Both the position numbers and the translations under genes were made by a program. Below, in pieces: positions 1 through 64,000 of a stretch of DNA of 64,000 bases. The notes beneath the pieces are model-generated. The model was not told where the DNA came from. It searched no databases and saw only the letters and a list, made by a program, of their open reading frames with translations. This DNA comes from Acholeplasma granularum ATCC 19168 (lineage in GTDB: Bacteria; Bacillota_I; Bacilli_A; Acholeplasmatales; Acholeplasmataceae), in contig NZ_JAFR01000007.1 in NCBI RefSeq assembly GCF_000526235.1, forward strand, positions 147,087-211,086. The letters run 5' to 3'. Positions within the stretch are counted from its first letter, which is position 1. The number at the start of each line of letters is the position of its first letter.

Positions 1-350
1 AAGGTGGTAAAGCAGTCGCTACTGGTGTAGGAGCTGTAATAGCTATCAACCCAGTTATAGGTATTTTAGGTATTATAATATTCTTTATTGTAGCATTTTC
101 AACCAAATATGTTTCAATCGGCTCTGTTATAGCAACATTTTTAGTAGGCGTTATGATGTGGGTAGGTATATTAATTCCCCAAATATGGATACCTACAAAC
201 AATTTAACATTAACATATGAATCTCAAATTGTTAATTTAATAGGTATATCTTTAGTAGTTCTGTTAATCATATATATGCATAAAAAGAATTTTACCAGAC
301 TATTTAATGGCACAGAAAACAAAATAGGTCAAAAGAAAATTAATAAATAG
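1..350 (+). CDS. plsY: Glycerol-3-phosphate acyltransferase PlsY, C-terminal part
   Basis: Membrane acyltransferase that moves an acyl group from acyl-phosphate to glycerol-3-phosphate, the first step of phospholipid synthesis. The reading frame is open from base 3 and lacks its start, which lies left of the window. The visible part opens with the PlsY glycine-rich acyl-phosphate motif GGKAVATGVGA, continues through two hydrophobic segments, and ends with the family's C-terminal signature LFNGTENKIG followed by a short basic tail. Its stop at 348-350 is followed by a strong terminator. The motif pair makes the identity secure although only about 116 residues are present. Confidence 0.9.
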   Translation, partial: GGKAVATGVGAVIAINPVIGILGIIIFFIVAFSTKYVSIGSVIATFLVGVMMWVGILIPQIWIPTNNLTLTYESQIVNLIGISLVVLLIIYMHKKNFTRLFNGTENKIGQKKINK

Positions 351-360
351 ATCGTTTAAT

Positions 361-390
361 AGCACTTCAATTGAAGTGCTTTTTTTATTT
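361..390 (+). terminator. Rho-independent terminator of plsY
   Basis: A perfect 20-bp inverted repeat (361-380, arms of 10 bases with no unpaired loop bases) is followed at once by seven T residues. It sits 10 bases past the plsY stop and isolates plsY from the PadR promoter that follows. Confidence 0.9.
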
Positions 391-404
391 TCTATATTAT
401 ATAA

Positions 405-434
405 TTGACAATAGTGTATGTCATACAGTATAAT
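405..434 (+). promoter_or_regulatory. Promoter of padR operon with embedded operator palindrome
   Basis: TTGACA at 405-410 and TATAAT at 429-434 are both perfect sigma-A boxes, 18 bp apart. The spacer contains a 13-bp palindrome TGTATGTCATACA (415-427). PadR regulators are known to bind ATGT/ACAT-type inverted repeats, so a repressor here would block RNA polymerase directly. The position suggests that the first gene represses its own operon (inference). Confidence 0.75.
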
Positions 435-455
435 AAATTTAGAAAGGGGCCTATC

Positions 456-791
456 ATGGAAACAATATTAAATAATTTAATCATTGAACTCAAACGTGGA
501 ACTCAAATTCTATTTGTTCTAAGTGCCTTAAAATCTAGTCAATATGGATACTCACTACTAGAAAAATTACAAAATATCGGTGTTGAAATTGAAGCAGGTA
601 CGCTTTATCCATTACTAAGAAGGTTAGACGAACAAGGTTTAATTAATTCTACTTGGGATACAACAGAATCTCGCCCACGAAAGTATTATAAAATTAATGA
701 AAATGGATTACTCATTTTAGAAAAACTAATTAACGAATGGTCAGTTATCGAAAAACGTATGAAACTAATAACAAAGGGAGAAAGTATATGA
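456..791 (+). CDS. PadR-family transcriptional regulator
   Basis: Winged-helix repressor of 111 residues, a typical PadR length. The wing and recognition region reads YGYSLLEKLQNIGVEIEAGT then LYPLLRRLDEQGLI, the PadR-family signature, followed by a short C-terminal dimerisation helix. The start at 456 is chosen because AAAGGGG lies 7 bases before it; an upstream ATG at 405 would overlap the promoter. The stop overlaps the next start as ATGA, so the two genes are translationally coupled. Expected role: sensing envelope stress or a drug and controlling the linked membrane protein. The ligand cannot be told from sequence. Confidence 0.9.
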   Translation: METILNNLIIELKRGTQILFVLSALKSSQYGYSLLEKLQNIGVEIEAGTLYPLLRRLDEQGLINSTWDTTESRPRKYYKINENGLLILEKLINEWSVIEKRMKLITKGESI

Positions 792-1810
792 ACAAAATGA
801 TTGAAAAGTATATATATTCTGTTACTCGAAGATGTAAACCTGAAGCAAGAGATGAAATAAAGAAAGAATTAGAGTCAAATATTTTAGATATGCTTCAAGA
901 TAAACCCAATTATACAGATAAAGATATTGATGATGTACTACATCAATTAGGAAATCCTATTGATGTTGCATATAGTTATCAAGATGAGCCCGTTTACTTG
1001 ATAAACCCAAAATTTTATCAAGATTACATCACAATCATTAAATTTGGCATAATAACATCAACAATTATTGCAGTAATCACTGGTATTATTGAAAGTGTAA
1101 TAACATTAAATGCTAATGAGCCATATGAAATAATTGGATTACTACTAAGTAGTATCATTTCAAACATTGCTTCATATTCAATCTTTATTTTTGCATTTAT
1201 TACACTCATTTTTGCATCTTATAATATACCTAAAATTAAAACCAAAGTAGATGAAAGACTAAAAAATTGGAAAATAAGTGATTTAAGTAATGTACCTAAG
1301 GAAATTCCTAACATTGAGTTTAAATCAAGAATTCCAACATTATTCGGTATGATAATTTCAACGATTGTTATGATTACACTAGGTATAGTTTTCTTAGTAT
1401 ATTATGATTCGATTTTTATACTTGTGCTTAACGGTGTTAAAACTCAAGTACTTAATCCAATATATAAACCTGTATTTACTATTTATATTATAGGTATAAT
1501 TGTATTAAATTTAATTAGTTACATTTATAAATTTTATGTTGGAAAAGAAAACTTTACTAGTCTAATTTTACAAACAATCTCTGAGTTTTTCGGATCAATT
1601 TTTATGGCTATAATACTGCTACTCCCAAATTTAGTCTTATTTGAAAATTATGAATCTATTGCATCTTTTTTATCAGTTGATATTGAAACTGTATTAAATA
1701 TCTCAAATATAATAACATACAGTTTTGTTTCAATTATATTAATAGCAAGTTTTATATCCTATTTTGCTAAATGGTTTAAATACTTAAAAAACACTTTAAG
1801 AAGTAAGTAA
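788..1810 (+). CDS. HAAS/DUF1700-type membrane protein
   Basis: Membrane protein of 340 residues. The first ~75 residues (RRCKPEARDEIKKELESNI, then a DVLHQLGNPIDVA segment) match the HAAS helical domain typical of PadR-partnered membrane proteins. About seven hydrophobic helices follow from residue ~80 to the end. The start at 788 overlaps the padR stop by four bases and has GGGAGAAAG upstream. HAAS proteins are usually co-transcribed with PadR and are thought to pass a membrane signal to the regulator. Exact function is unknown; it is not a transporter of a family I recognise. Confidence 0.75.
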   Translation: MNKMIEKYIYSVTRRCKPEARDEIKKELESNILDMLQDKPNYTDKDIDDVLHQLGNPIDVAYSYQDEPVYLINPKFYQDYITIIKFGIITSTIIAVITGIIESVITLNANEPYEIIGLLLSSIISNIASYSIFIFAFITLIFASYNIPKIKTKVDERLKNWKISDLSNVPKEIPNIEFKSRIPTLFGMIISTIVMITLGIVFLVYYDSIFILVLNGVKTQVLNPIYKPVFTIYIIGIIVLNLISYIYKFYVGKENFTSLILQTISEFFGSIFMAIILLLPNLVLFENYESIASFLSVDIETVLNISNIITYSFVSIILIASFISYFAKWFKYLKNTLRSK

Positions 1811-1894
1811 CTAATAGTTTTATAGATTTATAACCTGTTTTAATGATTAAAAGAGCTTGTTTTATATAGTTATATATATGTTCAGTCAAATAAT

Positions 1895-1902
1895 CACGCG
1901 TG
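1895..1902. promoter_or_regulatory. Possible operator palindrome upstream of MFS gene
   Basis: CACGCGTG is a perfect 8-bp palindrome, strikingly GC-rich for this AT-rich intergenic stretch, about 90 bases before the transporter start. TATAAT-like boxes lie between it and the gene (1941-1946; TGCTATAAT ending 1969). A regulatory role is only suggested by composition and position. Confidence 0.25.
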
Positions 1903-1990
1903 CGAAACAATAATCCAATTTTGGGATTAAAGCCATACATTATAATCTAAATGCTACCTATGCTATAATTGTTTTTGTGAGTGTGAAATT

Positions 1991-3235
1991 ATGAGAAAAA
2001 AACTATTTATATTAATATTTATTTTCCTTATACAAGGAATATCAACAAATATGCATCACCCTTTAATGCCATCTTATGTTAAGCATATCGGTGTACCAAA
2101 TTACATGTTTGGATTCTTCTTTGCTTTTATGAACTTAGGTACAATGATCGGTGGTCCTTTCTGGGGTAATCTTGGTGATGCAGGTAAAAAGAAGATGGTA
2201 GTCATTTTAGGCTTTATCATATATGGTGTAAACCAAGCATTATTTGGTATGGGACATATTTTTGATCAATGGATTCTAAGTATATTTCGTTTAGTCAGTG
2301 GTTTTGGGATTGCAGCTGCAATCACAGTAATTTCTGGAGAAATCATAGTTGTATCTGACCAAGGAAAACGTGCAAGAAATATAGCCTACGGTGCAGCTGC
2401 ACTTGCTTTAGGTGGTTCATTTGGACAATTTTTCGGTGGATTTATCCATACAAATTCATTTTTTATACAATTATTTAGAACAGATTTATTCTTTAACGCA
2501 TTATTATTCCAATGTTTATTAAATATAGCATTAGCTATATTCGTATTTTTCTTCTTTAAACCAGAACCTGTCAAAAATAGCAGTAATAAAAAACGTGCTC
2601 AATTTTGGGAAGGATTTAAGGAAATTAAAAATATAGGACCAGAATTATTATTCTTTTTATTATCACTAACATTTATTACAGTTGCAGCCACAAATGTTGA
2701 TAAATATTTAGATATTTACTTTGTTGAATTAGGTTATGAGGCTGATCAGTTAGGTAATTTTAAGATGATTGTTGGATTGGTTTCACTATTTGCAGCAATT
2801 CTACTTGTACCATTATTTATGAAGATTAAAAAGAAACTATCACTGATTGCAATATTTCAAATACTTAGTTCAATTTTAATATTCATTGTATTCAGATCAA
2901 AAGAAACACAGTTTATTATCTATATCTATTCCATATTTATGATTTATATTGGTATTAAAGCAATCTATGCTCCATTAGAACAAGAGCATGTAGCAAGTTT
3001 CTCTAATGAAAATAATATCGCTACTACAATGGGGATTAGACAGTCATTTTACTCTATAGGAACTATAGTTGGTCCAATATTCGGTGCTTTCGTTTATGAT
3101 TATAATCCATTGACATTGTTTGATACTTCAATCATATTCTTCTTACTTTCAGTAGTATTATTGTTAGTTAGTGGCTTATTTAGAAAAAAAAGTTATATCT
3201 CAAATCAGTTTAAAACAACAGAATCTTATAAATAA
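1991..3235 (+). CDS. MFS transporter, drug-efflux-like
   Basis: Major facilitator protein of 414 residues with about 12 hydrophobic helices. The loop between helices 2 and 3 reads GGPFWGNLGDAGKKKM, a version of the MFS motif A (GxxxDRxGRR), and a second-half copy is weak. The N-terminus (QGISTNMHHPLMPSYV) recalls multidrug and sugar-efflux permeases. The Shine-Dalgarno is poor (GTGAGTGTGA before the ATG). It is a single-gene unit between its own promoter region and a terminator at 3235. The substrate cannot be predicted. Confidence 0.8.
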   Translation: MRKKLFILIFIFLIQGISTNMHHPLMPSYVKHIGVPNYMFGFFFAFMNLGTMIGGPFWGNLGDAGKKKMVVILGFIIYGVNQALFGMGHIFDQWILSIFRLVSGFGIAAAITVISGEIIVVSDQGKRARNIAYGAAALALGGSFGQFFGGFIHTNSFFIQLFRTDLFFNALLFQCLLNIALAIFVFFFFKPEPVKNSSNKKRAQFWEGFKEIKNIGPELLFFLLSLTFITVAATNVDKYLDIYFVELGYEADQLGNFKMIVGLVSLFAAILLVPLFMKIKKKLSLIAIFQILSSILIFIVFRSKETQFIIYIYSIFMIYIGIKAIYAPLEQEHVASFSNENNIATTMGIRQSFYSIGTIVGPIFGAFVYDYNPLTLFDTSIIFFLLSVVLLLVSGLFRKKSYISNQFKTTESYK

Positions 3236-3258
3236 AGTTCACGAAAGTGAACTTTTTT
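3235..3258 (+). terminator. Terminator of the MFS gene
   Basis: Stem AAGTTCAC / GTGAACTT (3235-3242 and 3247-3254) with a GAAA tetraloop and a following T-run. It begins inside the stop codon of the transporter. Confidence 0.88.
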
Positions 3259-3262
3259 ATAC

Positions 3263-3293
3263 AAAAAAAGGCAGTCACTAAAGTGATGCCTTT
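3263..3293 (-). terminator. Terminator of the valS-folC operon
   Basis: Read on the minus strand, AAAGGCA and TGCCTTT arms (3267-3293) enclose an inner TCAC/GTGA stem, then seven T residues follow. It lies 14 bases past the last gene of the minus-strand T-box operon and back-to-back with the plus-strand terminator before it. Confidence 0.85.
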
Positions 3294-3306
3294 ATAATGT
3301 TCTTTA

Positions 3307-4089
3307 TTAACTTACTTGTTCATTTAACCATAAAATAATTTGATTTAATGCCTCTTCAGTAACAGTATCATCATTTAAATTATGATACCCTCCTGAAATC
3401 TCAATAAATTTTTTAGAGTTCGTCTTTAAGCTTTCTATAAAATCAATAGATTCTTTAATATTCACTATTTGATCATCGCTTCCGTGAATTGCCAAGACAG
3501 GTTTTTTATAATTTGAAATCTGTTTTTGAATATTTTTAATGCCTCTTTTTAGTGTTTGAATAATTAGTCTATATGTAAATGATTTTAATGCATAAGGATC
3601 AACATTATCAGTTGGTGGAAAATGTGAGAGTCGTGTATCACTAAAATCCGTTTTTATTCTGAGACCACCAAATATAAATGCAGGAAGCATACCAAATATA
3701 CCTAATTTTGGTGTTTGATGTGGGCTTGAAACAATTATAGAACCATCAAAATTATCATACAAGGTTGCATATAGTTTAGTAATAATGCCACCCATAGAGT
3801 GCCCCAATAAATATATTGGTAAGTTATTGTGTTTTTTTGTTTGCTCAACTAACTCATATAAATCAGAAGTAAATTGAAATACATTTTTAATGTCACCGCG
3901 TTTACCTTGTGACTTACCATGACCTCTTACATCATATAAAACAACAGAATAATCTGCTTGATTTAGTAGTTCTGCAATTCTTCTATAATATAGTGAATGT
4001 AATGCTATACCATGTGTAACAATTACTATCCCTTTTGGATTCTTTACAAAATGATTTTCTGAATATATTAAAACTTGATTAATTAACAT
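3307..4089 (-). CDS. Alpha/beta hydrolase (monoacylglycerol lipase-like)
   Basis: Soluble serine hydrolase of 260 residues from the Hydrolase_4/lysophospholipase group. The nucleophile elbow is GHSMGG (residues ~95-100), the acid is in HGSDDQIV (~205) and the base in GGYHNLND (~235). The oxyanion-side motif is VTHGIALHS near residue 25. Family members cleave monoacylglycerols or lysophospholipids. It is the last gene of the T-box operon, 9 bases after folC, so its expression should rise with valine tRNA starvation, although no functional link is obvious. Confidence 0.8.
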   Translation of the reverse strand: MLINQVLIYSENHFVKNPKGIVIVTHGIALHSLYYRRIAELLNQADYSVVLYDVRGHGKSQGKRGDIKNVFQFTSDLYELVEQTKKHNNLPIYLLGHSMGGIITKLYATLYDNFDGSIIVSSPHQTPKLGIFGMLPAFIFGGLRIKTDFSDTRLSHFPPTDNVDPYALKSFTYRLIIQTLKRGIKNIQKQISNYKKPVLAIHGSDDQIVNIKESIDFIESLKTNSKKFIEISGGYHNLNDDTVTEEALNQIILWLNEQVS

Positions 4090-4098
4090 AATATCACC

Positions 4099-5334
4099 CT
4101 ATTTAAAGTACGGAATTACTTCCTTTTTTACGTACCCAATAAAGTGCAAACTACCCGTTATTAAAATAACGTCATTTTCTCTTCTGTTTTGTATTAAATT
4201 TTCTAATGCTATTTTAGGATTATTTTCAAATTTAAATGGAAGATTTTCTAAAGTTTTATAACGAGGATCCGGAAAAGCAGTCAGAGTAATTGATTTAACA
4301 AATGGTTGAATTAAATTCAACATTTTTTCTGGCTCTTTATCAGATAATGCACTAAAAAGTACATTTATATTATACACTTTATTTATTGATTGTAAAGAAT
4401 AAATGACTCTCTTAATTGCATGAACATTGTGAGCACCATCAATAAACACCCCATCTAAGACCATTTCTAAGCGTCCTGAATGTTTAGTATCAATTAATCC
4501 TTGTTTAATTTTGCTAACTTCAATATCCTTATATAAGTGTTTTACTATCTCTATAGCTAGACAAGCATTTAAATTTTGAAAATCTCCTAACAGTGATAGT
4601 TTATATGTTTCATATTTATATTCAATAATATGAGGAAATTCAGAGATTACTTTTATATTATTTTTATCAATAAAATTTACTATTGCATTTTTATTAGTTG
4701 CATAATCAGTAAATAACTTTTCAAATTTGCTGTCTACAGTTGTATATAATACACCATTTTTCTTTAAGATACCTAATTTATTTAGTGCAATCTGCTCTTC
4801 TGTATCACCTAATTGTTTCATATGGTCCATACCAATATTTGTGATGACAGAAACATCATAATTAAGTATGTTTGTGGAGTCTAACAACCCACCTATACCA
4901 ACTTCCATTATCATCACATCGACTTTTTTATCATGAAAAAACTTAATTGCCATCAATGTCATCAATTCAAAAAACGATAAAGTTTGACCACTTATTTGAG
5001 AATAATTTTTATTTAATTGATATATTTCATTAATAATTTTAAGTAAATCTTCATTAGAAATATCTTGTCCATTATATTTAATTCTTTCATTAAAGTTTTC
5101 TAAATAAGGCGAAATGAAAGTACCAACATTTTTTCCCGATTTAACTAATATAGATGTTGTCATCATACATACAGAACCCTTACCGTTTGTTCCTGTAACA
5201 TGAATTTTTTTAATTTTTGATAAGTCTAAATGAAGGATGCTTAATGCATCCTTCATATGATCAAGACTTGTTTTTGGTCTAAATTTAATTTGTTTTTCTA
5301 TCCATGATATTGCATCATCTAGTTGATTAAACAT
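4099..5334 (-). CDS. folC: Folylpolyglutamate/dihydrofolate synthase FolC
   Basis: Mur-ligase-family ATP enzyme of 411 residues that adds glutamate to folates. The P-loop is VTGTNGKGSV (46-55). The central part shows the Mur motifs EVGIGGLLDSTN and TNIGMDHMKQLG, and HSGRLEMVLDGVFIDGAHN marks the start of the C-terminal domain. It overlaps the end of valS by 8 bases. valS followed by folC is the Bacillus subtilis order, so the pair is an old syntenic unit. Confidence 0.95.
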   Translation of the reverse strand: MFNQLDDAISWIEKQIKFRPKTSLDHMKDALSILHLDLSKIKKIHVTGTNGKGSVCMMTTSILVKSGKNVGTFISPYLENFNERIKYNGQDISNEDLLKIINEIYQLNKNYSQISGQTLSFFELMTLMAIKFFHDKKVDVMIMEVGIGGLLDSTNILNYDVSVITNIGMDHMKQLGDTEEQIALNKLGILKKNGVLYTTVDSKFEKLFTDYATNKNAIVNFIDKNNIKVISEFPHIIEYKYETYKLSLLGDFQNLNACLAIEIVKHLYKDIEVSKIKQGLIDTKHSGRLEMVLDGVFIDGAHNVHAIKRVIYSLQSINKVYNINVLFSALSDKEPEKMLNLIQPFVKSITLTAFPDPRYKTLENLPFKFENNPKIALENLIQNRRENDVILITGSLHFIGYVKKEVIPYFK

Positions 5335-7909
5335 ATTTTTTCAGCATCTCGATGACATCATTATATTGCTTGAGATAATCATCATACTTTCTTTGTTCAT
5401 TATTCTTTTTTTCTTCTGGTGCTTTAGACATGAATTTCTCATTAGTAAGTAAGCCTTTTGATCGTTCTAGTTCTTTTTCTAGCGTATCTTTTTGCTTTAA
5501 TAATGAGGCTTTTTCTTGTTCTAAATCTATTAAATCAGATTTTTCTATATAAATGTTTATATTAGCACCAGCTATAAAAATCATATCTGTTGGTATCACT
5601 TCTTCTTGATAAGCTAATTGACTAGTGTTTAAAAACTTAACTAAATAACCATCATATAACTTAAGTGAATCTAGAATAAACGTATCCTTAATTTCTAATT
5701 TTATATTTATTGGTTTAGAAGGTTTTACATTATAATCATTTCTTAATGTTCTAACTTTTATAATGATTTCTTGTATTTCTTTAACTAAATCTATTTCATT
5801 AGTATAATCAAATTTAGCTACTGGCCAATCACTTATCATGATTGATTCTTCATCAAAAATATCAATAAATAATTTTTCTGTAACAAATGGTAGGAATGGA
5901 TGAAGTAATTTTAATATATCTTTAAGTACATAAACTAATACTGCTTGAGTGTTTTTATTTGCATTTTCATCATTTAAAGATACCTTAGAAAGTTCTAAAT
6001 ACCAGTTTGCAAACTCTTCCCAAATAAAATGAGTTAAAACTTTTGATGCTTCATTAAATTCATACTTTTCATAAAAAGTATCAGCAAGATTAATTGTTTC
6101 AGATAAACGACTAAGTATCCATTTATCGAATAAATTTAGTTCATTTTCATTAATAGTAAGCTTTGAATCTGTAATATTAAGTGTAACAAATCTAGTTATA
6201 TTCCATAGTTTATTAATGAAATTCCAACTTGACTCTATTTTAGTCACATCATAACGTGTATCTTGACCAGGTGCTGAATTTGATACAATAAAAAATCTAA
6301 GAGCATCAACACCATATGTATCTATAACATCCATCGGATCAACACCATTACCTAAAGATTTTGACATCTTTTGACCATTTTCATCTCTAATTAAACCATG
6401 TAATAATACTGTTTTGAATGGATCTTTACCTGTAAATTCTAAACCTTGGAACATCATTCTAGCTACCCAAAAGAATATAATATCATAACCTGTTACTAAA
6501 ACATTAGTTGGATAATAACGCTTATAATCATCGCTTTCTATATCTGGCCAACCAAGAGTTGAAAACGGCCATAAAGCACTTGAAAACCATGTATCCAGGA
6601 CGTCCTCATCTTGCTTCCAATCATCACCAGGAGAGTCTATTTGAACCTTAACTTCATCCCCTTTAAACCAGGCAGGTATTCTATGTCCCCACCAAAGTTG
6701 ACGTGAAATTGTCCAATCTTGAATATTATTTAACCAATTTTCAAATGTGTTTTTAAATCTTTCTGGTACAAATTGAACCTTATTGTTTTTTAAAGTTTGT
6801 TCAGTCAATCCCTTCATATCAACAAACCATTGAAGTGATAGTCTAGGTTCAACCATAACACCTGTTCTTTCTGAGTAACCAACCTGGTGTGTATAATTTT
6901 CTATCTTAGGACAAAGCCCTAGTAATTCTAAGTCTTTTGTAACTAATTTACGACATTCAAATCTATCTAGACCTTCATATTTAAGTGCCATTTCATTCAT
7001 TTTTCCATCTTCATTCATACATAGCGGCATGGATAAGCCATGACGTTTTGCTACTTCATAGTCATTTGGGTCATGTGCAGGTGTTACTTTAACAACACCT
7101 GTTCCAAATGTCATGTCAACATAGTCATCAGCAATCACTGGAATTTTAGTGGATGTTCCTGGAATATATACAAATTTTCCAATATGCTTTTGATATCTTT
7201 CATCTTTAGGATGAACCATAAGTGCTTGATCAGCAAACATTGTTTCAGGTCTTGTTGTAGCAATTGTTAAATAGCCTTCTTCACCTACAAAAGGATAGTT
7301 AAAATGATATAAATGACCTTGAGTTTCCTCATATTCTACTTCAATATTAGATAGTGCAGTTTTTGCTTCACAATCCCAGTTAATAATTCTATAACCTCGA
7401 TATATCCATCCTTTTTTATATAAAGAAATAAATACATGATTTACAGCATCGTTTAATTTATCATCTAGTGTAAAGCGTTCTTTTGTGTAATCTAAAGAAA
7501 GTCCTAAAGCTTTCCATTGTTCTTTAATATGTCCTGCGTATTCTTCTTTCCATTCCCATGCTTTTTCTAAATATTTTTCTCTGCCTAAATCATATCTAGA
7601 AATTCCTTGATTTTTTAGTCTTTCATCAATTTTTGCTTGTGTTGCAATTCCTGCATGGTCCATACCAGGAAGGTATAAAGCATCATAGCCTTGCATACGT
7701 TTACGACGAATAATAATATCTTGGATTGCTGTATCCCATGCATGGCCCAAATGAAGTTTTCCTGTAACGTTTGGAGGTGGAATAACTATTGTAAATGGTT
7801 CTTTTTTAAAATCTTTACCAGATTCAAAAAAACCTTTAGATAACCAATAATCATATCTTCCTTCTTCAACACTTTTAAAATTATATTTCGTCTCTAAATT
7901 TATTTTCAT
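5327..7909 (-). CDS. valS: Valyl-tRNA synthetase
   Basis: Class I aminoacyl-tRNA synthetase of 860 residues that charges tRNA-Val and edits misactivated threonine. It shows HLGH (HIGH motif, ~53-56) after PPPNVTG, the CP1 editing domain with ATTRPETMFADQ, the KMSKS signature (GQKMSKSLGNG), and the C-terminal coiled-coil arm (DLEQEKASLLKQKDTLEKEL). AAGGAG lies 10 bases before the ATG at 7909 and only 4 before an in-frame ATG at 7915, so the start is one of these. It begins inside the 3' end of the GNAT gene. Controlled by the valine T-box upstream. Confidence 0.96.
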   Translation of the reverse strand: MKINLETKYNFKSVEEGRYDYWLSKGFFESGKDFKKEPFTIVIPPPNVTGKLHLGHAWDTAIQDIIIRRKRMQGYDALYLPGMDHAGIATQAKIDERLKNQGISRYDLGREKYLEKAWEWKEEYAGHIKEQWKALGLSLDYTKERFTLDDKLNDAVNHVFISLYKKGWIYRGYRIINWDCEAKTALSNIEVEYEETQGHLYHFNYPFVGEEGYLTIATTRPETMFADQALMVHPKDERYQKHIGKFVYIPGTSTKIPVIADDYVDMTFGTGVVKVTPAHDPNDYEVAKRHGLSMPLCMNEDGKMNEMALKYEGLDRFECRKLVTKDLELLGLCPKIENYTHQVGYSERTGVMVEPRLSLQWFVDMKGLTEQTLKNNKVQFVPERFKNTFENWLNNIQDWTISRQLWWGHRIPAWFKGDEVKVQIDSPGDDWKQDEDVLDTWFSSALWPFSTLGWPDIESDDYKRYYPTNVLVTGYDIIFFWVARMMFQGLEFTGKDPFKTVLLHGLIRDENGQKMSKSLGNGVDPMDVIDTYGVDALRFFIVSNSAPGQDTRYDVTKIESSWNFINKLWNITRFVTLNITDSKLTINENELNLFDKWILSRLSETINLADTFYEKYEFNEASKVLTHFIWEEFANWYLELSKVSLNDENANKNTQAVLVYVLKDILKLLHPFLPFVTEKLFIDIFDEESIMISDWPVAKFDYTNEIDLVKEIQEIIIKVRTLRNDYNVKPSKPINIKLEIKDTFILDSLKLYDGYLVKFLNTSQLAYQEEVIPTDMIFIAGANINIYIEKSDLIDLEQEKASLLKQKDTLEKELERSKGLLTNEKFMSKAPEEKKNNEQRKYDDYLKQYNDVIEMLKKYV

Positions 7910-8441
7910 GTGCATAAAACTCCTTTTTCGTAATTTCATAATATAAAACATAATGTATCTTAGGATTTTCAATATATTTTTTATGTTTTTTAAACATAAA
8001 TTTAAACCCTGATTTTTCAATCACCTTTTGACTTGCAATATTAAAATCCGCATGTGCTGCTCGAACATAATCAAATTTTAATGTACTAAAAACATAGTTT
8101 AAAACTAAACTTACAGCTTTGGTTACAATTCCTTGATTCCAATAATTATTATCTAGTACAAACCCTATTTCAGCTCCAAGTCCAAAAAATTTATCACTTA
8201 CTTTATTATGTAAACTGATTGTACCAATCATCAAATCATCATTTTCTAAAGTAATCGCCCAAACATTATTTTCTATAATATGTAGTGCTAAGATTGCTTT
8301 TGTTTCATCTAGATTTCGATGAGGAAACCAACCCGCATTTGGACCAATTTCACTTTTCGATGCAAAATAGAAAAATGATACTAAGTCACTATCTTTAGGC
8401 ATCCTCAATATAATATTATCCATTTTAAGTGTAGGTAGCAT
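7881..8441 (-). CDS. GNAT acetyltransferase (RimJ/RimL-like)
   Basis: Acetyl-CoA-dependent N-acetyltransferase of 186 residues. It has the RimJ/RimL layout: LRMPKDSDL near the start, EIGFVLDNNYWNQGIVTKAV (beta-4 and the acetyl-CoA binding loop, with NQGIVTKA replacing the usual Q/RxxGxG/A), and ASQKVIEKSGFKF near the end. Substrate unknown; relatives acetylate ribosomal protein N-termini or small amines. AGGGGG lies 7 bases before the ATG. It is the first gene after the valine T-box and its last ~30 bases overlap the start of valS, so it is tied to valine-tRNA control. Confidence 0.85.
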   Translation of the reverse strand: MLPTLKMDNIILRMPKDSDLVSFFYFASKSEIGPNAGWFPHRNLDETKAILALHIIENNVWAITLENDDLMIGTISLHNKVSDKFFGLGAEIGFVLDNNYWNQGIVTKAVSLVLNYVFSTLKFDYVRAAHADFNIASQKVIEKSGFKFMFKKHKKYIENPKIHYVLYYEITKKEFYAHENKFRDEI

Positions 8442-8460
8442 ATTTATCCCCCTAATAAAT

Positions 8461-8700
8461 AAAAATCCTTAGACCAATAAACGGTCTAAGGACGAAATAA
8501 TCGCGGTACCACCTTAGTTTACATGTAAAAAACATGTACACTTGATTTCTTCGTAACGTGAAGATAATTTTTACGAGTTTAACTACTTTATTGTTCATTA
8601 AACCAGCTCCATGATGACATTCGTTATTTATAATCAAGTTTTGCACCAACCAACTTGTCTCTTTAAACTATAAGATAACTACTCTTTCACTTCATAGCTT
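8461..8700 (-). promoter_or_regulatory. T-box riboswitch, valine-specific
   Basis: Read on the minus strand, the leader carries the T-box core AAGGTGGTACCGCG, a Stem I region with AGAGA and GGTGCAAAACTTG elements, and a specifier loop ACGAATGTCATC whose codon GTC (8616-8618) codes for valine. The last part is a terminator with 9-bp stem CCTTAGACC / GGTCTAAGG (8467-8491) and a T-run; the T-box and the terminator's 5' arm can pair alternatively as an antiterminator. Uncharged tRNA-Val would open transcription of GNAT-valS-folC-hydrolase. Short reading frames here are artefacts. Confidence 0.95.
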
Positions 8701-8706
8701 TATAAT

Positions 8707-8735
8707 ATTATATACTAATTATTTTTGATATGCAA
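8707..8735 (-). promoter_or_regulatory. Promoter of the valS T-box operon
   Basis: On the minus strand TTGCAT (8730-8735) and TATAAT (8707-8712) are separated by 17 bp. Transcription would start a few bases before the T-box Stem I. The -35 box lies inside the 3' end of the preceding gene. Confidence 0.7.
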
Positions 8736-9360
8736 TTGTAAAACGAGAATTAATATACTTTGGATTTTCTGCCTCTAGTACAATTGCATAAGCTAAATCT
8801 TGCACAGATATTCTAGAACGCTCCAATTTATCATACAATAAATGATCTTTTCCATAGCTAAATTCTTTTGTTAGATCACCATCAAAGACTTCAGCTGCAG
8901 GAGATATAAAGGATATTTTAATGGAATGCTCATTTTTATATTTATCATAAACCATGTCAGTACCTGCTAAGGCAGCTATCCAAGGTTTTGGATATACTAA
9001 TCCGTTTTTAACTAACTCACCATCATATTGAATAAGTGTAGTTGATCCTATTACAGCTATAATATGTTTATTTAATTTTTTTGCTATTTTAAACATTACA
9101 TCATATCCATCAACGAATCTTTGTGCTTGTGCAACATGATAATAGCCAGGATTATAAGCAGATATTATAACATCTGCATCTTTAATTGTATTTTCGAATA
9201 TTTCCTCATCAAAAATTGTTAGTTTGTGAAGTTTAAGGTTATTTTGATCTTTAATTTTGTTTCTTCTAAAAATCCCTATAACTTCATGACCTCTACTTAA
9301 TGCAACATTTACAATATTTTCACCTACAAAACCCGATGCACCAATTACTGCTATTTTCAT
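8719..9360 (-). CDS. NAD(P)-binding oxidoreductase/epimerase-like protein
   Basis: Rossmann-fold protein of 213 residues related to NmrA-like/atypical SDR proteins. The dinucleotide motif is IGASGFVGENI (residues ~6-16); the following basic cluster GIFRRNKIKD suggests NADP preference. VIIGSTTL-type and later FISPAAEVFDGD segments agree with the YwnB/BVR-B-like group. No SDR Tyr-x3-Lys pair is evident, as usual in that group. It is the last gene of an engB-degV operon, 11 bases after degV. Substrate unknown. Confidence 0.75.
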   Translation of the reverse strand: MKIAVIGASGFVGENIVNVALSRGHEVIGIFRRNKIKDQNNLKLHKLTIFDEEIFENTIKDADVIISAYNPGYYHVAQAQRFVDGYDVMFKIAKKLNKHIIAVIGSTTLIQYDGELVKNGLVYPKPWIAALAGTDMVYDKYKNEHSIKISFISPAAEVFDGDLTKEFSYGKDHLLYDKLERSRISVQDLAYAIVLEAENPKYINSRFTIAYQK

Positions 9361-9371
9361 AATCTATTTAC

Positions 9372-10220
9372 CTACCTTTGAATGTATAATATACCAATTG
9401 TACCTTTTCCGCAGTGACTTGAAATGACGCAACCTGCATGTCCTTCTAATATATTTTCTACATTAATTTTACCTTCAAGTTGACTTTTAATGTATTCAAA
9501 TGAATCATCAGCAAGCGAATGTGTGATAAATACATAACTATTATCTATATTATCTTTAAGTGCTAATAAATCTTCTATCATTACATCAAGTGCTTTGCTC
9601 ATTTTTCCAACAGTTTTTTTATAGACATCTAACTTTCCATTGGTGACTTTAATTATCGGTTTAATTCTTAACATTGAACCAATTAAAGCAGCTAAACCAC
9701 TTGCACGGCCACCTTTATGAAGATAATCTAATGTTTTTATTGCAAATTGACTTGATACTTTAGGTACCAATTCTATTATTTTTTCATGAATTGACTTAGC
9801 ATCCATACCAGATATTGCATAGTCACTCGCTTTTAAAACCAGTAATCCAATACCTGATGATAAATTAAGTGAATCAATTAAATGTACTTTATTTGTTTCT
9901 AATAGTTCAATAGCAATTGTTGCAGCTTGATGTGTTGCAGAAATTTTTGAACCAATTGAGACATGTACAATTTCATAACCTTCATCTAAATATTTTTTAA
10001 AAAAGGCTTCAAAGTCCCCCGGTGATACAGCTTGAGTTTGAGGAAGAAATCCTAATTCTTCTACTTTATCATATAGTTCAGATGTTGTGATATTTACACC
10101 ATCTTGATAAGAATCATCGCCAAATCTTACATATAAAGGAATACTTTTAATATTTCTTGCATCAAGTATTTCTTTACTCAAATCTGATGTTGAATCCGTT
10201 GTAATTAATACTTTATTCAT
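9372..10220 (-). CDS. DegV family fatty-acid-binding protein
   Basis: Protein of 282 residues with the DegV fold, which binds a long-chain fatty acid and, as FakB, presents it to the fatty acid kinase FakA. The N-terminal TTDSTSDLS, the ligand-site DSLNLSSGIGLLVL and HKGGRASG region are all present, and the C-terminal GHAGCVISSHCGKGT loop is typical. The start overlaps the engB stop by 8 bases. Whether this copy acts as FakB depends on an unseen fakA gene. It fits an organism that takes up exogenous fatty acids. Confidence 0.9.
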   Translation of the reverse strand: MNKVLITTDSTSDLSKEILDARNIKSIPLYVRFGDDSYQDGVNITTSELYDKVEELGFLPQTQAVSPGDFEAFFKKYLDEGYEIVHVSIGSKISATHQAATIAIELLETNKVHLIDSLNLSSGIGLLVLKASDYAISGMDAKSIHEKIIELVPKVSSQFAIKTLDYLHKGGRASGLAALIGSMLRIKPIIKVTNGKLDVYKKTVGKMSKALDVMIEDLLALKDNIDNSYVFITHSLADDSFEYIKSQLEGKINVENILEGHAGCVISSHCGKGTIGILYIQR

Positions 10221-10785
10221 TCATAAATACCTCATTAATAAGTTTTTCAATTCCATATTTAGTTGCACTGGATGTTATATACATTTTTTGACCATCAAAA
10301 AATTTTGATTCGATTATTTTTTGCTGTTTCATACGATACGATGATTTGACTTTATCATACTTTGTTGCAACTATAATAAGTTCAATATCTATTTTTTGAA
10401 GTTCTATATATAAGTTTAAATCATCTATTGTAGGGCCAACATTAAAGTCTATAAGAAGAATTATCTTTTTTAAATGACCATTATATTTAATATACTCTTT
10501 AATCATTTTTAAAAAAGATAAACTTTGTGTTTTTGATCTTTTTGCATAACCGTATCCGGGTGCGTCAACAAGATAAAGTGATTCATTTAATAAATATAAG
10601 TTTAAAGTAATAGTTTTACCAGGTGTTTGTGACACCCTTGCTAAACCTTTTCTGTTAGTAACTGCGTTAATCAATGACGATTTTCCTACATTTGATCTTC
10701 CTAAGAGTAAGAAATGGTCAAAATTATCATTAGGTAAATCGGCAACTGAAACGACCGATGTAACAAATTCTGCTTGTTTAATCAT
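10213..10785 (-). CDS. engB: Ribosome biogenesis GTPase EngB/YsxC
   Basis: Small essential GTPase of 190 residues needed for 50S subunit assembly. G1 is GRSNVGKSSL (~28-37), switch I carries TPGKT, G3 is DAPGYGYAK and G4 is ATKYDK. AGAGG lies before the ATG. It follows lon as in Bacillus (lonA-ysxC), but a terminator at 10871 separates the two here, so engB and degV need their own promoter in 10790-10865, where only weak boxes are visible. Confidence 0.95.
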   Translation of the reverse strand: MIKQAEFVTSVVSVADLPNDNFDHFLLLGRSNVGKSSLINAVTNRKGLARVSQTPGKTITLNLYLLNESLYLVDAPGYGYAKRSKTQSLSFLKMIKEYIKYNGHLKKIILLIDFNVGPTIDDLNLYIELQKIDIELIIVATKYDKVKSSYRMKQQKIIESKFFDGQKMYITSSATKYGIEKLINEVFMNE

Positions 10786-10870
10786 AATAATACCTCTTAA
10801 CTTATTGTATCATATTTTATGACTTGAATTTCTTATAAAGTTTATTTAACTATTTATTTATATTAATTCA

Positions 10871-10905
10871 CTAAAAAAATAAGAGTGCTTAGTTACAAGC
10901 ACTCT
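10871..10905 (-). terminator. Terminator of lon
   Basis: Minus-strand hairpin with 9-bp arms AGAGTGCTT / AAGCACTCT (10882-10905), a 6-base loop and a following T-rich tract. It begins 11 bases past the lon stop. Confidence 0.88.
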
Positions 10906-10915
10906 ATTATGTGTA

Positions 10916-13228
10916 TTATTTTACAATTGCTTGAGTAAATACATCAGCTACTGTTTCAACTGGAATAATTGTTAATTTCTCTCTAACTTCTTGAGGGATA
11001 TCATCAATGTCTTTTGTGTTTTGTTTTGGAATTAAAATTGTAGTTAATCCACTTCGTAGTGCAGCAATAGCTTTTTCTTTTAAACCACCAATAGGTAGTA
11101 CATAGCCTCTTAATGTAATTTCACCTGTCATACCAAGATCTTTTCTTATGTATTGTTGGGTAGCAGCAGACATTATTGCAGTAGCCATAGTTATACCTGC
11201 AGATGGACCATCTTTAGGCACAGCTCCTTCAGGTACGTGTACGTGGAAGTCATTTTGCTCAAATATTAACGGATCAATTTTAAATTCAGCAGCATGTGAT
11301 TTAACGTATGAAAGAGCAGTTATTGCAGATTCTTTCATAACATCACCAAGTTTACCTGTTAATACGAGTTGACCTTTACCTTTGTAATATGTAACTTCTA
11401 CTGGTAATGTGTCACCACCAAAAGCAGTATAAGCAAGACCAGTAACAACTCCTATTTGTTCTTTTTCATCCATTAGATTATGAACAAATTTAGGTTTACC
11501 AATATAACTTTCAACATTATTATTAGTTATATGGACATTTGTTTTTTTATTCATTAAAATTTCTTTTATTGCTTTACGTACTAAAGAACCAATATATCTA
11601 TTTAATTCACGAACGCCTGCTTCTCTTGTATAGTGTCTTACAATAAAGTAAATTGTTTCTTCATCTATTTGGAATTTATCTTCTTCTAAGCCATGAGCTT
11701 TTAATTGCTTTTGAATTAAGTGTTTTTGAGCAATTTGGATTTTTTCATATTCTGTATAACTAAATAATTCAACAATTTCCATTCTATCACGCAATGGTGC
11801 TGGAACATTTTCTAAATAGTTTGCAGTTGTAATGAATAAAACTTGACTTAAATCATACGATTCTTCTAAATAATGATCGCTAAATTTTTCATTTTGTTCA
11901 GGATCTAGTACTTCTAGCATAGCTGAAGCTGGATCTCCCCTATAATCTGAGGCCATTTTATCGATTTCATCAAGTAGGAACACTGGATTAACTGTCCCTG
12001 CATCTTTCATACCTTTTAAGATACGACCAGGCATAGCACCAACATAGGTTCTTCTGTGTCCTCTAATTTCTGATTCATCTTTTACTCCACCTAAAGACTG
12101 TTTTACAAATTTGCGTCCTAAAGCTTCAGCAATTGATGTTGCTAATGATGTTTTACCAACCCCTGGAGGTCCTGCCAAACAAAGAATTGTCTGTGGATTT
12201 CTACCAGTCATAATTTTAACAGCTAAATATTCAATTATACGTTCTTTTACATTTTCAAGACCATAATGATTTTTATCTAAACTATCTTGTACTTTTGCTA
12301 AATCATTTAAATCTTTACTAGATTCATTCCAAGGAAGTGCAACTAGAAAATCTAAGTAAGTTTTGATAATTTGTGATTCTGCCATTGCAGAAGGGGTTGA
12401 TTGATATCTCGATAGTTCTTGTAATGCTTTTTCTTCGATATGAAGTGGCATTTTTGCCTTTTTAATATCTTCTCTAAGCTTATCAATCTCATCTTCTTTT
12501 TTTGCTTTATCGCCCAATTCATTTTGAATTGCGCGCATTTTTTCTCTTAAATAATATTCTTTTTGATTTTCATCGATCGCTTTTTTAACGTCTTCATTAA
12601 TGCGTTGTTCTAAGTCTGCAATCATTTTTAGACGATTTAAATCTTCTAAAATTAGTTTTAATCTATTATTAATGTTGAGTTCTGCTAAATATTTATACTT
12701 ATCGGTATCATTAATACGCAAGTTAGAAGCTAAAATATCAGATATCTTATCAGCAGGTAGGCCAGATTGTAATTGATCAGACATTTGTTGACCATTATTA
12801 AATAATTGATTGCCACCAGCAATTGCCTCACTTAATATTAATTTAAGTAAAGTGGTTTCTTCTTCAAGGCTGCCATTAACCTGTTCAACCTCTTCATAAT
12901 CAGCAACAAAATATGGATCTGTTAAAAAATACTCTTTAACTTTTATTCTATTAATAATATTAAACTTAACCTTAAAATTATTATTAGGTAATTGGATTTT
13001 CATCGCTACTTTTGCAATTACACCATATTCATGTAAATCTGCAGTTGTTGGATTTTCAATTAATGGATTTTTTTGAACTAAGATTAAAACGTGTGATGAG
13101 AATCCCTTTTCTGACTCTTCAATGGCTTTAATAGAGGCTTTTCTGCCTACTTCAATTCTAAAATCATTATGTGGGATAGGTACGATACCACGTACGACTA
13201 CCGCCGGTAAACTTGTTTGTAATTCCAT
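10916..13228 (-). CDS. lon: ATP-dependent protease Lon
   Basis: Cytoplasmic AAA+ serine protease of 770 residues that degrades misfolded and regulatory proteins. It has the N-terminal substrate domain, a coiled coil around 190-250, Walker A GPPGVGKTS near 350, Walker B FLLDEIDKM, and the protease domain with catalytic Ser676 in PKDGPSAG and Lys719 in GGLKEKA. It lies between tig and engB as in Bacillus, but clpX, normally between tig and lon, is absent, in keeping with reduced proteolysis in mollicutes. A CIRCE element and strong promoter precede it, so HrcA heat-shock control is expected. Confidence 0.97.
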   Translation of the reverse strand: MELQTSLPAVVVRGIVPIPHNDFRIEVGRKASIKAIEESEKGFSSHVLILVQKNPLIENPTTADLHEYGVIAKVAMKIQLPNNNFKVKFNIINRIKVKEYFLTDPYFVADYEEVEQVNGSLEEETTLLKLILSEAIAGGNQLFNNGQQMSDQLQSGLPADKISDILASNLRINDTDKYKYLAELNINNRLKLILEDLNRLKMIADLEQRINEDVKKAIDENQKEYYLREKMRAIQNELGDKAKKEDEIDKLREDIKKAKMPLHIEEKALQELSRYQSTPSAMAESQIIKTYLDFLVALPWNESSKDLNDLAKVQDSLDKNHYGLENVKERIIEYLAVKIMTGRNPQTILCLAGPPGVGKTSLATSIAEALGRKFVKQSLGGVKDESEIRGHRRTYVGAMPGRILKGMKDAGTVNPVFLLDEIDKMASDYRGDPASAMLEVLDPEQNEKFSDHYLEESYDLSQVLFITTANYLENVPAPLRDRMEIVELFSYTEYEKIQIAQKHLIQKQLKAHGLEEDKFQIDEETIYFIVRHYTREAGVRELNRYIGSLVRKAIKEILMNKKTNVHITNNNVESYIGKPKFVHNLMDEKEQIGVVTGLAYTAFGGDTLPVEVTYYKGKGQLVLTGKLGDVMKESAITALSYVKSHAAEFKIDPLIFEQNDFHVHVPEGAVPKDGPSAGITMATAIMSAATQQYIRKDLGMTGEITLRGYVLPIGGLKEKAIAALRSGLTTILIPKQNTKDIDDIPQEVREKLTIIPVETVADVFTQAIVK

Positions 13229-13261
13229 AAAGTTTAAGCCCCTTTCTCGAGGTATATTTAT

Positions 13262-13289
13262 ATTATATATTATAATACAAAATTGTCAA
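13262..13289 (-). promoter_or_regulatory. Promoter of lon
   Basis: Minus strand: a perfect TTGACA (13284-13289) and a perfect TATAAT (13262-13267) with 16 bp between. The CIRCE element abuts the -35 box directly on its upstream side. Confidence 0.85.
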
Positions 13290-13316
13290 TTAGCAATCAA
13301 TAAGCATGAGTGCCAA
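13290..13316. promoter_or_regulatory. CIRCE element (HrcA operator)
   Basis: TTAGCAATC-N9-GAGTGCCAA matches the CIRCE consensus TTAGCACTC-N9-GAGTGCTAA in 16 of 18 arm positions with the exact 9-base spacer. It touches the lon -35 box. HrcA/CIRCE control of lon is known in mycoplasmas, where lon joins dnaK and clpB in the regulon. Confidence 0.88.
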
Positions 13317-13351
13317 TTATTTTTCACATGTTTTTTCACAATTGATATAAT

Positions 13352-13378
13352 AAAGCCTCTGATATTTACAGAGGCTTT
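13352..13378 (-). terminator. Terminator of tig
   Basis: Arms AAAGCCTCTG / CAGAGGCTTT of 10 bp with a 7-base loop, 9 bases past the tig stop on the minus strand. The following tract (ATTATAT) is only moderately T-rich. Confidence 0.75.
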
Positions 13379-13386
13379 AATTTGAT

Positions 13387-14670
13387 TTATTTTTGGATTG
13401 CGTTTTCTACTAAGAAGTTTACAGCCTTTTCAAATGAAATATCATTAACTACTAATTCATCATTAATATATTTTTTGATTTCAGCTACATCCATCTTATA
13501 ATGATTCGCTAGTTCTTCATAACGTGCATTTAATTCCTCAGGAGTTGTTTCAAAGTTTTCTTTTTTAGCGATAGCTTCAATAACTAATGATTGGAGTACA
13601 CGTTTTTCTGATTGCTCTTTAGCTTGAATATTAAATGCTTCTTTTGTTAAACCTGAAAGTTGAATAAATGTATCTAGATCTAATTGATATTGTTTTGCTT
13701 GAGCCTCTACATTTTTAGTAAAGTTTTCAATTTCAGTATCAAACATTACCTGAGGTACATCTACCTTAGCATTTTTTACAACTTCAGCAATAACTAAGTC
13801 TGTTAATTGTCTTTTTGCTTGTTGTTCTTTATTTAAAGTTAAATCAGCTTTAATTGATTCTTTTAACTCAGCAACAGTAGAAACACCTTCACGATTTAAA
13901 GACTGAACCCATTCATCATTAAGTTCTGCTAATTTTTTTGATTTTATTTCATGTAATAGAACTTTAAATACTGCAGGTTTACCAGCTAGATTTTCAGCTT
14001 GATATTGTTCTGGGAATGTCACATTAACATCTCTTGACTCACCAGCTTTTAGGCCTAACATACCTTCTTCAAACCCTGGAATGAATTGACCACTACCAAT
14101 TTCTAATGTAAAGTTTTCAGCTTTTCCACCTTCAAAGGCAACTCCATCTTGGAAACCTTCAAAGTCAAATATAGCAGTGTCTCCATTTTCTAGAGCACCT
14201 TCTTTAGGTTCTAAAACTGCATTTTGAGCAAGTAATCCTTCGATATTTTGATCTACTTCTGCATCAGTTACTTCACTATCAACTTTAGCAACTTCTACCC
14301 CTTTATATAAACCTAATTCTACTTCAGGTTTAATAGCAACTTCAAAACTGATCTCAAAGTCTTCTGTTCTTGAAATTTTATCAAAATCTAAATCGATGTT
14401 CATTGGATCTGATACAATTGTAAAATCCTTAACTAGTAAAGCATCATTATATTTATGACCGATTGCATGGTTTAATGCTTCAGGATATAAAGCAGTTTCT
14501 CCAAATTTTTGTTCGTATACTTTTTGAGTTACTTTACCTTTTCTAAAACCTTTAATTTCAACATCATCTTTAATATGTGCAAATGCATGTTCTAAAGCAT
14601 GTTCAAATTCATGTGGTGTAACTGTAAAAGTAAATTTTACTTGATTCTTATTTATATGTTCAAATTTCAT
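13387..14670 (-). CDS. tig: Trigger factor
   Basis: Ribosome-associated chaperone and peptidyl-prolyl isomerase of 427 residues that meets nascent chains at the exit tunnel. The N-terminal ribosome-binding loop reads GFRKGK (family GFRxGKxP). The central FKBP-type domain carries NGDTAIFDFEGFQDGV, and the C-terminal helical arms follow. The start at 14670 has GGAGG 5 bases upstream; the earlier in-frame ATG at 14682 is part of that ribosome binding site. The usual downstream partner clpX is missing and lon follows instead. Confidence 0.96.
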   Translation of the reverse strand: MKFEHINKNQVKFTFTVTPHEFEHALEHAFAHIKDDVEIKGFRKGKVTQKVYEQKFGETALYPEALNHAIGHKYNDALLVKDFTIVSDPMNIDLDFDKISRTEDFEISFEVAIKPEVELGLYKGVEVAKVDSEVTDAEVDQNIEGLLAQNAVLEPKEGALENGDTAIFDFEGFQDGVAFEGGKAENFTLEIGSGQFIPGFEEGMLGLKAGESRDVNVTFPEQYQAENLAGKPAVFKVLLHEIKSKKLAELNDEWVQSLNREGVSTVAELKESIKADLTLNKEQQAKRQLTDLVIAEVVKNAKVDVPQVMFDTEIENFTKNVEAQAKQYQLDLDTFIQLSGLTKEAFNIQAKEQSEKRVLQSLVIEAIAKKENFETTPEELNARYEELANHYKMDVAEIKKYINDELVVNDISFEKAVNFLVENAIQK

Positions 14671-14750
14671 AATTTCCTCCATAATTGTTTCAACTTTTAT
14701 ATTATAACATTTTAAATATATTTTAAAAGAAAATAGACATAAAATATAGA

Positions 14751-15548
14751 TTAAGATTCAATTTCTTTAATATCATCGTCAGATAATGTGAAATCAAAGA
14801 TATTTATGTTCTCAAATTGTCTAATTTTATTGTGTGATTTGGGTATCACTAAAACCCCTCTACTTATTTGATATTTAAGCAATACTTGTGCCCATGTTTT
14901 TTGATACTTATAACCAATTTTTTCAAATACTTCCTTATTTGGTACAGGATCAAGTGGTCCCCAAGCTGTAACTAAAATATTGTTATTTTGACAAAATTTA
15001 ATTAACTCATTTTGCCAGTTACCAGGATTTGATTCGATTTGATTTATCATTGGTTTAATTTCGGCATGATTCATAAGATATGTTAATTGCTCTTCATTAA
15101 AATTAGATACACCAATTGCTTTAATATGATCGTTTTTATAATAATTTTCTAGTTGACGCCATATTTTTAAGTTTAGCTCATTGCTTTGAGTTGGATGATG
15201 AATTAAATATATATCAATATATGAGCCTATATTTCTAATAGATTCATTAATGATTCTAATTATCTCCTCATCACTAATATCTGCTAAATTTTTGGATGGA
15301 AACTTAGAGGTAATTATAACTTCTTGTCTAATTAAATTTGCATCTATAATTGATTTACCAATAACTGCCTCATTTCTATAAGCGACTGCAGTATCAACAA
15401 GCTGATAACCATTTTCATATGCAGTTAAAAGTTCTTTGGTATCCATTGTAATTTCACCTGAATACTCGTTATTAAGTTTTCCAAACGTATTGGTTCCTAT
15501 TCCTATTTTAGGAATCATTAATCCATTACTTAAAGTGAAATATTCCAT
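14751..15548 (-). CDS. Aldo/keto reductase
   Basis: NADPH-dependent carbonyl reductase of 265 residues, (beta/alpha)8 fold. The family signatures are present: LVDTAVAYRNEAVIG with catalytic Asp and Tyr near 50-57, KFPSKN carrying the catalytic Lys, LIHHP with the His near 118, and IGVSNFNEEQL. C-terminal VIPKSHNKIR binds the cofactor phosphate. It is the last of four co-directional genes after pullulanase, ROK kinase and glycosyltransferase. Substrate unknown; small sugar-derived aldehydes are plausible. Confidence 0.9.
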   Translation of the reverse strand: MEYFTLSNGLMIPKIGIGTNTFGKLNNEYSGEITMDTKELLTAYENGYQLVDTAVAYRNEAVIGKSIIDANLIRQEVIITSKFPSKNLADISDEEIIRIINESIRNIGSYIDIYLIHHPTQSNELNLKIWRQLENYYKNDHIKAIGVSNFNEEQLTYLMNHAEIKPMINQIESNPGNWQNELIKFCQNNNILVTAWGPLDPVPNKEVFEKIGYKYQKTWAQVLLKYQISRGVLVIPKSHNKIRQFENINIFDFTLSDDDIKEIES

Positions 15549-15561
15549 ATGAATCTCTCCT

Positions 15562-16560
15562 TTATTTTTTTAGTCTAATAACTTCTTCATAAACTTTTTT
15601 TAATTCAATACCAATTTTATCTATAGATCTTGCTTCAACAATTTTATATCCATTTTCAATCATTTTAAATTGATTTTCACTCATAGTTTGTTCAATTAAC
15701 TGCTGAAATTCAAAATTGTTGTGTCCTTTTAAAACATGTGTTTTATGTTGTAACCAGTCATAGTAAACAGGTATATCTCTAATAACTATCGGTGTTTTAC
15801 TTGCTAATGCCTCTAAAACAACAATACCTTCTGTTTCTTCATAACTTGGGAAGAATACACAATTTGCACCACTAAATGCTCCTTTAATGACACTTCCATC
15901 TACATATCCAGCCATATATACGTTTTTAGGTTTATTTTTAATTGCTTTTTTAATAAAGTGTGTTGTCATTATCCTAGATAGATGTCCAAACCATATAAAT
16001 TTGACATCTGGCATTGATTTTGCAACTTCAATAAAATCGTGAAGCCCTTTTCTTTCAAATAATAGTCCTACACCAATAACAACTCTATCTAATTTATCTA
16101 AATTAAAATATTTTCTAAAAGCATCTACATTATCTTGTTTATATAAATACTGTTCTAAATCAATTCCATTGGATATAGCTCTTACTGGAGCTTTTACCAC
16201 ATGCATTGACTCTATTAGAAATTTAGAATATCTAGTTGGCGTGATAATTAAGTCTGCATGACCGTATATATTTTGTAAATGTTTATAGAAAAATGGTGCA
16301 ATAAATCTCCAGTATGCAAAACTTCTTCTAAAATCTTGAACAGTTGAATGACCATGAACAATAACCGGGTGTTTTTTCCTAAATTTTTTAATTTTACCAA
16401 CTTGCGCGATATTGACATGTACTAAATCATAGTTGTCATTAGGATCTGTTGTATATTGAACACCAGCTGATTCAAGTGCACGCTTTTGATGATAAAATGC
16501 ACGTCCTATCCCTGATTTTTTTAACATTCCTTGTTTTTGTGAGTATAAAAGTACTTTCAT
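15562..16560 (-). CDS. GT4 glycosyltransferase, likely diglucosyl-diacylglycerol synthase
   Basis: Retaining glycosyltransferase of family GT4, 332 residues from the ATG at 16560 (an earlier ATG at 16581 has no good ribosome binding site). It has the N-terminal acceptor Rossmann domain with SGIGRAFYHQKRAL, HGHSTVQDFRRSFA, and the EX7E donor motif in EETEGIVVLE (~230). It is rich in Lys/Arg near the N-terminus, as in interface-bound lipid glycosyltransferases. The length equals what I recall for the A. laidlawii enzyme making alpha-diglucosyl-diacylglycerol from the monoglucosyl lipid. That assignment is inference; other GT4 roles are possible. Confidence 0.7.
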   Translation of the reverse strand: MKVLLYSQKQGMLKKSGIGRAFYHQKRALESAGVQYTTDPNDNYDLVHVNIAQVGKIKKFRKKHPVIVHGHSTVQDFRRSFAYWRFIAPFFYKHLQNIYGHADLIITPTRYSKFLIESMHVVKAPVRAISNGIDLEQYLYKQDNVDAFRKYFNLDKLDRVVIGVGLLFERKGLHDFIEVAKSMPDVKFIWFGHLSRIMTTHFIKKAIKNKPKNVYMAGYVDGSVIKGAFSGANCVFFPSYEETEGIVVLEALASKTPIVIRDIPVYYDWLQHKTHVLKGHNNFEFQQLIEQTMSENQFKMIENGYKIVEARSIDKIGIELKKVYEEVIRLKK

Positions 16561-16593
16561 TTTGAAAAAACCCCGTTTCATTTCTTTTTATTA

Positions 16594-17475
16594 TTAAATA
16601 TTTAAATAGTTTCTACCATTAATTACTGCACCTAGTACACCTGAATTAATACTTTTTTGAGCATAATATACTTTGAAGTTTGCTTTTGTATTATCAGCAT
16701 ATAGGTTGTCTTGTATTAATTTTTCCAAATAACTTTTTGGAAATTGATCACTCATGATAACACCTCCACCTAAAATGATGGTGGATATATCTAAAAAAGT
16801 GATCATCGTTGTAATATAGATTGCTAAAAGGTGAAGATAATCTTGTATTGGTTCACTTTCTAAGTGGTGTATGAATATTTCTTCAAACGGTGTATCACTA
16901 AAGTATTCATTATGGATGTTTTTTAAATTGAATCCTGAAACTACTGATTCTAAATCCTTTTGTTTATGATTATATAAAATACTTCTTAAATATATCGGTA
17001 CATGCCCTATTTCCCCTGCAGCACCAAAGTCTCCTTGATACATCATGTTATTAATTCTAATTGCACTACCAAAACCAGTTCCTAAATAAAAGCCTAATAT
17101 CGATTTATTTTCATTTATTCCAAATAATTTTGCATCATACAACATTAAAACATTCACATCATTTCCAATAACAATAGGTATATTTAACTTTTCTTGTAAC
17201 TCATTTAAATAGGTACCTTCAAATGATTTTTGATTTGGGATATTTAATACATTTAATGTGTTTTGGTCTACCAGACCTGGAAACCCAATTGAAATTAATT
17301 TAATTTTGTATTGATTTTTATATTTATTAACAAAGTTTTCTATTAATTTGTCTAAGTTACGGCCAACTTCATCGGATTTATATTTTGATTCAAATAGTAT
17401 ATTTAAATTTTGATCAACTAATCCAATACGAATATTTGTGCCACCACAGTCAATACCAACATAATAGTCATTCAT
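16594..17475 (-). CDS. ROK-family sugar kinase lacking the zinc cysteines
   Basis: Sugar kinase of the ROK family, 293 residues. ATP motif IDCGGTNIRIG is at residues ~9-19, the catalytic Asp lies in IGNDVN, and GTGFGSA and GAAGEIGH follow. ROK enzymes normally then carry CxCGxxGCxE, which binds structural zinc; here the aligned stretch YNHKQKDLES keeps the Glu but has none of the three Cys. Relatives include glucokinase, allose kinase and N-acetylmannosamine kinase. Placed 4 bases after pullulanase, a glucokinase role on glucose freed from glycogen is reasonable but unproven. Confidence 0.82.
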   Translation of the reverse strand: MNDYYVGIDCGGTNIRIGLVDQNLNILFESKYKSDEVGRNLDKLIENFVNKYKNQYKIKLISIGFPGLVDQNTLNVLNIPNQKSFEGTYLNELQEKLNIPIVIGNDVNVLMLYDAKLFGINENKSILGFYLGTGFGSAIRINNMMYQGDFGAAGEIGHVPIYLRSILYNHKQKDLESVVSGFNLKNIHNEYFSDTPFEEIFIHHLESEPIQDYLHLLAIYITTMITFLDISTIILGGGVIMSDQFPKSYLEKLIQDNLYADNTKANFKVYYAQKSINSGVLGAVINGRNYLNI

Positions 17476-17479
17476 GTTA

Positions 17480-19435
17480 TCATACTTTCCTTTTAATTAT
17501 ATATACACCTGGTTTACTTAAAATATATTGATCTGATTTTTTTGATACCAGTTGTGAACTAAATATCATTTTACCATTATTTGGTATAGAAATTTCTTTA
17601 AAATCATTTTTTAGATAATGAGTTAATTCATACGTTTTTGATTTTAACACATATGTGATGTATTCATGTCCTAAAAAAACATCAATATTTTCATTATTGT
17701 AAAAATCATATCTATAAACTTTATATGACTTACGTAGTTTCAAGATTTGGTTGAATTTTTCTACACTTTTAGGAATGTCCCATTTTATCTGATTAATATC
17801 ATCAGGGCTTTTATAGGAGTTTTCAACACCTTTTTTACTTCTATATAATTCTTGACCTGCATGATAAAATGGCACACCTTGTGAGATTGCTATTACATGA
17901 TTTGCAAAATCTTGATAAATTTGTTTAACTTTTATATCATCATAGTTGAATGCTAATGTATCAAATAATGTTAAGTTATCATGACATTCAACATAGTTTA
18001 ATGATTTATTAGGTGTATCAAAGATGTGTGGAGAGCCCAGCAAGGCTTGTAATACATCTTTTAAATGTTTTTTACTTCCTGTTGCAAAACCTAGATTTTT
18101 AGTATGAAGTTCACCTTTAAAAAGATTTCTATAAAAATCATTAAAATGACCAATGTTTTTCATTAGAGCTTGATTACTCATATTACTTCTTTTTATTTTT
18201 GGTAATGCATTATCCATATTCCAGCCTTCACCATAAAGCATAATATTTGGATTAATTTTTCTTAATACCCTTTCAATTTCATTCATCGTATCAACATCCA
18301 TTAATCCCATTAAATCAAATCTAAAGCCATCGATTTTATAATTTTTGACAAAGTGGATGAGTGAATCGATTATTAATCGTCTTACCATGTAATTTGTAGT
18401 TTCAATATCGTTTTCTAAAAAAGCTGAATGTGTTTGTTTATAATGTTTATCGTGTCTATAGAAATATCCTGGAACAAACAGGTCATATGGAAACAATGAA
18501 CGTTCATAAACGTGATTATAAACCACATCCATATTCACTCCAAGTCCAAGATCATGTGCAGTGTCAACTAAATATCTAAATTCGTTTATACGAGTATAAG
18601 GGTTATTTGGATCTTTAGATAACCATCCTTCTAAAGCAAAGTATTGCATTGGATTGTATCCCCAATTATAATACAAATCTTTATTTATATCATCAACACC
18701 ATAAAAATCATAAACAGGTAAAACTTGAAAGTGTGTCATGCCTAAGTTTTTAATATATGATAAAACACTTTGACCTAACTTGTTAGAATGTTGTGTCACA
18801 CCTAAAAATGTTCCTTTATCTTCAACATCTAAATCAATTGTTAAATCTCTAATCATACCTTCATAAATTACAGCATCGGTATACTTATTTAATTTTATAT
18901 GTTCTGTTTTTTGTTTATACAATTTTTCTGGATTAATAATCACAGAATTGTTTAAATCACTTGCAAGGGTATAAGGGTCTTTAGCAAGTACGAATTGATC
19001 GACTAAACGAACATTATAAATGTATGTTTTATCCTCTAAATTACCTAAAACTTCCCTAAACCAGGTACCACCTTCTAAATATGTCATAGGATATGCTTTA
19101 TCATCTACAAGTACAAATACTTCTTTAGCAACAGGACTATACACATAAAACTTTGTTGATTCTTTGGTATAGACCGCTCCTAATGGTCCATCATATCTAT
19201 ATTTTTTTTCAAATGAATTTTTTAGAGTCACAAGACCTATATTTAATGGATACGCGTGATGATTAATATATATAGTATCTGCTATATGCAAATCTATTTC
19301 TTTATTCGATTTAAAATACTGATTTTGTTCTTGATTTTTATACCATGATATTTCATATCCATTAATACGAATATCATATATATATTCTATAGATTCAATT
19401 CTTATGAGTTGTAAATCATCAATAAATGCTTTCAT
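17480..19435 (-). CDS. pulA: Type I pullulanase (glycogen debranching)
   Basis: GH13 enzyme of ~651 residues that hydrolyses alpha-1,6 branches of pullulan and limit dextrins. The type I signature YNWGYNP is present, with the nucleophile Asp in GFRFDLMG, the acid Glu in LYGEGWNM and the third Asp in YVECHDNLTLFD. An N-terminal CBM48-like domain (GAVYTKESTKFYVYSPVAKE) precedes the barrel. There is no signal peptide, so it acts inside the cell on glycogen. The start at 19435 is chosen because the longer frame runs into the divergent LacI gene; its ribosome binding site is weak. Confidence 0.93.
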   Translation of the reverse strand: MKAFIDDLQLIRIESIEYIYDIRINGYEISWYKNQEQNQYFKSNKEIDLHIADTIYINHHAYPLNIGLVTLKNSFEKKYRYDGPLGAVYTKESTKFYVYSPVAKEVFVLVDDKAYPMTYLEGGTWFREVLGNLEDKTYIYNVRLVDQFVLAKDPYTLASDLNNSVIINPEKLYKQKTEHIKLNKYTDAVIYEGMIRDLTIDLDVEDKGTFLGVTQHSNKLGQSVLSYIKNLGMTHFQVLPVYDFYGVDDINKDLYYNWGYNPMQYFALEGWLSKDPNNPYTRINEFRYLVDTAHDLGLGVNMDVVYNHVYERSLFPYDLFVPGYFYRHDKHYKQTHSAFLENDIETTNYMVRRLIIDSLIHFVKNYKIDGFRFDLMGLMDVDTMNEIERVLRKINPNIMLYGEGWNMDNALPKIKRSNMSNQALMKNIGHFNDFYRNLFKGELHTKNLGFATGSKKHLKDVLQALLGSPHIFDTPNKSLNYVECHDNLTLFDTLAFNYDDIKVKQIYQDFANHVIAISQGVPFYHAGQELYRSKKGVENSYKSPDDINQIKWDIPKSVEKFNQILKLRKSYKVYRYDFYNNENIDVFLGHEYITYVLKSKTYELTHYLKNDFKEISIPNNGKMIFSSQLVSKKSDQYILSKPGVYIIKRKV

Positions 19436-19510
19436 ATATATTTGATTGCCTGCACTTTCGTTTATTTTCTTTTTATGTGTTAAAATATTATTAATATAAG
19501 GGGTGTTAAA

Positions 19511-20482
19511 ATGAAACCAACCATTAAAGATGTTGCCAAAAAAGCAAATGTTAGTATTTCGACTGTATCTAGAGTAATCAATAAAAAAGGTTATGTCCAT
19601 GAAGATACTAAAATACTTATTGAAAAATCAATTGCTGAACTAGGATTTGTTCCAAATCAATTAGCTAGAAGTTTAACTAATAGATCCAGTAAGATTATTG
19701 CAGTAATTGTGCCACATATCGGGCCATACTTTTACGGTGAACTTTTAGAATCTATTGAATCTCAAGCTCAAGCCAATGGCTATAAAATAATGTTCTTTAA
19801 CGTTCAAGATGACCCTGATAGAGAGTTAGAATACATCAAATTCTTTGAACAATACAATATTGAAGGCATTATTGTTGCATCTAATTTCCAAAACACATCG
19901 AAGCTTGATGAGATTAAAGTACCAATTATTTCAATTGATCATATTATGGATGAAACAATTCCATCTATAACAGCAGACTCTGTTAAGGCTGGTGAATTAG
20001 CAGCCAAAAGACTTATTTCAGGTGGTTCTAAAAACTTAGCTGTATTTAGAGGTCCAAGTTTTTTAATGACAACAATTGAACGTACATTAGGTTTTAATAA
20101 AGTACTTAAAAAGCATAAAATGCACGCTGATGTATTTGACTTTGACCTAGTCAATCCAGATGCAAAATTAATCGAACAAGTTTTAAGAGCTAATCCTCAT
20201 ATCGATGGCATTTTCGCCTATTCTGATACAATGGCTCTTGTTATTTCCTCTCTCTTACAAAAACTTGGTAAAAGGATACCAGAGGATGTCCAAATTATTG
20301 GTTATGACAATACACCTTTTGTTGAATGGATTAGACCTTCACTTACAACAATTGCTCAGCCAATTAATCTCTTAGGTAAACAAGCATTTATCAATTTAAC
20401 ACGATTAATTCGTGGAATCGATCTTCCTACTCTTCACGAGGTGATGGATGTAGAATTAATTGAAAGAGAATCTACAAGATAA
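19511..20482 (+). CDS. LacI-family transcriptional regulator
   Basis: Repressor of 323 residues. The N-terminal helix-turn-helix and hinge read TIKDVAKKANVSISTVSRVI and QLARSLTNRSSK; the rest is a periplasmic-binding-like sugar domain (IIAVIVPHIGPYFYGELLESI onward) with IDGIFAYSDTMA near 235. AAGGGG precedes the ATG. It is transcribed away from pullulanase through only ~75 bp and faces glgB, so it most likely controls the carbohydrate genes here. It could also be a CcpA-like regulator reading the cre-type sites found elsewhere in the window. Effector unknown. Confidence 0.9.
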   Translation: MKPTIKDVAKKANVSISTVSRVINKKGYVHEDTKILIEKSIAELGFVPNQLARSLTNRSSKIIAVIVPHIGPYFYGELLESIESQAQANGYKIMFFNVQDDPDRELEYIKFFEQYNIEGIIVASNFQNTSKLDEIKVPIISIDHIMDETIPSITADSVKAGELAAKRLISGGSKNLAVFRGPSFLMTTIERTLGFNKVLKKHKMHADVFDFDLVNPDAKLIEQVLRANPHIDGIFAYSDTMALVISSLLQKLGKRIPEDVQIIGYDNTPFVEWIRPSLTTIAQPINLLGKQAFINLTRLIRGIDLPTLHEVMDVELIERESTR

Positions 20483-20505
20483 GAATCCTTAGGGGTTCTT
20501 TTTTT
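20481..20505 (+). terminator. Terminator of the lacI-type gene
   Basis: Stem AAGAATCC / GGGTTCTT (one T-G pair) with a 4-base loop, then five or more T residues. It overlaps the stop codon of the regulator and the last codons of the convergent glgB. Confidence 0.75.
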
Positions 20506-22342
20506 CATATTTTAATATAATACTTGTTAGTCCAGCAAGTTGAAGTTTAATATGGTATGGTTGATTATTTCTACCATCATTAAATGCATCAAGTAATGCC
20601 CCGTTATAGAGATTTGACCCATGATATATATCTTTGTTTGAATTTAGTATTTCATGATAACTGCCATCAAAAGGTACACCTATTTCATATGCATGGTAAA
20701 AATTAGGCGTCAAATTATGAACAATTACTAAAACCTCATTTTCTGATTCTCTGGTATAAGCAAAAACTGAGTTATCTTTATGGTCTACAATTAACCACTT
20801 AAAGCCACTTGGATCATGATCTTTTTCATACATTGCACTATGATGTCTATAAACTTGAGCTAAATCTTTAAAATATCTGTTCAGGCTATCATGTATTGGA
20901 AATTCAAACAAATTCCAATCAAGTGATTTTTTGAAATTCCATTCACTGATTTGTCCAAACTCTTGACCCATAAATAATAGTTTTTTTCCTGGTTGGGTCA
21001 TAAAATACGTTAATAAAGTCTTATAATGTGAAAACTTTTCATAGTAACTTCCTGGCATTTTTGAAAGTAATGAACCTTTTAGATGGACAACTTCATCGTG
21101 ACTAAAAGGTAATATAAATTGCTCATTATAAGCATACATTAAACCAAATGTTAACTTATCATGATGAAATTTTCTGTATATTGGATCTTGTTTAAAATAA
21201 TATAAAGTATCATTCATAAACCCCATATTCCACTTATAATTAAACCCAATACCACCCATATTGGTTGGTTTTGTTACTAAAGGATATGCTGTTGAATCTT
21301 CTGCTGAAAATATGAAACGGTCATCTTTACTGAAAACATGTTTAGATATTTCTTTAAGAAAATCAATAGCTTCTTTATTTTCACCTAGATTAGAATCTCC
21401 TAAGTAATAAATCAAGTTTGAAACTGCATCTATTCTAAAGCCATCAACATGAAAATAATCAATCCAAAAGTTTAATGCTGACATCATAAAACTTCTAGTA
21501 ATTCCTTTATTAAAATCAAGATTTGCTGTTCCCCAGTTAATATTTTCTCTTCTTTTTTCATCTTCATATTCATAGAGGTTTGTACCATCAAACTTAAATA
21601 ATCCAAAATCATCTTTATTTATGTGTCCCAAGACCCAATCTAGTATAATTCCTATACCATTTTGATGACATTTATCAATAAAATACATTAAATCTTTTGG
21701 TGTACCATACCTTGATGTGGCTGCAAAAAAACCAGTCCCTTGATACCCCCAAGAATCATCAAGTGGGTGCTCATAAACAGGCATCAGTTCAATATGTGTA
21801 AATCCATTTGATTTAACATGTTTTATTAAATCATCAACCACTTCATTATACTTTCTAAATTGTCCGTGATCACGTTTCCAAGAACCTAGATGTACTTCAT
21901 AGATTAACATTGGTTCCTTATAGACATGTTTTTTATTTTTAAACCATTTTTCATCATTCCACTTATAGCCATCAATATCATAAACCTTTGAACCATTTGC
22001 AGGTCTAAGTTCTGCATAATATGCAAATGGGTCAGCCTTGTATAGAATTTGGCCATTAAAAAGATGAATTTCATATTTATAAGTAGACCATTCATAATTT
22101 TTAGGTATTGTTATTGACCAAAATCCTTGTGGATGTATTTTAGTTAATACGTGTTTCCAACCCTCATAATTATTAAAATCAGCAATCAATCGTACTTCTT
22201 TGGCATTTGGAGCATAAACACTAAATGTGGTAGAAACAATCTCGTTATTTTTATTTTTATTTAATGTAGATCCCAAAAAATCATAAGATAGATAGTTTTT
22301 CCCAAGTAAATATAAATCAGCATGTTCATTAGTAAATGGCAA
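20489..22342 (-). CDS. glgB: 1,4-alpha-glucan branching enzyme GlgB
   Basis: GH13 transferase that introduces alpha-1,6 branches into glycogen. It has an N-terminal CBM48 domain (FSVYAPNAKEVRLIADFNNY), EVHLGSW, the nucleophile Asp in GFRIDAVSNL, the Glu in FSAEDST and the transition-state Asp in LPFSHDEVVH. An in-frame ATG at 22360 has no ribosome binding site; instead GGGGGAGG inside its first codons lies 8 bases before a TTG at 22342, so TTG is the probable start and gives 617 residues. Next gene upstream is glgP. Confidence 0.93.
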   Translation of the reverse strand: MPFTNEHADLYLLGKNYLSYDFLGSTLNKNKNNEIVSTTFSVYAPNAKEVRLIADFNNYEGWKHVLTKIHPQGFWSITIPKNYEWSTYKYEIHLFNGQILYKADPFAYYAELRPANGSKVYDIDGYKWNDEKWFKNKKHVYKEPMLIYEVHLGSWKRDHGQFRKYNEVVDDLIKHVKSNGFTHIELMPVYEHPLDDSWGYQGTGFFAATSRYGTPKDLMYFIDKCHQNGIGIILDWVLGHINKDDFGLFKFDGTNLYEYEDEKRRENINWGTANLDFNKGITRSFMMSALNFWIDYFHVDGFRIDAVSNLIYYLGDSNLGENKEAIDFLKEISKHVFSKDDRFIFSAEDSTAYPLVTKPTNMGGIGFNYKWNMGFMNDTLYYFKQDPIYRKFHHDKLTFGLMYAYNEQFILPFSHDEVVHLKGSLLSKMPGSYYEKFSHYKTLLTYFMTQPGKKLLFMGQEFGQISEWNFKKSLDWNLFEFPIHDSLNRYFKDLAQVYRHHSAMYEKDHDPSGFKWLIVDHKDNSVFAYTRESENEVLVIVHNLTPNFYHAYEIGVPFDGSYHEILNSNKDIYHGSNLYNGALLDAFNDGRNNQPYHIKLQLAGLTSIILKYEKKNP

Positions 22343-22405
22343 TTTAATTTCCTCCCCCATAATTTGATAATTGTAAGTTAATTATATTTTACACTCATTT
22401 GATAG

Positions 22406-22433
22406 AAAAACGGCCTTATTTATTAAATAAGGC
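22406..22433 (-). terminator. Terminator of glgP
   Basis: Minus-strand stem GCCTTATTT / AAATAAGGC (22413-22433) followed by CGTTTTT. It separates glgP from glgB, so glgB needs its own promoter in the ~60 bp left. Confidence 0.8.
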
Positions 22434-22451
22434 TCATTTTTAAAGATTTAA

Positions 22452-24827
22452 TTATATTTTAATTGTATCTAGTTTCCATATATCTTGATTATACTCACTT
22501 ATTGTTCTATCTGAAGTAAAGAAACCTGCATTCGCAATATTCATAATGACCATTTTCCACCATAAATCTTGATTTTTATATAAATAATTCGCTTTTTCTT
22601 GAGCACTTACATAACTATCAAAATCTTTTAATACTAAGAAATAATCTGATGTTAATAGATTTTGTAGTATGAAATCAAAATGTGTTGGATTTGGTGTCAG
22701 TTTTCTAATGAATTCAAATACTCGTTGTAATCTCTGATCTTGATCATATATTTTTCTTGGGACATATCCATTATTCTTATAAATATTATTAACTTCTTCG
22801 GCAGATAAACCAAAGATAATATTATTTTCTTTACCAGCTTCTTGTACAATTTCAACGTTTGCACCATCCATTGTACCAATAGTAATCGCTCCATTTAGCA
22901 TAAATTTCATATTACCAGTTCCACTAGCTTCTTTAGATGCAGTTGAAATTTGCTCTGATAAATCAGCAGCTGGAAATAGGAATTCTGCATATGTTACATT
23001 ATAATTTTCTACAAAAACAACCTTTAATAAGTCATTAGTTTCTACGTCATTATTTATAACGTGTGAAACTTTATTAATTAACTCAATAATACCTTTTGCC
23101 ATAACATATGATGGCGCTGCTTTAGCTCCAAAAATAAAGTTTTGTGGGTAGAAATTTTTCTTAAATTCATTATCTGATTTTAATCTTAAATACGTATGAA
23201 TCACATTTAAAATATTCAGTAGTTGTCTTTTATATTCATGAAGACGTTTAATTTGAATATCAAAAATAGCATTTTCGTTTAAAGTAACACCTGTATCTGC
23301 TTTTATTTTTTTAATAAGTGCGCGTTTTTTTGCTAATTTCATCTCTTTAATTTGGTTTTGAACTTTTTTATCATCTTTATATTTTTCTAAACCTTTAATT
23401 TGTGGTAAATCTGTTTGCCATTTTGTACCCAATAAATTATTTAGAATATCTGTTAGTTCATGGTTGATATGAAGTAACCAACGACGATGTGTTATACCAT
23501 TAGTTTTATTATTAAATTTTTCGGGATATAAATTATAAAAGTCATTTAATTCTATATTTTTTAATATATCGGTGTGAAGTGCTGCCACACCATTTACAGA
23601 AAATGATCCATATATACATATATTAGCCATACGAACATTGTTAGCTCCAATTAGTTGCATCGTATATACTTTTTCTGCTGGCACTTTAGCTTCTTCAAGA
23701 ACAATTTTAAAACGACGATTCATTTCTTGAATGATTTCAAATGTTCTAGGTAATAGATTTCTAAATATTTTAATATTCCACTTTTCTAAAGCTTCTGATA
23801 AAATTGTATGATTTGTATAAGCAACTGTTTTGGTTACTATATCCCAAGATTCATCATAACCTAAATTTTCCTCATCCATTAATATACGCATTAACTCAGG
23901 AATTATTAAAGTTGGGTGTGTATCATTGACTTGAAACACATAGTATTTTGGTAAGTCTCTTACATCTCTACCAAGTTTCTTATGATTTAAAATTACATTT
24001 TTAATTCCAGCTGCCGAAAATAAGTATTGTTGTTGTAATCTTAATGTTTTACCGGCTTCTGTTGAATCATCTGGATATAATGATTCTGTAATTTTATCTA
24101 CCATTTTTAGATATTCATCATCGTGATATTTATGCCACTGACTTTTTTCGGCTGACCACAATCTAAGTGTTGTAACTATACCATTGTTTGCACCTACGAC
24201 TTTAACATCATAAGGAACAGCTTTTATCCATACAGGATCAATTAATTTAGTGTCTTTTACATAGCCAAAATATGGAATTTGAATTGCTTCATCTTCTTTT
24301 CTTTCTTCCCAATAAAATGGTTTTTCTAACCAAGGATCCGGATATTCTTTTTGCTGATCATTTTCAAATCGTTGCACAAAGAATCCTTTTTTATATCTAA
24401 GTGAATTACCATACAAAGGTAATGAAAGTGATGCAGCAGAATCAAGAAAACAGGCAGCAAGTCGACCAAGCCCACCATTACCTAAACCTGCATCAGTTTC
24501 AGCTTGCTCTACTTCATTTAGGTCAATTCCCCAATCATCAAACGCTTCTTTTACAACATCAATATAACCAGAATTCATTAAATTAGAAGTAATTAAACGC
24601 CCCATTAAAAATTCCATTGAAAAGTAAATTGTTTTCTTTAGATTGTTTTCTTCTACATATTTTGTTGTTTTTTCATAGTTATCATCCAGTTGCTTATTCA
24701 AAAGTGAAGCTAAAGCTGCATATTTTTCATAAGTTGTAGCAGATTCTACCTTCTTATTAAAAAGGTTTTTTAACATTAAAATATATGCACCCTTAAAAAT
24801 ATCCTTGTTTAAAAATACGTTGTCCAT
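22452..24827 (-). CDS. glgP: Glycogen phosphorylase
   Basis: GT35 enzyme of 791 residues that releases glucose-1-phosphate from glycogen chain ends. The pyridoxal-phosphate site is ASKEASGTGNMKFMLNGA (the Lys in NMKF) and EGWN-equivalent and GLGRLAACF motifs (GLGNGGLGRLAACFLDS) are intact. AAAGGA lies 6 bases before the ATG. A LacI/cre-type operator sits ~70 bases upstream. With pullulanase and branching enzyme nearby and glgC-glgA 8 kb away, it completes a turnover cycle. Confidence 0.96.
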   Translation of the reverse strand: MDNVFLNKDIFKGAYILMLKNLFNKKVESATTYEKYAALASLLNKQLDDNYEKTTKYVEENNLKKTIYFSMEFLMGRLITSNLMNSGYIDVVKEAFDDWGIDLNEVEQAETDAGLGNGGLGRLAACFLDSAASLSLPLYGNSLRYKKGFFVQRFENDQQKEYPDPWLEKPFYWEERKEDEAIQIPYFGYVKDTKLIDPVWIKAVPYDVKVVGANNGIVTTLRLWSAEKSQWHKYHDDEYLKMVDKITESLYPDDSTEAGKTLRLQQQYLFSAAGIKNVILNHKKLGRDVRDLPKYYVFQVNDTHPTLIIPELMRILMDEENLGYDESWDIVTKTVAYTNHTILSEALEKWNIKIFRNLLPRTFEIIQEMNRRFKIVLEEAKVPAEKVYTMQLIGANNVRMANICIYGSFSVNGVAALHTDILKNIELNDFYNLYPEKFNNKTNGITHRRWLLHINHELTDILNNLLGTKWQTDLPQIKGLEKYKDDKKVQNQIKEMKLAKKRALIKKIKADTGVTLNENAIFDIQIKRLHEYKRQLLNILNVIHTYLRLKSDNEFKKNFYPQNFIFGAKAAPSYVMAKGIIELINKVSHVINNDVETNDLLKVVFVENYNVTYAEFLFPAADLSEQISTASKEASGTGNMKFMLNGAITIGTMDGANVEIVQEAGKENNIIFGLSAEEVNNIYKNNGYVPRKIYDQDQRLQRVFEFIRKLTPNPTHFDFILQNLLTSDYFLVLKDFDSYVSAQEKANYLYKNQDLWWKMVIMNIANAGFFTSDRTISEYNQDIWKLDTIKI

Positions 24828-24893
24828 GTTATATCCTTTCTTGTAACAGATTTTACACTTTTATTTTAACATAGTTGGTAAAGATAAAAGATG

Positions 24894-24907
24894 TGCAACC
24901 GTTTACA
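24894..24907. promoter_or_regulatory. LacI/cre-type operator upstream of glgP
   Basis: TGCAACCGTTTACA fits the LacI-family palindrome TGNAANCGNTNNCA at every fixed position, with the central CG. It lies 67 bases before the glgP start. The nearby LacI regulator (19511) or a CcpA-like protein is the likely reader. Confidence 0.65.
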
Positions 24908-24956
24908 TTGATAAATCACACAAGGTTTCACATCTTTTTTAAATATAAATATTAAA

Positions 24957-26003
24957 TTAAGAAGATTTAAGTTTTTCTTTTATACTCGGCACTATTACTT
25001 TACCAAATAATTCAATCGTTTTTATCACATCTTCATGAGGCATTAAAGAGCCTGGTGTATGTAATAAAAATCTATTGATTCCCAAACCTTTAATGATTTC
25101 ATAAATTCTTTTTTCAATATTATCTACATGTCCTACCAATAATGGTCCGTTTTTAATTTTCTCTAAATAATCTTTTTTATAGGTTGTTTGCCAACCACGT
25201 TCTTCACCTATTTTCTTATAGCTAGAATGATGAGGTAGATAATATCTTTCTATTAAATCTTTATCGTCTTTATCTGTAATTAAACCATGCATATGGATAC
25301 CAATTTCCATATCTTCTTCTTTGTTACCTGCTGCAAAATAATAATACTTATATAAATCAATAAGTGGTTTAAATCTTAGTGGATTACCTCCAATAATAGC
25401 AAGCATAAGTGGTAATCCTAGCTTCGCAGCTCTTACAATACTTGATTGTGTACCACCTACGGCAATACTTATCTTTAACTTATCTTGTACACTTCTAGGA
25501 TAAATTCCTAAATTATTTAATTTTGGTGTATGTTTAGTGCCTTGCCAATTTGCTTTTTCATGACTTCTAATATGCAATAGCATTTCTAATTTTTCAGTAA
25601 ATAATTCATCATAATCTTCTAAGTTATAACCAAAAAGTGGAAAAGACTCGATAAAAGATCCACGTCCTGCCATGATTTCAGCACGACCACCACTTAATAT
25701 ATCTAAAGTTGCAAATTCTTCATATATTCTTACAGGATCAGCACTTGATAAAACAGTTACGGCACTTCCTAAATGAATATTTTTTGTAAGTTTTGCAGCA
25801 GCAGAAAGTATCATCTGTGGAGATGATGCTGCATAATCATAACGGTGATGTTCCCCAATGCCATAATAATCCAGTCCAACTTCATCTGCTAAAATAATTT
25901 CTTCAATTGCCTGGTTTATTCTGATATCATGGCTTATCATGCCACTTTCTTTATCAACACCAGTTTCTAAAAAGGTAGTAAGCCCAAATGTATATGGTTT
26001 CAT
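24957..26003 (-). CDS. LLM-class flavin-dependent oxidoreductase
   Basis: Luciferase-like TIM-barrel enzyme of 348 residues that uses reduced flavin. GLDYYGIGEHHRYDYAASSP (residues ~43-62) is the LLM signature, followed by AVTVLSSADPVRIYEEFATL and SGGRAEIMAGRGSF. It belongs to the group near alkanal monooxygenase and F420-independent reductases; substrate unknown. It starts two bases after the AbiEii-like gene ends, with GAGGG before its ATG, and ends a three-gene run with SRAP and AbiEii-like. Confidence 0.88.
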   Translation of the reverse strand: MKPYTFGLTTFLETGVDKESGMISHDIRINQAIEEIILADEVGLDYYGIGEHHRYDYAASSPQMILSAAAKLTKNIHLGSAVTVLSSADPVRIYEEFATLDILSGGRAEIMAGRGSFIESFPLFGYNLEDYDELFTEKLEMLLHIRSHEKANWQGTKHTPKLNNLGIYPRSVQDKLKISIAVGGTQSSIVRAAKLGLPLMLAIIGGNPLRFKPLIDLYKYYYFAAGNKEEDMEIGIHMHGLITDKDDKDLIERYYLPHHSSYKKIGEERGWQTTYKKDYLEKIKNGPLLVGHVDNIEKRIYEIIKGLGINRFLLHTPGSLMPHEDVIKTIELFGKVIVPSIKEKLKSS

Positions 26004-26004
26004 A

Positions 26005-26766
26005 TTATTTTTCCCTCATTAGAAATTTTATTTTAGGATGCTTGATGACTTTATTGGCCATAGTTTGAGGCAAGATAAGGTGTGGTTCAAAAATATTTTC
26101 TTCAATCTGTCTTAAATACTTTAATTCATCATCATTAAAATTTAGAATATCTTTTAGATACGTGTTTGTATAAATACGTTCTAAATTAGATTTTGAAGTA
26201 CTCATACCCAAATAAAACATTGTTATTTTTTTTAAAAATGGATATTGTTGAGGTAATATTTTTTTATTAATCATTAAGTAATTTAAAATTGTTTCATCAC
26301 TCATACCTTCATTATATTCTACAAAATAACGTGCATAGTTTTCTAAAGTTGACAGACTATAAATATGAAGGTCTTCAAAATCTTTATCTTTACGTGCGAA
26401 ATATTCCGGTTTTAAAATATGCACTCTGTTTAAATAATCAAACTTTATATAAAAATGTTCTTTAGTATGATTATCTATAAAAGCATAAGTATCTAAATAT
26501 CCTTTTAACTCTGTTTTTTTAGTATCAAGTGTAAAGTTTTTTTTCTGTAGTAATAAAGGTAGTTCTTTATTTACTGAGCGTCTATATTCATTAATTGCTT
26601 CTATTGGTGCATCACTATCTAAATCAAAATACAATGTGTTTGTTATAAAACCTATGTCAAAAATTAAAAACTGTAATGCCGATGTTCCTGATAATTTATA
26701 GTGACTGAATAACTCATTTGTATCAAATGTGTATAAAATATCACCTAGTCTATGTAATTTATTCAT
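26005..26766 (-). CDS. AbiEii-like nucleotidyltransferase, orphan
   Basis: Protein of 253 residues that I place, with moderate confidence, in the AbiEii/AbiGii (DUF1814-type) nucleotidyltransferase group. Residues ~20-55 read YKLSGTSALQFLIF then TLYFDLDSD, resembling the family's GGTAL...DID pattern, with SGTS as the nucleotide-binding turn and DLD as the metal-binding acids; the usual HR between them is absent. The rest is helical. AbiEii toxins normally have an AbiEi antitoxin just upstream, but here the upstream gene is an SRAP protein, so no partner is seen. It could be a domesticated or divergent enzyme. Confidence 0.5.
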   Translation of the reverse strand: MNKLHRLGDILYTFDTNELFSHYKLSGTSALQFLIFDIGFITNTLYFDLDSDAPIEAINEYRRSVNKELPLLLQKKNFTLDTKKTELKGYLDTYAFIDNHTKEHFYIKFDYLNRVHILKPEYFARKDKDFEDLHIYSLSTLENYARYFVEYNEGMSDETILNYLMINKKILPQQYPFLKKITMFYLGMSTSKSNLERIYTNTYLKDILNFNDDELKYLRQIEENIFEPHLILPQTMANKVIKHPKIKFLMREK

Positions 26767-26778
26767 ATTAAATATCCT

Positions 26779-27456
26779 TTATTCACTAATTTTTTCTATT
26801 AAACTTCTATCATCATTTATTGTAGCATTAACACGGTTAGAAACCTTATGATAATGCATTTTATCCGGTTCATAAGGTATAAGTATTTTTTCTAATATTT
26901 TTCTGTCTTTGATGTTTGTATTTAACCATATTTTTTCAGTTTCTTTATTTAAGATAACCGGCATTCTATCATGTATATTTTCCATTAAATTATTACTATG
27001 AGTAGTAATAATAGCAACTGTATGTAGCTTTTTTCCGTCTTCTAATTTATATGTACTCCAGATTGCTGCCATTGGAAAAAGTAATTGATCCGTTAAGATT
27101 CTATACGGTTGTTTTTGATTGTTTTGTTTTTGCCATTCATAAAAACTATCTGCCAAAACCACGCATCTTTGATTAATCACACTCACTTTAAAGGCGTTAT
27201 TATCAAAAATAGTTTCGGCTTTTGCATTAATAATTTCTATCTTTTTATGATTTTTTGAATATGGTGGTATAAATCCCCATTTAAGTTCACCAACTCGGTA
27301 ATTTATGCCATCACTAATAACTGAAATAACGTTATTGGATGGTGCAACATTAAATCTAGGTATATTAAATGATTTTGAGTTTAAAATATCATATCTCTGA
27401 CTTAAAAATTGATTCAATTGATCATTATTAAGTGTTATTGTAAATCGTCCACACAT
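26779..27456 (-). CDS. SRAP/HMCES-type abasic-site protein (YedK-like)
   Basis: Protein of 225 residues that forms a protective covalent link with abasic sites in single-stranded DNA. The catalytic Cys2 (MCGRFT) must be exposed by Met removal; the other active-site residues are in NAKAET (Asn and Glu), DSFYEWQ and the His of HDRMPVIL. All are intact. GAGG precedes the ATG. It heads a run with the AbiEii-like and LLM genes (12 and 1 base gaps), so they are probably co-transcribed. Confidence 0.95.
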   Translation of the reverse strand: MCGRFTITLNNDQLNQFLSQRYDILNSKSFNIPRFNVAPSNNVISVISDGINYRVGELKWGFIPPYSKNHKKIEIINAKAETIFDNNAFKVSVINQRCVVLADSFYEWQKQNNQKQPYRILTDQLLFPMAAIWSTYKLEDGKKLHTVAIITTHSNNLMENIHDRMPVILNKETEKIWLNTNIKDRKILEKILIPYEPDKMHYHKVSNRVNATINDDRSLIEKISE

Positions 27457-27491
27457 ATAAAATCACCTCATAAATATTTTAACAAATAAAC

Positions 27492-27513
27492 AAAAAATCC
27501 TCTATTTAGAGGA
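27492..27513 (-). terminator. Terminator after the DUF2188 gene
   Basis: Minus-strand stem TCCTCT / AGAGGA (27498-27513, 4-base loop) followed by six T residues. It overlaps the last codons of the DUF2188 protein. Confidence 0.8.
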
Positions 27514-28095
27514 CTTGTTGCTGTAATCTTGTTTTCTAATTGAACCATCTTTTTTATGTATGACAACAGATGTATTATTTGAATCTGCTAAATCTTGAGC
27601 ATACTTTATTGCTTCAACTTGTGTTTTAAAGTACTTAATCGTTTTTTTAGAACCTTCTTTTCTGACTCGCCATTGACCACTGAATTCAGAATTTTCATCT
27701 TTGTTTAAAGATACATGATATTTTAGTACTTTAGCTGGTTTAGGTTTATCTATTTTAGAATCTTCTTTTGTACTTAGATTATCATCAATATTTTTAGTAT
27801 TATCTTTATTAGTAACTGTATTTGAATTTTTTTCTACTGTTACTTCAGGGTCTTTTACTTGTTCAATAACTGTTGCTTCTTCATTACTTTGAACAACAGG
27901 TTTCGATGTTGGCTTTGTATCATCTTCATCAATTGACTTCTTATCAACTTTAACCTCTTTATAACTAACATTTTGTTTCTTTTTCTTTGGAACCAGTATC
28001 AAAATAAGTATAAAGATTAACAACAAGATGATTATAGCAGTTACATATTCTAATAAGCCCCAACTGTTTATGTCAAATCCGTCTTTAAATGGCAT
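27502..28095 (-). CDS. DUF2188-containing membrane-anchored protein
   Basis: Protein of 197 residues. A single membrane helix lies at ~14-36, followed by a Lys/Asp/Thr-rich low-complexity linker to ~125, and then a DUF2188 domain: YHVSLNKDENSEFSGQWRVR, the KYFKTQVEAIKYAQDLA helix and VVIHKKDGSIR. DUF2188 is a small domain of unknown function that repeats a WxV-x-T-x-EA pattern. AAGGGGG precedes the ATG. It stands alone between a terminator and a gap. Function unknown. Confidence 0.75.
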   Translation of the reverse strand: MPFKDGFDINSWGLLEYVTAIIILLLIFILILILVPKKKKQNVSYKEVKVDKKSIDEDDTKPTSKPVVQSNEEATVIEQVKDPEVTVEKNSNTVTNKDNTKNIDDNLSTKEDSKIDKPKPAKVLKYHVSLNKDENSEFSGQWRVRKEGSKKTIKYFKTQVEAIKYAQDLADSNNTSVVIHKKDGSIRKQDYSNKSSK

Positions 28096-28216
28096 AAATC
28101 CATCCCCCTTTGTTATTTGTTTATTAACTATATTGTACTACTTATTACATTTTTTATCAATAATATGTATAAATTGATAGTTTTTATCCATATTATTGAT
28201 TATTTTTTTATATAAT

Positions 28217-28498
28217 CTATATTTGAGTATAGAAAAAATATAATAATAAAAGATGTCCAATAAAGGTAATCCAATTTACCAAGACAAAATACCAATGTTT
28301 TGTTTTATGTCTAGCTATATAAAGTCCCATTAATCCACCTATTGAACCTAAAAAAACAGACAATAAAAGTAAATCTTTTTCTTTAATACGCCATTTATTC
28401 TTTTTTGCAGCATCCTTATCATATAAATATATTACATATGTAATTAAGGAAATAAAAATCCAAACAATTACATAGATATATAGGTATAACGGGTTCAT
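28217..28498 (-). CDS. DUF1294 small membrane protein
   Basis: Protein of 93 residues with three hydrophobic helices. The cytoplasmic part YLYDKDAAKKNKWRIKEKDL and the helix LGSIGGLMGLYIARHKTKH are the DUF1294 signature (family form DK.AA......R..E..L..L...GG..G......RHKT.K..F). The start overlaps the helicase stop by four bases (ATGA), so both are made from one message. Function unknown, but DUF1294 proteins are often beside or fused to cold-shock or nucleic-acid proteins. Confidence 0.82.
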   Translation of the reverse strand: MNPLYLYIYVIVWIFISLITYVIYLYDKDAAKKNKWRIKEKDLLLLSVFLGSIGGLMGLYIARHKTKHWYFVLVNWITFIGHLLLLYFFYTQI

Positions 28499-31400
28499 AA
28501 TATACTCTTTTCTAATTTATTTTTTAATAATTCTTTTATATTTTTCAGCTCTTTATTTGGATCAGTATACCAATTAGATTCTAAAAGTCTATAGGTATTC
28601 CAATTTCTTGATTGAAGATATTTTTCATAATGAAGTAAATCTCTTCTAGCATATAAATGTTCTTTACTAAACTCACATAGTATTCCAAGAAGATAATCAT
28701 CAGTATTTTTATTCTTGATAGCAAGATTAATTTTATCATTACCAATACCTATATTTAAGTCTACAAGATAACCTAATTTTTCAATTCTTTTTTGCAAATC
28801 TAAAATCATTTCGTTATTTGACTTGACTTGTAGATTATCGTCATTTTGATGAAGGTTAGATAATACTGCTTTAGTTAGTACATCATTATTTGTAGAAACA
28901 TAGTAACAATATCTCATAAAATCTTTTAATAGTTTAGGCCCTTTTGACTGTAAGTCCTCTACCTTAAATTCCTCTGGGTATAAACTTGATACGAAGTAAA
29001 TCTTCTTTTTTGCACGTGTAATCGCAACATTTAAGCGGTTTTGTCCACCTTCTTGGTTTAGCCATCCAAATCGGCGCATGACCTGTCCTTGTTCGTTTTT
29101 AGCATATCCCATAGAAAATATTATAATATCTCTTTCATCACCTTGTACGTTTTCAATATTTTTTATAAATAATGATTTATCTTCACCATCATCTTTTCTA
29201 AACATTTCTTTTTCAAAATGCTTTTGATAAATACCTTTTTTAAATAATACCTGATCGACTTGATTTTCAATCATATCTCGATGTGCACTATTAAATGTAA
29301 TTACACCTATTGATTCATTATTTTCTCTAGTTTTAAATATTTTCTTTAGTAATTCAACAACTGCTTTAGCTTCTTCTTTATTTGATCTATTTTCAAAGGA
29401 TGCATTTTTTACATATACATATTCAATTGGTGGCGTAACCGACTTTTCTTGGTTTGGAGATATAATTAGTTTTCCATCATAAAATGCATGATTTGAAAAA
29501 GCAATCAACTCTTCATATTTTGATCTATAGTGATAGTTTAATAGTGTCTCTTTATATCGATATCTAGCTAAATCAAGTAAACTCTTAGCATCCAAAGATA
29601 CATCCTTTAATATTTCATCTTCATAAAACTCATTTGAATCATCAAGTCTACCACTACCTAAGCTAGAAGGTCTTAATTGTTTAGGATCTCCTGCAATAAC
29701 TACCTTTTTAGCTCTATAAATAGAAGGAATTCCTTTTTCAACATACATTTGACTTGCCTCATCAAATATAACCAAGTCAAACATGCCTGATTCTAAAGGT
29801 AATATGGTTGATACTACCTCAGGTGTCATCATCCATAACCTAATATGTTTACTCATTTCAACATTAAATGTTTCAATAAATGACTTAATACTTGGCTTAC
29901 TATCTTGTTCAAATATACGTTTAATATCCATAATACGTTTTGTATTATTCAAATTTAGTGCATGTTTATATAATGCCATTTCAAAAGATTCAATTGTAAT
30001 GTTCATTTTAATATTCATTAAATCTTTAATAGATTCTAATTTAGTTTGATAATTATCAAATATATACAAATATTTTTGATGACTTGCTTTAAATTCTTCT
30101 AAGTATCCTGAATAGAAACCATCAAATATGTATTTTCTGTATTTATATATATCAGTAATATCTTTTAGTTGATTATTAGTATTTAACATTTTCAAAAATG
30201 TTTTATGAGCTGGTCTTAAATTTTGATATATTGTTTTATATTTATTTAATGAAGTGATGTTGTCATAAATATAATGATGTAAATCTTTATTTTTAAACAT
30301 TAGGTTTAAATAATTTTTACGTATTTTTTTCTTTTGACTTAAGAAACTCATACTATCTATATATTCATTAACAAATTTATTTCTTATTTTTCTTTGTTTG
30401 AAATATGTTTTCTTTTCATAGATGTCTATTATATTTAAATAGTCATTATGTAATTGTTCAAATATTATTTTTTGACTTCTTGTGATTTTAGTTTCTAGCA
30501 TATGCATTATTTTATAATTTCTAAAGTAGTAATCAAAATCTAACATACGCTTTAAGTGTAAATCAGTATCAAATGTCTTTTCTAGTGCATCTACAATTTG
30601 AAAATTAATTTTTTTATAATTTTCATTAAATATTTTATGTATATCAGATGGTGTAAGATGATTTAATATGTCTTTATCTTTTATATATCTTTTATATAAC
30701 TGAAAAACCGGAATACCTTCAATAGTTTCATCATATAGCAATTTTAATGATTGATCCATGTCATTTAATAATCGCTTAATTTCTAGTTCATTAGAATAAA
30801 TGTCATTATTCATTGTTCTAACTGGAGCAACAGGATCTAAAAATTTATTTAATTTATCATAAAAATCTTGTTTATTTTCAGCATCATCAATAAACATAGC
30901 ATATCTATTTGCGGTTTTAAGTCTAGAATATATGACATCAAGTGCAACCTTTTTTTCCGAAACAACTAATACATTTTCGCCTTTTAAAATTGAGGTTGAT
31001 ATAAGTGATGTAATAGTTTGACTTTTTCCTGTTCCAGGAGGTCCCCAAATAACTATTTTCTTTTCCGTATTGAGTAGATCTATAACTTTTTCTTGGGAAT
31101 AGTTTAGATCGTTAATATATGAGATATTTTCTTCATCAATCGGTGATTTTGTAACTTCTATTAATTCAGTTTTAGCAGATTTAAAAAGGTTTGTTTCATC
31201 AATGAGTCCTTCTAAAAGTTCATTATATGTTTTTGATTGTAGGATTTTTTCCATATCCTTTTGAATACTTGAAGAAAATACTTGAAATCTAGATAATGTA
31301 ATATAAGGCTTTATAATAAATCCTAAGTGTTTACGTTTAAGAAAATCATCTTTTAATTCGTTTAAAAATGGAATAAATTTATTTTCAAATTGCTTATTTA

Positions 31401-32217
31401 TGTTTAGTCCATGTTTTTCATAAAAAGGAATAATTACTTCTGTTAAAACATTCAAACTAAATTCAGTAATTTGAGGCATAGTTGCATCAATTGATGATTT
31501 TTCCATTTTTGATGTAAGCAATAATAGATCACGGTTGAGTATGATATCTTTATCTTGATCTTTTTTTATTGTAAATGTTCTAAGTGTTCTTTCTAATTTT
31601 ACTGGAAAATATAAAAGTGGTGCTTTGATTGGAAATTTGTCTTTGGAAAACACACCTTCAATAAATGGATAGGCAATATATAAGTTATATGATCCAGTGT
31701 CTTTGAAGGTTTTATTTACCTCTCTGTAGAGTTTAGTTATATGACTTTCAAAACTTTGTTCATTATATACTAATCTAAGGTTTTTAACTCGGTTATTTGT
31801 TAAATAATCTACAAGTTCATTTTGATTCGTTAAATGGGTTAAATCAAAACTGTGATTTTGATTAATCTTACCTAAATATAAATTAACATTTGATTTTGAC
31901 ATATCAGTTAATCTATCTTTATAATGATGTAAGACTTTTGTAGCAGATTTTGATACTTTTACTTGTTTAGAATTTAAATTTGTGTAATTCACAATAACAT
32001 TTAAAAAACGCTGTGCATGCATCCTTAAAAACTCAGGTCCTAAACCTGAATATGCATTAAAATCTTCTACTTTGTTTGGTTTAGAATTCGACATTTCAAC
32101 AAGTGCTTTATCAGTACATACATCTATTTTTTCACCTGTTTGAAAAAAATGATCTTCCCGAATAATATTTCTTAAATTGTAAAGTAACTCTAATAGTTCA
32201 TTTTTAGCAGACATCAT
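28495..32217 (-). CDS. Large SF1 (DNA2/NAM7-type) helicase with nuclease-like C-terminus
   Basis: Protein of 1240 residues. An N-terminal DUF4011-like segment (YKDRLTDMSKSNVNLYLG) precedes a split superfamily I helicase core: Walker A GPPGTGKSQTITS, Walker B VIFDEASQMY, motif III GDPKQLRPSS, and motifs V-VI in NVQGDERDIIIFSMGYA and RLNVAITRAKKKIYF. The last ~100 residues resemble the MTES_1575/DUF559 restriction-endonuclease fold but with INLAI where Asp is usual (D to N), so cleavage may be lost. GGAAGGG precedes the ATG at 32217. Related proteins occur in defence and repair loci; its role here is unknown. Confidence 0.85.
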   Translation of the reverse strand: MMSAKNELLELLYNLRNIIREDHFFQTGEKIDVCTDKALVEMSNSKPNKVEDFNAYSGLGPEFLRMHAQRFLNVIVNYTNLNSKQVKVSKSATKVLHHYKDRLTDMSKSNVNLYLGKINQNHSFDLTHLTNQNELVDYLTNNRVKNLRLVYNEQSFESHITKLYREVNKTFKDTGSYNLYIAYPFIEGVFSKDKFPIKAPLLYFPVKLERTLRTFTIKKDQDKDIILNRDLLLLTSKMEKSSIDATMPQITEFSLNVLTEVIIPFYEKHGLNINKQFENKFIPFLNELKDDFLKRKHLGFIIKPYITLSRFQVFSSSIQKDMEKILQSKTYNELLEGLIDETNLFKSAKTELIEVTKSPIDEENISYINDLNYSQEKVIDLLNTEKKIVIWGPPGTGKSQTITSLISTSILKGENVLVVSEKKVALDVIYSRLKTANRYAMFIDDAENKQDFYDKLNKFLDPVAPVRTMNNDIYSNELEIKRLLNDMDQSLKLLYDETIEGIPVFQLYKRYIKDKDILNHLTPSDIHKIFNENYKKINFQIVDALEKTFDTDLHLKRMLDFDYYFRNYKIMHMLETKITRSQKIIFEQLHNDYLNIIDIYEKKTYFKQRKIRNKFVNEYIDSMSFLSQKKKIRKNYLNLMFKNKDLHHYIYDNITSLNKYKTIYQNLRPAHKTFLKMLNTNNQLKDITDIYKYRKYIFDGFYSGYLEEFKASHQKYLYIFDNYQTKLESIKDLMNIKMNITIESFEMALYKHALNLNNTKRIMDIKRIFEQDSKPSIKSFIETFNVEMSKHIRLWMMTPEVVSTILPLESGMFDLVIFDEASQMYVEKGIPSIYRAKKVVIAGDPKQLRPSSLGSGRLDDSNEFYEDEILKDVSLDAKSLLDLARYRYKETLLNYHYRSKYEELIAFSNHAFYDGKLIISPNQEKSVTPPIEYVYVKNASFENRSNKEEAKAVVELLKKIFKTRENNESIGVITFNSAHRDMIENQVDQVLFKKGIYQKHFEKEMFRKDDGEDKSLFIKNIENVQGDERDIIIFSMGYAKNEQGQVMRRFGWLNQEGGQNRLNVAITRAKKKIYFVSSLYPEEFKVEDLQSKGPKLLKDFMRYCYYVSTNNDVLTKAVLSNLHQNDDNLQVKSNNEMILDLQKRIEKLGYLVDLNIGIGNDKINLAIKNKNTDDYLLGILCEFSKEHLYARRDLLHYEKYLQSRNWNTYRLLESNWYTDPNKELKNIKELLKNKLEKSIL

Positions 32218-32329
32218 ATATACCCTTCCTATACTTATTGTAACATATATAATTGTGTATATAATGAGATAGTCTTTTACTTTAATCAAATTTTATTTTA
32301 TTGTATAATAACTTTAGGAGGAAGTAATA

Positions 32330-32833
32330 ATGACGAAAAAATTAGAAAATCTTTTACCTTTAGTTATTTTATTGTTTGGACTTTTAATTTCAGTTACAAT
32401 GTTTTTGGATGTCTTAAAAACAAATGATGATCAGGCTATTATGAATGGATTAACTGCTATTTTTGGTGGTAATACTTATAGATTTGGCACATTTATTGAT
32501 CATAATGTTAATTTTAGTATTTTAAATTTACTAGCATTTATCTTGCCTGGTTTTATGAGTATACTTTTAGTTATTGGTGTCATCAACCATAAAAAAACAT
32601 CATATATTAAGTTAATTATGGGACTTATAACTACTACAGTATTTGTAATATCAATTATATTGTTGTTCCAACTACCAAGTAACACTACTTTTACAAGAAC
32701 TATTATTAATGTCGAATATAATGGAACTTATAAAGCATATAATTTGGCAATTGGAGCTGTATTCGGTTATGTATCTGCTATATTAGGAGCTGTATCATCT
32801 GTTATTTATAGTGTTTTACAATTTGAAAAATAG
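32330..32833 (+). CDS. Hypothetical four-helix membrane protein
   Basis: Protein of 167 residues with four predicted membrane helices (~10-28, 63-83, 92-114, 140-160) and a polar external loop before the last. No family recognised. A perfect AGGAGG lies 8 bases before the ATG, and TATAAT (32304-32309) stands at a suitable distance for a promoter. It is divergent from the helicase and ends at a shared terminator with glgC. Confidence 0.7.
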   Translation: MTKKLENLLPLVILLFGLLISVTMFLDVLKTNDDQAIMNGLTAIFGGNTYRFGTFIDHNVNFSILNLLAFILPGFMSILLVIGVINHKKTSYIKLIMGLITTTVFVISIILLFQLPSNTTFTRTIINVEYNGTYKAYNLAIGAVFGYVSAILGAVSSVIYSVLQFEK

Positions 32834-32854
32834 ATAATTGTTTATGCAAAAATA

Positions 32855-32898
32855 AAAATAGAGCTACTTTTAATTAAAAGTAGCTCTATTTTTTTATC
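32855..32898. terminator. Bidirectional terminator between the small membrane protein and glgC
   Basis: Near-perfect inverted repeat of 20-base arms (32855-32894) around GAGCTACTTTTAA, flanked by an A-run on one side and a T-run on the other, so it can end transcription from both converging genes. Confidence 0.9.
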
Positions 32899-34120
32899 GA
32901 ATCGTTGATCCTGATGGTACATCTTTTTCGTTAATTGTTCCTGATCTATATATTCTACAATTTTTACCAATTCTTATATGACCTGGAATAACACTTTGTT
33001 TTTCAACTAAAGTAATACCACTATAAAGATTTTTGGGTTTTTCTTTATTTGGTGTTAAGTCATTACCATAACCAATTTGTGTATAACTTCCAATTGTTAC
33101 TTCTTTATCAATGATTGACTTTGTAATTTCAGTGTAATTACCTATTATTGTATCATTTAGTATAACACTATCTTTAACAACAGTTCCTTTACCAACTCTA
33201 ACTCCTGGACTTAGGACTGAATTAATTACAGTACCTTCAATAATACACCCATTAGAAACTAAACTATCTACAATTTTAGCATCGTTTCCTACTTTAACAG
33301 GAGGTAGGTCTTCACTTTTTGTAAATACTTTCCAGGTTGGATCATATAAATCTAATTTTGTATAGTTTTTAGTCATTGCTAAGTTAGTTTCTAAATAAGA
33401 ATCTAATGTACCAACATCCATCCAGTAATCATTAAATTCATAAGAAAATACAGCTTTTGAAGTTGTATTGATTAGATGTGGGATGATGTGTTTACCAAAA
33501 TCTAAATTTTCTTGTTCAAGTTCCGTTAGGACTTTCTTTAAAAGTTTAAAATCAAATAAGTAAATTCCCATACTTGCTAAGTTGGAATCTGAATGTTCTG
33601 GTTTTTCTTGGAATTCTATGATCTCATTATTTGAATTAACTGACATAATACCAAATCTAGAAATATCCTCAGGTCTAACTCTTTGAGTTGCTATTGTTAA
33701 TAATGCATTATTTTCTTTGTGGAATGAAATCATTTTGCGATAATCCATTTTATAAATATGATCACCTGACAAAATTAAAACATATTTTGGATTTTTGCGG
33801 TTTAAGTATTCAAGATTTTTATAGACAGCATCTGCAGTACCTAAATACCAATTTGTATGTGGTTGTAGTAAAGTTACTGATGAATCCCTTCTATCTAAAT
33901 CCCAGGGTTTGCCACTACCAATATGTTTATTCAATGAAAGCGGCAGGTATTGAGTAAGTATGCCAATATCATATATTCCAGACTGTGCACAATTTGATAA
34001 AGTAAAGTCTATAATTCTAAATTTACCAGCAAAAGGCATGGCTGGTTTACTACGCTTTTCAGATAATAAATCTAGTCTTGTACCTTTACCACCTGCTAAA
34101 ATTATTGCTAATGTCTCCAT
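32894..34120 (-). CDS. glgC: Glucose-1-phosphate adenylyltransferase GlgC
   Basis: Makes ADP-glucose for glycogen synthesis, 408 residues. The pyrophosphorylase motif AGGKGTRLDLLSEKRSKPAM is at 9-28 with the regulatory/substrate Lys, then FRIIDFTLSN, GTADAVYKNL, SGDHIYKMDY and the C-terminal left-handed beta-helix with hexapeptide repeats (VGKGTVVKDSV, IGNYTEITKS). It starts two bases after glgA ends. The two-gene glgA-glgC order is inverted relative to the Bacillus glgBCDAP operon, and no glgD is present, so it is probably a homotetramer. Confidence 0.97.
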   Translation of the reverse strand: METLAIILAGGKGTRLDLLSEKRSKPAMPFAGKFRIIDFTLSNCAQSGIYDIGILTQYLPLSLNKHIGSGKPWDLDRRDSSVTLLQPHTNWYLGTADAVYKNLEYLNRKNPKYVLILSGDHIYKMDYRKMISFHKENNALLTIATQRVRPEDISRFGIMSVNSNNEIIEFQEKPEHSDSNLASMGIYLFDFKLLKKVLTELEQENLDFGKHIIPHLINTTSKAVFSYEFNDYWMDVGTLDSYLETNLAMTKNYTKLDLYDPTWKVFTKSEDLPPVKVGNDAKIVDSLVSNGCIIEGTVINSVLSPGVRVGKGTVVKDSVILNDTIIGNYTEITKSIIDKEVTIGSYTQIGYGNDLTPNKEKPKNLYSGITLVEKQSVIPGHIRIGKNCRIYRSGTINEKDVPSGSTIR

Positions 34121-34122
34121 AA

Positions 34123-35553
34123 CTATTTTTCCCCTAACATTTCTTTGTATATTTTTTCATATGATATCGCCATTTTATTAAGTCCATAATCAGTTTTCAT
34201 CGCTTGATTAACCAATTTTTTCCAAACACTTGCTTGATTGTTATATACATGAATGCTTTCAAATAATTTTTCTTTTAAATCATATGAATCATAATTTGCA
34301 AAAGTAAATCCTGTACCTTCATTTGTATATTTATTGTATGGAATAACTGTATCTTTTAGACCGCCTGTTTCTCTTACAATGGGTAAAGATCCATAACGCA
34401 TTGCAATCATTTGACCAAGGCCACATGGTTCAAATCTACTTGGCATCATAAACATATCACTTCCAGCATAAATTAAATGTGCAATTTTTTCGTTAAAACC
34501 TATATAATTGGCTACTCTATTCGGATATTTTCCAGTTAAGTATCTAAAAAAGTTTTCATAATTTTGATCACCTGAGCCCATTAGTATAAATTTGGCATTA
34601 GAATATTCTAGTACCTCTTCTATACAAAACTCCATTAATGAAATACCTTTTTGATCAGCAAGTCTTCCAACGTAGGCAATAAGTGGTTCTTTAGTTGATA
34701 AATCAAGACCAAAATGTTCAAGTATAAATGCTTTATTTTCTGCTTTACCAAATAATGCATCTTTTAATCCATAATTTTTTTCAATCATTTTATCAGTTTT
34801 AGGATTAAATACTACATCGTCAATACCATTTAAAATACCACTAAAATCATTTTGTCTATTCTTTAAGGCACCATCTAGAGAAAATCCAAATTCATTAGTC
34901 ATTACCTCTTTACTGTAGGTTGGTGAAACTGTATTAATTTTGGTTGCTCTTTCTATGCCTGCCTTTAAAAAGTTTACACGATCAAAATGTATGTAAGAAT
35001 AATCAAAATCTGTATTAAATAGTTGAGCTACAGACTTATCAAAATTACCTTGATATTGTAAATTATGTATGGTTAATAAAATATGAATTTTAAAATAATT
35101 ATAACTTTGATGTCTATAATGTTTATCCAGTAAATATGGTAAGATTGCAGTTTGCCAGTCATTAAGGTGTATGATATCCGGGTAAAAATTAATTAGTTCT
35201 AACCCTTCTAAAATTGCATAATTAAAACAGGTAAATCTTTCAGCATCATCATGATATCCATATAATGAATCTCTTTCAAAATAATGCATATTTTGAACAA
35301 ATATATATGTGGTGTTTTCATAAATCATCTCATAGTAATTTACAATCGTCTCAAAATGGGACATATATATTGTTTTACTACCTAAAAATCTCATTTTATC
35401 GTGGTATCTTTTTATTTGCTCATAATACGGTGTAATAATTTTAATTTCATGTCCGAGTTTATTAATTGATTTTGGCAAAAAATATGCCATATCTGCTAAA
35501 CCACCCGTTTTACTAAAAGGAAAACACTCTGAACTACAAAATAAAATTTTCAT
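34123..35553 (-). CDS. glgA: Glycogen synthase GlgA
   Basis: GT5 ADP-glucose glucosyltransferase of 476 residues. The ADP-glucose site KTGGLADM is at 15-22; HLNDWQTAILPYLL, HNLQYQG, the GILNGIDDVVFNP stretch and the EX7E-like EPCGLGQMIAMRYGS with RETGGLKDTV are all in place. AGAGGGG precedes the ATG. It is the first gene of glgA-glgC, with promoter space of ~60 bp before a divergent gap. Confidence 0.97.
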   Translation of the reverse strand: MKILFCSSECFPFSKTGGLADMAYFLPKSINKLGHEIKIITPYYEQIKRYHDKMRFLGSKTIYMSHFETIVNYYEMIYENTTYIFVQNMHYFERDSLYGYHDDAERFTCFNYAILEGLELINFYPDIIHLNDWQTAILPYLLDKHYRHQSYNYFKIHILLTIHNLQYQGNFDKSVAQLFNTDFDYSYIHFDRVNFLKAGIERATKINTVSPTYSKEVMTNEFGFSLDGALKNRQNDFSGILNGIDDVVFNPKTDKMIEKNYGLKDALFGKAENKAFILEHFGLDLSTKEPLIAYVGRLADQKGISLMEFCIEEVLEYSNAKFILMGSGDQNYENFFRYLTGKYPNRVANYIGFNEKIAHLIYAGSDMFMMPSRFEPCGLGQMIAMRYGSLPIVRETGGLKDTVIPYNKYTNEGTGFTFANYDSYDLKEKLFESIHVYNNQASVWKKLVNQAMKTDYGLNKMAISYEKIYKEMLGEK

Positions 35554-35765
35554 ACTTAGACCCCTCTTATATGCAATTTATTATAGTTAAATTATACAAT
35601 ATGGTAACGTTTTTTACAACTAATCTCAAATACATAACAATTATAAAGACTATCTAGGTATTTATTTAATAAGTCTTATTAGTTGATTTTATTATTGTAT
35701 TTTTGTTATTCTAACAATATCGTTTTTTTATATGGATCAATATAACTAAGATGTAGGTGAAATAA

Positions 35766-36935
35766 ATGCAAGAAATGACAAAAAAACATCAAATAATCAC
35801 ACTAATTAGTGGTATCCTTATTGAATTAATATTAGGCACAGTATATGCATACAGTATTGTAAGATTATATTTAGAAAATGAATTTAATCTAAACCACACC
35901 CAAAGTTCGTTTCCATATCTAACATCTTTAGCATTTTTTTCATTGTTTGTTATGATTAGTGGTAGATATATAAACAAAGATAATTTTATAAAATGGCTCA
36001 TTTATGGTGTGCTACTTGTTGGTTTTGGTTATATAATTTCTGGATTAGCATCTAATTATCTTATTTTCACTGTGGGTTATGGGGTTTTAGTTGGTATAGG
36101 TGTTGGTATACTATACGGTATTCCTATAACAATCATTCAAAAAGTTTTTCAGAAAAGGCAAGGAATTGCGGTTGGATTTACAATTGCAGGATTTGGTTTA
36201 TCGACAGTAATTACAGCTCCAATATTACAAATATTATTTGATTTTTTAGGATTTAAATCTACATTCTTGCTATTTGGTTTAGTCTCAGTTTTACTTCTTT
36301 CTTTATTTAGTCATTTACTAATTAAAAGAGTAGACATAAGTTTACTATATTCCATTAAATCTGAAGAAACACCTTATGCAACAAAATCAGTTTTTGTATA
36401 TTTTTTTATTATATTTATGTTCGGAATTATGTTTGGTTTAGCGATGATCGGTTTAACTGTGTTTATAGGCATGGAGTATTATGGGCTAAATACAAATACT
36501 ATTAGTCTTTTAATGATTGTATTTGCCCTATCAAATGGTCTTGCAAGACCAATATTTGGATATATTTATGATAAATATAGATTAAAATTTTCAGTAATAC
36601 TTTTATCATTATTAACCATTATTGTGTCAACCATATATATTTTCTTTGATAGTAAACACAGCTTTTTATTCATAACCACATTTATTCTTAGCTGGGCAAC
36701 TGTCGGTGGATGGTTAGCTTTAATGCCTTTGATTACCAAAGAAATCTTTGGATTAAATAGTTTTAGCAAAACATATGGAAAAATGTATCTAAGTTATGGT
36801 CTAGCAGCAATTATAGGTAATTTGTATACAGGTGTCATGATTGATAAAATGCTTGACTTAAGTATTATTTTGATACCAATATTAATAATATCTGTTTTAA
36901 CAATTTTTTCAATCTTATTTATAAAATTCAAGTGA
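35766..36935 (+). CDS. OFA-type MFS transporter
   Basis: Major facilitator of 389 residues, 12 hydrophobic helices. GTVYAYSIVRLYLENEFNL near the start and GVGIGILYGIPITIIQKVF with FQKRQGIAVGFTIAGFGLS are typical of the oxalate/formate antiporter (OFA) group, as is GLARPIFGYIYDKY in the second half. OFA members carry monocarboxylates; lactate, pyruvate or formate exchange is possible here. It ends with TGA, evidence for the standard code. Single-gene unit with its own terminator. Confidence 0.82.
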   Translation: MQEMTKKHQIITLISGILIELILGTVYAYSIVRLYLENEFNLNHTQSSFPYLTSLAFFSLFVMISGRYINKDNFIKWLIYGVLLVGFGYIISGLASNYLIFTVGYGVLVGIGVGILYGIPITIIQKVFQKRQGIAVGFTIAGFGLSTVITAPILQILFDFLGFKSTFLLFGLVSVLLLSLFSHLLIKRVDISLLYSIKSEETPYATKSVFVYFFIIFMFGIMFGLAMIGLTVFIGMEYYGLNTNTISLLMIVFALSNGLARPIFGYIYDKYRLKFSVILLSLLTIIVSTIYIFFDSKHSFLFITTFILSWATVGGWLALMPLITKEIFGLNSFSKTYGKMYLSYGLAAIIGNLYTGVMIDKMLDLSIILIPILIISVLTIFSILFIKFK

Positions 36936-36944
36936 CTCATATGA

Positions 36945-36983
36945 CTAAACCCAGAAATTAATTTAATTTCTGGGTTTATTTTT
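36945..36983 (+). terminator. Terminator of the OFA transporter gene
   Basis: Stem of 15 bp, AAACCCAGAAATTAA with its complement (36946-36960 and 36963-36977), followed by ATTTTTATTT. It also serves as a barrier to the convergent DEAD-box gene. Confidence 0.88.
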
Positions 36984-38346
36984 ATTTATTGGATTTACTT
37001 TTTTTAACTTGATAGTGTGGATTCGTCTTTTTTTGATACTCTACAAAAGACTTACTTTTTTTCTTTATAGAGGTTTTAGAATTTTTATTTTCTTTAGATT
37101 TTGGTTTGTGACCTTTAAATTTTAAGTAATCCGGTAATTTATTTTGATCTTGTCTTCTATTTATTTCATGTTTTGGACTTTTAGTTATTGGTTTTATAGA
37201 TTCTTTGATAGGTTTTAACACCTGAAATTGATGTTCAATAACATTGATTGATTTACCGATATGTTTTTCAATTTGATTAAGTAATTTAGGTTCAGCTGGG
37301 TCAGAAAAAGATATAGCAATACCACTTAATCCTGCTCTACCCGTTCTACCGATACGGTGTATATATGTTTCTGGTACTTCTGGTAAATCATAGTTAACTA
37401 CAAAATCTAGAGCCTCAATATCAATGCCTCTTGCTGCTATATCTGTTGCTACTAGTATTTTTGTTTTTCCCGACTTAAAGTTATTTAGTGATCGCTCACG
37501 CGATGCTTGAGATTTGTTACCATGAATGGGTTCTGATTCAATATTTACCATCATTAGATTTTTAACTAATCTATTTGCACCATTTTTTGTTCGCGTAAAT
37601 ACTAATACAGATTTCATATTCATTTTTTTAATTAAATCAACAAGTAAAGCTGTTTTATATGATTTTGAGACTAAATAAACAGATTGATTGATTAAGTCAA
37701 GGGTTTGTGTGACTGGAGCAACAGCAATTCTTACTGGATTTATGAGTATTTGTTTTGATAATTGCTCAATTTGTTTTGGCATGGTTGCAGAAAATAGCAT
37801 TGTTTGTCTATCTTTTGGTATTTGATTAACTATTTTTAGTACATCTTTAATAAATCCCATATCTAACATCTGATCAGCTTCATCTAACACCAAGTATTTT
37901 ATATCATTTAAGTGTAATATTTTTTGATTTAGTAGATCGAGTAATCTTCCTGGTGTTGCAATAACTACATCTACACCACGTTTAATAGATTCTTCTTGGC
38001 GTTTTTGAGAGACCCCACCATATATTGTAGTATTTTTTATGTTCAAGTATTTTGAGTAATTTGTAAAATTTTCAGCTACTTGTAGTGCAAGTTCTCGCGT
38101 TGGGGTTAATACTAATGCTTCAATTTTTCTATCTGCCTTATGATTTTTACTTTCATATATTTTTTGTAAAATTGGTATAGCAAATGCTGCTGTTTTACCG
38201 GTACCTGTTTGTGCACTTGCTAGTAAATCTTTACCATCAAGTAGTGCAGGTATTGCATTTACTTGTATAGGTGTAGGCTCACTATATCCTGATAAAGATA
38301 AAGATTTTGTAATACGTTCAATTATATTTAAATCATTAAATGTCAT
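36982..38346 (-). CDS. DEAD-box RNA helicase
   Basis: RNA helicase of 454 residues, CshA-like. Q motif GYSEPTPIQ, Walker A AQTGTGKT, PTRELA, DEAD (VLDEADQMLD), SAT, ARGIDIE and HRIGRTGRAG are intact. The C-terminal ~85 residues form a basic, low-complexity tail ending in KSKSNK that likely binds RNA. AAAGGA lies 8 bases before the ATG at 38346; the longer open frame upstream is hydrophobic, AT-rich leader and not coding. A terminator-like hairpin sits 25-60 bases upstream of the start, suggesting attenuation. Confidence 0.94.
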   Translation of the reverse strand: MTFNDLNIIERITKSLSLSGYSEPTPIQVNAIPALLDGKDLLASAQTGTGKTAAFAIPILQKIYESKNHKADRKIEALVLTPTRELALQVAENFTNYSKYLNIKNTTIYGGVSQKRQEESIKRGVDVVIATPGRLLDLLNQKILHLNDIKYLVLDEADQMLDMGFIKDVLKIVNQIPKDRQTMLFSATMPKQIEQLSKQILINPVRIAVAPVTQTLDLINQSVYLVSKSYKTALLVDLIKKMNMKSVLVFTRTKNGANRLVKNLMMVNIESEPIHGNKSQASRERSLNNFKSGKTKILVATDIAARGIDIEALDFVVNYDLPEVPETYIHRIGRTGRAGLSGIAISFSDPAEPKLLNQIEKHIGKSINVIEHQFQVLKPIKESIKPITKSPKHEINRRQDQNKLPDYLKFKGHKPKSKENKNSKTSIKKKSKSFVEYQKKTNPHYQVKKSKSNK

Positions 38347-38371
38347 ATTTTTTTCCTTTATATATTGTGAT

Positions 38372-38405
38372 TTTAAAAAGGTGTTTGATTGTAACCAAAC
38401 ACCTT
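38372..38405 (-). promoter_or_regulatory. Terminator-like hairpin in the DEAD-box helicase leader
   Basis: Minus strand: arms AAGGTGTTTG / CAAACACCTT (10 bp, 38379-38405) with a 7-base loop, followed by a T-run. It lies between any upstream promoter (for example near TATACT at ~38440) and the helicase start 25 bases on, so it would stop most transcripts unless read through. No other gene upstream ends here in this direction, which argues for an attenuator rather than an ordinary terminator. Confidence 0.6.
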
Positions 38406-38537
38406 CTTTATATATAAAATGTTTATAAATCAATAACCTATAAAAGTATACCATAATTAAAACTATTATTTCTATTATATGTTTTATTATGTAGAGAAAA
38501 TAACTGATGATATATATCAAATACTTTAATAATTTCA

Positions 38538-38551
38538 TGGAATCGTTTAAC
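38538..38551. promoter_or_regulatory. cre-like site upstream of GPH transporter
   Basis: TGGAATCGTTTAAC matches TGNAANCGNWNNC except for A in place of the last C. It lies ~63 bases before the transporter start and just before a TATAAT box (38570-38575). One mismatch makes this a weak call. Confidence 0.35.
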
Positions 38552-38613
38552 TTAATTTTTATGCATGATATAATAAACATAATATACAATATAGATAAAA
38601 GGATATCATAATT

Positions 38614-40023
38614 ATGAAAGAAAAAACATTTGGAAAGAAAATAGCATTTGCTGCTGCCGATATTTTAGGTGGTGGCTCTTTTAATATTATTAATTTTTTA
38701 TATACTGGATTTCTAGTATTAGCAGTTGGTTTAAGCCCATATTATGCAGGTTTGATTATTTTATTAGCAAGAATTTGGGATGCAGTAATTGATCCAATAA
38801 TGGGCTATATCAGTGATAAAACAAAATCAAGATGGGGAAAACGACGAGTTTATCTAATATTCGTATCTCCTCTTTTAGTTATTTCACTTTATTTACTTTT
38901 TTATCCTTATAATTTTGAACAAGAAATACTTAAGGTTATAGCATGCTTAGCAAGTTATTTACTCTTTACAACCGTACAATCAGCAATCATGGTGCCCTAC
39001 TATTCACTTGGTTCTGAAATAAGCAGTGATTATCACGAACGTGCCTCATATAATAGTGTTCGTTTAGGTTTTTCAATCTTTGCATCTATTATTTGTGTTG
39101 CTGTTCCCGGTTTGATAATTTCAAGTTTTGAAGACCAGTCAATAGGTTACCAAGTTATGAGTTTAACTTTCGGTGTTATATTTGCTGTATCTACGATGAT
39201 TACTGGTATTTTTGCAAAAGAAGAAATTATAACTGAACCAACTAAAGCTAAATTCAACTTTAAAGACTTATTAAAACCATTAAAACTAAAAAGTTATCGA
39301 CAATACTTATATTTATTTTTAGTTGTTCAAATGTGTATGGCAATTATGAGTGGTTTATTTTTCTTTTATATTGATTTTTATATTACTAAAACAGCAACAT
39401 TTAATGGTTCTACCACATCAGTTGGTTTAATCTCAGCTGCACTGATGTTTGGTATGCAAATTGTTGCATTACCTTTCTACTTAAAGACAATAGAAAAATT
39501 TGGAAAAACGTTTACCTACCGCTTAGGGGCATTTATTTGGATAATTGTTGCACTAATATTACTCTTAGTTCCTCAAGATTTGAATCAAGTATGGATTATC
39601 TACTTACTTGCTGCACTTATGGGTTTTGGTATTTCAGGACCCGGACTCATTCCACATACTATGTTTGGTGATGTTGTTGATGCAGGTCAATTAGTATTTG
39701 AAGAGAGATTAGATGGTCAGATGGGTGGTTTTACAAACTTTGTTAATCAAATATCTCAAGCTATCGGACTAGCCTTATCGATGTTTATCTTAGGTCTTGC
39801 TGGTTTTGTTGAAAGCGATCTAACAAATCCACCACTTAATCCTTCACAACCAGAAAATGCATTATTAGCGATTAAACTAATTATGTCACTGGCACCACTT
39901 CTACTAATGACAATTGGCATAATTGTTTCTCATCGCTATAAAATAGATGCTCAAATGCAAAAAGAAATTAGACTTGCAATTAAGGATAGCACAAATATCG
40001 ATGAATTAGTTAAGGCTCTTTAA
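38614..40023 (+). CDS. GPH-family sugar:cation symporter (MFS_2)
   Basis: Transporter of 469 residues with 12 helices, of the MelB/GPH group. The signature RIWDAVIDPIMGYISDKTKS, with RWGKRRVYL after it, contains the paired Asp of the cation site and motif A of the family. A second-half GISGPGLIPHTMFGDVVD is also typical. Likely brings in a glucoside or oligosaccharide with a cation. It is followed two bases later by the acyltransferase gene. A cre-like site upstream would fit carbon control. Confidence 0.88.
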   Translation: MKEKTFGKKIAFAAADILGGGSFNIINFLYTGFLVLAVGLSPYYAGLIILLARIWDAVIDPIMGYISDKTKSRWGKRRVYLIFVSPLLVISLYLLFYPYNFEQEILKVIACLASYLLFTTVQSAIMVPYYSLGSEISSDYHERASYNSVRLGFSIFASIICVAVPGLIISSFEDQSIGYQVMSLTFGVIFAVSTMITGIFAKEEIITEPTKAKFNFKDLLKPLKLKSYRQYLYLFLVVQMCMAIMSGLFFFYIDFYITKTATFNGSTTSVGLISAALMFGMQIVALPFYLKTIEKFGKTFTYRLGAFIWIIVALILLLVPQDLNQVWIIYLLAALMGFGISGPGLIPHTMFGDVVDAGQLVFEERLDGQMGGFTNFVNQISQAIGLALSMFILGLAGFVESDLTNPPLNPSQPENALLAIKLIMSLAPLLLMTIGIIVSHRYKIDAQMQKEIRLAIKDSTNIDELVKAL

Positions 40024-40024
40024 T

Positions 40025-41194
40025 ATGTTAATGAAAAAAACTAATAAATTTGTTTACTTAATGGTTGGTTTTTTACTTAAACTTGTGGCAATTTTTAAGG
40101 GACAAAAAATCTTAAAGAAAGTTAAGATTACTGGGCCAGCAATCACTTTAAGCAATCACACATCATGGTATGATTTTGCATATACATTTGCAGCAATTTA
40201 TCCAAAAGGGACTACATTTTTAGCAGCAGAAAAAATGTTTTATGATCGACGAATGGGGTTTTGGTTAAAGTTAGCAAAGGCTATACCAAAAAAACTATTT
40301 AGAGCAGATCCAAAAGCCGTCCATTCTACATTTAAACTATTAAAACAAAATGAAATTGTATCAATATTTCCTGAAGGTCAAATATCTACGACTGGTCGCC
40401 CTATACCAATTAGTTTTGCTATTGCAAAACTAGTTAAAAGAGCAAGAGTTGATGTCTACGCAATTACTCACGAAAATGCATCCTTGGTCAATCCAGCATG
40501 GTCTAAAAAAAGCTTTAAAGGCAAAATATATACTTCTATATTGCCAATATTATCTAAAAACGAAATTGAATTCCTGTCTGAAAATGAAATCTACAATCGT
40601 ATTGTAGATAAGTTAGCTGTTGATTCATCAGTTATTAACTTATCTAAAAAACTTAAGTTTAAAGGTAAAAATATTAAAGGTTTAGAAAACGTTATTTATC
40701 AATGTGATAAATGCAAACATGTTGGTTTAAATACACATAAAAATGAAATAATTTGTCCAAGTTGTAATTCTAGAAGAATTTATGATTTATTTGGTCTACT
40801 TGATAATAAAACAATTTATGAAGTGTATGAAAAACAAAAATTATATTTTATCGATTCACTTAAAGAAAACTCTAACTTTAAAATTGAAAGTTCAACAATA
40901 CTTGAAAGTTATGATAACGATTTAATTAAACCTTTAGGTAAAGGAATCATCACACTTTCAAAACATGGTTATAATTATCAAGGTAGTTTTAGAAATCAGG
41001 ATGTAAACATTCAAATACCTATTGAAGATGTAGCTGCTCTACCTGGTGATTTAGGTAGAAACATTCAAATATATTATAACGATGAATTTTATCAATTTAA
41101 ATTACCGGTTCATTACCTTCCTTCTTTGTTTATATTATTTAGCGAAGTATTATATGAAAAGGTAACTGGCAATAAATCAAGTGGTATCTTCTAA
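40025..41194 (+). CDS. PlsC-type 1-acylglycerol-3-phosphate acyltransferase with zinc-ribbon tail
   Basis: Acyltransferase of 389 residues. The catalytic HX4D is NHTSWYDF (~40-47), and substrate motif FPEGQIST is near 118. Normal PlsC is 200-250 residues; here ~150 extra residues follow, containing a four-cysteine zinc ribbon (CDKCKHVG...CPSCN, ~225-250) and a beta-rich end with no obvious family. The initial ATG has AAGG 9 bases upstream. Membrane attachment is through an N-terminal hydrophobic helix. Product would be phosphatidic acid, but the tail hints at a specialised role. Confidence 0.85.
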   Translation: MLMKKTNKFVYLMVGFLLKLVAIFKGQKILKKVKITGPAITLSNHTSWYDFAYTFAAIYPKGTTFLAAEKMFYDRRMGFWLKLAKAIPKKLFRADPKAVHSTFKLLKQNEIVSIFPEGQISTTGRPIPISFAIAKLVKRARVDVYAITHENASLVNPAWSKKSFKGKIYTSILPILSKNEIEFLSENEIYNRIVDKLAVDSSVINLSKKLKFKGKNIKGLENVIYQCDKCKHVGLNTHKNEIICPSCNSRRIYDLFGLLDNKTIYEVYEKQKLYFIDSLKENSNFKIESSTILESYDNDLIKPLGKGIITLSKHGYNYQGSFRNQDVNIQIPIEDVAALPGDLGRNIQIYYNDEFYQFKLPVHYLPSLFILFSEVLYEKVTGNKSSGIF

Positions 41195-41196
41195 CC

Positions 41197-41234
41197 AAAA
41201 GGTGCGTTTACTTTTGTAAACACACCTTTTTATT
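41197..41234 (+). terminator. Terminator of the GPH-PlsC operon
   Basis: Arms AAAAGGTG-C-GTTTAC and GTAAAC-A-CACCTTTT with a TTTT loop and a single internal mismatch, followed by TATTTAT. Starts two bases past the stop. Confidence 0.88.
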
Positions 41235-41249
41235 TATAATTATTAATTA

Positions 41250-41561
41250 TTATTCAATTACTTTACTCCAAATAAAATCAAATAATTCTTCAAAATCATC
41301 TGTTGGATACTTTTGTCAAGTACCAGGTAACCATTCCTGTAAATTATTTTCAACTGTTAGTTTAATGCCTGTAATACATGAAATAATAACTCCTGTTTGA
41401 AGCACTATATGGTGGAAATAATGATATCAGCACCATTCAAAATAGGATTTTAAGTTTTATTGTTACTTGAACTTCACCATATAAAGTAAGTCTTCATCAT
41501 ACCTGATTTTAGCATGTCTAGTTAATATTAACTTGGCTATAAGATATCCTAATTTTTTCAT
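41250..41561 (-). pseudogene. Decayed gene downstream of the RlmD-like methyltransferase
   Basis: About 310 bases of former coding sequence with several lesions. An ATG overlapping the methyltransferase stop opens MKKLGYLIAKLILTRHAK and stays open for 32 codons. A frame change near 41470 gives YGEVQVTIKLKILF, another gives NGADIIISTI, and the original frame resumes as GVIISCITGIKLTVENN, LQEWLPGT, a TGA at 41316-41318, then QKYPTDDFEELFDFIWSKVI up to TAA at 41250. The peptides look protein-like but I do not recognise the family. It was probably the second gene of an operon with the methyltransferase. Confidence 0.65.
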
Positions 41562-42916
41562 TATTTTAGTATAAGTAAAGAAACACTTTCAACTAATGAT
41601 GTATAAGGAAACATATCAATTGGGATAATTTCTTTTACAATATAAGATTTACTTAATTGACTTAAATCTTTAGCTAAAGTTGATGGGTTACAAGATCCAT
41701 AAACTAAACGTTTAGGTTTAAACTTAAGTATTGTATCTATAGTTGATTCACCTAAACCTGATCTTGGTGGATCAAATAACATGATATCGATTGTTTGGTT
41801 TTTTAGTTTATTTAAGGCTTCTTCAAAATCTGATTGTATGACCTCAACATTTCTAATATTATTATTATTTAAAGAAATTTTTGCAGAGGTTGCTGCATCT
41901 TTATTAATTTCTATAGCATATACTTTTTTGGCTTTATCAGCAATATAGTGAGATATTGGTGCACTACCAGCATAAGCATCAATCACAATATCATTTTCAG
42001 AAACTTCAGATAATTCAACCATTTTTTTGTAAAACTTATCTGCTTGAGTTGTATTAAGTTGGAAAAAAGCATCAGGTTTTAAACTAAACTTAAATCCAGA
42101 TAGTGATTCATCTACTGTCTCTTTACCATATATTAGTTTAGTTTTATTGGTAAAAAAACTTTGTTTAACTTCTGAATTAATCACATCATAAACTGAAAGT
42201 ATTTCAGGATGATGTACAACCAGTTCATTGACAAATTCAATCATTTTATTAACTTTTTTAGGTATGATAAATGAAACTTGAACTTCCTCTAAGTTTTCTG
42301 TAATTCGTACAACTGCGTGTGATATATCACCTTTTTTTGTTTTAGGATCGTAAGCATCAATTCCTAGTTTATCCATTAGTAATGTAATTGTTGTAAAAAT
42401 TTCATTAATCTTTTTATGTTGAATACCACAGTCTTCAATTGGAATAAACTGATTAGAATTTCTAGCGTACATACCAAAACGATTCTTACCATTAATTTTT
42501 CTTAAAGGCAAAGAAGCTTTATTACGATAATGCATCGGGTTATCCATACCTATTGTTTCTTTAATTAAAGACTTATCGTATTTTTTCATGTACCTGTCAA
42601 GTGCTTTACTTAAAATATCCTTTTTTTGTCCCAGCATTGCCACATAATTAAAATGCTGAACTTGACAGCCACCGCATAAATCATAAACAGGACAAAAAGG
42701 TATAATTCTTTGTTTTGATTTTTTTAATGTCTCAACAACTTTTGCTGTTGCTCTATTTGGAAATACTTCTTTAATTTGTACCTTTACAGTTTCACCTGGT
42801 AATGCTTGATCAATAAAAATAGCTAGTCTTTCATGATAGCCAATGCCTTCACCATTGATACCCATTCTTTTGATATCTACTTCGATAATATCATCTAATT
42901 TTACATTTTGCTGCAT
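41561..42916 (-). CDS. rlmD: RlmD/TrmA-family 23S rRNA (uracil-C5) methyltransferase
   Basis: SAM-dependent RNA methyltransferase of 451 residues. A TRAM domain (IEVDIKRMGINGEGIGYHER) is followed by a 4Fe-4S cluster motif CPVYDLCGGCQVQHF (~80) and the catalytic domain with VIDAYAGSAPISHYIA, DPPRSGLGE and the catalytic Cys in YGSCNPSTLA. The family includes RlmCD, RlmD and TrmA; the iron-sulphur site favours RlmD/RlmCD. It ends in TAATG shared with a pseudogene. Its promoter must lie in 42917-42960. Confidence 0.92.
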   Translation of the reverse strand: MQQNVKLDDIIEVDIKRMGINGEGIGYHERLAIFIDQALPGETVKVQIKEVFPNRATAKVVETLKKSKQRIIPFCPVYDLCGGCQVQHFNYVAMLGQKKDILSKALDRYMKKYDKSLIKETIGMDNPMHYRNKASLPLRKINGKNRFGMYARNSNQFIPIEDCGIQHKKINEIFTTITLLMDKLGIDAYDPKTKKGDISHAVVRITENLEEVQVSFIIPKKVNKMIEFVNELVVHHPEILSVYDVINSEVKQSFFTNKTKLIYGKETVDESLSGFKFSLKPDAFFQLNTTQADKFYKKMVELSEVSENDIVIDAYAGSAPISHYIADKAKKVYAIEINKDAATSAKISLNNNNIRNVEVIQSDFEEALNKLKNQTIDIMLFDPPRSGLGESTIDTILKFKPKRLVYGSCNPSTLAKDLSQLSKSYIVKEIIPIDMFPYTSLVESVSLLILK

Positions 42917-42963
42917 AATTTCACCTTCTAAAATAATTATAACATAATACTTATAAAGCCATT

Positions 42964-42989
42964 AAAAAACCAGTTTAATAACTGGTTTT
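42964..42989 (-). terminator. Terminator of the thiolase operon
   Basis: Minus-strand stem AAAACCAGTT / AACTGGTTTT with a 4-base loop (42966-42989), followed by six T residues. It overlaps the stop of the last alpha/beta hydrolase. Confidence 0.88.
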
Positions 42990-43866
42990 AAATGAAGTGG
43001 AGTATATCAATAGCAAGACGTTCTGGATCATCTACAACGATTGAATGACCACAGTTTTCATATATAATTACCTCAGCCTCGGGGAATAATGAAACTGTTT
43101 CATCAAACATAATTTTTGGTACAGTTAAATCTTTATTGCCCCAGATAATTAGTGTTTTAGCTTTTAATTTGCTTATTTTATTATTACCCATACTATATAA
43201 ACTGTTTTGGTTAGTAATATTAAAGTTAGCTAAAGCCCAATCCACATCAACTAAGTTTCTTTGTTTGATTGCCTCTTGCATCCATAATAAGTTTTTATCC
43301 TTATTAGGTTTCTTACCCGTATAAATAGTTACATCATAAATGTATGCAAGCATTTGAGCATTTTTTTCTTTGTATATATTTAGTAATGGTAGTACCTGAA
43401 CAGGATCTAATGCCATTTCACTTTTTGATTTGTATATATTTGGAAAGTCAGGTTGTCCTTTTTCATTTTTTACAAATACAGGATAACCTTTGGGTGAACC
43501 TGATGAAAGTAACACTAAGCTGTTGACCATATTTGGATAATTGCTTGAAAATTCCATCGCAATATTTCCACCTAAAGACCAACCAACTATATGTACATGA
43601 TTTATTCCTAGTACATCCAAAAACATTTTTAAGTCATCAGAAAAATCTGTTAATGTTTCAATGTTATTATTGTATGTTGAATTGCCAAATCCTCTTAAGT
43701 CTGGTGCAATAACACGAAGGCCATTTGGTAATTTTTCAAATAGTGGTTCGAAAAATATTGCCGACGAGGTATTACCATGAATTAGTAATAATGTGTCTTT
43801 TGAATCGCCTTGCTCAAAGTAATGAATTGTTTCATTATTTGGAAGTAACACTTCTTTATTCTTCAT
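42988..43866 (-). CDS. Alpha/beta hydrolase, second of pair
   Basis: Serine hydrolase of 292 residues. Nucleophile elbow GWSLGG (~95-100), acid in WGNKDLTVP (~240) and base in GHSIVVDDPERL near the end; HGNTSSAIFFEPLFE is the oxyanion loop. It resembles the epoxide hydrolase/esterase or proline-iminopeptidase-like group rather than lipases. No signal peptide, so it acts in the cytoplasm. It is the last gene of the thiolase operon and is probably a paralogue of the gene before it. AAGGGG precedes the ATG. Confidence 0.82.
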   Translation of the reverse strand: MKNKEVLLPNNETIHYFEQGDSKDTLLLIHGNTSSAIFFEPLFEKLPNGLRVIAPDLRGFGNSTYNNNIETLTDFSDDLKMFLDVLGINHVHIVGWSLGGNIAMEFSSNYPNMVNSLVLLSSGSPKGYPVFVKNEKGQPDFPNIYKSKSEMALDPVQVLPLLNIYKEKNAQMLAYIYDVTIYTGKKPNKDKNLLWMQEAIKQRNLVDVDWALANFNITNQNSLYSMGNNKISKLKAKTLIIWGNKDLTVPKIMFDETVSLFPEAEVIIYENCGHSIVVDDPERLAIDILHFI

Positions 43867-43879
43867 ATAAACATCCCCT

Positions 43880-44698
43880 TTAAATTTTAAATTCTAATTC
43901 TGTCTTTAAAAATCCTATAAGTATTGTTGTAAAAATTTCTGGTACTTCATACATGGATGCATGTCCAACATTTGGCAATATAACAAGTCTAGAATTTGGT
44001 AGATTATTATTTAAGATGCGTTGATGAACAAGTGGTGTTAAATAATCATCTTCTGCACCGACTATCATTACAGGTGTTGTGATATCTTTAATATTGTTTC
44101 TTATATCATAGTTTTCTGCAGAATTAGTTAGTCTGATCATACGATCTAAAAAGTTCGTATCTTTGAAGGCACCATTTGTTAATATTTGTTTTCTATTAGC
44201 CATCCATTCAGCTTTTTTATTATTAAACTCTTTAGAATAAATAACTGGAATTGTAGCCTCATAGTAGTTAAGAGTATCTCTTGATTCTGCGTACTCATTC
44301 CATTTGTGTCCAGTAAGAGCTAGTGTTTTAGTAGTATATGCAACAGAGTTATAAATAATTAGACGATCAAGTTTATTAGGATATTTTAAAGCAAATTGCA
44401 GTGCAACTTCACCACCATAACTAATGCCGACTAAATGCACTTTATCAATATTAAGGTGATCTAGTAATGCTTTGACTAAGTCAACTTGAACAGTTTGAGT
44501 ATAATCTGTTTCATAAGAGTCACTTTGCCCTTGGTCTAAAAAATCTAAGCGAATAAGCATGAAGTTATTACTAATGGTATGCACAAATGGTTCCCAACTT
44601 TTTGTAGACATCATTATGCCATTTAAAATTAGTACTGGATTACCTTCACCTTTGATATCATAGTACACATTTTTATCTAAATATTTAAAGTAACTCAT
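43880..44698 (-). CDS. Alpha/beta hydrolase, first of pair
   Basis: Serine hydrolase of 272 residues. Nucleophile elbow GISYGG (~93-98), acid in VGAEDDYLTPL (~220) and base in VGHASMYEVPE (~250). Similar overall to 3-oxoadipate enol-lactonase, BioH and short-chain ester hydrolases. Its ATG overlaps the CoA-transferase stop by four bases, so it belongs to the acyl-CoA operon and may hydrolyse an ester or thioester intermediate, or the imported substrate itself. Confidence 0.82.
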   Translation of the reverse strand: MSYFKYLDKNVYYDIKGEGNPVLILNGIMMSTKSWEPFVHTISNNFMLIRLDFLDQGQSDSYETDYTQTVQVDLVKALLDHLNIDKVHLVGISYGGEVALQFALKYPNKLDRLIIYNSVAYTTKTLALTGHKWNEYAESRDTLNYYEATIPVIYSKEFNNKKAEWMANRKQILTNGAFKDTNFLDRMIRLTNSAENYDIRNNIKDITTPVMIVGAEDDYLTPLVHQRILNNNLPNSRLVILPNVGHASMYEVPEIFTTILIGFLKTELEFKI

Positions 44699-46011
44699 GA
44701 ATCTTGCCCTATATACATTAATTCTTTTGCTTCTTTTGTTAATTGGTCTCTAAATTTAGGATGTGCAATAGAAATAAGTAGTTTGGCTCTTTCAGCAATT
44801 GTTGTACCTCTTAAAGAAACAATACCATATTCAGTAACAACATAATCGACATCATTTCTAGATAATGATATACCTGCACCAGGTTTTAAAGTTGATACAA
44901 TTTTTGATACTTCTTCACGTTCTCCAGTTTCTGGATTTTTTACCATTGCAGTTGAATATAGTGTTATAAATGATTTACCACCTTTTGAATTCTGAGCTCC
45001 AATTGCAGTATCTGCTTGTCCACCAGTTCCTGAAAATTGAACATGTCCAATTGATTCTGATGCACATTGACCTGTTAAATCTACTTCTATTGTCGTATTA
45101 ATACTTATTTGATTATCGTTTTTACCGATAATTGCAGGATCATTACCTTCAACGCCACGCATAAAATAAATACTTGGATTATTATCTAAAAAATCATATA
45201 ATTCCTTTGAACCATAGGCAAAGGCTGTAACATGACGACCTTTAAAAAAGTTTTTCTTATTGCCAGTAACGTTGCCTGATTTAATTAAATCCATCATTCC
45301 GTTTGTGAACATTTCAGTATGGATTCCTAAATCTTTTTTATCTTTTAACGATGCAGCTACAGCATTAGGAATACCACCTATACCAAGTTGAAGTGTTGCA
45401 CCATCAGGAATTTGTTCTGCAACCAGTCTACCAATAATTAGGTCCTTTTCATTTGGTTCAGCATTTTGAATCGATGGTACAGGATAATTTGATTCAATAA
45501 TATAATTTGCTCTTGAAATATGAACTTGATTATCTCCAAATGTTCTTGGAAAATTTGGATTAACTTCAAAAATTACAATATCAGCAATCTCAATAGCATC
45601 CATTTCATAAACATTTTGCACAGATAAAGATACAAATCCATGTTTATCTGGCATAGATGTAGACATTGCAAATACGTTTGGTTTTTTATGTTGAAATCTT
45701 TTTTTACCAGCTAAATGTAAATGATTTGGAATATATGAAATATTACCGTTTTTATGAATTTTTCTTAGCGTATTCGTATAAAACCATCCACCAACGTTGA
45801 AAGATTCTTTGTATTTGGGATTCATGAAAAATTCTGCTTCTAATATTGGTAAACATGAAGAAACAGTGACGTTTTTAACATCATTAGCAACTTCATGTAA
45901 AGCATTCATAAAAGCTTGTGGTTCTGCTGCTGTCATACCAACAACAACATGATCATTTGATTTTACTAATTTAACAGCTTCATGTGCTGTAATTAATTTA
46001 TCTTTATACAT
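44695..46011 (-). CDS. Acetyl-CoA hydrolase/CoA-transferase family protein
   Basis: CoA-transferase of 438 residues, of the group that holds 4-hydroxybutyrate and butyryl-CoA:acetate CoA-transferases. The glutamyl-CoA Glu lies in IHTEMFTNGM (~230), with LQLGIGGIPNAV before and GGQADTAIGAQNSKGGKSFI and TEYGIVSLRG after, all family landmarks. The start at 46011 has AAGGAG upstream; a GTG at 46023 overlaps that site. It would swap CoA between acetate or acetyl-CoA and a short acid. Fourth gene of the operon. Confidence 0.9.
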   Translation of the reverse strand: MYKDKLITAHEAVKLVKSNDHVVVGMTAAEPQAFMNALHEVANDVKNVTVSSCLPILEAEFFMNPKYKESFNVGGWFYTNTLRKIHKNGNISYIPNHLHLAGKKRFQHKKPNVFAMSTSMPDKHGFVSLSVQNVYEMDAIEIADIVIFEVNPNFPRTFGDNQVHISRANYIIESNYPVPSIQNAEPNEKDLIIGRLVAEQIPDGATLQLGIGGIPNAVAASLKDKKDLGIHTEMFTNGMMDLIKSGNVTGNKKNFFKGRHVTAFAYGSKELYDFLDNNPSIYFMRGVEGNDPAIIGKNDNQISINTTIEVDLTGQCASESIGHVQFSGTGGQADTAIGAQNSKGGKSFITLYSTAMVKNPETGEREEVSKIVSTLKPGAGISLSRNDVDYVVTEYGIVSLRGTTIAERAKLLISIAHPKFRDQLTKEAKELMYIGQDS

Positions 46012-46031
46012 TCTTTTTAACACTCCTTAAT

Positions 46032-47066
46032 TTAGGATTTCATTGGTCCCCATTTTATAATGTTTGCTGCCCATACATAACCGATACCTGCAGCTAACAT
46101 AGCCATTACTGTACCATCTTTAACTTTACCTTGTTCTAAAGCTAAATGAAGTGACAAGATTTGGTCAATTTGACCAATATGACCATAGTCTTCTAAATAA
46201 ATTGTTTGGTCTTCCTTTAATCCTAAATCACTTAACATTGACATATGTCCACTGCGTTTAATATGTAAAATATTTAAAAAGTCTATGTCTTTTCTCTCTA
46301 AATTAGATTTTCTTAGAGATTCATCTATACATTTGTACCAATTAGGCATAGATACCTCATTGAGACGATTTTTCATTTTAACCGGATCCATTAATCTAAG
46401 TGAATGTTTAGCCTCGCTTAGATTTTCTTTTGTTATTGGATTTATTATACCACCTATTTCGACTCCAGCAGTACGTGATAATGAACCATCAGCAATCATA
46501 TGGCTACCTAAAAGTAGGTTTTTACCATAATTTTTCTTTAAAATAATTGCGCCACCACCAGCACCTAAGTTATACATCATTGACATATTCTTGTCTGTAT
46601 AGTCTACAAAATCACCATTTCTATAACCTCCAACAACCATTACAACATTAACCTCTGGGTCAGCGATTAACATATCCTTAGCCATTTTTAGAGCCGATAC
46701 GGTTGTACAACATCTATTTTGCACGTCAATACCCCATGCATTTGTAGCACCAATTCTATCTTGTACATAAAGTGCAGATGTTGTTAGTGGATATTCTTTC
46801 CATTCTTCAGATACACTTAAAATAATATCTATATCTAATGGATTCATACCTGTATTTTTTAATGCATCAAGTGCAGCTAAGGCACCCATTTCCTGAGTGC
46901 CATCACTTTCACTTGATGAAGGAATAACTTTTGATTTAATACCTAATTTATCTATGACAGCCTCTTCTGACCAAATACCTTTAGTAGCTTCAGCAATTTC
47001 TTTAGCAGTCATACGGCCTTTTGGTAAATAAATACCTGTGCCGACAATACCTACATGTTCTTTCAT
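46032..47066 (-). CDS. KAS III-like thiolase-fold enzyme with altered active site
   Basis: Thiolase-superfamily protein of 344 residues in the 3-oxoacyl-ACP synthase III/HMG-CoA synthase-like group. The N-terminal IVGTGIYLPKGRMTAKEIA and nucleophile Cys120 (VQNRCCTTVSAL) are recognisable. The second catalytic position fits LHIKRSGH, but the usual Asn of the Cys-His-Asn triad is replaced by His (EDYGHIGQID). So it is neither a normal FabH nor a mevalonate-pathway HMG-CoA synthase. It lies 27 bases after the SDR gene; condensation or cleavage of a beta-keto acid or thioester is the best guess. Confidence 0.75.
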   Translation of the reverse strand: MKEHVGIVGTGIYLPKGRMTAKEIAEATKGIWSEEAVIDKLGIKSKVIPSSSESDGTQEMGALAALDALKNTGMNPLDIDIILSVSEEWKEYPLTTSALYVQDRIGATNAWGIDVQNRCCTTVSALKMAKDMLIADPEVNVVMVVGGYRNGDFVDYTDKNMSMMYNLGAGGGAIILKKNYGKNLLLGSHMIADGSLSRTAGVEIGGIINPITKENLSEAKHSLRLMDPVKMKNRLNEVSMPNWYKCIDESLRKSNLERKDIDFLNILHIKRSGHMSMLSDLGLKEDQTIYLEDYGHIGQIDQILSLHLALEQGKVKDGTVMAMLAAGIGYVWAANIIKWGPMKS

Positions 47067-47093
47067 GTCATTCTCCTCATCTTAAATTTTTAA

Positions 47094-47816
47094 TTATAAT
47101 CTCATGCCGCCATTAACATTAATTGTTTGGCCAGTAATATATGAAGAGTCATCACTTGCTAAGAATAGTGCAACTTTTGCGATTTCTTCTGGTTGACCTA
47201 AACGATTTAACATTGTAAGTGCTGCAAATTTATCGAGTAAATCTTGTGGAACTGTTTTTAAAATATCAGTCATAATATATCCTGGAGCAATTGCATTCAC
47301 ACGTACATTTGCACCTTTAAGAGCAAATTCTTTTGCCCAAGTCATAGTTAACCCAATTACACCAGCTTTAGTTGCTGCATAGTTTGCTTGTCCAATATTA
47401 CCAAAAACACCAACTACTGATGAAATATTAATAATTGATCCTGAACCTTTAGTTTGCATTTGAGGTCCAACTAGACGTGTTAAGTTCCATACACCTTTTA
47501 AGTTGACATCAATAACAGCATCCCATTGTTGCTCAGTCATTTTTCTTGTCATAGCATCTTTAGTAATACCAGCGTTATTTACTAAAATATCAATTTGACC
47601 ATATTTGTCAATTACAGCTTGGTAAAATTTTTCAACACCTGTTACATCTGTAACGTTTAAGTACATACCTTCAACATTTGGATGTGAATATGAAAGTTCA
47701 CCTAAATCTCCAGCAATAACTTTTGCACCCGCTTCAGCATATGCTAAAGCAATTGCTTGTCCTAAACCTTTTGCACCACCTGTAATAACCGCTACTTTAC
47801 CTTCTAATTTTTTCAT
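47094..47816 (-). CDS. SDR reductase, FabG/PhaB-like
   Basis: Short-chain dehydrogenase of 240 residues. Cofactor motif TGGAKGLGQ (12-20), NNAG (~88-91), catalytic Ser in NISSVVG (~138) and YAATK (~150-154) are all present, with GRLGQPEEIA-type NRLGQPEEIA and TGQTINVNGGM at the end. It interconverts a 3-oxoacyl and a 3-hydroxyacyl group, on CoA or ACP. Next to a thiolase, a CoA-linked role such as acetoacetyl-CoA or 3-hydroxybutyrate metabolism is more likely than fatty acid synthesis. AGGAG precedes the ATG. Confidence 0.9.
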   Translation of the reverse strand: MKKLEGKVAVITGGAKGLGQAIALAYAEAGAKVIAGDLGELSYSHPNVEGMYLNVTDVTGVEKFYQAVIDKYGQIDILVNNAGITKDAMTRKMTEQQWDAVIDVNLKGVWNLTRLVGPQMQTKGSGSIINISSVVGVFGNIGQANYAATKAGVIGLTMTWAKEFALKGANVRVNAIAPGYIMTDILKTVPQDLLDKFAALTMLNRLGQPEEIAKVALFLASDDSSYITGQTINVNGGMRL

Positions 47817-47828
47817 TTTAGACTCCTC

Positions 47829-49037
47829 TTAGATTTTTTTTAAGATGACAGATGTACCCATACCGCCACCAATACATAGACTAGCTAGACCAACTTTATG
47901 ATCTTTATTTCTTAATAAGTTATGAATTAATGTAACCATAATTCTATTTCCTGATGCTCCAACTGGATGACCCAATGCAATTGCACCACCATTTGGATTA
48001 GTCTTGTCTAATATCATGCTTTCTTTAATGTTTAATTCTTGTGACAATTCACGAACAACACCTAAAGCCTGTGCTGCGAACGCTTCATTTAATTCAAAAG
48101 TATCAATATCTGTTATTTTTAAATTAGCAATTTTAAGTGAATTAATAATAGCTTGGACAGGTCCTAAGCCCATTACACTTGGTTCTACACCAGCTTGTCC
48201 AACTCCAATAATCTCAACTAGTGGTTTAAGATTGTGTTTTTTTACCATTTCTTCGCTTGCTAATACCATAAAACTTGCACCATCATTAATTCCTGATGAA
48301 CTTGCTGCTGTAACAGTACCATCTTTTTTAAATGCTGGACGTAATGCAGCAATCTTTTCTCTTGTAGTTGTATAGTTAATGTATTCATCTTTATCAAATA
48401 CAATATCAGCTTTTCTAGTTTTAATTGTAACTGGAATAATTTCTTCAACAAAAAGACCTGCTTCTTGAGCTGCTTTTGCTTTAACTTGTGAGTGATATGC
48501 AAAATCATCTTGCATTTCTCTAGTAAACCCATGTTTATCAACAATGTTTTCAGCAGTAATACCCATATGATAACCTTCAAAAGCATCTGTTAGACCTTCA
48601 GTTACCATGTAGTCAATTAGTGATAGGTCCCCCATTTTAACACCATTACGTACCGTACCAGGTACCAAATAAGGAGCCTGAGACATTGATTCAACACCAC
48701 CAGCTACAACCATATTTGCTAATCCTGCTTTAATCGAAGCAAAACCTGTAATTACAGATTTCATTCCAGATCCACAAATCATGTTTACACCATAAGCTGG
48801 TACGTCTGGTGCAATTCCTGCTTTAATAGAAATTTGTCTAGGTAACCCTTGTTTTTGTCCTGCAGGAAGAACATTACCGATAATAACTTCATCAATCCAT
48901 TCTGATTTGATGTTATTTACTTCTAGAGTTTGTTTTAAAACTTGTGAACCAAAATCAGCTGGAGAAATTTGAGCCAGAGTTCCTAAGTAAGAACCAATCG
49001 CACTTCTTTTCGCTGCAACTACATATACTTTACTCAT
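47829..49037 (-). CDS. Acetyl-CoA acetyltransferase (thiolase)
   Basis: Thiolase of 402 residues. Nucleophile Cys88 in MICGSGMKS, base His357 in ALGHPVGASG and Cys388 in SLCIGGGMG are intact, as are RSAIGSYLG and VAGGVESMS. It cleaves acetoacetyl-CoA (or longer 3-ketoacyl-CoA) with CoA, or makes acetoacetyl-CoA. It is the first gene of a six-gene operon. Its promoter is TTGACA-17-TAAAAT (49094-49122), with a TetR-type palindrome just after the -10 box and a cre-like site just upstream. Confidence 0.95.
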   Translation of the reverse strand: MSKVYVVAAKRSAIGSYLGTLAQISPADFGSQVLKQTLEVNNIKSEWIDEVIIGNVLPAGQKQGLPRQISIKAGIAPDVPAYGVNMICGSGMKSVITGFASIKAGLANMVVAGGVESMSQAPYLVPGTVRNGVKMGDLSLIDYMVTEGLTDAFEGYHMGITAENIVDKHGFTREMQDDFAYHSQVKAKAAQEAGLFVEEIIPVTIKTRKADIVFDKDEYINYTTTREKIAALRPAFKKDGTVTAASSSGINDGASFMVLASEEMVKKHNLKPLVEIIGVGQAGVEPSVMGLGPVQAIINSLKIANLKITDIDTFELNEAFAAQALGVVRELSQELNIKESMILDKTNPNGGAIALGHPVGASGNRIMVTLIHNLLRNKDHKVGLASLCIGGGMGTSVILKKI

Positions 49038-49074
49038 AGTTTTACCTCTTTTTCTTTTAATGAATTATATAATA

Positions 49075-49088
49075 TGAATATTTGTTCA
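49075..49088. promoter_or_regulatory. FadR-like palindrome at the thiolase promoter
   Basis: TGAATATTTGTTCA; ATGAA and TTCAT arms pair over a 6-base centre. It lies just downstream of the -10 box, where a bound repressor would block initiation. One of four related sites in the region. Confidence 0.65.
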
Positions 49089-49093
49089 TATTT

Positions 49094-49122
49094 ATTTTAT
49101 CATCATTTCAGATCATTGTCAA
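49094..49122 (-). promoter_or_regulatory. Promoter of the thiolase operon
   Basis: Minus strand TTGACA (49117-49122) and TAAAAT (49094-49099), 17 bp apart. Confidence 0.75.
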
Positions 49123-49129
49123 TATAAAA

Positions 49130-49143
49130 TGAAAACGCTTTAC
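49130..49143. promoter_or_regulatory. cre-like site upstream of the thiolase promoter
   Basis: TGAAAACGCTTTAC has the cre core but one extra base before the final C compared with the consensus. It lies 8 bases upstream of the -35 box. Confidence 0.4.
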
Positions 49144-49172
49144 AAGTTTTATTATACTTTTATATTTTTTGA

Positions 49173-49212
49173 TTAAAAAAGCGTTGATTTTTAACTCTAA
49201 TCAACGCTTTTT
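49173..49212 (-). terminator. Terminator of the receptor lipoprotein gene
   Basis: Minus-strand arms AAAAAGCGTTGATT / AATCAACGCTTTTT (49176-49212) with a 9-base loop, followed by a T-run. It lies 15 bases past the receptor stop. Confidence 0.9.
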
Positions 49213-49226
49213 ATCACCGTGTTATA

Positions 49227-50594
49227 TTATTTTTTTAATACGTCGCTGATTGATTCAACTTCACGTACTTTTGCAAAAGTTACTTGTGGTGAATAAACAA
49301 ATTTAGTAAATGCTAATGAGTCTAATCCAAAGCGGTTTCCATCAGCCCAGTTAACTGTACCAGCTAAAGGTAATTTGATTGGAGCAGATTCTGCAAGTTC
49401 AATGAATGATTCCCATGTTAATGTATCAAAATCTTCTACTCTTTCAAGTAATGCAACAAAAGTTTTAGCTGCAACATAACCAGCCATTGCATATGGGTTA
49501 GCCCATAATGATTTAGCTTTTGTAGTACCACTTTCACGTGTAGAATCGTTTAATAATTTAACAAATTCCCAATATTCAGCTGTAAATCCTGGTAGATATG
49601 ATAATGGTAATGCAAATCCATCAAGAGTACCGTCTCCACCAACTTGTGCTTCTGTTGGAGCTGGAGCTGTTACATCAACGATGTCAACCCAAGCATTAGC
49701 ATATACATTATATGGAAGTGGTTGAGCAACATCATCTACTTTAGCTTGTGCTGGAGTAAATACTGTAGCAGCATTTACATAAGAAGTAATAACTGGTACT
49801 GTAGAGTTTTGTTCTCTTAAAGCTGTTGCAGCTGCAGTTGCAGGCGCTTGGTTAGATGATAAGATGATTACATCTGGATTTTGTGCTAAACCAGTAGTAA
49901 CTGTTGCAGCAGCATTTAAAGCAGCAAAAGGTAATTTAACTACTCTATTTGCAGCAACACCTTGTGCAGCAAGTTCTTCATCGATACCTACTTTAATAGA
50001 CTGTCCTGCATCATCATCAGAATATAAAACTAAAATTTTACTATCTGCACCAAGTTTTTGATCTCCATTTGGTCCAAATAAACTTTCATGTAATGCACGA
50101 GCAACTAACATTCTACCTTCAGTTCTATAAATAGGTTGAACTGATAAGATGTTTGATCCAACACCACTTGAACCGTTATAATAAAGTGAGTTAACACCTG
50201 TAACACCATAAACCATTGGAATTCCAGATTCTAATAAATAGTCCATAGTTGCATTAACTGTATTTGTACCAAAGTGTCCCACTAATGCAAATACTTTATC
50301 TTCTTCAACAAGTGTTTTAGTATGAGCAAGTCCTTGTTCACCATCAAAATTGTCATTATAGTGAATAAATTCAATATCTCTACCATCGTTTGATGCATTA
50401 TATTCATCAAACACAACTTGCATAGCTAAGTTAAATGGTACACCTACCCCTGCGAATGCACCTTCTGTAGCCGCAGTATTACCGATTATAATTTTATCAG
50501 CTGTAATACCTTGAGCTGTATTTTTGGTTGTATCACAACCAAGTAATACGACTGCACTTAGTGCAACCATCATTACTAATAATAGTTTTTTCAT
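49227..50594 (-). CDS. ABC transporter substrate-binding lipoprotein (LivK/Peripla_BP_6 type)
   Basis: Lipoprotein of 455 residues. The signal peptide ends in the lipobox VLLGC, so Cys20 would be lipidated and the protein anchored outside. The mature part is a type I periplasmic-binding fold of the branched-chain amino acid/urea/aromatic family: IIIGNTAATEGAFAGVG, then FALVGHFGTNTV and ILVLYSDDDAGQS. It probably feeds the LivHMGF permease upstream. It has its own promoter within the gap after livF, and its terminator separates it from thiolase. Ligand unknown. Confidence 0.9.
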   Translation of the reverse strand: MKKLLLVMMVALSAVVLLGCDTTKNTAQGITADKIIIGNTAATEGAFAGVGVPFNLAMQVVFDEYNASNDGRDIEFIHYNDNFDGEQGLAHTKTLVEEDKVFALVGHFGTNTVNATMDYLLESGIPMVYGVTGVNSLYYNGSSGVGSNILSVQPIYRTEGRMLVARALHESLFGPNGDQKLGADSKILVLYSDDDAGQSIKVGIDEELAAQGVAANRVVKLPFAALNAAATVTTGLAQNPDVIILSSNQAPATAAATALREQNSTVPVITSYVNAATVFTPAQAKVDDVAQPLPYNVYANAWVDIVDVTAPAPTEAQVGGDGTLDGFALPLSYLPGFTAEYWEFVKLLNDSTRESGTTKAKSLWANPYAMAGYVAAKTFVALLERVEDFDTLTWESFIELAESAPIKLPLAGTVNWADGNRFGLDSLAFTKFVYSPQVTFAKVREVESISDVLKK

Positions 50595-50610
50595 TTTTTC
50601 TCCTTTTTTT

Positions 50611-50626
50611 ACGCAAAATATTGCGT
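50611..50626 (-). other. 5' leader stem-loop of the receptor mRNA
   Basis: ACGCAA-N4-TTGCGT forms a perfect 6-bp stem directly before the AAGGAG ribosome binding site of the lipoprotein gene. In the transcript it is followed by A residues, not T, so it is not a terminator. A role in mRNA stability is possible. Confidence 0.4.
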
Positions 50627-50644
50627 TTTTCTTTCTTTATTTAT

Positions 50645-50672
50645 ATTATAACATGAAAACGCTTACTGTGAA
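50645..50672 (-). promoter_or_regulatory. Promoter of the receptor lipoprotein gene
   Basis: Minus strand TTCACA (50667-50672) and a perfect TATAAT (50645-50650), 16 bp apart. A cre-like site fills the spacer and a FadR-like palindrome covers the -35 box. Confidence 0.65.
50654..50667. promoter_or_regulatory. cre-like site inside the receptor promoter
   Basis: TGAAAACGCTTACT; on the minus strand AGTAAGCGTTTTCA matches the cre consensus except at its first base. It lies between the -35 and -10 boxes, a classical repression position. Confidence 0.6.
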
Positions 50673-50682
50673 CCTTTATTCA
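50669..50682. promoter_or_regulatory. FadR-like palindrome at the receptor promoter
   Basis: TGAACCTTTATTCA, one base off a perfect TGAAT-N4-ATTCA arm pair. It overlaps the -35 box of the lipoprotein promoter. Confidence 0.55.
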
Positions 50683-50701
50683 TATTTTTCTTGAAAGAAA
50701 A

Positions 50702-51454
50702 TTAATTGTTACTTCCAAGATAAGTACTAATAAGTGATTCATCATTTAAAATGTCTTTTGCCTTACCATGAGATTTAACTTTTCCAACCTCTAATAAATA
50801 AACATAGTCAGCAATTTTAAGTGTTTGCTTAGCATTTTGTTCAACGATGAGTATTGTTCTACCATCTTCTTTAATCTTTTTAATTATATTAAATATATCT
50901 TTAATAATAAGTGGTGCAAGCCCTAGTGATGGTTCATCAAGTAATAAGAACTCTGGAGAACCCATAAGTGCACGTCCAATGGCTAACATTTGTTGCTCTC
51001 CACCTGAAAGTGTAGATGCTTGTTGTTTGCGACGTTCTTTTAGGATTGGAAAGTATGAGTATACTTCTTCTAAATTATTTTGTAGAAGAAACTTTCTTTT
51101 CTTCTTAATACCATCTTCTTTAACAGATTTAATTGAGTAAGCTCCAACCATCAAATTTTCTTCAACTGTTAGACCATTTAAAATCATACGACCTTCAGGT
51201 GATTGCATAATACCTTTTTTTACTATCTCATATGATGGTAAGTTTTGTATTTCTACCCCGTTGTAAATAATTTTTCCTGATTTAACCTTTGTTAATCCAG
51301 AAATAGACCTAATTGTAGATGTTTTACCAGCACCATTTGCTCCTAGTAGTGCAACAATTGAACCTTTAGGTACAACCATACTTACACCTTTAACAGCTTT
51401 AACAATGCCATAATCAATTTCTAAATCCTTGATTTCTAGTAGTATATTATTCAT
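50702..51454 (-). CDS. livF: ABC transporter ATPase, LivF-type
   Basis: Nucleotide-binding subunit of about 250 residues. Walker A GANGAGKTST (~35-44), Q-loop QSPEGRMIL, signature LSGGEQQML and Walker B LLLDEPSLGLAP with switch His in IVEQNAK (Gln-Asn variant usual for LivF). GGAG lies 6 bases before the second ATG (51454), chosen over the first (51457). It overlaps the end of livG. Powers, with LivG, the import of the receptor's ligand. Confidence 0.93.
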   Translation of the reverse strand: MNNILLEIKDLEIDYGIVKAVKGVSMVVPKGSIVALLGANGAGKTSTIRSISGLTKVKSGKIIYNGVEIQNLPSYEIVKKGIMQSPEGRMILNGLTVEENLMVGAYSIKSVKEDGIKKKRKFLLQNNLEEVYSYFPILKERRKQQASTLSGGEQQMLAIGRALMGSPEFLLLDEPSLGLAPLIIKDIFNIIKKIKEDGRTILIVEQNAKQTLKIADYVYLLEVGKVKSHGKAKDILNDESLISTYLGSNN

Positions 51455-52955
51455 CATCTTCTTCTCCTAAATAAGCTACTCTCACATCATGGTTCAATTG
51501 TATTTCACGTGGCACATCAAGTGCAAGTTTTTTACCAAATGAGATCGCACATACACGTTCGCAAATACTCATAACTAATCCCATATCATGCTCTACAAGG
51601 AAAATTGTAACTTTATATTTTTCATTAATTTCTTTAATGACATTGGCCAGATCGATTGTTTCATGATCATTAAGCCCAGCTGCAGGCTCATCAAGAATAA
51701 TTAAACTTGGATCAGTCATTAAAGTTCTTGCAAGTTCCACTTTTTTTAGTACACCATATGGTAGACCATAAGGTGATCTAAACGCGTATTCTTCAATTTT
51801 TAAGTCCTTTAGTATTTTATAACCCTTAGTTCTTAGTACCATTTCTTCACGTTTTGTTCGATTAGAGTTGACCATATGTTCTAAGTAATCAGTTAATAAC
51901 AATGAGTGACCGGCAACTAATAAGTTATCTAATACAGTTAATTCCCAAATAAGTTCAACGTTTTGAAATGATCTTGCAATACCTTCATGAATAATATCAT
52001 GTGTTTGAAGTTTATTTAAATCAACAATATCATTTTCCTTATTTCTAAAATAAATACTTCCGCCAGTAGATTTATAAAACTGAGTTATACAGTTAAATAC
52101 AGTTGTTTTACCTGCACCATTTGGTCCAATCAAACCAAATATTTCACCTTTTCTAACTTCAAAACTCAAATCATTTACAGCCTTGATACCACCAAAATAC
52201 ATTTTAAGACCACGCACTGATAATTGAATGTTCCCATCACTATAAATTGCTATTTTATTTTCTAAAGATTCTTTTTTATGTGTTAATTCTATTTTTTGTT
52301 TTTCACTTAAGTTTTTTTGAACTAATTGATTATCTATTTCAACAAGCAACTGTTTTTCTTCTTTTAGGGTAGTTAAATTTCTTTCATTAATTTTATCGTT
52401 TAATTCTTTTATTAATAATTCGAACTTTTCTTGTTTTTTATTTATTTTATCGATCAAATTAATTGTCTTAATATTTAACTTTTCAAATTTTACATTCATT
52501 TTTTCAATACGAGCTTTTCTTAAGTTCGTTTGTTTTTCTATAATTTTACTGAATTTTGATTTTTCATCTTCAGTATATGTTAGATTTGAATATTTTATTC
52601 CTAATAATCTTGAATACTCATTTCTATCTTCTAATGCTTTACCATCATAAACACTTAATAAAGAATCTAGATTTTCCATAGATTTGTTTTTGTTTTTAAA
52701 TCTTCGGCGTTTCCAATATGCTTTTTTGTCATATTGTTCTAATTTCTTAGTAATTATTTCACTGTTATGATGAATACCTTCTAATCTCTTATTGGCAACA
52801 TTTGTATCCTCAGTAAAATATCTATCAATTTCTATTAGTTTTTTACTCTTATATTCTTCTAGTTTTTTCTTGTATTCATACTCAAGACCAATTAAATAAT
52901 TTAATTTTAGTTGAGTGCGGCGTCTTTTAACAGTATCCTTATTCATCATTGCCAT
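51447..52955 (-). CDS. livG: ABC transporter ATPase, LivG-type, with long N-terminal coiled-coil extension
   Basis: Nucleotide-binding subunit of 502 residues, about twice the normal ~255. The last ~255 residues are a complete LivG: Walker [14 protein letters not shown]-loop SFQNVEL, signature region [13 protein letters not shown] (with Y-G-V in place of the usual LSGGQ), Walker [13 protein letters not shown] and VEHDMG. The first ~245 residues are Lys/Glu-rich, predicted coiled coil (for example [16 protein letters not shown]), with no membrane segment. AAGGTG precedes the ATG inside the end of livM. The extension is discussed as a finding. Confidence 0.88.
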
Positions 52956-53976
52956 AATATGACACCTTCACTTTCTTAATTAACTTTTTAATACCTTTTT
53001 TGATATCACTAAATAGTTGTACCAACCCACCAGGATAAAACATTACTACAACAATAATTAAGACACCATTTAAAATAATGGAATAGGTTCCCAGATTAAA
53101 TCTTTGGAATACCGCTAGATCTAATCCAAATATAACAAACGTTCCTAAAATAATACCCCAAATTGATTTTGTACCCCCAATAATTACCGCTGCAAGTATA
53201 TTTAAAGCAAATGTTAATCCAACAGAGTTAACGTTTGCATTTCTTAAATAAAGCATACTTAATACACCTGCTAGTGTTCCATATATACCTGAAATAACAA
53301 ATGAAAATAAACGATATTTTAATAATTTAATACCCATAGTTTGTGCGGCTGTATCACTATTTTTAATAGATAATAGCGCACGACCAGTTGGAGATTTAAT
53401 TAAGTTATAAATGACTATCATACCAATCACTAAGAAAATAGCAGTAAATATGATTGCATCGTTTGCCAATAAACGATATCCAAAAATTTCTAAAGGCTTT
53501 GGATTTTCACCACTTAAAAAGCCACCTGTTGTTCCTGATGCATAATTAGGAATATTGCGAATAACTTCTACTACAATTTGTGATAAACCCATTGTAACAA
53601 TTGCTAGATACATTCCTGAAATTCTTAAACTGACAAATCCAAAGAGTATGGACACAAAAATAGAAATAATTATTACAACAACAATTGCAATTAGCAATGG
53701 TTGATCTAAATATCTATAAACATAGTGTAAACCAAATGAACCTATCCCAACAAAAGCTCCTGTTCCTAAAGATGCCAACCCACCATATCCTAGTAAAAGT
53801 GCAAATCCTAAACCAGCAAGTGCATAATATGAAGTCATTACTATTGCAGAATGTAGGCTTGGTGTAAATAGGCTAGATGCTAAACTAAATATCACCAAAA
53901 CAATTCCCACCATAACAAAAGCAAATTGAGGTTTTTTAATAATTGGCATTATTTTCTCATTAAGTAATCTTTTCAT
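52939..53976 (-). CDS. livM: ABC transporter permease, LivM-type
   Basis: Integral membrane protein of 345 residues with about ten helices. The BPD_transp_2 signature GFVSLRISGMYLAIVTMGLSQ lies near 115 and ALLSIKNSDTAAQTMGI, matching the EAA-like coupling loop (RA..SN...A...GI), near 200. GPTGRALLS-type residues precede it. It pairs with LivH to form the channel. AAGG precedes the ATG, two bases after livH. Confidence 0.93.
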   Translation of the reverse strand: MKRLLNEKIMPIIKKPQFAFVMVGIVLVIFSLASSLFTPSLHSAIVMTSYYALAGLGFALLLGYGGLASLGTGAFVGIGSFGLHYVYRYLDQPLLIAIVVVIIISIFVSILFGFVSLRISGMYLAIVTMGLSQIVVEVIRNIPNYASGTTGGFLSGENPKPLEIFGYRLLANDAIIFTAIFLVIGMIVIYNLIKSPTGRALLSIKNSDTAAQTMGIKLLKYRLFSFVISGIYGTLAGVLSMLYLRNANVNSVGLTFALNILAAVIIGGTKSIWGIILGTFVIFGLDLAVFQRFNLGTYSIILNGVLIIVVVMFYPGGLVQLFSDIKKGIKKLIKKVKVSYYGNDE

Positions 53977-53977
53977 G

Positions 53978-54919
53978 TCAAACCTTCTTCATAGTTTTTT
54001 TACCAAATATACCATTTGGTTTAAGTAATACAATTAGCATGATTGCTAGATAGATAATTACATTACCCCACTGTGCCAATCCATATTTGACTAAGATCAT
54101 CGGGATTCCAACTTGGCCAAAGTTTAATAAGAATGCTCCAATTAACGGACCATAGAATGTTGAAAAACCTCCTAAGATTGAAGCATAAAATGCATCAATT
54201 TGCATAGGTGTCATTGCTGCTATTGTAAGTGAGGATATCGCAGCTGTATAAGTTATCGCTGATAATGCACCTAATGCACCAGCAATACCCCAACTTAAAG
54301 CATTAATTCTATTTGTATTTACACCCATTAATCCGGCAACACGCTCATTAGATGCAACACTTCTAACAGCGAGTCCCCACTTAGTATATTTAAGCGTTAA
54401 GAATAACCCAATAATAATAACAGATGAAATCGCTAAAGTAATTAAACGGTGAGCGGGTATAAATATTCCTGAATTGAAAAGTTCAACTGTACTTTCAGTA
54501 AACTTAAAACTTGCTCTTGTTGTTGTAGGTCCAAAAACAAGTGGAATTACTCCCGTTAAGACTATTACTAGTCCCATAGTAATGATTTGTTTTGTAGCAG
54601 CATTAGTATATTTAGCATTTCTAAATATAACAACATCAATTAAGTACCCTGCAATAAAAGATACGAGCATACCTCCTAAAATAGGTAGTATTAGAGTTAA
54701 TGGATTATTAATTGAAACACTAGGTAGTCCAGTTAAATCACTTACACCTTGTTGATCAATTAAATAACTTGTTGTATAAGCACCTAAAATACCCAACATA
54801 CCTTGAGCAAAATTTGTTGTTGTACTTGTCTTAAAAATTAAAACAATCCCAAAAGTCGCTAAAGACAAGAATGAGAAAGTTATAAGCGCATTTGTAATCA
54901 TATTCAAAATCGGTATCAT
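53978..54919 (-). CDS. livH: ABC transporter permease, LivH-type
   Basis: Integral membrane protein of 313 residues. The signature FAQGMLGILGAYTTSYLI lies near 40 and KWGLAVRSVASNERVAGLMG, the LivH coupling helix, near 205; AITYTAAISSLT and GGFSTFYGPLIGAFLL follow. The start at 54919 has AAAGGA 5 bases upstream and is preferred to an in-frame ATG at 54976 which lies in promoter sequence. First gene of livH-livM-livG-livF, under the FadR-like palindrome at 55002. Confidence 0.93.
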   Translation of the reverse strand: MIPILNMITNALITFSFLSLATFGIVLIFKTSTTTNFAQGMLGILGAYTTSYLIDQQGVSDLTGLPSVSINNPLTLILPILGGMLVSFIAGYLIDVVIFRNAKYTNAATKQIITMGLVIVLTGVIPLVFGPTTTRASFKFTESTVELFNSGIFIPAHRLITLAISSVIIIGLFLTLKYTKWGLAVRSVASNERVAGLMGVNTNRINALSWGIAGALGALSAITYTAAISSLTIAAMTPMQIDAFYASILGGFSTFYGPLIGAFLLNFGQVGIPMILVKYGLAQWGNVIIYLAIMLIVLLKPNGIFGKKTMKKV

Positions 54920-55001
54920 TTCTATCCTTTCACATGTTAACCTTATATTTGCATCTACTACTTGCGATGTTAACATTAACGTTAAAAAAACTATTGTAAC
55001 A

Positions 55002-55015
55002 TGAATATTTATTCA
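55002..55015. promoter_or_regulatory. FadR-like palindrome at the livH promoter
   Basis: TGAATATTTATTCA, perfect TGAAT/ATTCA arms with a 4-base centre. It lies just upstream of TACAAT (minus strand, 54993-54998), the best -10 box for livH; the -35 box is weak. It is also within reach of the divergent tetR gene. Confidence 0.7.
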
Positions 55016-55068
55016 GTTACATCTTAACATGTTTTAATTTATAAAGTCAATACTTTAATCAAAAAATA

Positions 55069-55082
55069 TGTAATCGTTTACA
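55069..55082. promoter_or_regulatory. cre/LacI-type operator between livH and tetR
   Basis: TGTAATCGTTTACA matches TGNAANCGNTNNCA at every fixed position. It lies 80 bases before tetR and 54 bases upstream of the livH palindrome, in the divergent regulatory gap. Confidence 0.65.
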
Positions 55083-55161
55083 TTACAAATTATAACTGTG
55101 CACTTTATTACTTGTAATTTAAAGTATATTCATATAAAATGGTTATCAGGAGAATACAATC

Positions 55162-55782
55162 ATGAAAATTAACTCAATTCGCTTACCAAAAACAGCTACT
55201 GGATATAAATCATTCCATAGAATAATTGATGTATCAAGAAAACTTTTTGCAGAAAAAGGATTTTTGGCAACATCTACTAATCAAATTATTTCTGAGGCAA
55301 AAGTTGCTATCGGTACTTTTTATATTTACTTTGATGATAAACGTGCAGTTTATGACTATTTATTAAACGATTACTCTAAAAGAATTCGTAAAGAAATTCA
55401 AACAAAGGTTAAAGATCTTCCAACACGCTATGAAAAGGAACGTGAAGGTTTACGCGCTTTTATTAATTTCTCGCTTCAAGACCGATTAAGTTATAGAATT
55501 ATTTGGGAATCAATGTTTGTAGATAGAACACTTTTTATAGAATATTATTCTAACTTTGCTGAAGTCTACTCAAAACAACTTCAAATTGCAGTCGAATCTG
55601 GTGAAGTGGATAAAAATATCGATTTAGAAACTTTATCTTTCGCACTTATGGGTATATCAAATTTTGTTGGGCTACAAGTTGTTTTTAAAGAAAAAATCAC
55701 AGATGAAGAAATTGATCTAATTATTAATAATGTGATGTATTTCTTACAAAACGGTATGTTCAATATGCCTCTTAAAAAATAA
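55162..55782 (+). CDS. TetR-family regulator (FadR-like)
   Basis: Regulator of 206 residues. The helix-turn-helix covers ~25-60: FAEKGFLATSTNQIISEAKV then GTFYIYFDDKRAVYDYLL, a standard TetR DNA-binding domain. The C-terminal ligand domain is helical and not family-specific. AGGAG lies 9 bases before the ATG. It is divergent from livH. Since the TGAAT-N4-ATTCA palindromes resemble the operator of Bacillus subtilis FadR, a TetR protein that responds to acyl-CoA, this gene is the natural candidate to bind all four sites, with an acyl-CoA-type inducer (inference). Confidence 0.88.
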   Translation: MKINSIRLPKTATGYKSFHRIIDVSRKLFAEKGFLATSTNQIISEAKVAIGTFYIYFDDKRAVYDYLLNDYSKRIRKEIQTKVKDLPTRYEKEREGLRAFINFSLQDRLSYRIIWESMFVDRTLFIEYYSNFAEVYSKQLQIAVESGEVDKNIDLETLSFALMGISNFVGLQVVFKEKITDEEIDLIINNVMYFLQNGMFNMPLKK

Positions 55783-55814
55783 AAACTGAAAGTTCATACT
55801 TTCAGTTTTATTTT
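55782..55814. terminator. Bidirectional terminator between tetR and ackA
   Basis: Arms AAAACTGAAAG / CTTTCAGTTTT (11 bp) with a 6-base loop, flanked by A-run and T-run. It lies between the two converging genes. Confidence 0.9.
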
Positions 55815-55817
55815 GTC

Positions 55818-57002
55818 TTAATTACTATTTTGAAGACGTAAGACATCACGTGCAATCATTACTTCTTCGTTTGTAGGTATAACCCAGATTTTAACTTTAG
55901 AATCTTTATGTTGTATTTCTTTATCGCCTCTTGAGTTATTCTTTTCATCATCAATAATGATTCCTAAAACCTCAAGACGTTTACATACTAAGCTACGTAC
56001 TTCTTTAGCATTTTCACCAATACCTGCGGTGAATACTAAAGCATCAAGTCCACCTAATAATACATAATATGATGCAATATAGTCAACAATACGTTTCGCT
56101 TGAATATCAAGTGCTAATTTAGCTCTATGATTTCCTTCGTTTGCTGCCGATACTATATCTCTAGAGTCATGTGATACACCAGAAATACCTAAATAACCAC
56201 TCTTTTTATTGAGTTCATTTAATGTTTTTTCTAAAGAATATCCTTCTTTTTGTTGCATTAATTGGAAAATTGATGGATCAACATTACCGCTTCTAGTTCC
56301 CATTGGGAAACCTTCAAGTGGTGTAAGTCCCATAGATGTATCAATACTCTTTCCATTTAATACTGCTGTAACAGATGCTCCATTACCAATATGTGCAACA
56401 ATAATTTTTGATTCTTCTTTACCTAATCGTTTTTGTGCTTCCTCAGATACATATTGGTGTGATGTACCATGGAATCCATATTTTCTAACACCATGTTTTT
56501 CATACCATTCATAAGGTGTACCATATAAAAAGTTAACTTCTGGCATTGTTTGGTGGAAAGTTGTATCAAATACAGCAACATGTAGTACATTTGGTATTGC
56601 TTTTCTAAATGCGTTAATACCAATGATATTTGCCGGATTATGTAATGGTGCTAAGTCATTTAAAGCTGCAATCTTTAAAACAACATCATCGTCAATTACA
56701 ACAGACTCTTTAAATGTTTCACCACCTTGAACTACTCGGTGTCCAACCCCTTGAATTTCATCTAGTGATGAAATAATCTTATGTTCTAATAAACCTTTAA
56801 TAACTAAATCAACTGCAACAGAGTGATCTAAAACAACTAAATCAGATTGTTTGCTTGAACTACCATTAAAATTTATTTTGAACTCTGCATTTTTATTTCC
56901 AATTCTTTCAACTAATCCTGAAGCTATTTCGAATTCTTCAGGCATTTGTAATAATTGGAATTTTAAACTGGAACTACCTGCATTTACTGATAAAATTTTC
57001 AT
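55818..57002 (-). CDS. ackA: Acetate kinase
   Basis: Converts acetyl-phosphate plus ADP to acetate plus ATP, 394 residues. VNAGSSSLKF at the N-terminus, GHRVVQGG, AVFDTTFHQTMP (catalytic Asp region), AHIGNGASVTAV and FTAGIGENA are all typical ASKHA motifs. The start at 57002 has AGGAAGG 8 bases upstream. Its promoter TTGAAT-17-TAAAAT carries the FadR-like palindrome, tying it to the neighbouring acyl-CoA genes. No phosphotransacetylase is in the window. Confidence 0.96.
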   Translation of the reverse strand: MKILSVNAGSSSLKFQLLQMPEEFEIASGLVERIGNKNAEFKINFNGSSSKQSDLVVLDHSVAVDLVIKGLLEHKIISSLDEIQGVGHRVVQGGETFKESVVIDDDVVLKIAALNDLAPLHNPANIIGINAFRKAIPNVLHVAVFDTTFHQTMPEVNFLYGTPYEWYEKHGVRKYGFHGTSHQYVSEEAQKRLGKEESKIIVAHIGNGASVTAVLNGKSIDTSMGLTPLEGFPMGTRSGNVDPSIFQLMQQKEGYSLEKTLNELNKKSGYLGISGVSHDSRDIVSAANEGNHRAKLALDIQAKRIVDYIASYYVLLGGLDALVFTAGIGENAKEVRSLVCKRLEVLGIIIDDEKNNSRGDKEIQHKDSKVKIWVIPTNEEVMIARDVLRLQNSN

Positions 57003-57027
57003 AATCATTACCTTCCTATCTATAAAG

Positions 57028-57056
57028 ATTTTAACTTAACATGAATGATTATTCAA
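57028..57056 (-). promoter_or_regulatory. Promoter of ackA
   Basis: Minus strand TTGAAT (57051-57056) and TAAAAT (57028-57033), 17 bp apart; the operator palindrome overlaps the -35 box and the spacer. Confidence 0.65.
57042..57055. promoter_or_regulatory. FadR-like palindrome at the ackA promoter
   Basis: TGAATGATTATTCA, perfect TGAAT/ATTCA arms with a 4-base centre; on the minus strand it reads TGAATAATCATTCA, close to half of the Bacillus FadR site TGAATGANTANTCATTCA. Confidence 0.68.
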
Positions 57057-57077
57057 GTGTTAAATTAATTTTGTATT

Positions 57078-57752
57078 TTAAACGATAAAATAATTGTATA
57101 TTGCAAGAAATTGCAAAATTGTACCCATTCCTACGAAAATATGCCAAATAAAGTGAAAATATTCTTTATTTGATTTTTTATAGAATATAACACCTAATGA
57201 ATAACTTAAACCACCAAGTAAGATTAACCACATTGAAGCCATACTAAAATGGTATAAATCATACATAAAATATAATCCACTCCATCCGATAAGTAAGAAT
57301 ATAATTACGTGCATAGTTTGAAACTTATAAACCCAAATAGATTTCAATATGATACCCAATAAAATTAATAACCATTGACCAATAAATAAAGACAATCCTA
57401 TACTAATAAAATTTTCTATTCCAAATAGTGGTTCTTGAAAACTCGGAAGTAACAAAAATATTGGTGCAAACGTTCCACCTATTAACATATAAATTGATAT
57501 ATGATCAAATCTTTTAAATAAACCCTTAGCTTTAGTAAAACTAAGTGCATGATACAATGTGGAACTTATATATAGTAAAAACATTGATAATCCAAAAACA
57601 ATTGATGCTGCCAGTTGCCACCCATTTTGTGACTTTATAATCATCATTATAAGTGCAAATATTGCAAATAAAGCCATCACACCATGAGAGATACTATTTG
57701 CTATTTCCTCGCCAATTGTCTGTGCTCTTTTTATTTTTTTTTCTTTACTCAC
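57078..57752 (-). CDS. Hemolysin III/PAQR-family membrane protein
   Basis: Seven-helix membrane protein of 224 residues. The PAQR motifs are present: EEIANSISHGVMAL with Glu/His near 14-23, STLYHAL (~68-74), KRFDHISIYMLIGGTFAPI (~85-103) and the paired His in HFIWHIFVG near 200. Family members are putative metal-dependent hydrolases; haemolysis is a historical label. The start codon is GTG with AAGGAG 8 bases upstream. Last gene of the pncB-MATE-trmL-hlyIII run. Confidence 0.92.
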   Translation of the reverse strand: MSKEKKIKRAQTIGEEIANSISHGVMALFAIFALIMMIIKSQNGWQLAASIVFGLSMFLLYISSTLYHALSFTKAKGLFKRFDHISIYMLIGGTFAPIFLLLPSFQEPLFGIENFISIGLSLFIGQWLLILLGIILKSIWVYKFQTMHVIIFLLIGWSGLYFMYDLYHFSMASMWLILLGGLSYSLGVIFYKKSNKEYFHFIWHIFVGMGTILQFLAIYNYFIV

Positions 57753-57756
57753 TATT

Positions 57757-58278
57757 TTACTCCTTAAAGTTTTTTAAGTAATCTTTACCTTTGAGTGTAT
57801 CGGGTTCAAACTCATATAAATCCGGATAGCCTAATTGTCTTAATACTTCAAAAACTGTAATAGCTACTGCATTTGATAAATTAAGACTTCTAATTTTATC
57901 ATTTGTAGGTATTCTAAATGTATTAGACTCATTCTCACTCAAAAGTTTTCTATCTATACCATATGATTCAGATCCAAATACTAAATATATATCATGATTG
58001 ATCTCATTGTACTTAGGGTCTGAATGACTTTTTTTACCATATCTTGAAAGGTAAAAATATGTTCCATGGTGATTTTTTTTGAAACTATCAAAATTAGGAT
58101 GTATTTCAAAATTAAGGAAATCATAGTAATCTACTGCGCTACGTCTTAATTTTTTATCATCTATTTTAAAACCTAAAGGTTCAATTAAATGAAGTTTAAC
58201 CCCAGTACCAACACAAGTACGCATTATATTACCAGTATTTTGTGGAATTTCTGGTTGACATAAAACTACATGAATCAT
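57757..58278 (-). CDS. trmL: tRNA (cytidine/uridine-34-2'-O)-methyltransferase TrmL
   Basis: SPOUT methyltransferase of 173 residues acting on the wobble base of tRNA-Leu isoacceptors. PEIPQNTGNIMRTC is the substrate motif, FGSESYGID and RSLNLSNAVAI form the knotted SAM site. The start overlaps the MATE stop by four bases. tRNA-Leu(CAA), a known TrmL target in bacteria, is encoded in the same window. Confidence 0.95.
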   Translation of the reverse strand: MIHVVLCQPEIPQNTGNIMRTCVGTGVKLHLIEPLGFKIDDKKLRRSAVDYYDFLNFEIHPNFDSFKKNHHGTYFYLSRYGKKSHSDPKYNEINHDIYLVFGSESYGIDRKLLSENESNTFRIPTNDKIRSLNLSNAVAITVFEVLRQLGYPDLYEFEPDTLKGKDYLKNFKE

Positions 58279-59693
58279 GTTAATTGCTCACTTATCTCAT
58301 CTTCTAAATTTACTCTAATATCAAGAGTTATATTTTTCCTTAAATAGAATACATAGAATACTGCTAATACGTTTGAAATATTCATTGCTGTCCATACTAC
58401 AGAGTAACTCATTTGAGGGAAAATCCACCACAAGATAAAAAGAATTGGTATTCTTAATAACCATAACCTTATGGATTGTGCTTTCAATCCAATTTTTGAT
58501 TGCCCACTTCCATTAAATATTGCCATATGATTTTGGAATATTGACATAAATGGTTGTGTCAATAAAAGCCAGAATGTGTATTGAATGGATATTTCAATTA
58601 ATTTAGGATTAGAGTTTCCTACCAACATAATAACAAAATCTCTTCTAAATAAGATTGCAATAGATATAGCAACAACTGTAATAGTAAATGTTAGGAGTCC
58701 TGACTCTTTATAGGCTTGTAGGGCTCTTTCGGGTTGTTTATTTCCAATGTTTGTACCAATAAATACTGCACTAATTGTAGTGATAGCATATATTGGGTTC
58801 ATAAGTAGGTTTGATAACTTATTACCTGTTGAAAAACTTGCAGAAACTACATCTCCAAACTGTGTTAATACGAATCCATTAATGATTAAAAAACCAAAAA
58901 ATGTTACTGAATGAGATACAGTTGCAGGATATGCAAATGGCCATATTTCTTTTAGTGTGTCTAGTTTCGGTATTAAAGATTTTGGATTAATTTTGATATA
59001 TTTTTTACTAGTTAATAGATCTATAATCATTAATGGTACAAAAACAAGGTTACCTATAACAGTAGACCATGCTGCACCTTCTACTCCTAAATTAAGTATT
59101 GATACAAAATACCAAGTCAGTATAATATTTAGGATAATACCCGATATATTTAATAAGGTTGGTATAATTGTGGAACCTTGAGCTTGTCTGATTGCTTGAT
59201 AAACTAAGAAAAATATGACACCTACAAGTTCAAAACTTCTAATATTAAAATATACTAAGGCATTGTCAAATGTTTGCTCTTTAGCACCAAGAAGATCTAT
59301 AAACAACCAAGAAAAACTAACTATTATCAGAGTTAATAATATACCAACAATAATAGCTATCATTAGTAATTGTCCGGAATATGATCTTGCTTTGTTTTCT
59401 TTCTTTGCACCTAGAAACTGGGATACTATTGCCATTGCTGCAATAGATAAACCTACTCCAATTGCTAAAATTAAATTATTAAACGACTCATGTATATTTA
59501 GTGCTGCAATTGCTGAATCGATTTGAGCTGTCGTAGCATTATCCATTCTTGCAATAAAGTATATATCAACCATACTATTAAAAGATTTAATAAGGTTGTT
59601 AATTAAAATCGGTAATGATAGAAGTAACATATAAAGCCAAATGCGTTTACCAGTTAACATTCTATATGTATTTTTTGACATGCCCTTTTCCAT
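58275..59693 (-). CDS. MATE-family efflux protein
   Basis: Membrane transporter of 472 residues with 12 helices arranged in two six-helix halves. The first half contains ARMDNATTAQIDSAIAAL and AIVSQFLGAKKENKARSYSG, the MATE helix-2/3 signature (QxxGAxxxxxA). Substrate unknown; usually cationic drugs or metabolites exchanged for Na+ or H+. Start at 59693 has a distant AAAGGA (13 bases); an ATG at 59681 is an alternative. Confidence 0.9.
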   Translation of the reverse strand: MEKGMSKNTYRMLTGKRIWLYMLLLSLPILINNLIKSFNSMVDIYFIARMDNATTAQIDSAIAALNIHESFNNLILAIGVGLSIAAMAIVSQFLGAKKENKARSYSGQLLMIAIIVGILLTLIIVSFSWLFIDLLGAKEQTFDNALVYFNIRSFELVGVIFFLVYQAIRQAQGSTIIPTLLNISGIILNIILTWYFVSILNLGVEGAAWSTVIGNLVFVPLMIIDLLTSKKYIKINPKSLIPKLDTLKEIWPFAYPATVSHSVTFFGFLIINGFVLTQFGDVVSASFSTGNKLSNLLMNPIYAITTISAVFIGTNIGNKQPERALQAYKESGLLTFTITVVAISIAILFRRDFVIMLVGNSNPKLIEISIQYTFWLLLTQPFMSIFQNHMAIFNGSGQSKIGLKAQSIRLWLLRIPILFILWWIFPQMSYSVVWTAMNISNVLAVFYVFYLRKNITLDIRVNLEDEISEQLT

Positions 59694-59710
59694 TTTTTGT
59701 ATGCTATCCT

Positions 59711-61147
59711 TTAATGTTTATGTTGTGTGACTAATTCTTGTTTAATATCCCATAGTTTTTGAGATAAGTCAACATAGTATTCATGTGGGAACTTAAGTCT
59801 AATAACTTCTTTCCATAATTTTTCAAACATGACTTCTTTATGTTTTCTAATTTCATTGATTGTTGGTTTATTATAAACTAATTCACCTTCAATAAATATA
59901 GGAATTAATAATTTTTCAACTCTATAATTTTCAACTATCTTTTGCTTCCATGGATGTAGTGGATCAAATAAAGTATATGGTTTTGATGCATCAATTTCTT
60001 CATCAAATAAAGTAATTACATCAGCTATTGACATATCGTTTTCATCATAAAAACGGTATACTTGTTTAAATCCCGGTATTGTAGTTTTTGCAACATTATC
60101 AGAAATCTTAATTTTAGGTACAAGTTTACCATTATCTTCTATTGCTACAAGTTTAAAAACACCGCCAAATACTGCCTCACTTCGAGCTGTAATTAATCTT
60201 TCACCTACACCAAATGCATCAATTTGAGCATCTTGATGCACAATTAGATCTCTAATTAAAAACTCATCTAATGCATTTGATACTGTAATTTTAGTATCTG
60301 TTAATCCAGCCTCATCAAGCATAACTCTAACCTTTTTAGATAAATATGCTAGGTCCCCTGAATCAATTCTTACACCTTTTAAATATTTACCCATTGGTTT
60401 TAATACTTCGTTATGCACTCTAATTGCATTTGGAATGCCTTCATTTAAAGTATCATATGTATCAACTAAGAGTAAACAATTATCAGGATAATTTAGTGCA
60501 TAGCTCTTAAATGCATCATACTCTGATTTAAAACTTTGTACATAAGAGTGTGCCATTGTTCCTGATGATGGAATACCAAACATAAAATCTGCTAAAGTAT
60601 TTGATGTTCCTGTAACACCACCAATATAAGCACTTCTTGCACCAAGATTTGCAGCATCATAAGAATGCGCACGTCGCGCACCAAATTCAAAAACAGGTCT
60701 ACCTTTAGCTTCTCTTACTATTCTTGAGGTTTTTGTTGCAATTAACGATTGATGATTTATAGAAAGTAGTATCATTGTTTCAATTAATTGACATTCAATT
60801 ATTGGTCCTTTAATTGTAAGTAGTGGCTCATTAGGAAAAATCGGTGTACCTTCCTTCATCGCATAGACATCTGATGTAAACTTAAAATTTTCTAAATAAT
60901 TTAAAAAACCTTCATTAAATATCTTTTTTTCTTTTAAAAATTTGATTGTTTCCTTATCAAACTTTAAATTTTCAATATAATCGATAATTGATTCTAGTCC
61001 TGCGAAGATTGCATATCCACCTTCATCAGGTATACTTCTAAAGAAAACATCAAACACTGCGATTTGATTATGGCGATTATCATTAAAATATGCATTGGAC
61101 ATTGTTAGTTCATAAAAGTCTGTTAATAACGCTAAATTTCTATTCAT
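59711..61147 (-). CDS. pncB: Nicotinate phosphoribosyltransferase
   Basis: Converts nicotinate and PRPP to nicotinate mononucleotide for NAD salvage, 478 residues. LLTDFYELTMSNAYF at the start, EFGARRAHSYDAANLGARSA, GGVTGTSNTLADF and VRIDSGDLAYLSKK are conserved family blocks. The start at 61147 has AAGGAG 8 bases upstream; a GTG three codons earlier overlaps it. First gene of a four-gene run. An organism lacking de novo NAD synthesis would depend on it. Confidence 0.95.
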   Translation of the reverse strand: MNRNLALLTDFYELTMSNAYFNDNRHNQIAVFDVFFRSIPDEGGYAIFAGLESIIDYIENLKFDKETIKFLKEKKIFNEGFLNYLENFKFTSDVYAMKEGTPIFPNEPLLTIKGPIIECQLIETMILLSINHQSLIATKTSRIVREAKGRPVFEFGARRAHSYDAANLGARSAYIGGVTGTSNTLADFMFGIPSSGTMAHSYVQSFKSEYDAFKSYALNYPDNCLLLVDTYDTLNEGIPNAIRVHNEVLKPMGKYLKGVRIDSGDLAYLSKKVRVMLDEAGLTDTKITVSNALDEFLIRDLIVHQDAQIDAFGVGERLITARSEAVFGGVFKLVAIEDNGKLVPKIKISDNVAKTTIPGFKQVYRFYDENDMSIADVITLFDEEIDASKPYTLFDPLHPWKQKIVENYRVEKLLIPIFIEGELVYNKPTINEIRKHKEVMFEKLWKEVIRLKFPHEYYVDLSQKLWDIKQELVTQHKH

Positions 61148-61206
61148 AAAAATCACTCCTTAAGTTATTTTAACACTTATTTTTTATAATTCTATAACTA
61201 TTAAAA

Positions 61207-61227
61207 ATGAATCCCAATTAAGGGATT
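61207..61227 (-). terminator. Terminator of the EIIC-like gene
   Basis: Minus-strand stem AATCCC / GGGATT (61210-61227) followed by CATTTTT. Only 6 bp of stem, so moderately strong. Confidence 0.65.
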
Positions 61228-61231
61228 ATTT

Positions 61232-62404
61232 TTATATTGATGCGTCTAAAATTAGATCGTTTTCAGTATACCAATTCATCTTTATAAACAACATATCTAA
61301 CCAAAAAACTAAAACTAATGGAAATATAACCATATATGCAATATATAACCATCCATTTAAAGAAAAGTTAGCTATGGTAAGTGGCTGTAATAACCCTACT
61401 AAGCCTGAGGTCCCCATACCTGCCCAAACAGCACTGAATTGATGACCAACAGGTATTAAATTAATAAACCATTGATAACCGTCAAATATAAAATACCCTA
61501 GAGGTGCAAGTACAAAACTTGCAATTAGTGATGGTATCCATGTTTGAGGTTTTTTCATAATGTTTTTAAATTGAAACATCGAACTTGCAAGTCCAACTGT
61601 AAATATTGTGCCAACATTATTCTTACGAATTGATTGAACAGAAAAACCAACCATTTGAGCACTACTTCCAATTGCAGCCGCACACATCGCAGCAATTGCA
61701 ACAGAATCAGGAATAGCCATTGTATTACCAACGCCAAATGGAATTGAAAATACTGCAATTGCTACACCAGCACTACTTATAAATGGTAATGTAAGTAAAA
61801 CTCCAAATATAAGTCCAATAAATGCAGATGTTGTAAATGGCTCTAGATTCATAAAGAATCTTATCGTTGCATAAATTGCTTCCATTAATCGATCAATTGG
61901 CCAAGATACTAAATATATTACTAAAACAGCTGATAAAATTGTCATGATTGGTATAAAAAATAAATCATATGAAGTCTTTTTCTTAAAGATAGACTTCATG
62001 ATGAAATATACTCCAATTACAACCAAGTAAGCTGTTATCGGGTTATTAGAAACTGCCGTTGGATCAAACCATCCATGCATTGAAAAATCAACTTTTACGA
62101 GTGTTGCTATACCACCTGCAACAGCGAGCATAATTAACTTAAGACCATCTAATTTTAATGATAAACCAATACTTAAACCTATTCCCATACCTAATAAGGA
62201 AGTTAGAACAGGTGCTACTCTCATATTTAATACATCTATACCGGTGATAATACCAATAGTTTGTATAATGGCTCCTACAACAATTGTGCCAAATATACCA
62301 AATGTCATCGCATTTAATGTTGTTGTTAAAAATGCTTTGACTTTACTCCAGAATTGCGGTGTAGATGATGCCGAATCCACACCCATGTTACTAACTTTAC
62401 TCAT
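61232..62404 (-). CDS. PfoR-like membrane protein, PTS EIIC_2 family
   Basis: Membrane protein of 390 residues with about ten helices, of the PTS_EIIC_2/PfoR group. Typical parts are FGIFGTIVVGAIIQTIG, the AAIGSSAQMVGFSVQS stretch near 250 and VWAGMGTSGLVGLLQP near 335. There is no PTS IIA or IIB gene or catalytic His/Cys domain next to it, so uptake by phosphotransfer is unproven; PfoR homologues have been called regulators and transporters. Single gene with its own promoter region and terminator. Confidence 0.8.
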   Translation of the reverse strand: MSKVSNMGVDSASSTPQFWSKVKAFLTTTLNAMTFGIFGTIVVGAIIQTIGIITGIDVLNMRVAPVLTSLLGMGIGLSIGLSLKLDGLKLIMLAVAGGIATLVKVDFSMHGWFDPTAVSNNPITAYLVVIGVYFIMKSIFKKKTSYDLFFIPIMTILSAVLVIYLVSWPIDRLMEAIYATIRFFMNLEPFTTSAFIGLIFGVLLTLPFISSAGVAIAVFSIPFGVGNTMAIPDSVAIAAMCAAAIGSSAQMVGFSVQSIRKNNVGTIFTVGLASSMFQFKNIMKKPQTWIPSLIASFVLAPLGYFIFDGYQWFINLIPVGHQFSAVWAGMGTSGLVGLLQPLTIANFSLNGWLYIAYMVIFPLVLVFWLDMLFIKMNWYTENDLILDASI

Positions 62405-62963
62405 GTGTTTTCTCTTCTTTCTTTCTGAAATTTGTTTGACTATACTAATATAGCATTTTTACAAGAATAATGCATGAAAAACACTAAAAAAGGACTTCTA
62501 AAAAACATAAAACCATATTTGTTTCAAAAGTTGGTAAAATGTTTATTTTATAGTACTAGTAACTTTTAAAAAACATTACTTTTTTTCACCTTGTGCTTCA
62601 AATCTTTTTTCTTTATGTTAATATTTATTGGATAAATTTAACTAATACTAAACTTTTCCTATGCAAAAAAATAAAACTCATCATAAAAATAAAAAAGTCT
62701 CCTTATCTTTGGATTAAAGATCGTAATTATACATCTTTATTTTAAGATTCGGAAACTATTTTAAATTTATTTTGTGTTAGGCTACCTATTTTAATACAAA
62801 TTAGCACCCCATCATTTTTTTTAGCACCCTTAACTGATTTTTAGCACCCCTAAAATGTGGCTCAACTAAGGCATTTTATTTTATATTGTTTTAATGGAAG
62901 CACTATATTCCAAAAGAGATTATTTTACTATCATTTTATCTTAGTTTATTGAGTTTCAGCAAG
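62405..62963. other. Gene-poor intergenic region with a short repeat array
   Basis: About 560 bases of very AT-rich DNA without a convincing gene on either strand. The first 50 bases must hold the promoter of the EIIC-like gene (TATA-rich near 62440-62455). The middle (62470-62790) shows only homopolymer runs. The right part contains the TTAGCACCC array listed separately. It reads like decayed mobile-element DNA. Confidence 0.5.
62801..62849. repeat. Three TTAGCACCC repeats at exact 20-bp spacing
   Basis: TTAGCACCC occurs at 62801-62809, 62821-62829 and 62841-62849, each preceded by T-rich bases; a fourth copy in the same orientation lies at 63486-63494. GC-rich in an otherwise AT-rich context. 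The spacing (two helical turns) resembles transposase-binding repeats at the ends of IS21-like or Tn7-like elements, but no matching transposase is seen. Confidence 0.6.
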
Positions 62964-63416
62964 CTAATTATAAACTACTATATGATCATTATCTGCTACA
63001 CTAGGCAAAAAACGATATTGTTCGATCATTTCTTCAAAGTTGCTTTTGCTATTTGATATAAGAATGTCAATTTGAAAATCATTACTTAAAAAAAGTCTAA
63101 TATCTTTTAAATCATTCATTAATACTTGAGTAACTTGATTGCCTTCGATTTTATTTGAGATTTTTTTTATATTCTTCCAGAGATCATTGTTTGTTCCATC
63201 TTCATCTCCATTATCGTAGTCAAAAGTATGATAATCTTGTGATGTGACAAGTACCTGGTTATTTTTATGAATTCGATAGAAACACTGAATATGAAGTGAA
63301 CTTGTAAAATCTTCTTTAGCAAAGTTCAAACACAACATATTAGCAACAAGTTTTATTCTTGTGAGTATTGAGTTATTAACGTCTTCAATTTTTAACATAT
63401 CATTATTAATCATCAT
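62964..63416 (-). CDS. Hypothetical acidic protein, possible immunity protein
   Basis: Soluble protein of 150 residues with no recognised family and no membrane segment. GGAG lies 6 bases before the first ATG. The C-terminal part, MNDLKDIRLFLSNDFQIDI, ILISNSKSNFEEMIEQYRFL and DHIVVYN, resembles the layout of small immunity proteins that end in an ExWRF/vv strand, but this is pattern-level only. Its start overlaps by four bases the stop of a truncated upstream frame, implying it was the second gene of a pair. Confidence 0.55.
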   Translation of the reverse strand: MMINNDMLKIEDVNNSILTRIKLVANMLCLNFAKEDFTSSLHIQCFYRIHKNNQVLVTSQDYHTFDYDNGDEDGTNNDLWKNIKKISNKIEGNQVTQVLMNDLKDIRLFLSNDFQIDILISNSKSNFEEMIEQYRFLPSVADNDHIVVYN

Positions 63417-63520
63417 TTCTTCTCCACTTCTTGAAGCAAGGCTTCTAGTTTAAAATTATCTAAGGCATAGGGGTTTTGTACAATTTTAGCACCCTTGAAT
63501 TGATACCATTTTCTTGTACT
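63413..63520 (-). pseudogene. 3' stump of a lost upstream gene
   Basis: An open frame with no start codon reads KWYQFKGAKIVQNPYAL then DNFKLEALLQEVEKK and stops at TGA (63413-63415), overlapping the next ATG by four bases. The amphipathic end and the ATGA coupling look like the natural 3' end of a gene. Upstream (rightward) the sequence breaks at a stop near 63521 and then meets an IS3 remnant, so the gene was probably truncated by insertion. Family unknown. Confidence 0.5.
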
Positions 63521-63538
63521 TTATGTTCTTTGTAGTTA

Positions 63539-63708
63539 TTATATCATTTGTTGATTCATTAACCCATATTGAATAGGTGAATAACCACCTAGAGTTAATT
63601 TTATTCTTTCGTGATTATACCAATAGATATACTCATCAATTGTTCTTATTATATCAGATAATGATTTAACCTTTTGTGTTTTTATTGACCTTTCGTGTTT
63701 TTATTGAC
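63539..63708 (-). mobile_element. IS3-family transposase (OrfB) C-terminal remnant
   Basis: Minus-strand translation gives VKSLSDIIRTIDEYIYWYNH, then ERIKLTLGGYSPIQYGL, the C-terminal end of IS3/IS150-type OrfB integrase (YIxxYNxxRxxxxLxGxSPxQY). Only ~50 codons survive, without the DDE catalytic triad, and a 19-bp tandem duplication disrupts the frame at the right end. It marks a past insertion next to tRNA-Leu and is not active. Confidence 0.85.
63671..63708. repeat. 19-bp tandem duplication
   Basis: CTTTTGTGTTTTTATTGAC (63671-63689) is followed directly by CTTTCGTGTTTTTATTGAC (63690-63708), differing at one base. Because 19 is not a multiple of 3 it shifts the transposase frame. Confidence 0.85.
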
Positions 63709-63773
63709 TATGAAAATTAAAAAGTTCTGAACTAACATACATAAAGTGATTCAAAAACTAGTGTTATTGAAAG

Positions 63774-63793
63774 AAAAAAGGGATTATCTCCCT
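63774..63793 (-). terminator. Terminator downstream of tRNA-Leu
   Basis: Minus-strand stem AGGGA / TCCCT (63779-63793) with a 5-base loop, then six T residues. It lies ~55 bases past the tRNA 3' end. Confidence 0.65.
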
Positions 63794-63846
63794 ATTTTCA
63801 TATTCTTCATAGTTGATACTATTGTATCAATACTGTTGTGCAAATA

Positions 63847-63930
63847 TGGTCCCCGTGACCGGACTCGAACCAGCACAGTGTGAACTACTTGATTTTGAGT
63901 CAAGCGCGTCTACCATTTCGCCACACGGGG
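63847..63930 (-). tRNA. tRNA-Leu (anticodon CAA)
   Basis: Class II tRNA of 84 bases including an encoded CCA. Acceptor stem CCCCGTG/CACGGGG pairs fully, the anticodon stem CTTGA/TCAAG holds loop CTCAAAA with anticodon CAA (reads UUG), a variable arm of ~13 bases follows, and the T-arm carries TTCGAGT. The C in the wobble position is a target of TrmL encoded at 57757-58278. Other tRNAs may precede it to the right, outside the window. Confidence 0.97.
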
Positions 63931-64000
63931 ATATTAAAGCAAGCCTTTATTACTTACTTTAACTTTTTATTTATAATTTTTAATTGATTTTCTAATATTA

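Follow-up and report, generated by a model that had tools for sequence, protein, structure and literature searches.

The window analysed here, a stretch of 64,000 nucleotides of Acholeplasma granularum ATCC 19168, contains a cassette of genes for a Liv-type importer, acyl-CoA enzymes, a TetR regulator and an acetate kinase. The gene calls of a first-pass annotation, which was made from the sequence alone, are correct for this region, except that the KAS III-like gene at 46032-47066 had been omitted. The features of the cassette are as follows.

42988..43866, minus strand: abhA, alpha/beta hydrolase of the intracellular short-chain PHA depolymerase family (NF050089, 327 bits, cut-off 300)
43880..44698, minus strand: abhB, second alpha/beta hydrolase (PF00561, 88.6 bits; no NCBIfam cut-off reached)
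44695..46023, minus strand: coaT, acyl-CoA:acetate CoA-transferase-like (PF13336, 196 bits)
46032..47066, minus strand: kas3, beta-ketoacyl synthase III-like (NCBIfam NF005308, 487 bits, cut-off 315)
47094..47816, minus strand: sdr, FabG/PhaB-type reductase, predicted (R)-3-hydroxyacyl-CoA dehydrogenase (PF13561, 199 bits)
47829..49037, minus strand: thl, acetyl-CoA C-acyltransferase (thiolase; TIGR01930, 440 bits, cut-off 241)
49075..49088: putative operator 1, immediately 3' of the thl -10 box (matrix score 23.6, rank 1)
49094..49122, minus strand: thl promoter-like boxes TTGACA-17-TAAAAT
49227..50594, minus strand: sbp, Liv-type substrate-binding lipoprotein (PF13458, 95.7 bits)
50645..50672, minus strand: sbp promoter-like boxes TTCACA-16-TATAAT
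50669..50682: putative operator 2, overlapping the sbp -35 box (matrix score 21.9, rank 2)
50702..51457, minus strand: livF, ATPase (PF00005, 99 bits)
51447..52955, minus strand: livG, ATPase with about 250 additional N-terminal residues (PF00005 at residues 260-425 of 502)
52939..53976, minus strand: livM, permease (PF02653, 124 bits)
53978..54976, minus strand: livH, permease (PF02653, 100 bits)
55002..55015: putative operator 3, in the livH-tetR region, immediately 3' of the livH -10 box (matrix score 19.4, rank 4)
55021..55050, minus strand: livH promoter-like boxes TTGACT-18-TAAGAT
55162..55782, plus strand: tetR, nearest solved relative Sulfolobus FadR (PF00440, 50 bits; 6el2, E 1.2e-28; 6en8, TM 0.81)
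55782..55809: two-way terminator-like hairpin between tetR and ackA
55818..57008, minus strand: ackA, acetate kinase (TIGR00016, 517 bits, cut-off 293)
57028..57056, minus strand: ackA promoter-like boxes TTGAAT-17-TAAAAT
57042..57055: putative operator 4, overlapping the ackA -35 box (matrix score 20.4, rank 3)

The closest solved chain to AbhA is the poly(3-hydroxybutyrate) depolymerase 8ynv (E 1e-69), and AbhA carries a GWSLGG box. The equivalog cut-off of NF050089 is also passed by seven of the eight AbhA copies of relatives that were tested. CoaT has 4-hydroxybutyrate CoA-transferases as its nearest solved chains and scores 341 bits against the butyryl-CoA:acetate CoA-transferase family TIGR03948, which is under the equivalog cut-off of 675. 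Among the 25 matches listed for Sdr, the sole cut-off passed is that of the subfamily NF009466 (235 versus 222 bits). The model of Sbp (pLDDT 87.3) has a type I binding-protein fold that does not reveal the ligand, and binders of fatty acids, hydroxybenzoate, and leucine were found alike in the fold search at only 11-18% identity. In the alignment to 2ebd, the Cys-His-Asn triad of FabH is incomplete in Kas3, with Cys119 and His268 in place and the Asn replaced by His296. C119, H268, and H296 are invariant in eight sequences, no solved relatives of the Kas3 profile were found at 1e-30, and the protein is at least 80% conserved in most relatives compared. Kas3 is thus a highly conserved enzyme within a defined cassette.

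Four related palindromes had been proposed at the thl, sbp, livH, and ackA promoters, and all are present. Those at 55002 (TGAATATTTATTCA) and 57042 (TGAATGATTATTCA) match TGAAT-N4-ATTCA exactly, and those at 49075 (TGAATATTTGTTCA) and 50669 (TGAACCTTTATTCA) each contain one change. As had also been suggested, they overlap or abut promoter boxes: the sites of sbp and ackA share bases with the -35 box, and those of thl and livH follow the -10 box at a distance of 5-6 bases. Taken by themselves, promoter-like matches show no enrichment in the region (42 versus 49 in shuffles). Bare pattern counts were dropped as evidence because they are at chance level both in the 64-kb window, with 12 matches at up to one mismatch versus 10.5 expected, and in the genome, with 11 copies of TGAAY-N4-RTTCA versus 17 of the reversed control pattern. 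With 11 copies in 1.45 Mb, four of them in the window, the palindrome is not common across the genome, and four of the 11 copies are located within 8 kb (Poisson P ~5e-7, post hoc).

The operator can be judged by a 30-bp matrix built from 88 sites at the thl and tetR promoters of more distant relatives only. This matrix ranks the four palindromes first to fourth in the window (23.6, 21.9, 20.4, and 19.4; next 7.6), and a matrix from just the 35 loci whose TetR is less than 52% identical gives the same top four (21.6-19.0; next 11.1). The best single score in a Markov control of 60 windows (3.8 Mb in total) was 21.2, and therefore a single isolated site near 20 is no proof by itself. Of the 58 testable relatives, 55 have the palindrome 5' of thl, and it is found 5' of tetR in 45 of 61 loci, where a single site may score for both if the genes are divergent, while the best of 11 control palindromes reaches three and two, respectively. 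It accompanies the tetR-thl pair across several orders, and the 16 sites that score at least 15 in the own genus (five loci, L035-L039) all sit 5' of cassette genes. The matrix ranking and the conserved promoters thus support the earlier idea that importer, acyl-CoA enzymes, and ackA belong to a single TetR regulon. The case for the operator sites and the targets is strong, and we predict that one TetR regulon very probably acts on these sites.

The first-pass annotation had likened the regulator to the FadR of Bacillus. This identity has to be rejected, because TetR reaches only 35 bits against NF053878 (cut-off 200) and because the 18-bp Bacillus operator TGAATGANTANTCATTCA, in the version given there, matches none of the four sites at up to three mismatches; its two matches in the window, each with three mismatches, are both away from them. 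The nearest solved relative is instead the archaeal FadR of Sulfolobus, to which TetR is 30% identical over the full length (6el2, E 1.2e-28 versus 4.9e-15 for the next solved chain) and which occupies ranks 1-7 in the fold search (6en8, TM 0.81). Among 68 distinct TetRs, the DNA-contacting residues Gly48 and Tyr51 are kept in all and Tyr53 in 67, and the CoA-binding Arg86 is kept in all and Arg73 in 65. Tyr47, Leu49, and Phe52, further DNA contacts, are replaced in TetR, and Lys77, Arg132, and Met101 are Gln, Val, and Ser, respectively, and mostly replaced in the other TetRs too. According to the accessible part of the Sulfolobus report, arginines 73 and 86, which bind the CoA phosphate, have been demonstrated to matter, acetyl-CoA does not release the protein, and its authors see no common ancestry with bacterial FadR proteins (PMC6449355). 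In A. granularum, an acyl-CoA is likely to be the signal that releases TetR. An acyl-CoA logic is also known for the FadR of Bacillus.

The regulon is predicted to cover maoC-fabK as well, which is located on the same contig about 111 kb before the window behind the same operator (site scores of 20.1, 19.6, 19.6, and 25.1 in the genomes G000, G004, G005, and G007, respectively). Based on the 30 of 45 maoC matches whose promoters were fetched, a site of at least 15.7 is found upstream of all 16 orthologous genes, and none of the 14 weaker paralogues has one above 11. The closest solved relatives of MaoC are (R)-specific enoyl-CoA hydratases (5cpg, E 3e-30; 1iq6, E 3e-26), although both MaoC and FabK stay under their NCBIfam cut-offs. 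Some relatives encode acyl-CoA dehydrogenase and EtfBA beside MaoC in place of FabK. The regulon probably also reaches the acetate transporter satP (SatP/AceTr; NF038013, 257 bits, equivalog cut-off 50), whose site scores 21.5 in G004 and 12.7 in A. granularum, where it is weak because about 18 sites of at least 12 are expected per genome under the Markov model. The PDH operon was rejected as a conserved target: the surroundings of 16 of the 17 sites in G004 were fetched, and none of these corresponds to the site that precedes the operon in A. granularum (14.3). AckA is a target chiefly in the own genus, with two more linked loci outside it (L150 and L152), and the receptor and importer vary more among relatives than the enzymes. 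The regulator (E at most 1e-49) is encoded in 43 of the 88 family genomes, and the small-genome genus g11 lacks it in all of its 29 genomes. These counts set a limit to the earlier view that such a route is unusual for a mollicute.

Taken together, the gene content may be read as a fermentation of (R)-3-hydroxybutyrate or its oligomers. The substrate had been left as a short acid or ester of unknown nature, and the AbhA family, the match to 8ynv, and the relatives of MaoC narrow it to (R)-3-hydroxybutyrate or its oligomers as the leading candidate. TetR would occupy the four TGAA-N6-TTCA sites in front of thl, sbp, livH, and ackA and leave the DNA once an acyl-CoA accumulates, turning the pathway genes on. 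The Liv-type importer would take up the acid or oligomer, AbhA and AbhB would cleave ester bonds, and CoaT would transfer CoA from acetyl-CoA. Sdr would convert (R)-3-hydroxybutyryl-CoA to acetoacetyl-CoA, thiolase would turn this into two acetyl-CoA, and a phosphotransacetylase of the PduL type together with AckA would provide ATP and acetate. MaoC, as a PhaJ-like, R-specific hydratase, and FabK may dispose of NADH as an electron sink. The PduL-type enzyme is present in the A. granularum genome, in which the classical phosphotransacetylase PF01515 has no match. S-specific beta-oxidation was rejected, as neither PF00378 nor PF00441 has a match in this genome; among the eight genomes of the genus, PF00441 is found in G004 only. 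PF02737 gives eight weak matches (best 28 bits), six of them over the cut-off but with a coverage of no more than 83 of 180 positions each; these are taken for general NAD-binding folds.

Mobilisation of an own polymer was also rejected. A search limited to class III PHA synthases, with a weak control (Caulobacter only, under the cut-off), gave no match in the 88 family genomes at 1e-15, and the bacteria would therefore not be expected to form granules of their own. AbhA would more likely act on imported oligomers.

The substrate identity and the direction of the pathway are plausible as predicted from sequence. That a C4 (R)-3-hydroxyacyl substrate is degraded seems evenly balanced, and the complete reading, in which an acyl-CoA-released TetR regulon would switch on the breakdown of (R)-3-hydroxybutyrate or its oligomers to acetyl-CoA, acetate, and ATP, is held tentatively, just short of that. 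Several findings count against it. Kas3 is highly conserved and has no step in the pathway, and CoaT, FabK, and MaoC are under NCBIfam cut-offs. The regulator lacks the six Sulfolobus residues listed above as replaced, and acetyl-CoA does not release the Sulfolobus protein. Two high-scoring sites in the own genome, before glyA (17.7) and Ohr/pyrophosphatase (23.2), are at odds with the pathway, and two genomes (G003 and G006) have kept the TetR cassette without any MaoC match. Peloplasma aerotolerans, whose record (L094) contains the cassette, does not grow on crotonate or propionate and forms acetate, ethanol, and CO2, and 3-hydroxybutyrate is unmentioned.

The same regulon could run in the opposite direction: in an R-specific reverse beta-oxidation, acetyl-CoA would be extended to butyrate or longer acids so as to consume NADH from sugar fermentation, and the importer would take up primer acids. 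Thiolase, Sdr, MaoC, FabK or acyl-CoA dehydrogenase/EtfBA, and the CoA-transferase would make a full cycle. FabK normally works as a reductase. The available part of a report on the Acholeplasmataceae bin JAAYAE01 describes a complete and expressed reverse beta-oxidation pathway (PMC11334527), which counts against the degradative reading. However, a synthetic route leaves the importer, the two hydrolases, and the PHA-depolymerase-family enzyme without a place, and a FadR-like repressor released by acyl-CoA fits substrate uptake. In addition, the cassette occurs without MaoC in G003 and G006, and the Peloplasma paper names acetate, ethanol, and CO2 as products and nowhere uses the stem "butyr". 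We consider synthesis unlikely. A catabolic regulon for another acid, such as branched, aromatic, or longer-chain 3-hydroxy or keto acids with Kas3 performing an extra carbon-carbon bond step, is rather improbable as well. It would give Kas3 the place that a pure C4 route does not offer, Liv-type receptors accept many acids, the fold matches of Sbp are mixed, and the receptor and importer are the more variable part of the cassette. But the cassette contains no ring-cleaving or acyl-CoA-ligase gene, and both AbhA and MaoC indicate short (R)-3-hydroxyacyl groups.

It is hard to reconcile the targets with a lipid synthesis regulon, although Kas3, Sdr (FabG), MaoC, and FabK could form a set for fatty acid synthesis or primer making, Kas3, Sdr, and FabK are akin to fatty acid synthesis enzymes, and a site of 22.3 precedes recG-plsX in G004. 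The importer, CoA-transferase, thiolase, and acetate kinase are co-regulated, relatives have acyl-CoA dehydrogenase/EtfBA instead of FabK, and the plsX site is not one of the 11 of A. granularum, so that this reading is quite unlikely. Very unlikely is a genuine palindrome bound by a regulator other than TetR: the single operator of tetR in A. granularum is the one shared with livH, but the palindrome lies 5' of tetR in most loci and goes along with the pair of tetR and thl in several orders. Palindromes that arose by chance in AT-rich promoters would agree with the bare pattern counts, but are contradicted by the out-of-sample matrix ranking, the conservation, and the control palindromes, and their probability is negligible.

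If the breakdown of (R)-3-hydroxybutyrate is true, an organic-acid (PHB-derived) energy route, unexpected in the group, would be added for these bacteria. The regulon is testable because operator, regulator, and targets are all named, and it would tie a bacterial regulator to an archaeal FadR. No published description of the cassette or its regulator was found in the literature covered, which excludes most subscription journals. It could be possible, if doubtful, that an undescribed module for fermenting PHB oligomers is common to the wall-less acholeplasmas and several further lineages of Bacillota. This would consist of an R-stereospecific C4 route (import, depolymerisation, CoA transfer, Sdr, thiolase, and a PhaJ-like hydratase with FabK or acyl-CoA dehydrogenase/Etf), a new Cys-His-His condensing-enzyme homologue as an extra step, and a bacterial branch of the archaeal FadR as the switch.

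Compared to known systems, AbhA resembles the intracellular short-chain PHA depolymerases (NF050089; 8YNV) by score, but no class III PHA synthase match was found in the 88 genomes of its family of bacteria. The reverse beta-oxidation of JAAYAE01 belongs to the same bacterial family and has overlapping enzymes, but the available part of that report describes no regulator, operator, or R-specific route (PMC11334527). Ilyobacter polytropus converts 3-hydroxybutyrate to acetate and butyrate, the same net outcome as predicted here; it is a fusobacterium, reported without polymer use in the accessible part of its description (PMC3035301). The TetR-type FadR of Bacillus subtilis (3WHB/3WHC) has the common TetR fold (TM 0.75), but the identity is only 20%. 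The FadR of Sulfolobus acidocaldarius (Saci_1107; 6EL2, 6EN8) is likewise a local regulator, encoded amid genes for thiolase and esterase and with operators of dyad symmetry, as far as the accessible text describes it (PMC6449355). The regulator of A. granularum differs in being bacterial, in its pocket residues (Phe68 to Tyr, Phe111 to Ile, and Phe126 to Tyr), in several changed contacts, and in its targets, which include an importer, an acetate kinase, and sites elsewhere in the genome.

The cassette lies in a 1.45-Mb genome (window G000:C7:147087-211086) whose relatives are Acholeplasmataceae, and is arranged as follows:

minus strand, in gene order: livH-livM-livG-livF, then sbp, then thl-sdr-kas3-coaT-abhB-abhA
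tetR: facing away from livH and towards ackA
46032-47066, minus strand: kas3, KAS III-like; all 80 loci, which were found using Kas3, contain it
about 49180-49215, sbp-thl gap: inverted repeat with T-runs, recognised by sequence, its loop exceeding the limit of the hairpin search

The inverted repeat with its T-runs suggests separate transcripts for sbp and thl. Of the 502 residues of the LivG-type ATPase (51447-52955, minus strand), about 250 precede the ABC domain, which spans residues 260-425; in three relatives the livG frames comprise 485-526 amino acids.

All four palindromes near TGAAT-N4-ATTCA that the first-pass annotation had placed at the promoters of thl (49075), sbp (50669), livH (55002) and ackA (57042) were found in the window sequence. 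Because the plain pattern occurs at chance level in both window and genome, the sites were tested with a matrix from outside the window. It was trained on sites found ahead of thl and tetR in loci L082-L160, excluding the Acholeplasma oculi locus L081, apart from which no locus has a TetR more than 60% identical to that of the window. Training yielded 88 distinct 30-bp sites (consensus TTGTAATATGAATAATTATTCATATTACAA). The four window sites take ranks 1-4 (23.6-19.4; next 7.6), and a matrix from only the 35 loci with TetRs less than 52% identical puts the same four on top (21.6-19.0; next 11.1). In Markov windows the expectation is 2.6 sites per genome with a score of at least 16; the maximum over 60 windows was 21.2. 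Therefore, four sites inside 8 kb are far from chance, but a lone site is no proof. Relative to predicted promoters, the operators at sbp and ackA cover -35 boxes and those at thl and livH the likely start region, which fits repression.

A Kas3-guided search of genome contigs found 176 loci, of which the best 80 were kept, many interrupted by contig ends. Their record titles include Acholeplasmataceae, Izemoplasmatales, Erysipelotrichaceae, Haloplasmataceae and Clostridia. These 80 loci contain livH (78), sdr (73), livM (71), livG (69), livF (64), thl (62), tetR (61), sbp (60), abhB (56), coaT (56), abhA (54), and ackA (3). For thl, 55 of the 58 testable loci have TGAA-N6-TTCA in the 350 bp before the gene, and for tetR 45 of 61 do, with eleven control palindromes of the same letters reaching at most 3 and 2, respectively; where tetR and thl are divergent a single site may count for both. 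The palindrome also precedes thl in all 19 loci drawn around TetR hits within the family (some genomes shared with the 80-locus set), and there all 41 sites scoring at least 15 lie upstream of cassette genes. With the ranks under an outside matrix and this conservation the palindromes at the four promoters are borne out; the observation was right, and its support is better than sequence alone could give.

Within the genus, 16 sites (L035-L039) lie outside the training set. The ackA site is retained in G007 (18.9) and G004 (19.3) and weakened in G006 (13.4, one core mismatch); the G005 locus is interrupted by a contig end, and the 20-kb locus of G003 yielded no ackA. Elsewhere, ackA is divergent beside thl with a 22.1 site in between (L150), or lies between thl and sdr downstream of sites scoring 19.0 and 18.9 (L152). 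In G004 (L036:4403-9903) the Liv importer and receptor are just 37-69% identical, versus 87-95% for thl, sdr and kas3; the transporter seems to have been exchanged and the operators retained.

The own genome contains 11 TGAAY-N4-RTTCA palindromes. One (C7:35370, 20.1) lies upstream of maoC-fabK and recurs upstream of maoC in G004 (19.6), G005 (19.6) and G007 (25.1). In other relatives MaoC is found near the cassette with acyl-CoA dehydrogenase and EtfBA (MaoC in 13, acyl-CoA dehydrogenase in 10, EtfB and EtfA in 11 each of 79 loci). MaoC gave 45 matches in 40 of 88 genomes. Among the 30 fetched, the 16 best (at least 42% identity) each have an upstream site of at least 15.7, several of these regions being shared with the tetR training sites but the four Acholeplasma ones not; the 14 weaker ones have no upstream site above 11. 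A site upstream of an acetate transporter gene (C7:115806) is weak here (12.7) and reaches 21.5 in G004. Outside the pathway logic are two sites on contig C8, one between an Ohr-like gene and a pyrophosphatase gene (L180:4478, 23.2) and one before glyA (L180:7094, 17.7). Likewise unaccounted for are a 14.3 site on C13, about 1.1 kb before pdhA, with two small genes intervening (L182:3616-4577), the first with an antitoxin-like start, and two palindromes inside reading frames (6.6 and 4.3). In G004 a 22.3 site, not among the own genome's 11, lies between an HMG-CoA synthase gene and recG-plsX (L164:3000).

The AlphaFold model of TetR (pLDDT 88.6) has its best fold match in Sulfolobus FadR (6EN8; TM 0.81, 30% identity), also the best match by sequence search, versus TM 0.75 and 20% identity for Bacillus subtilis FadR. 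According to the excerpted text of PMC6449355, DNA binding of Sulfolobus FadR is weakened by replacing Tyr47, Tyr51 or Tyr53 with Ala and lost with Gly48 to Ala; the acyl-CoA response depends on Arg73, Arg86 and Met101, and acetyl-CoA does not release the protein. In this numbering Gly48, Tyr51 and Arg86 are invariant in 68 distinct TetRs, followed by Tyr53 (67), Arg73 (65) and Asn37 (59). In the window TetR, Tyr47, Leu49, Phe52, Lys77, Arg132 and Met101 are replaced, and the pocket residues Phe68, Phe111 and Phe126 correspond to Tyr, Ile and Tyr. We infer an acyl-CoA as ligand, perhaps one that is shorter than that of Sulfolobus FadR, or more polar. The earlier proposal of a FadR-like regulon holds in outline; its FadR type does not, the nearest being the Sulfolobus and not the B. 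subtilis protein, and its target list lacked maoC-fabK.

We infer both the substrate and the direction of the pathway. Imported (R)-3-hydroxybutyrate or its oligomers would be disproportionated, a reading that accounts for the importer, hydrolases, transferase, Sdr, thiolase, AckA, acetate transporter and MaoC-FabK arm. AbhA scores above the cut-off of the intracellular PHA depolymerase family, as do seven of eight relatives' proteins tested; the eighth (L124) has no family match at 1e-40. Mycoplasmatota strain zrk7 has two such genes in its cassette (L114:9078-9965 and 18956-19840), both above the NF050089 cut-off. CoaT is similar to 4-hydroxybutyrate CoA-transferases and MaoC to PhaJ; FabK reaches 431 bits versus 453 required. 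PduL is present in the own genome, in which Pta was not found and crotonase and acyl-CoA dehydrogenase gave no match; class III PHA synthase has no match in the family.

Several points run contrary to degradation. Kas3 has no step in the pathway; the Asn of the FabH triad is His in Kas3 (Cys119-His268-His296), and therefore its chemistry may differ. MaoC has no match in G003 and G006. Peloplasma has the cassette (L094), in a locus that did not count among those carrying MaoC, dehydrogenase or Etf; the excerpted description reports no growth on crotonate and acetate, ethanol and CO2 as products (PMC11122141). The cassette enzymes could instead run in the opposite direction, as reverse beta-oxidation, which is favoured by the complete, expressed pathway published for an Acholeplasmataceae bin, as excerpted from PMC11334527. 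For the degradation of (R)-3-hydroxybutyrate, the known counterpart of the proposed route is the model Ilyobacter, which according to the excerpt of PMC3035301 ferments 3-hydroxybutyrate to acetate and butyrate.
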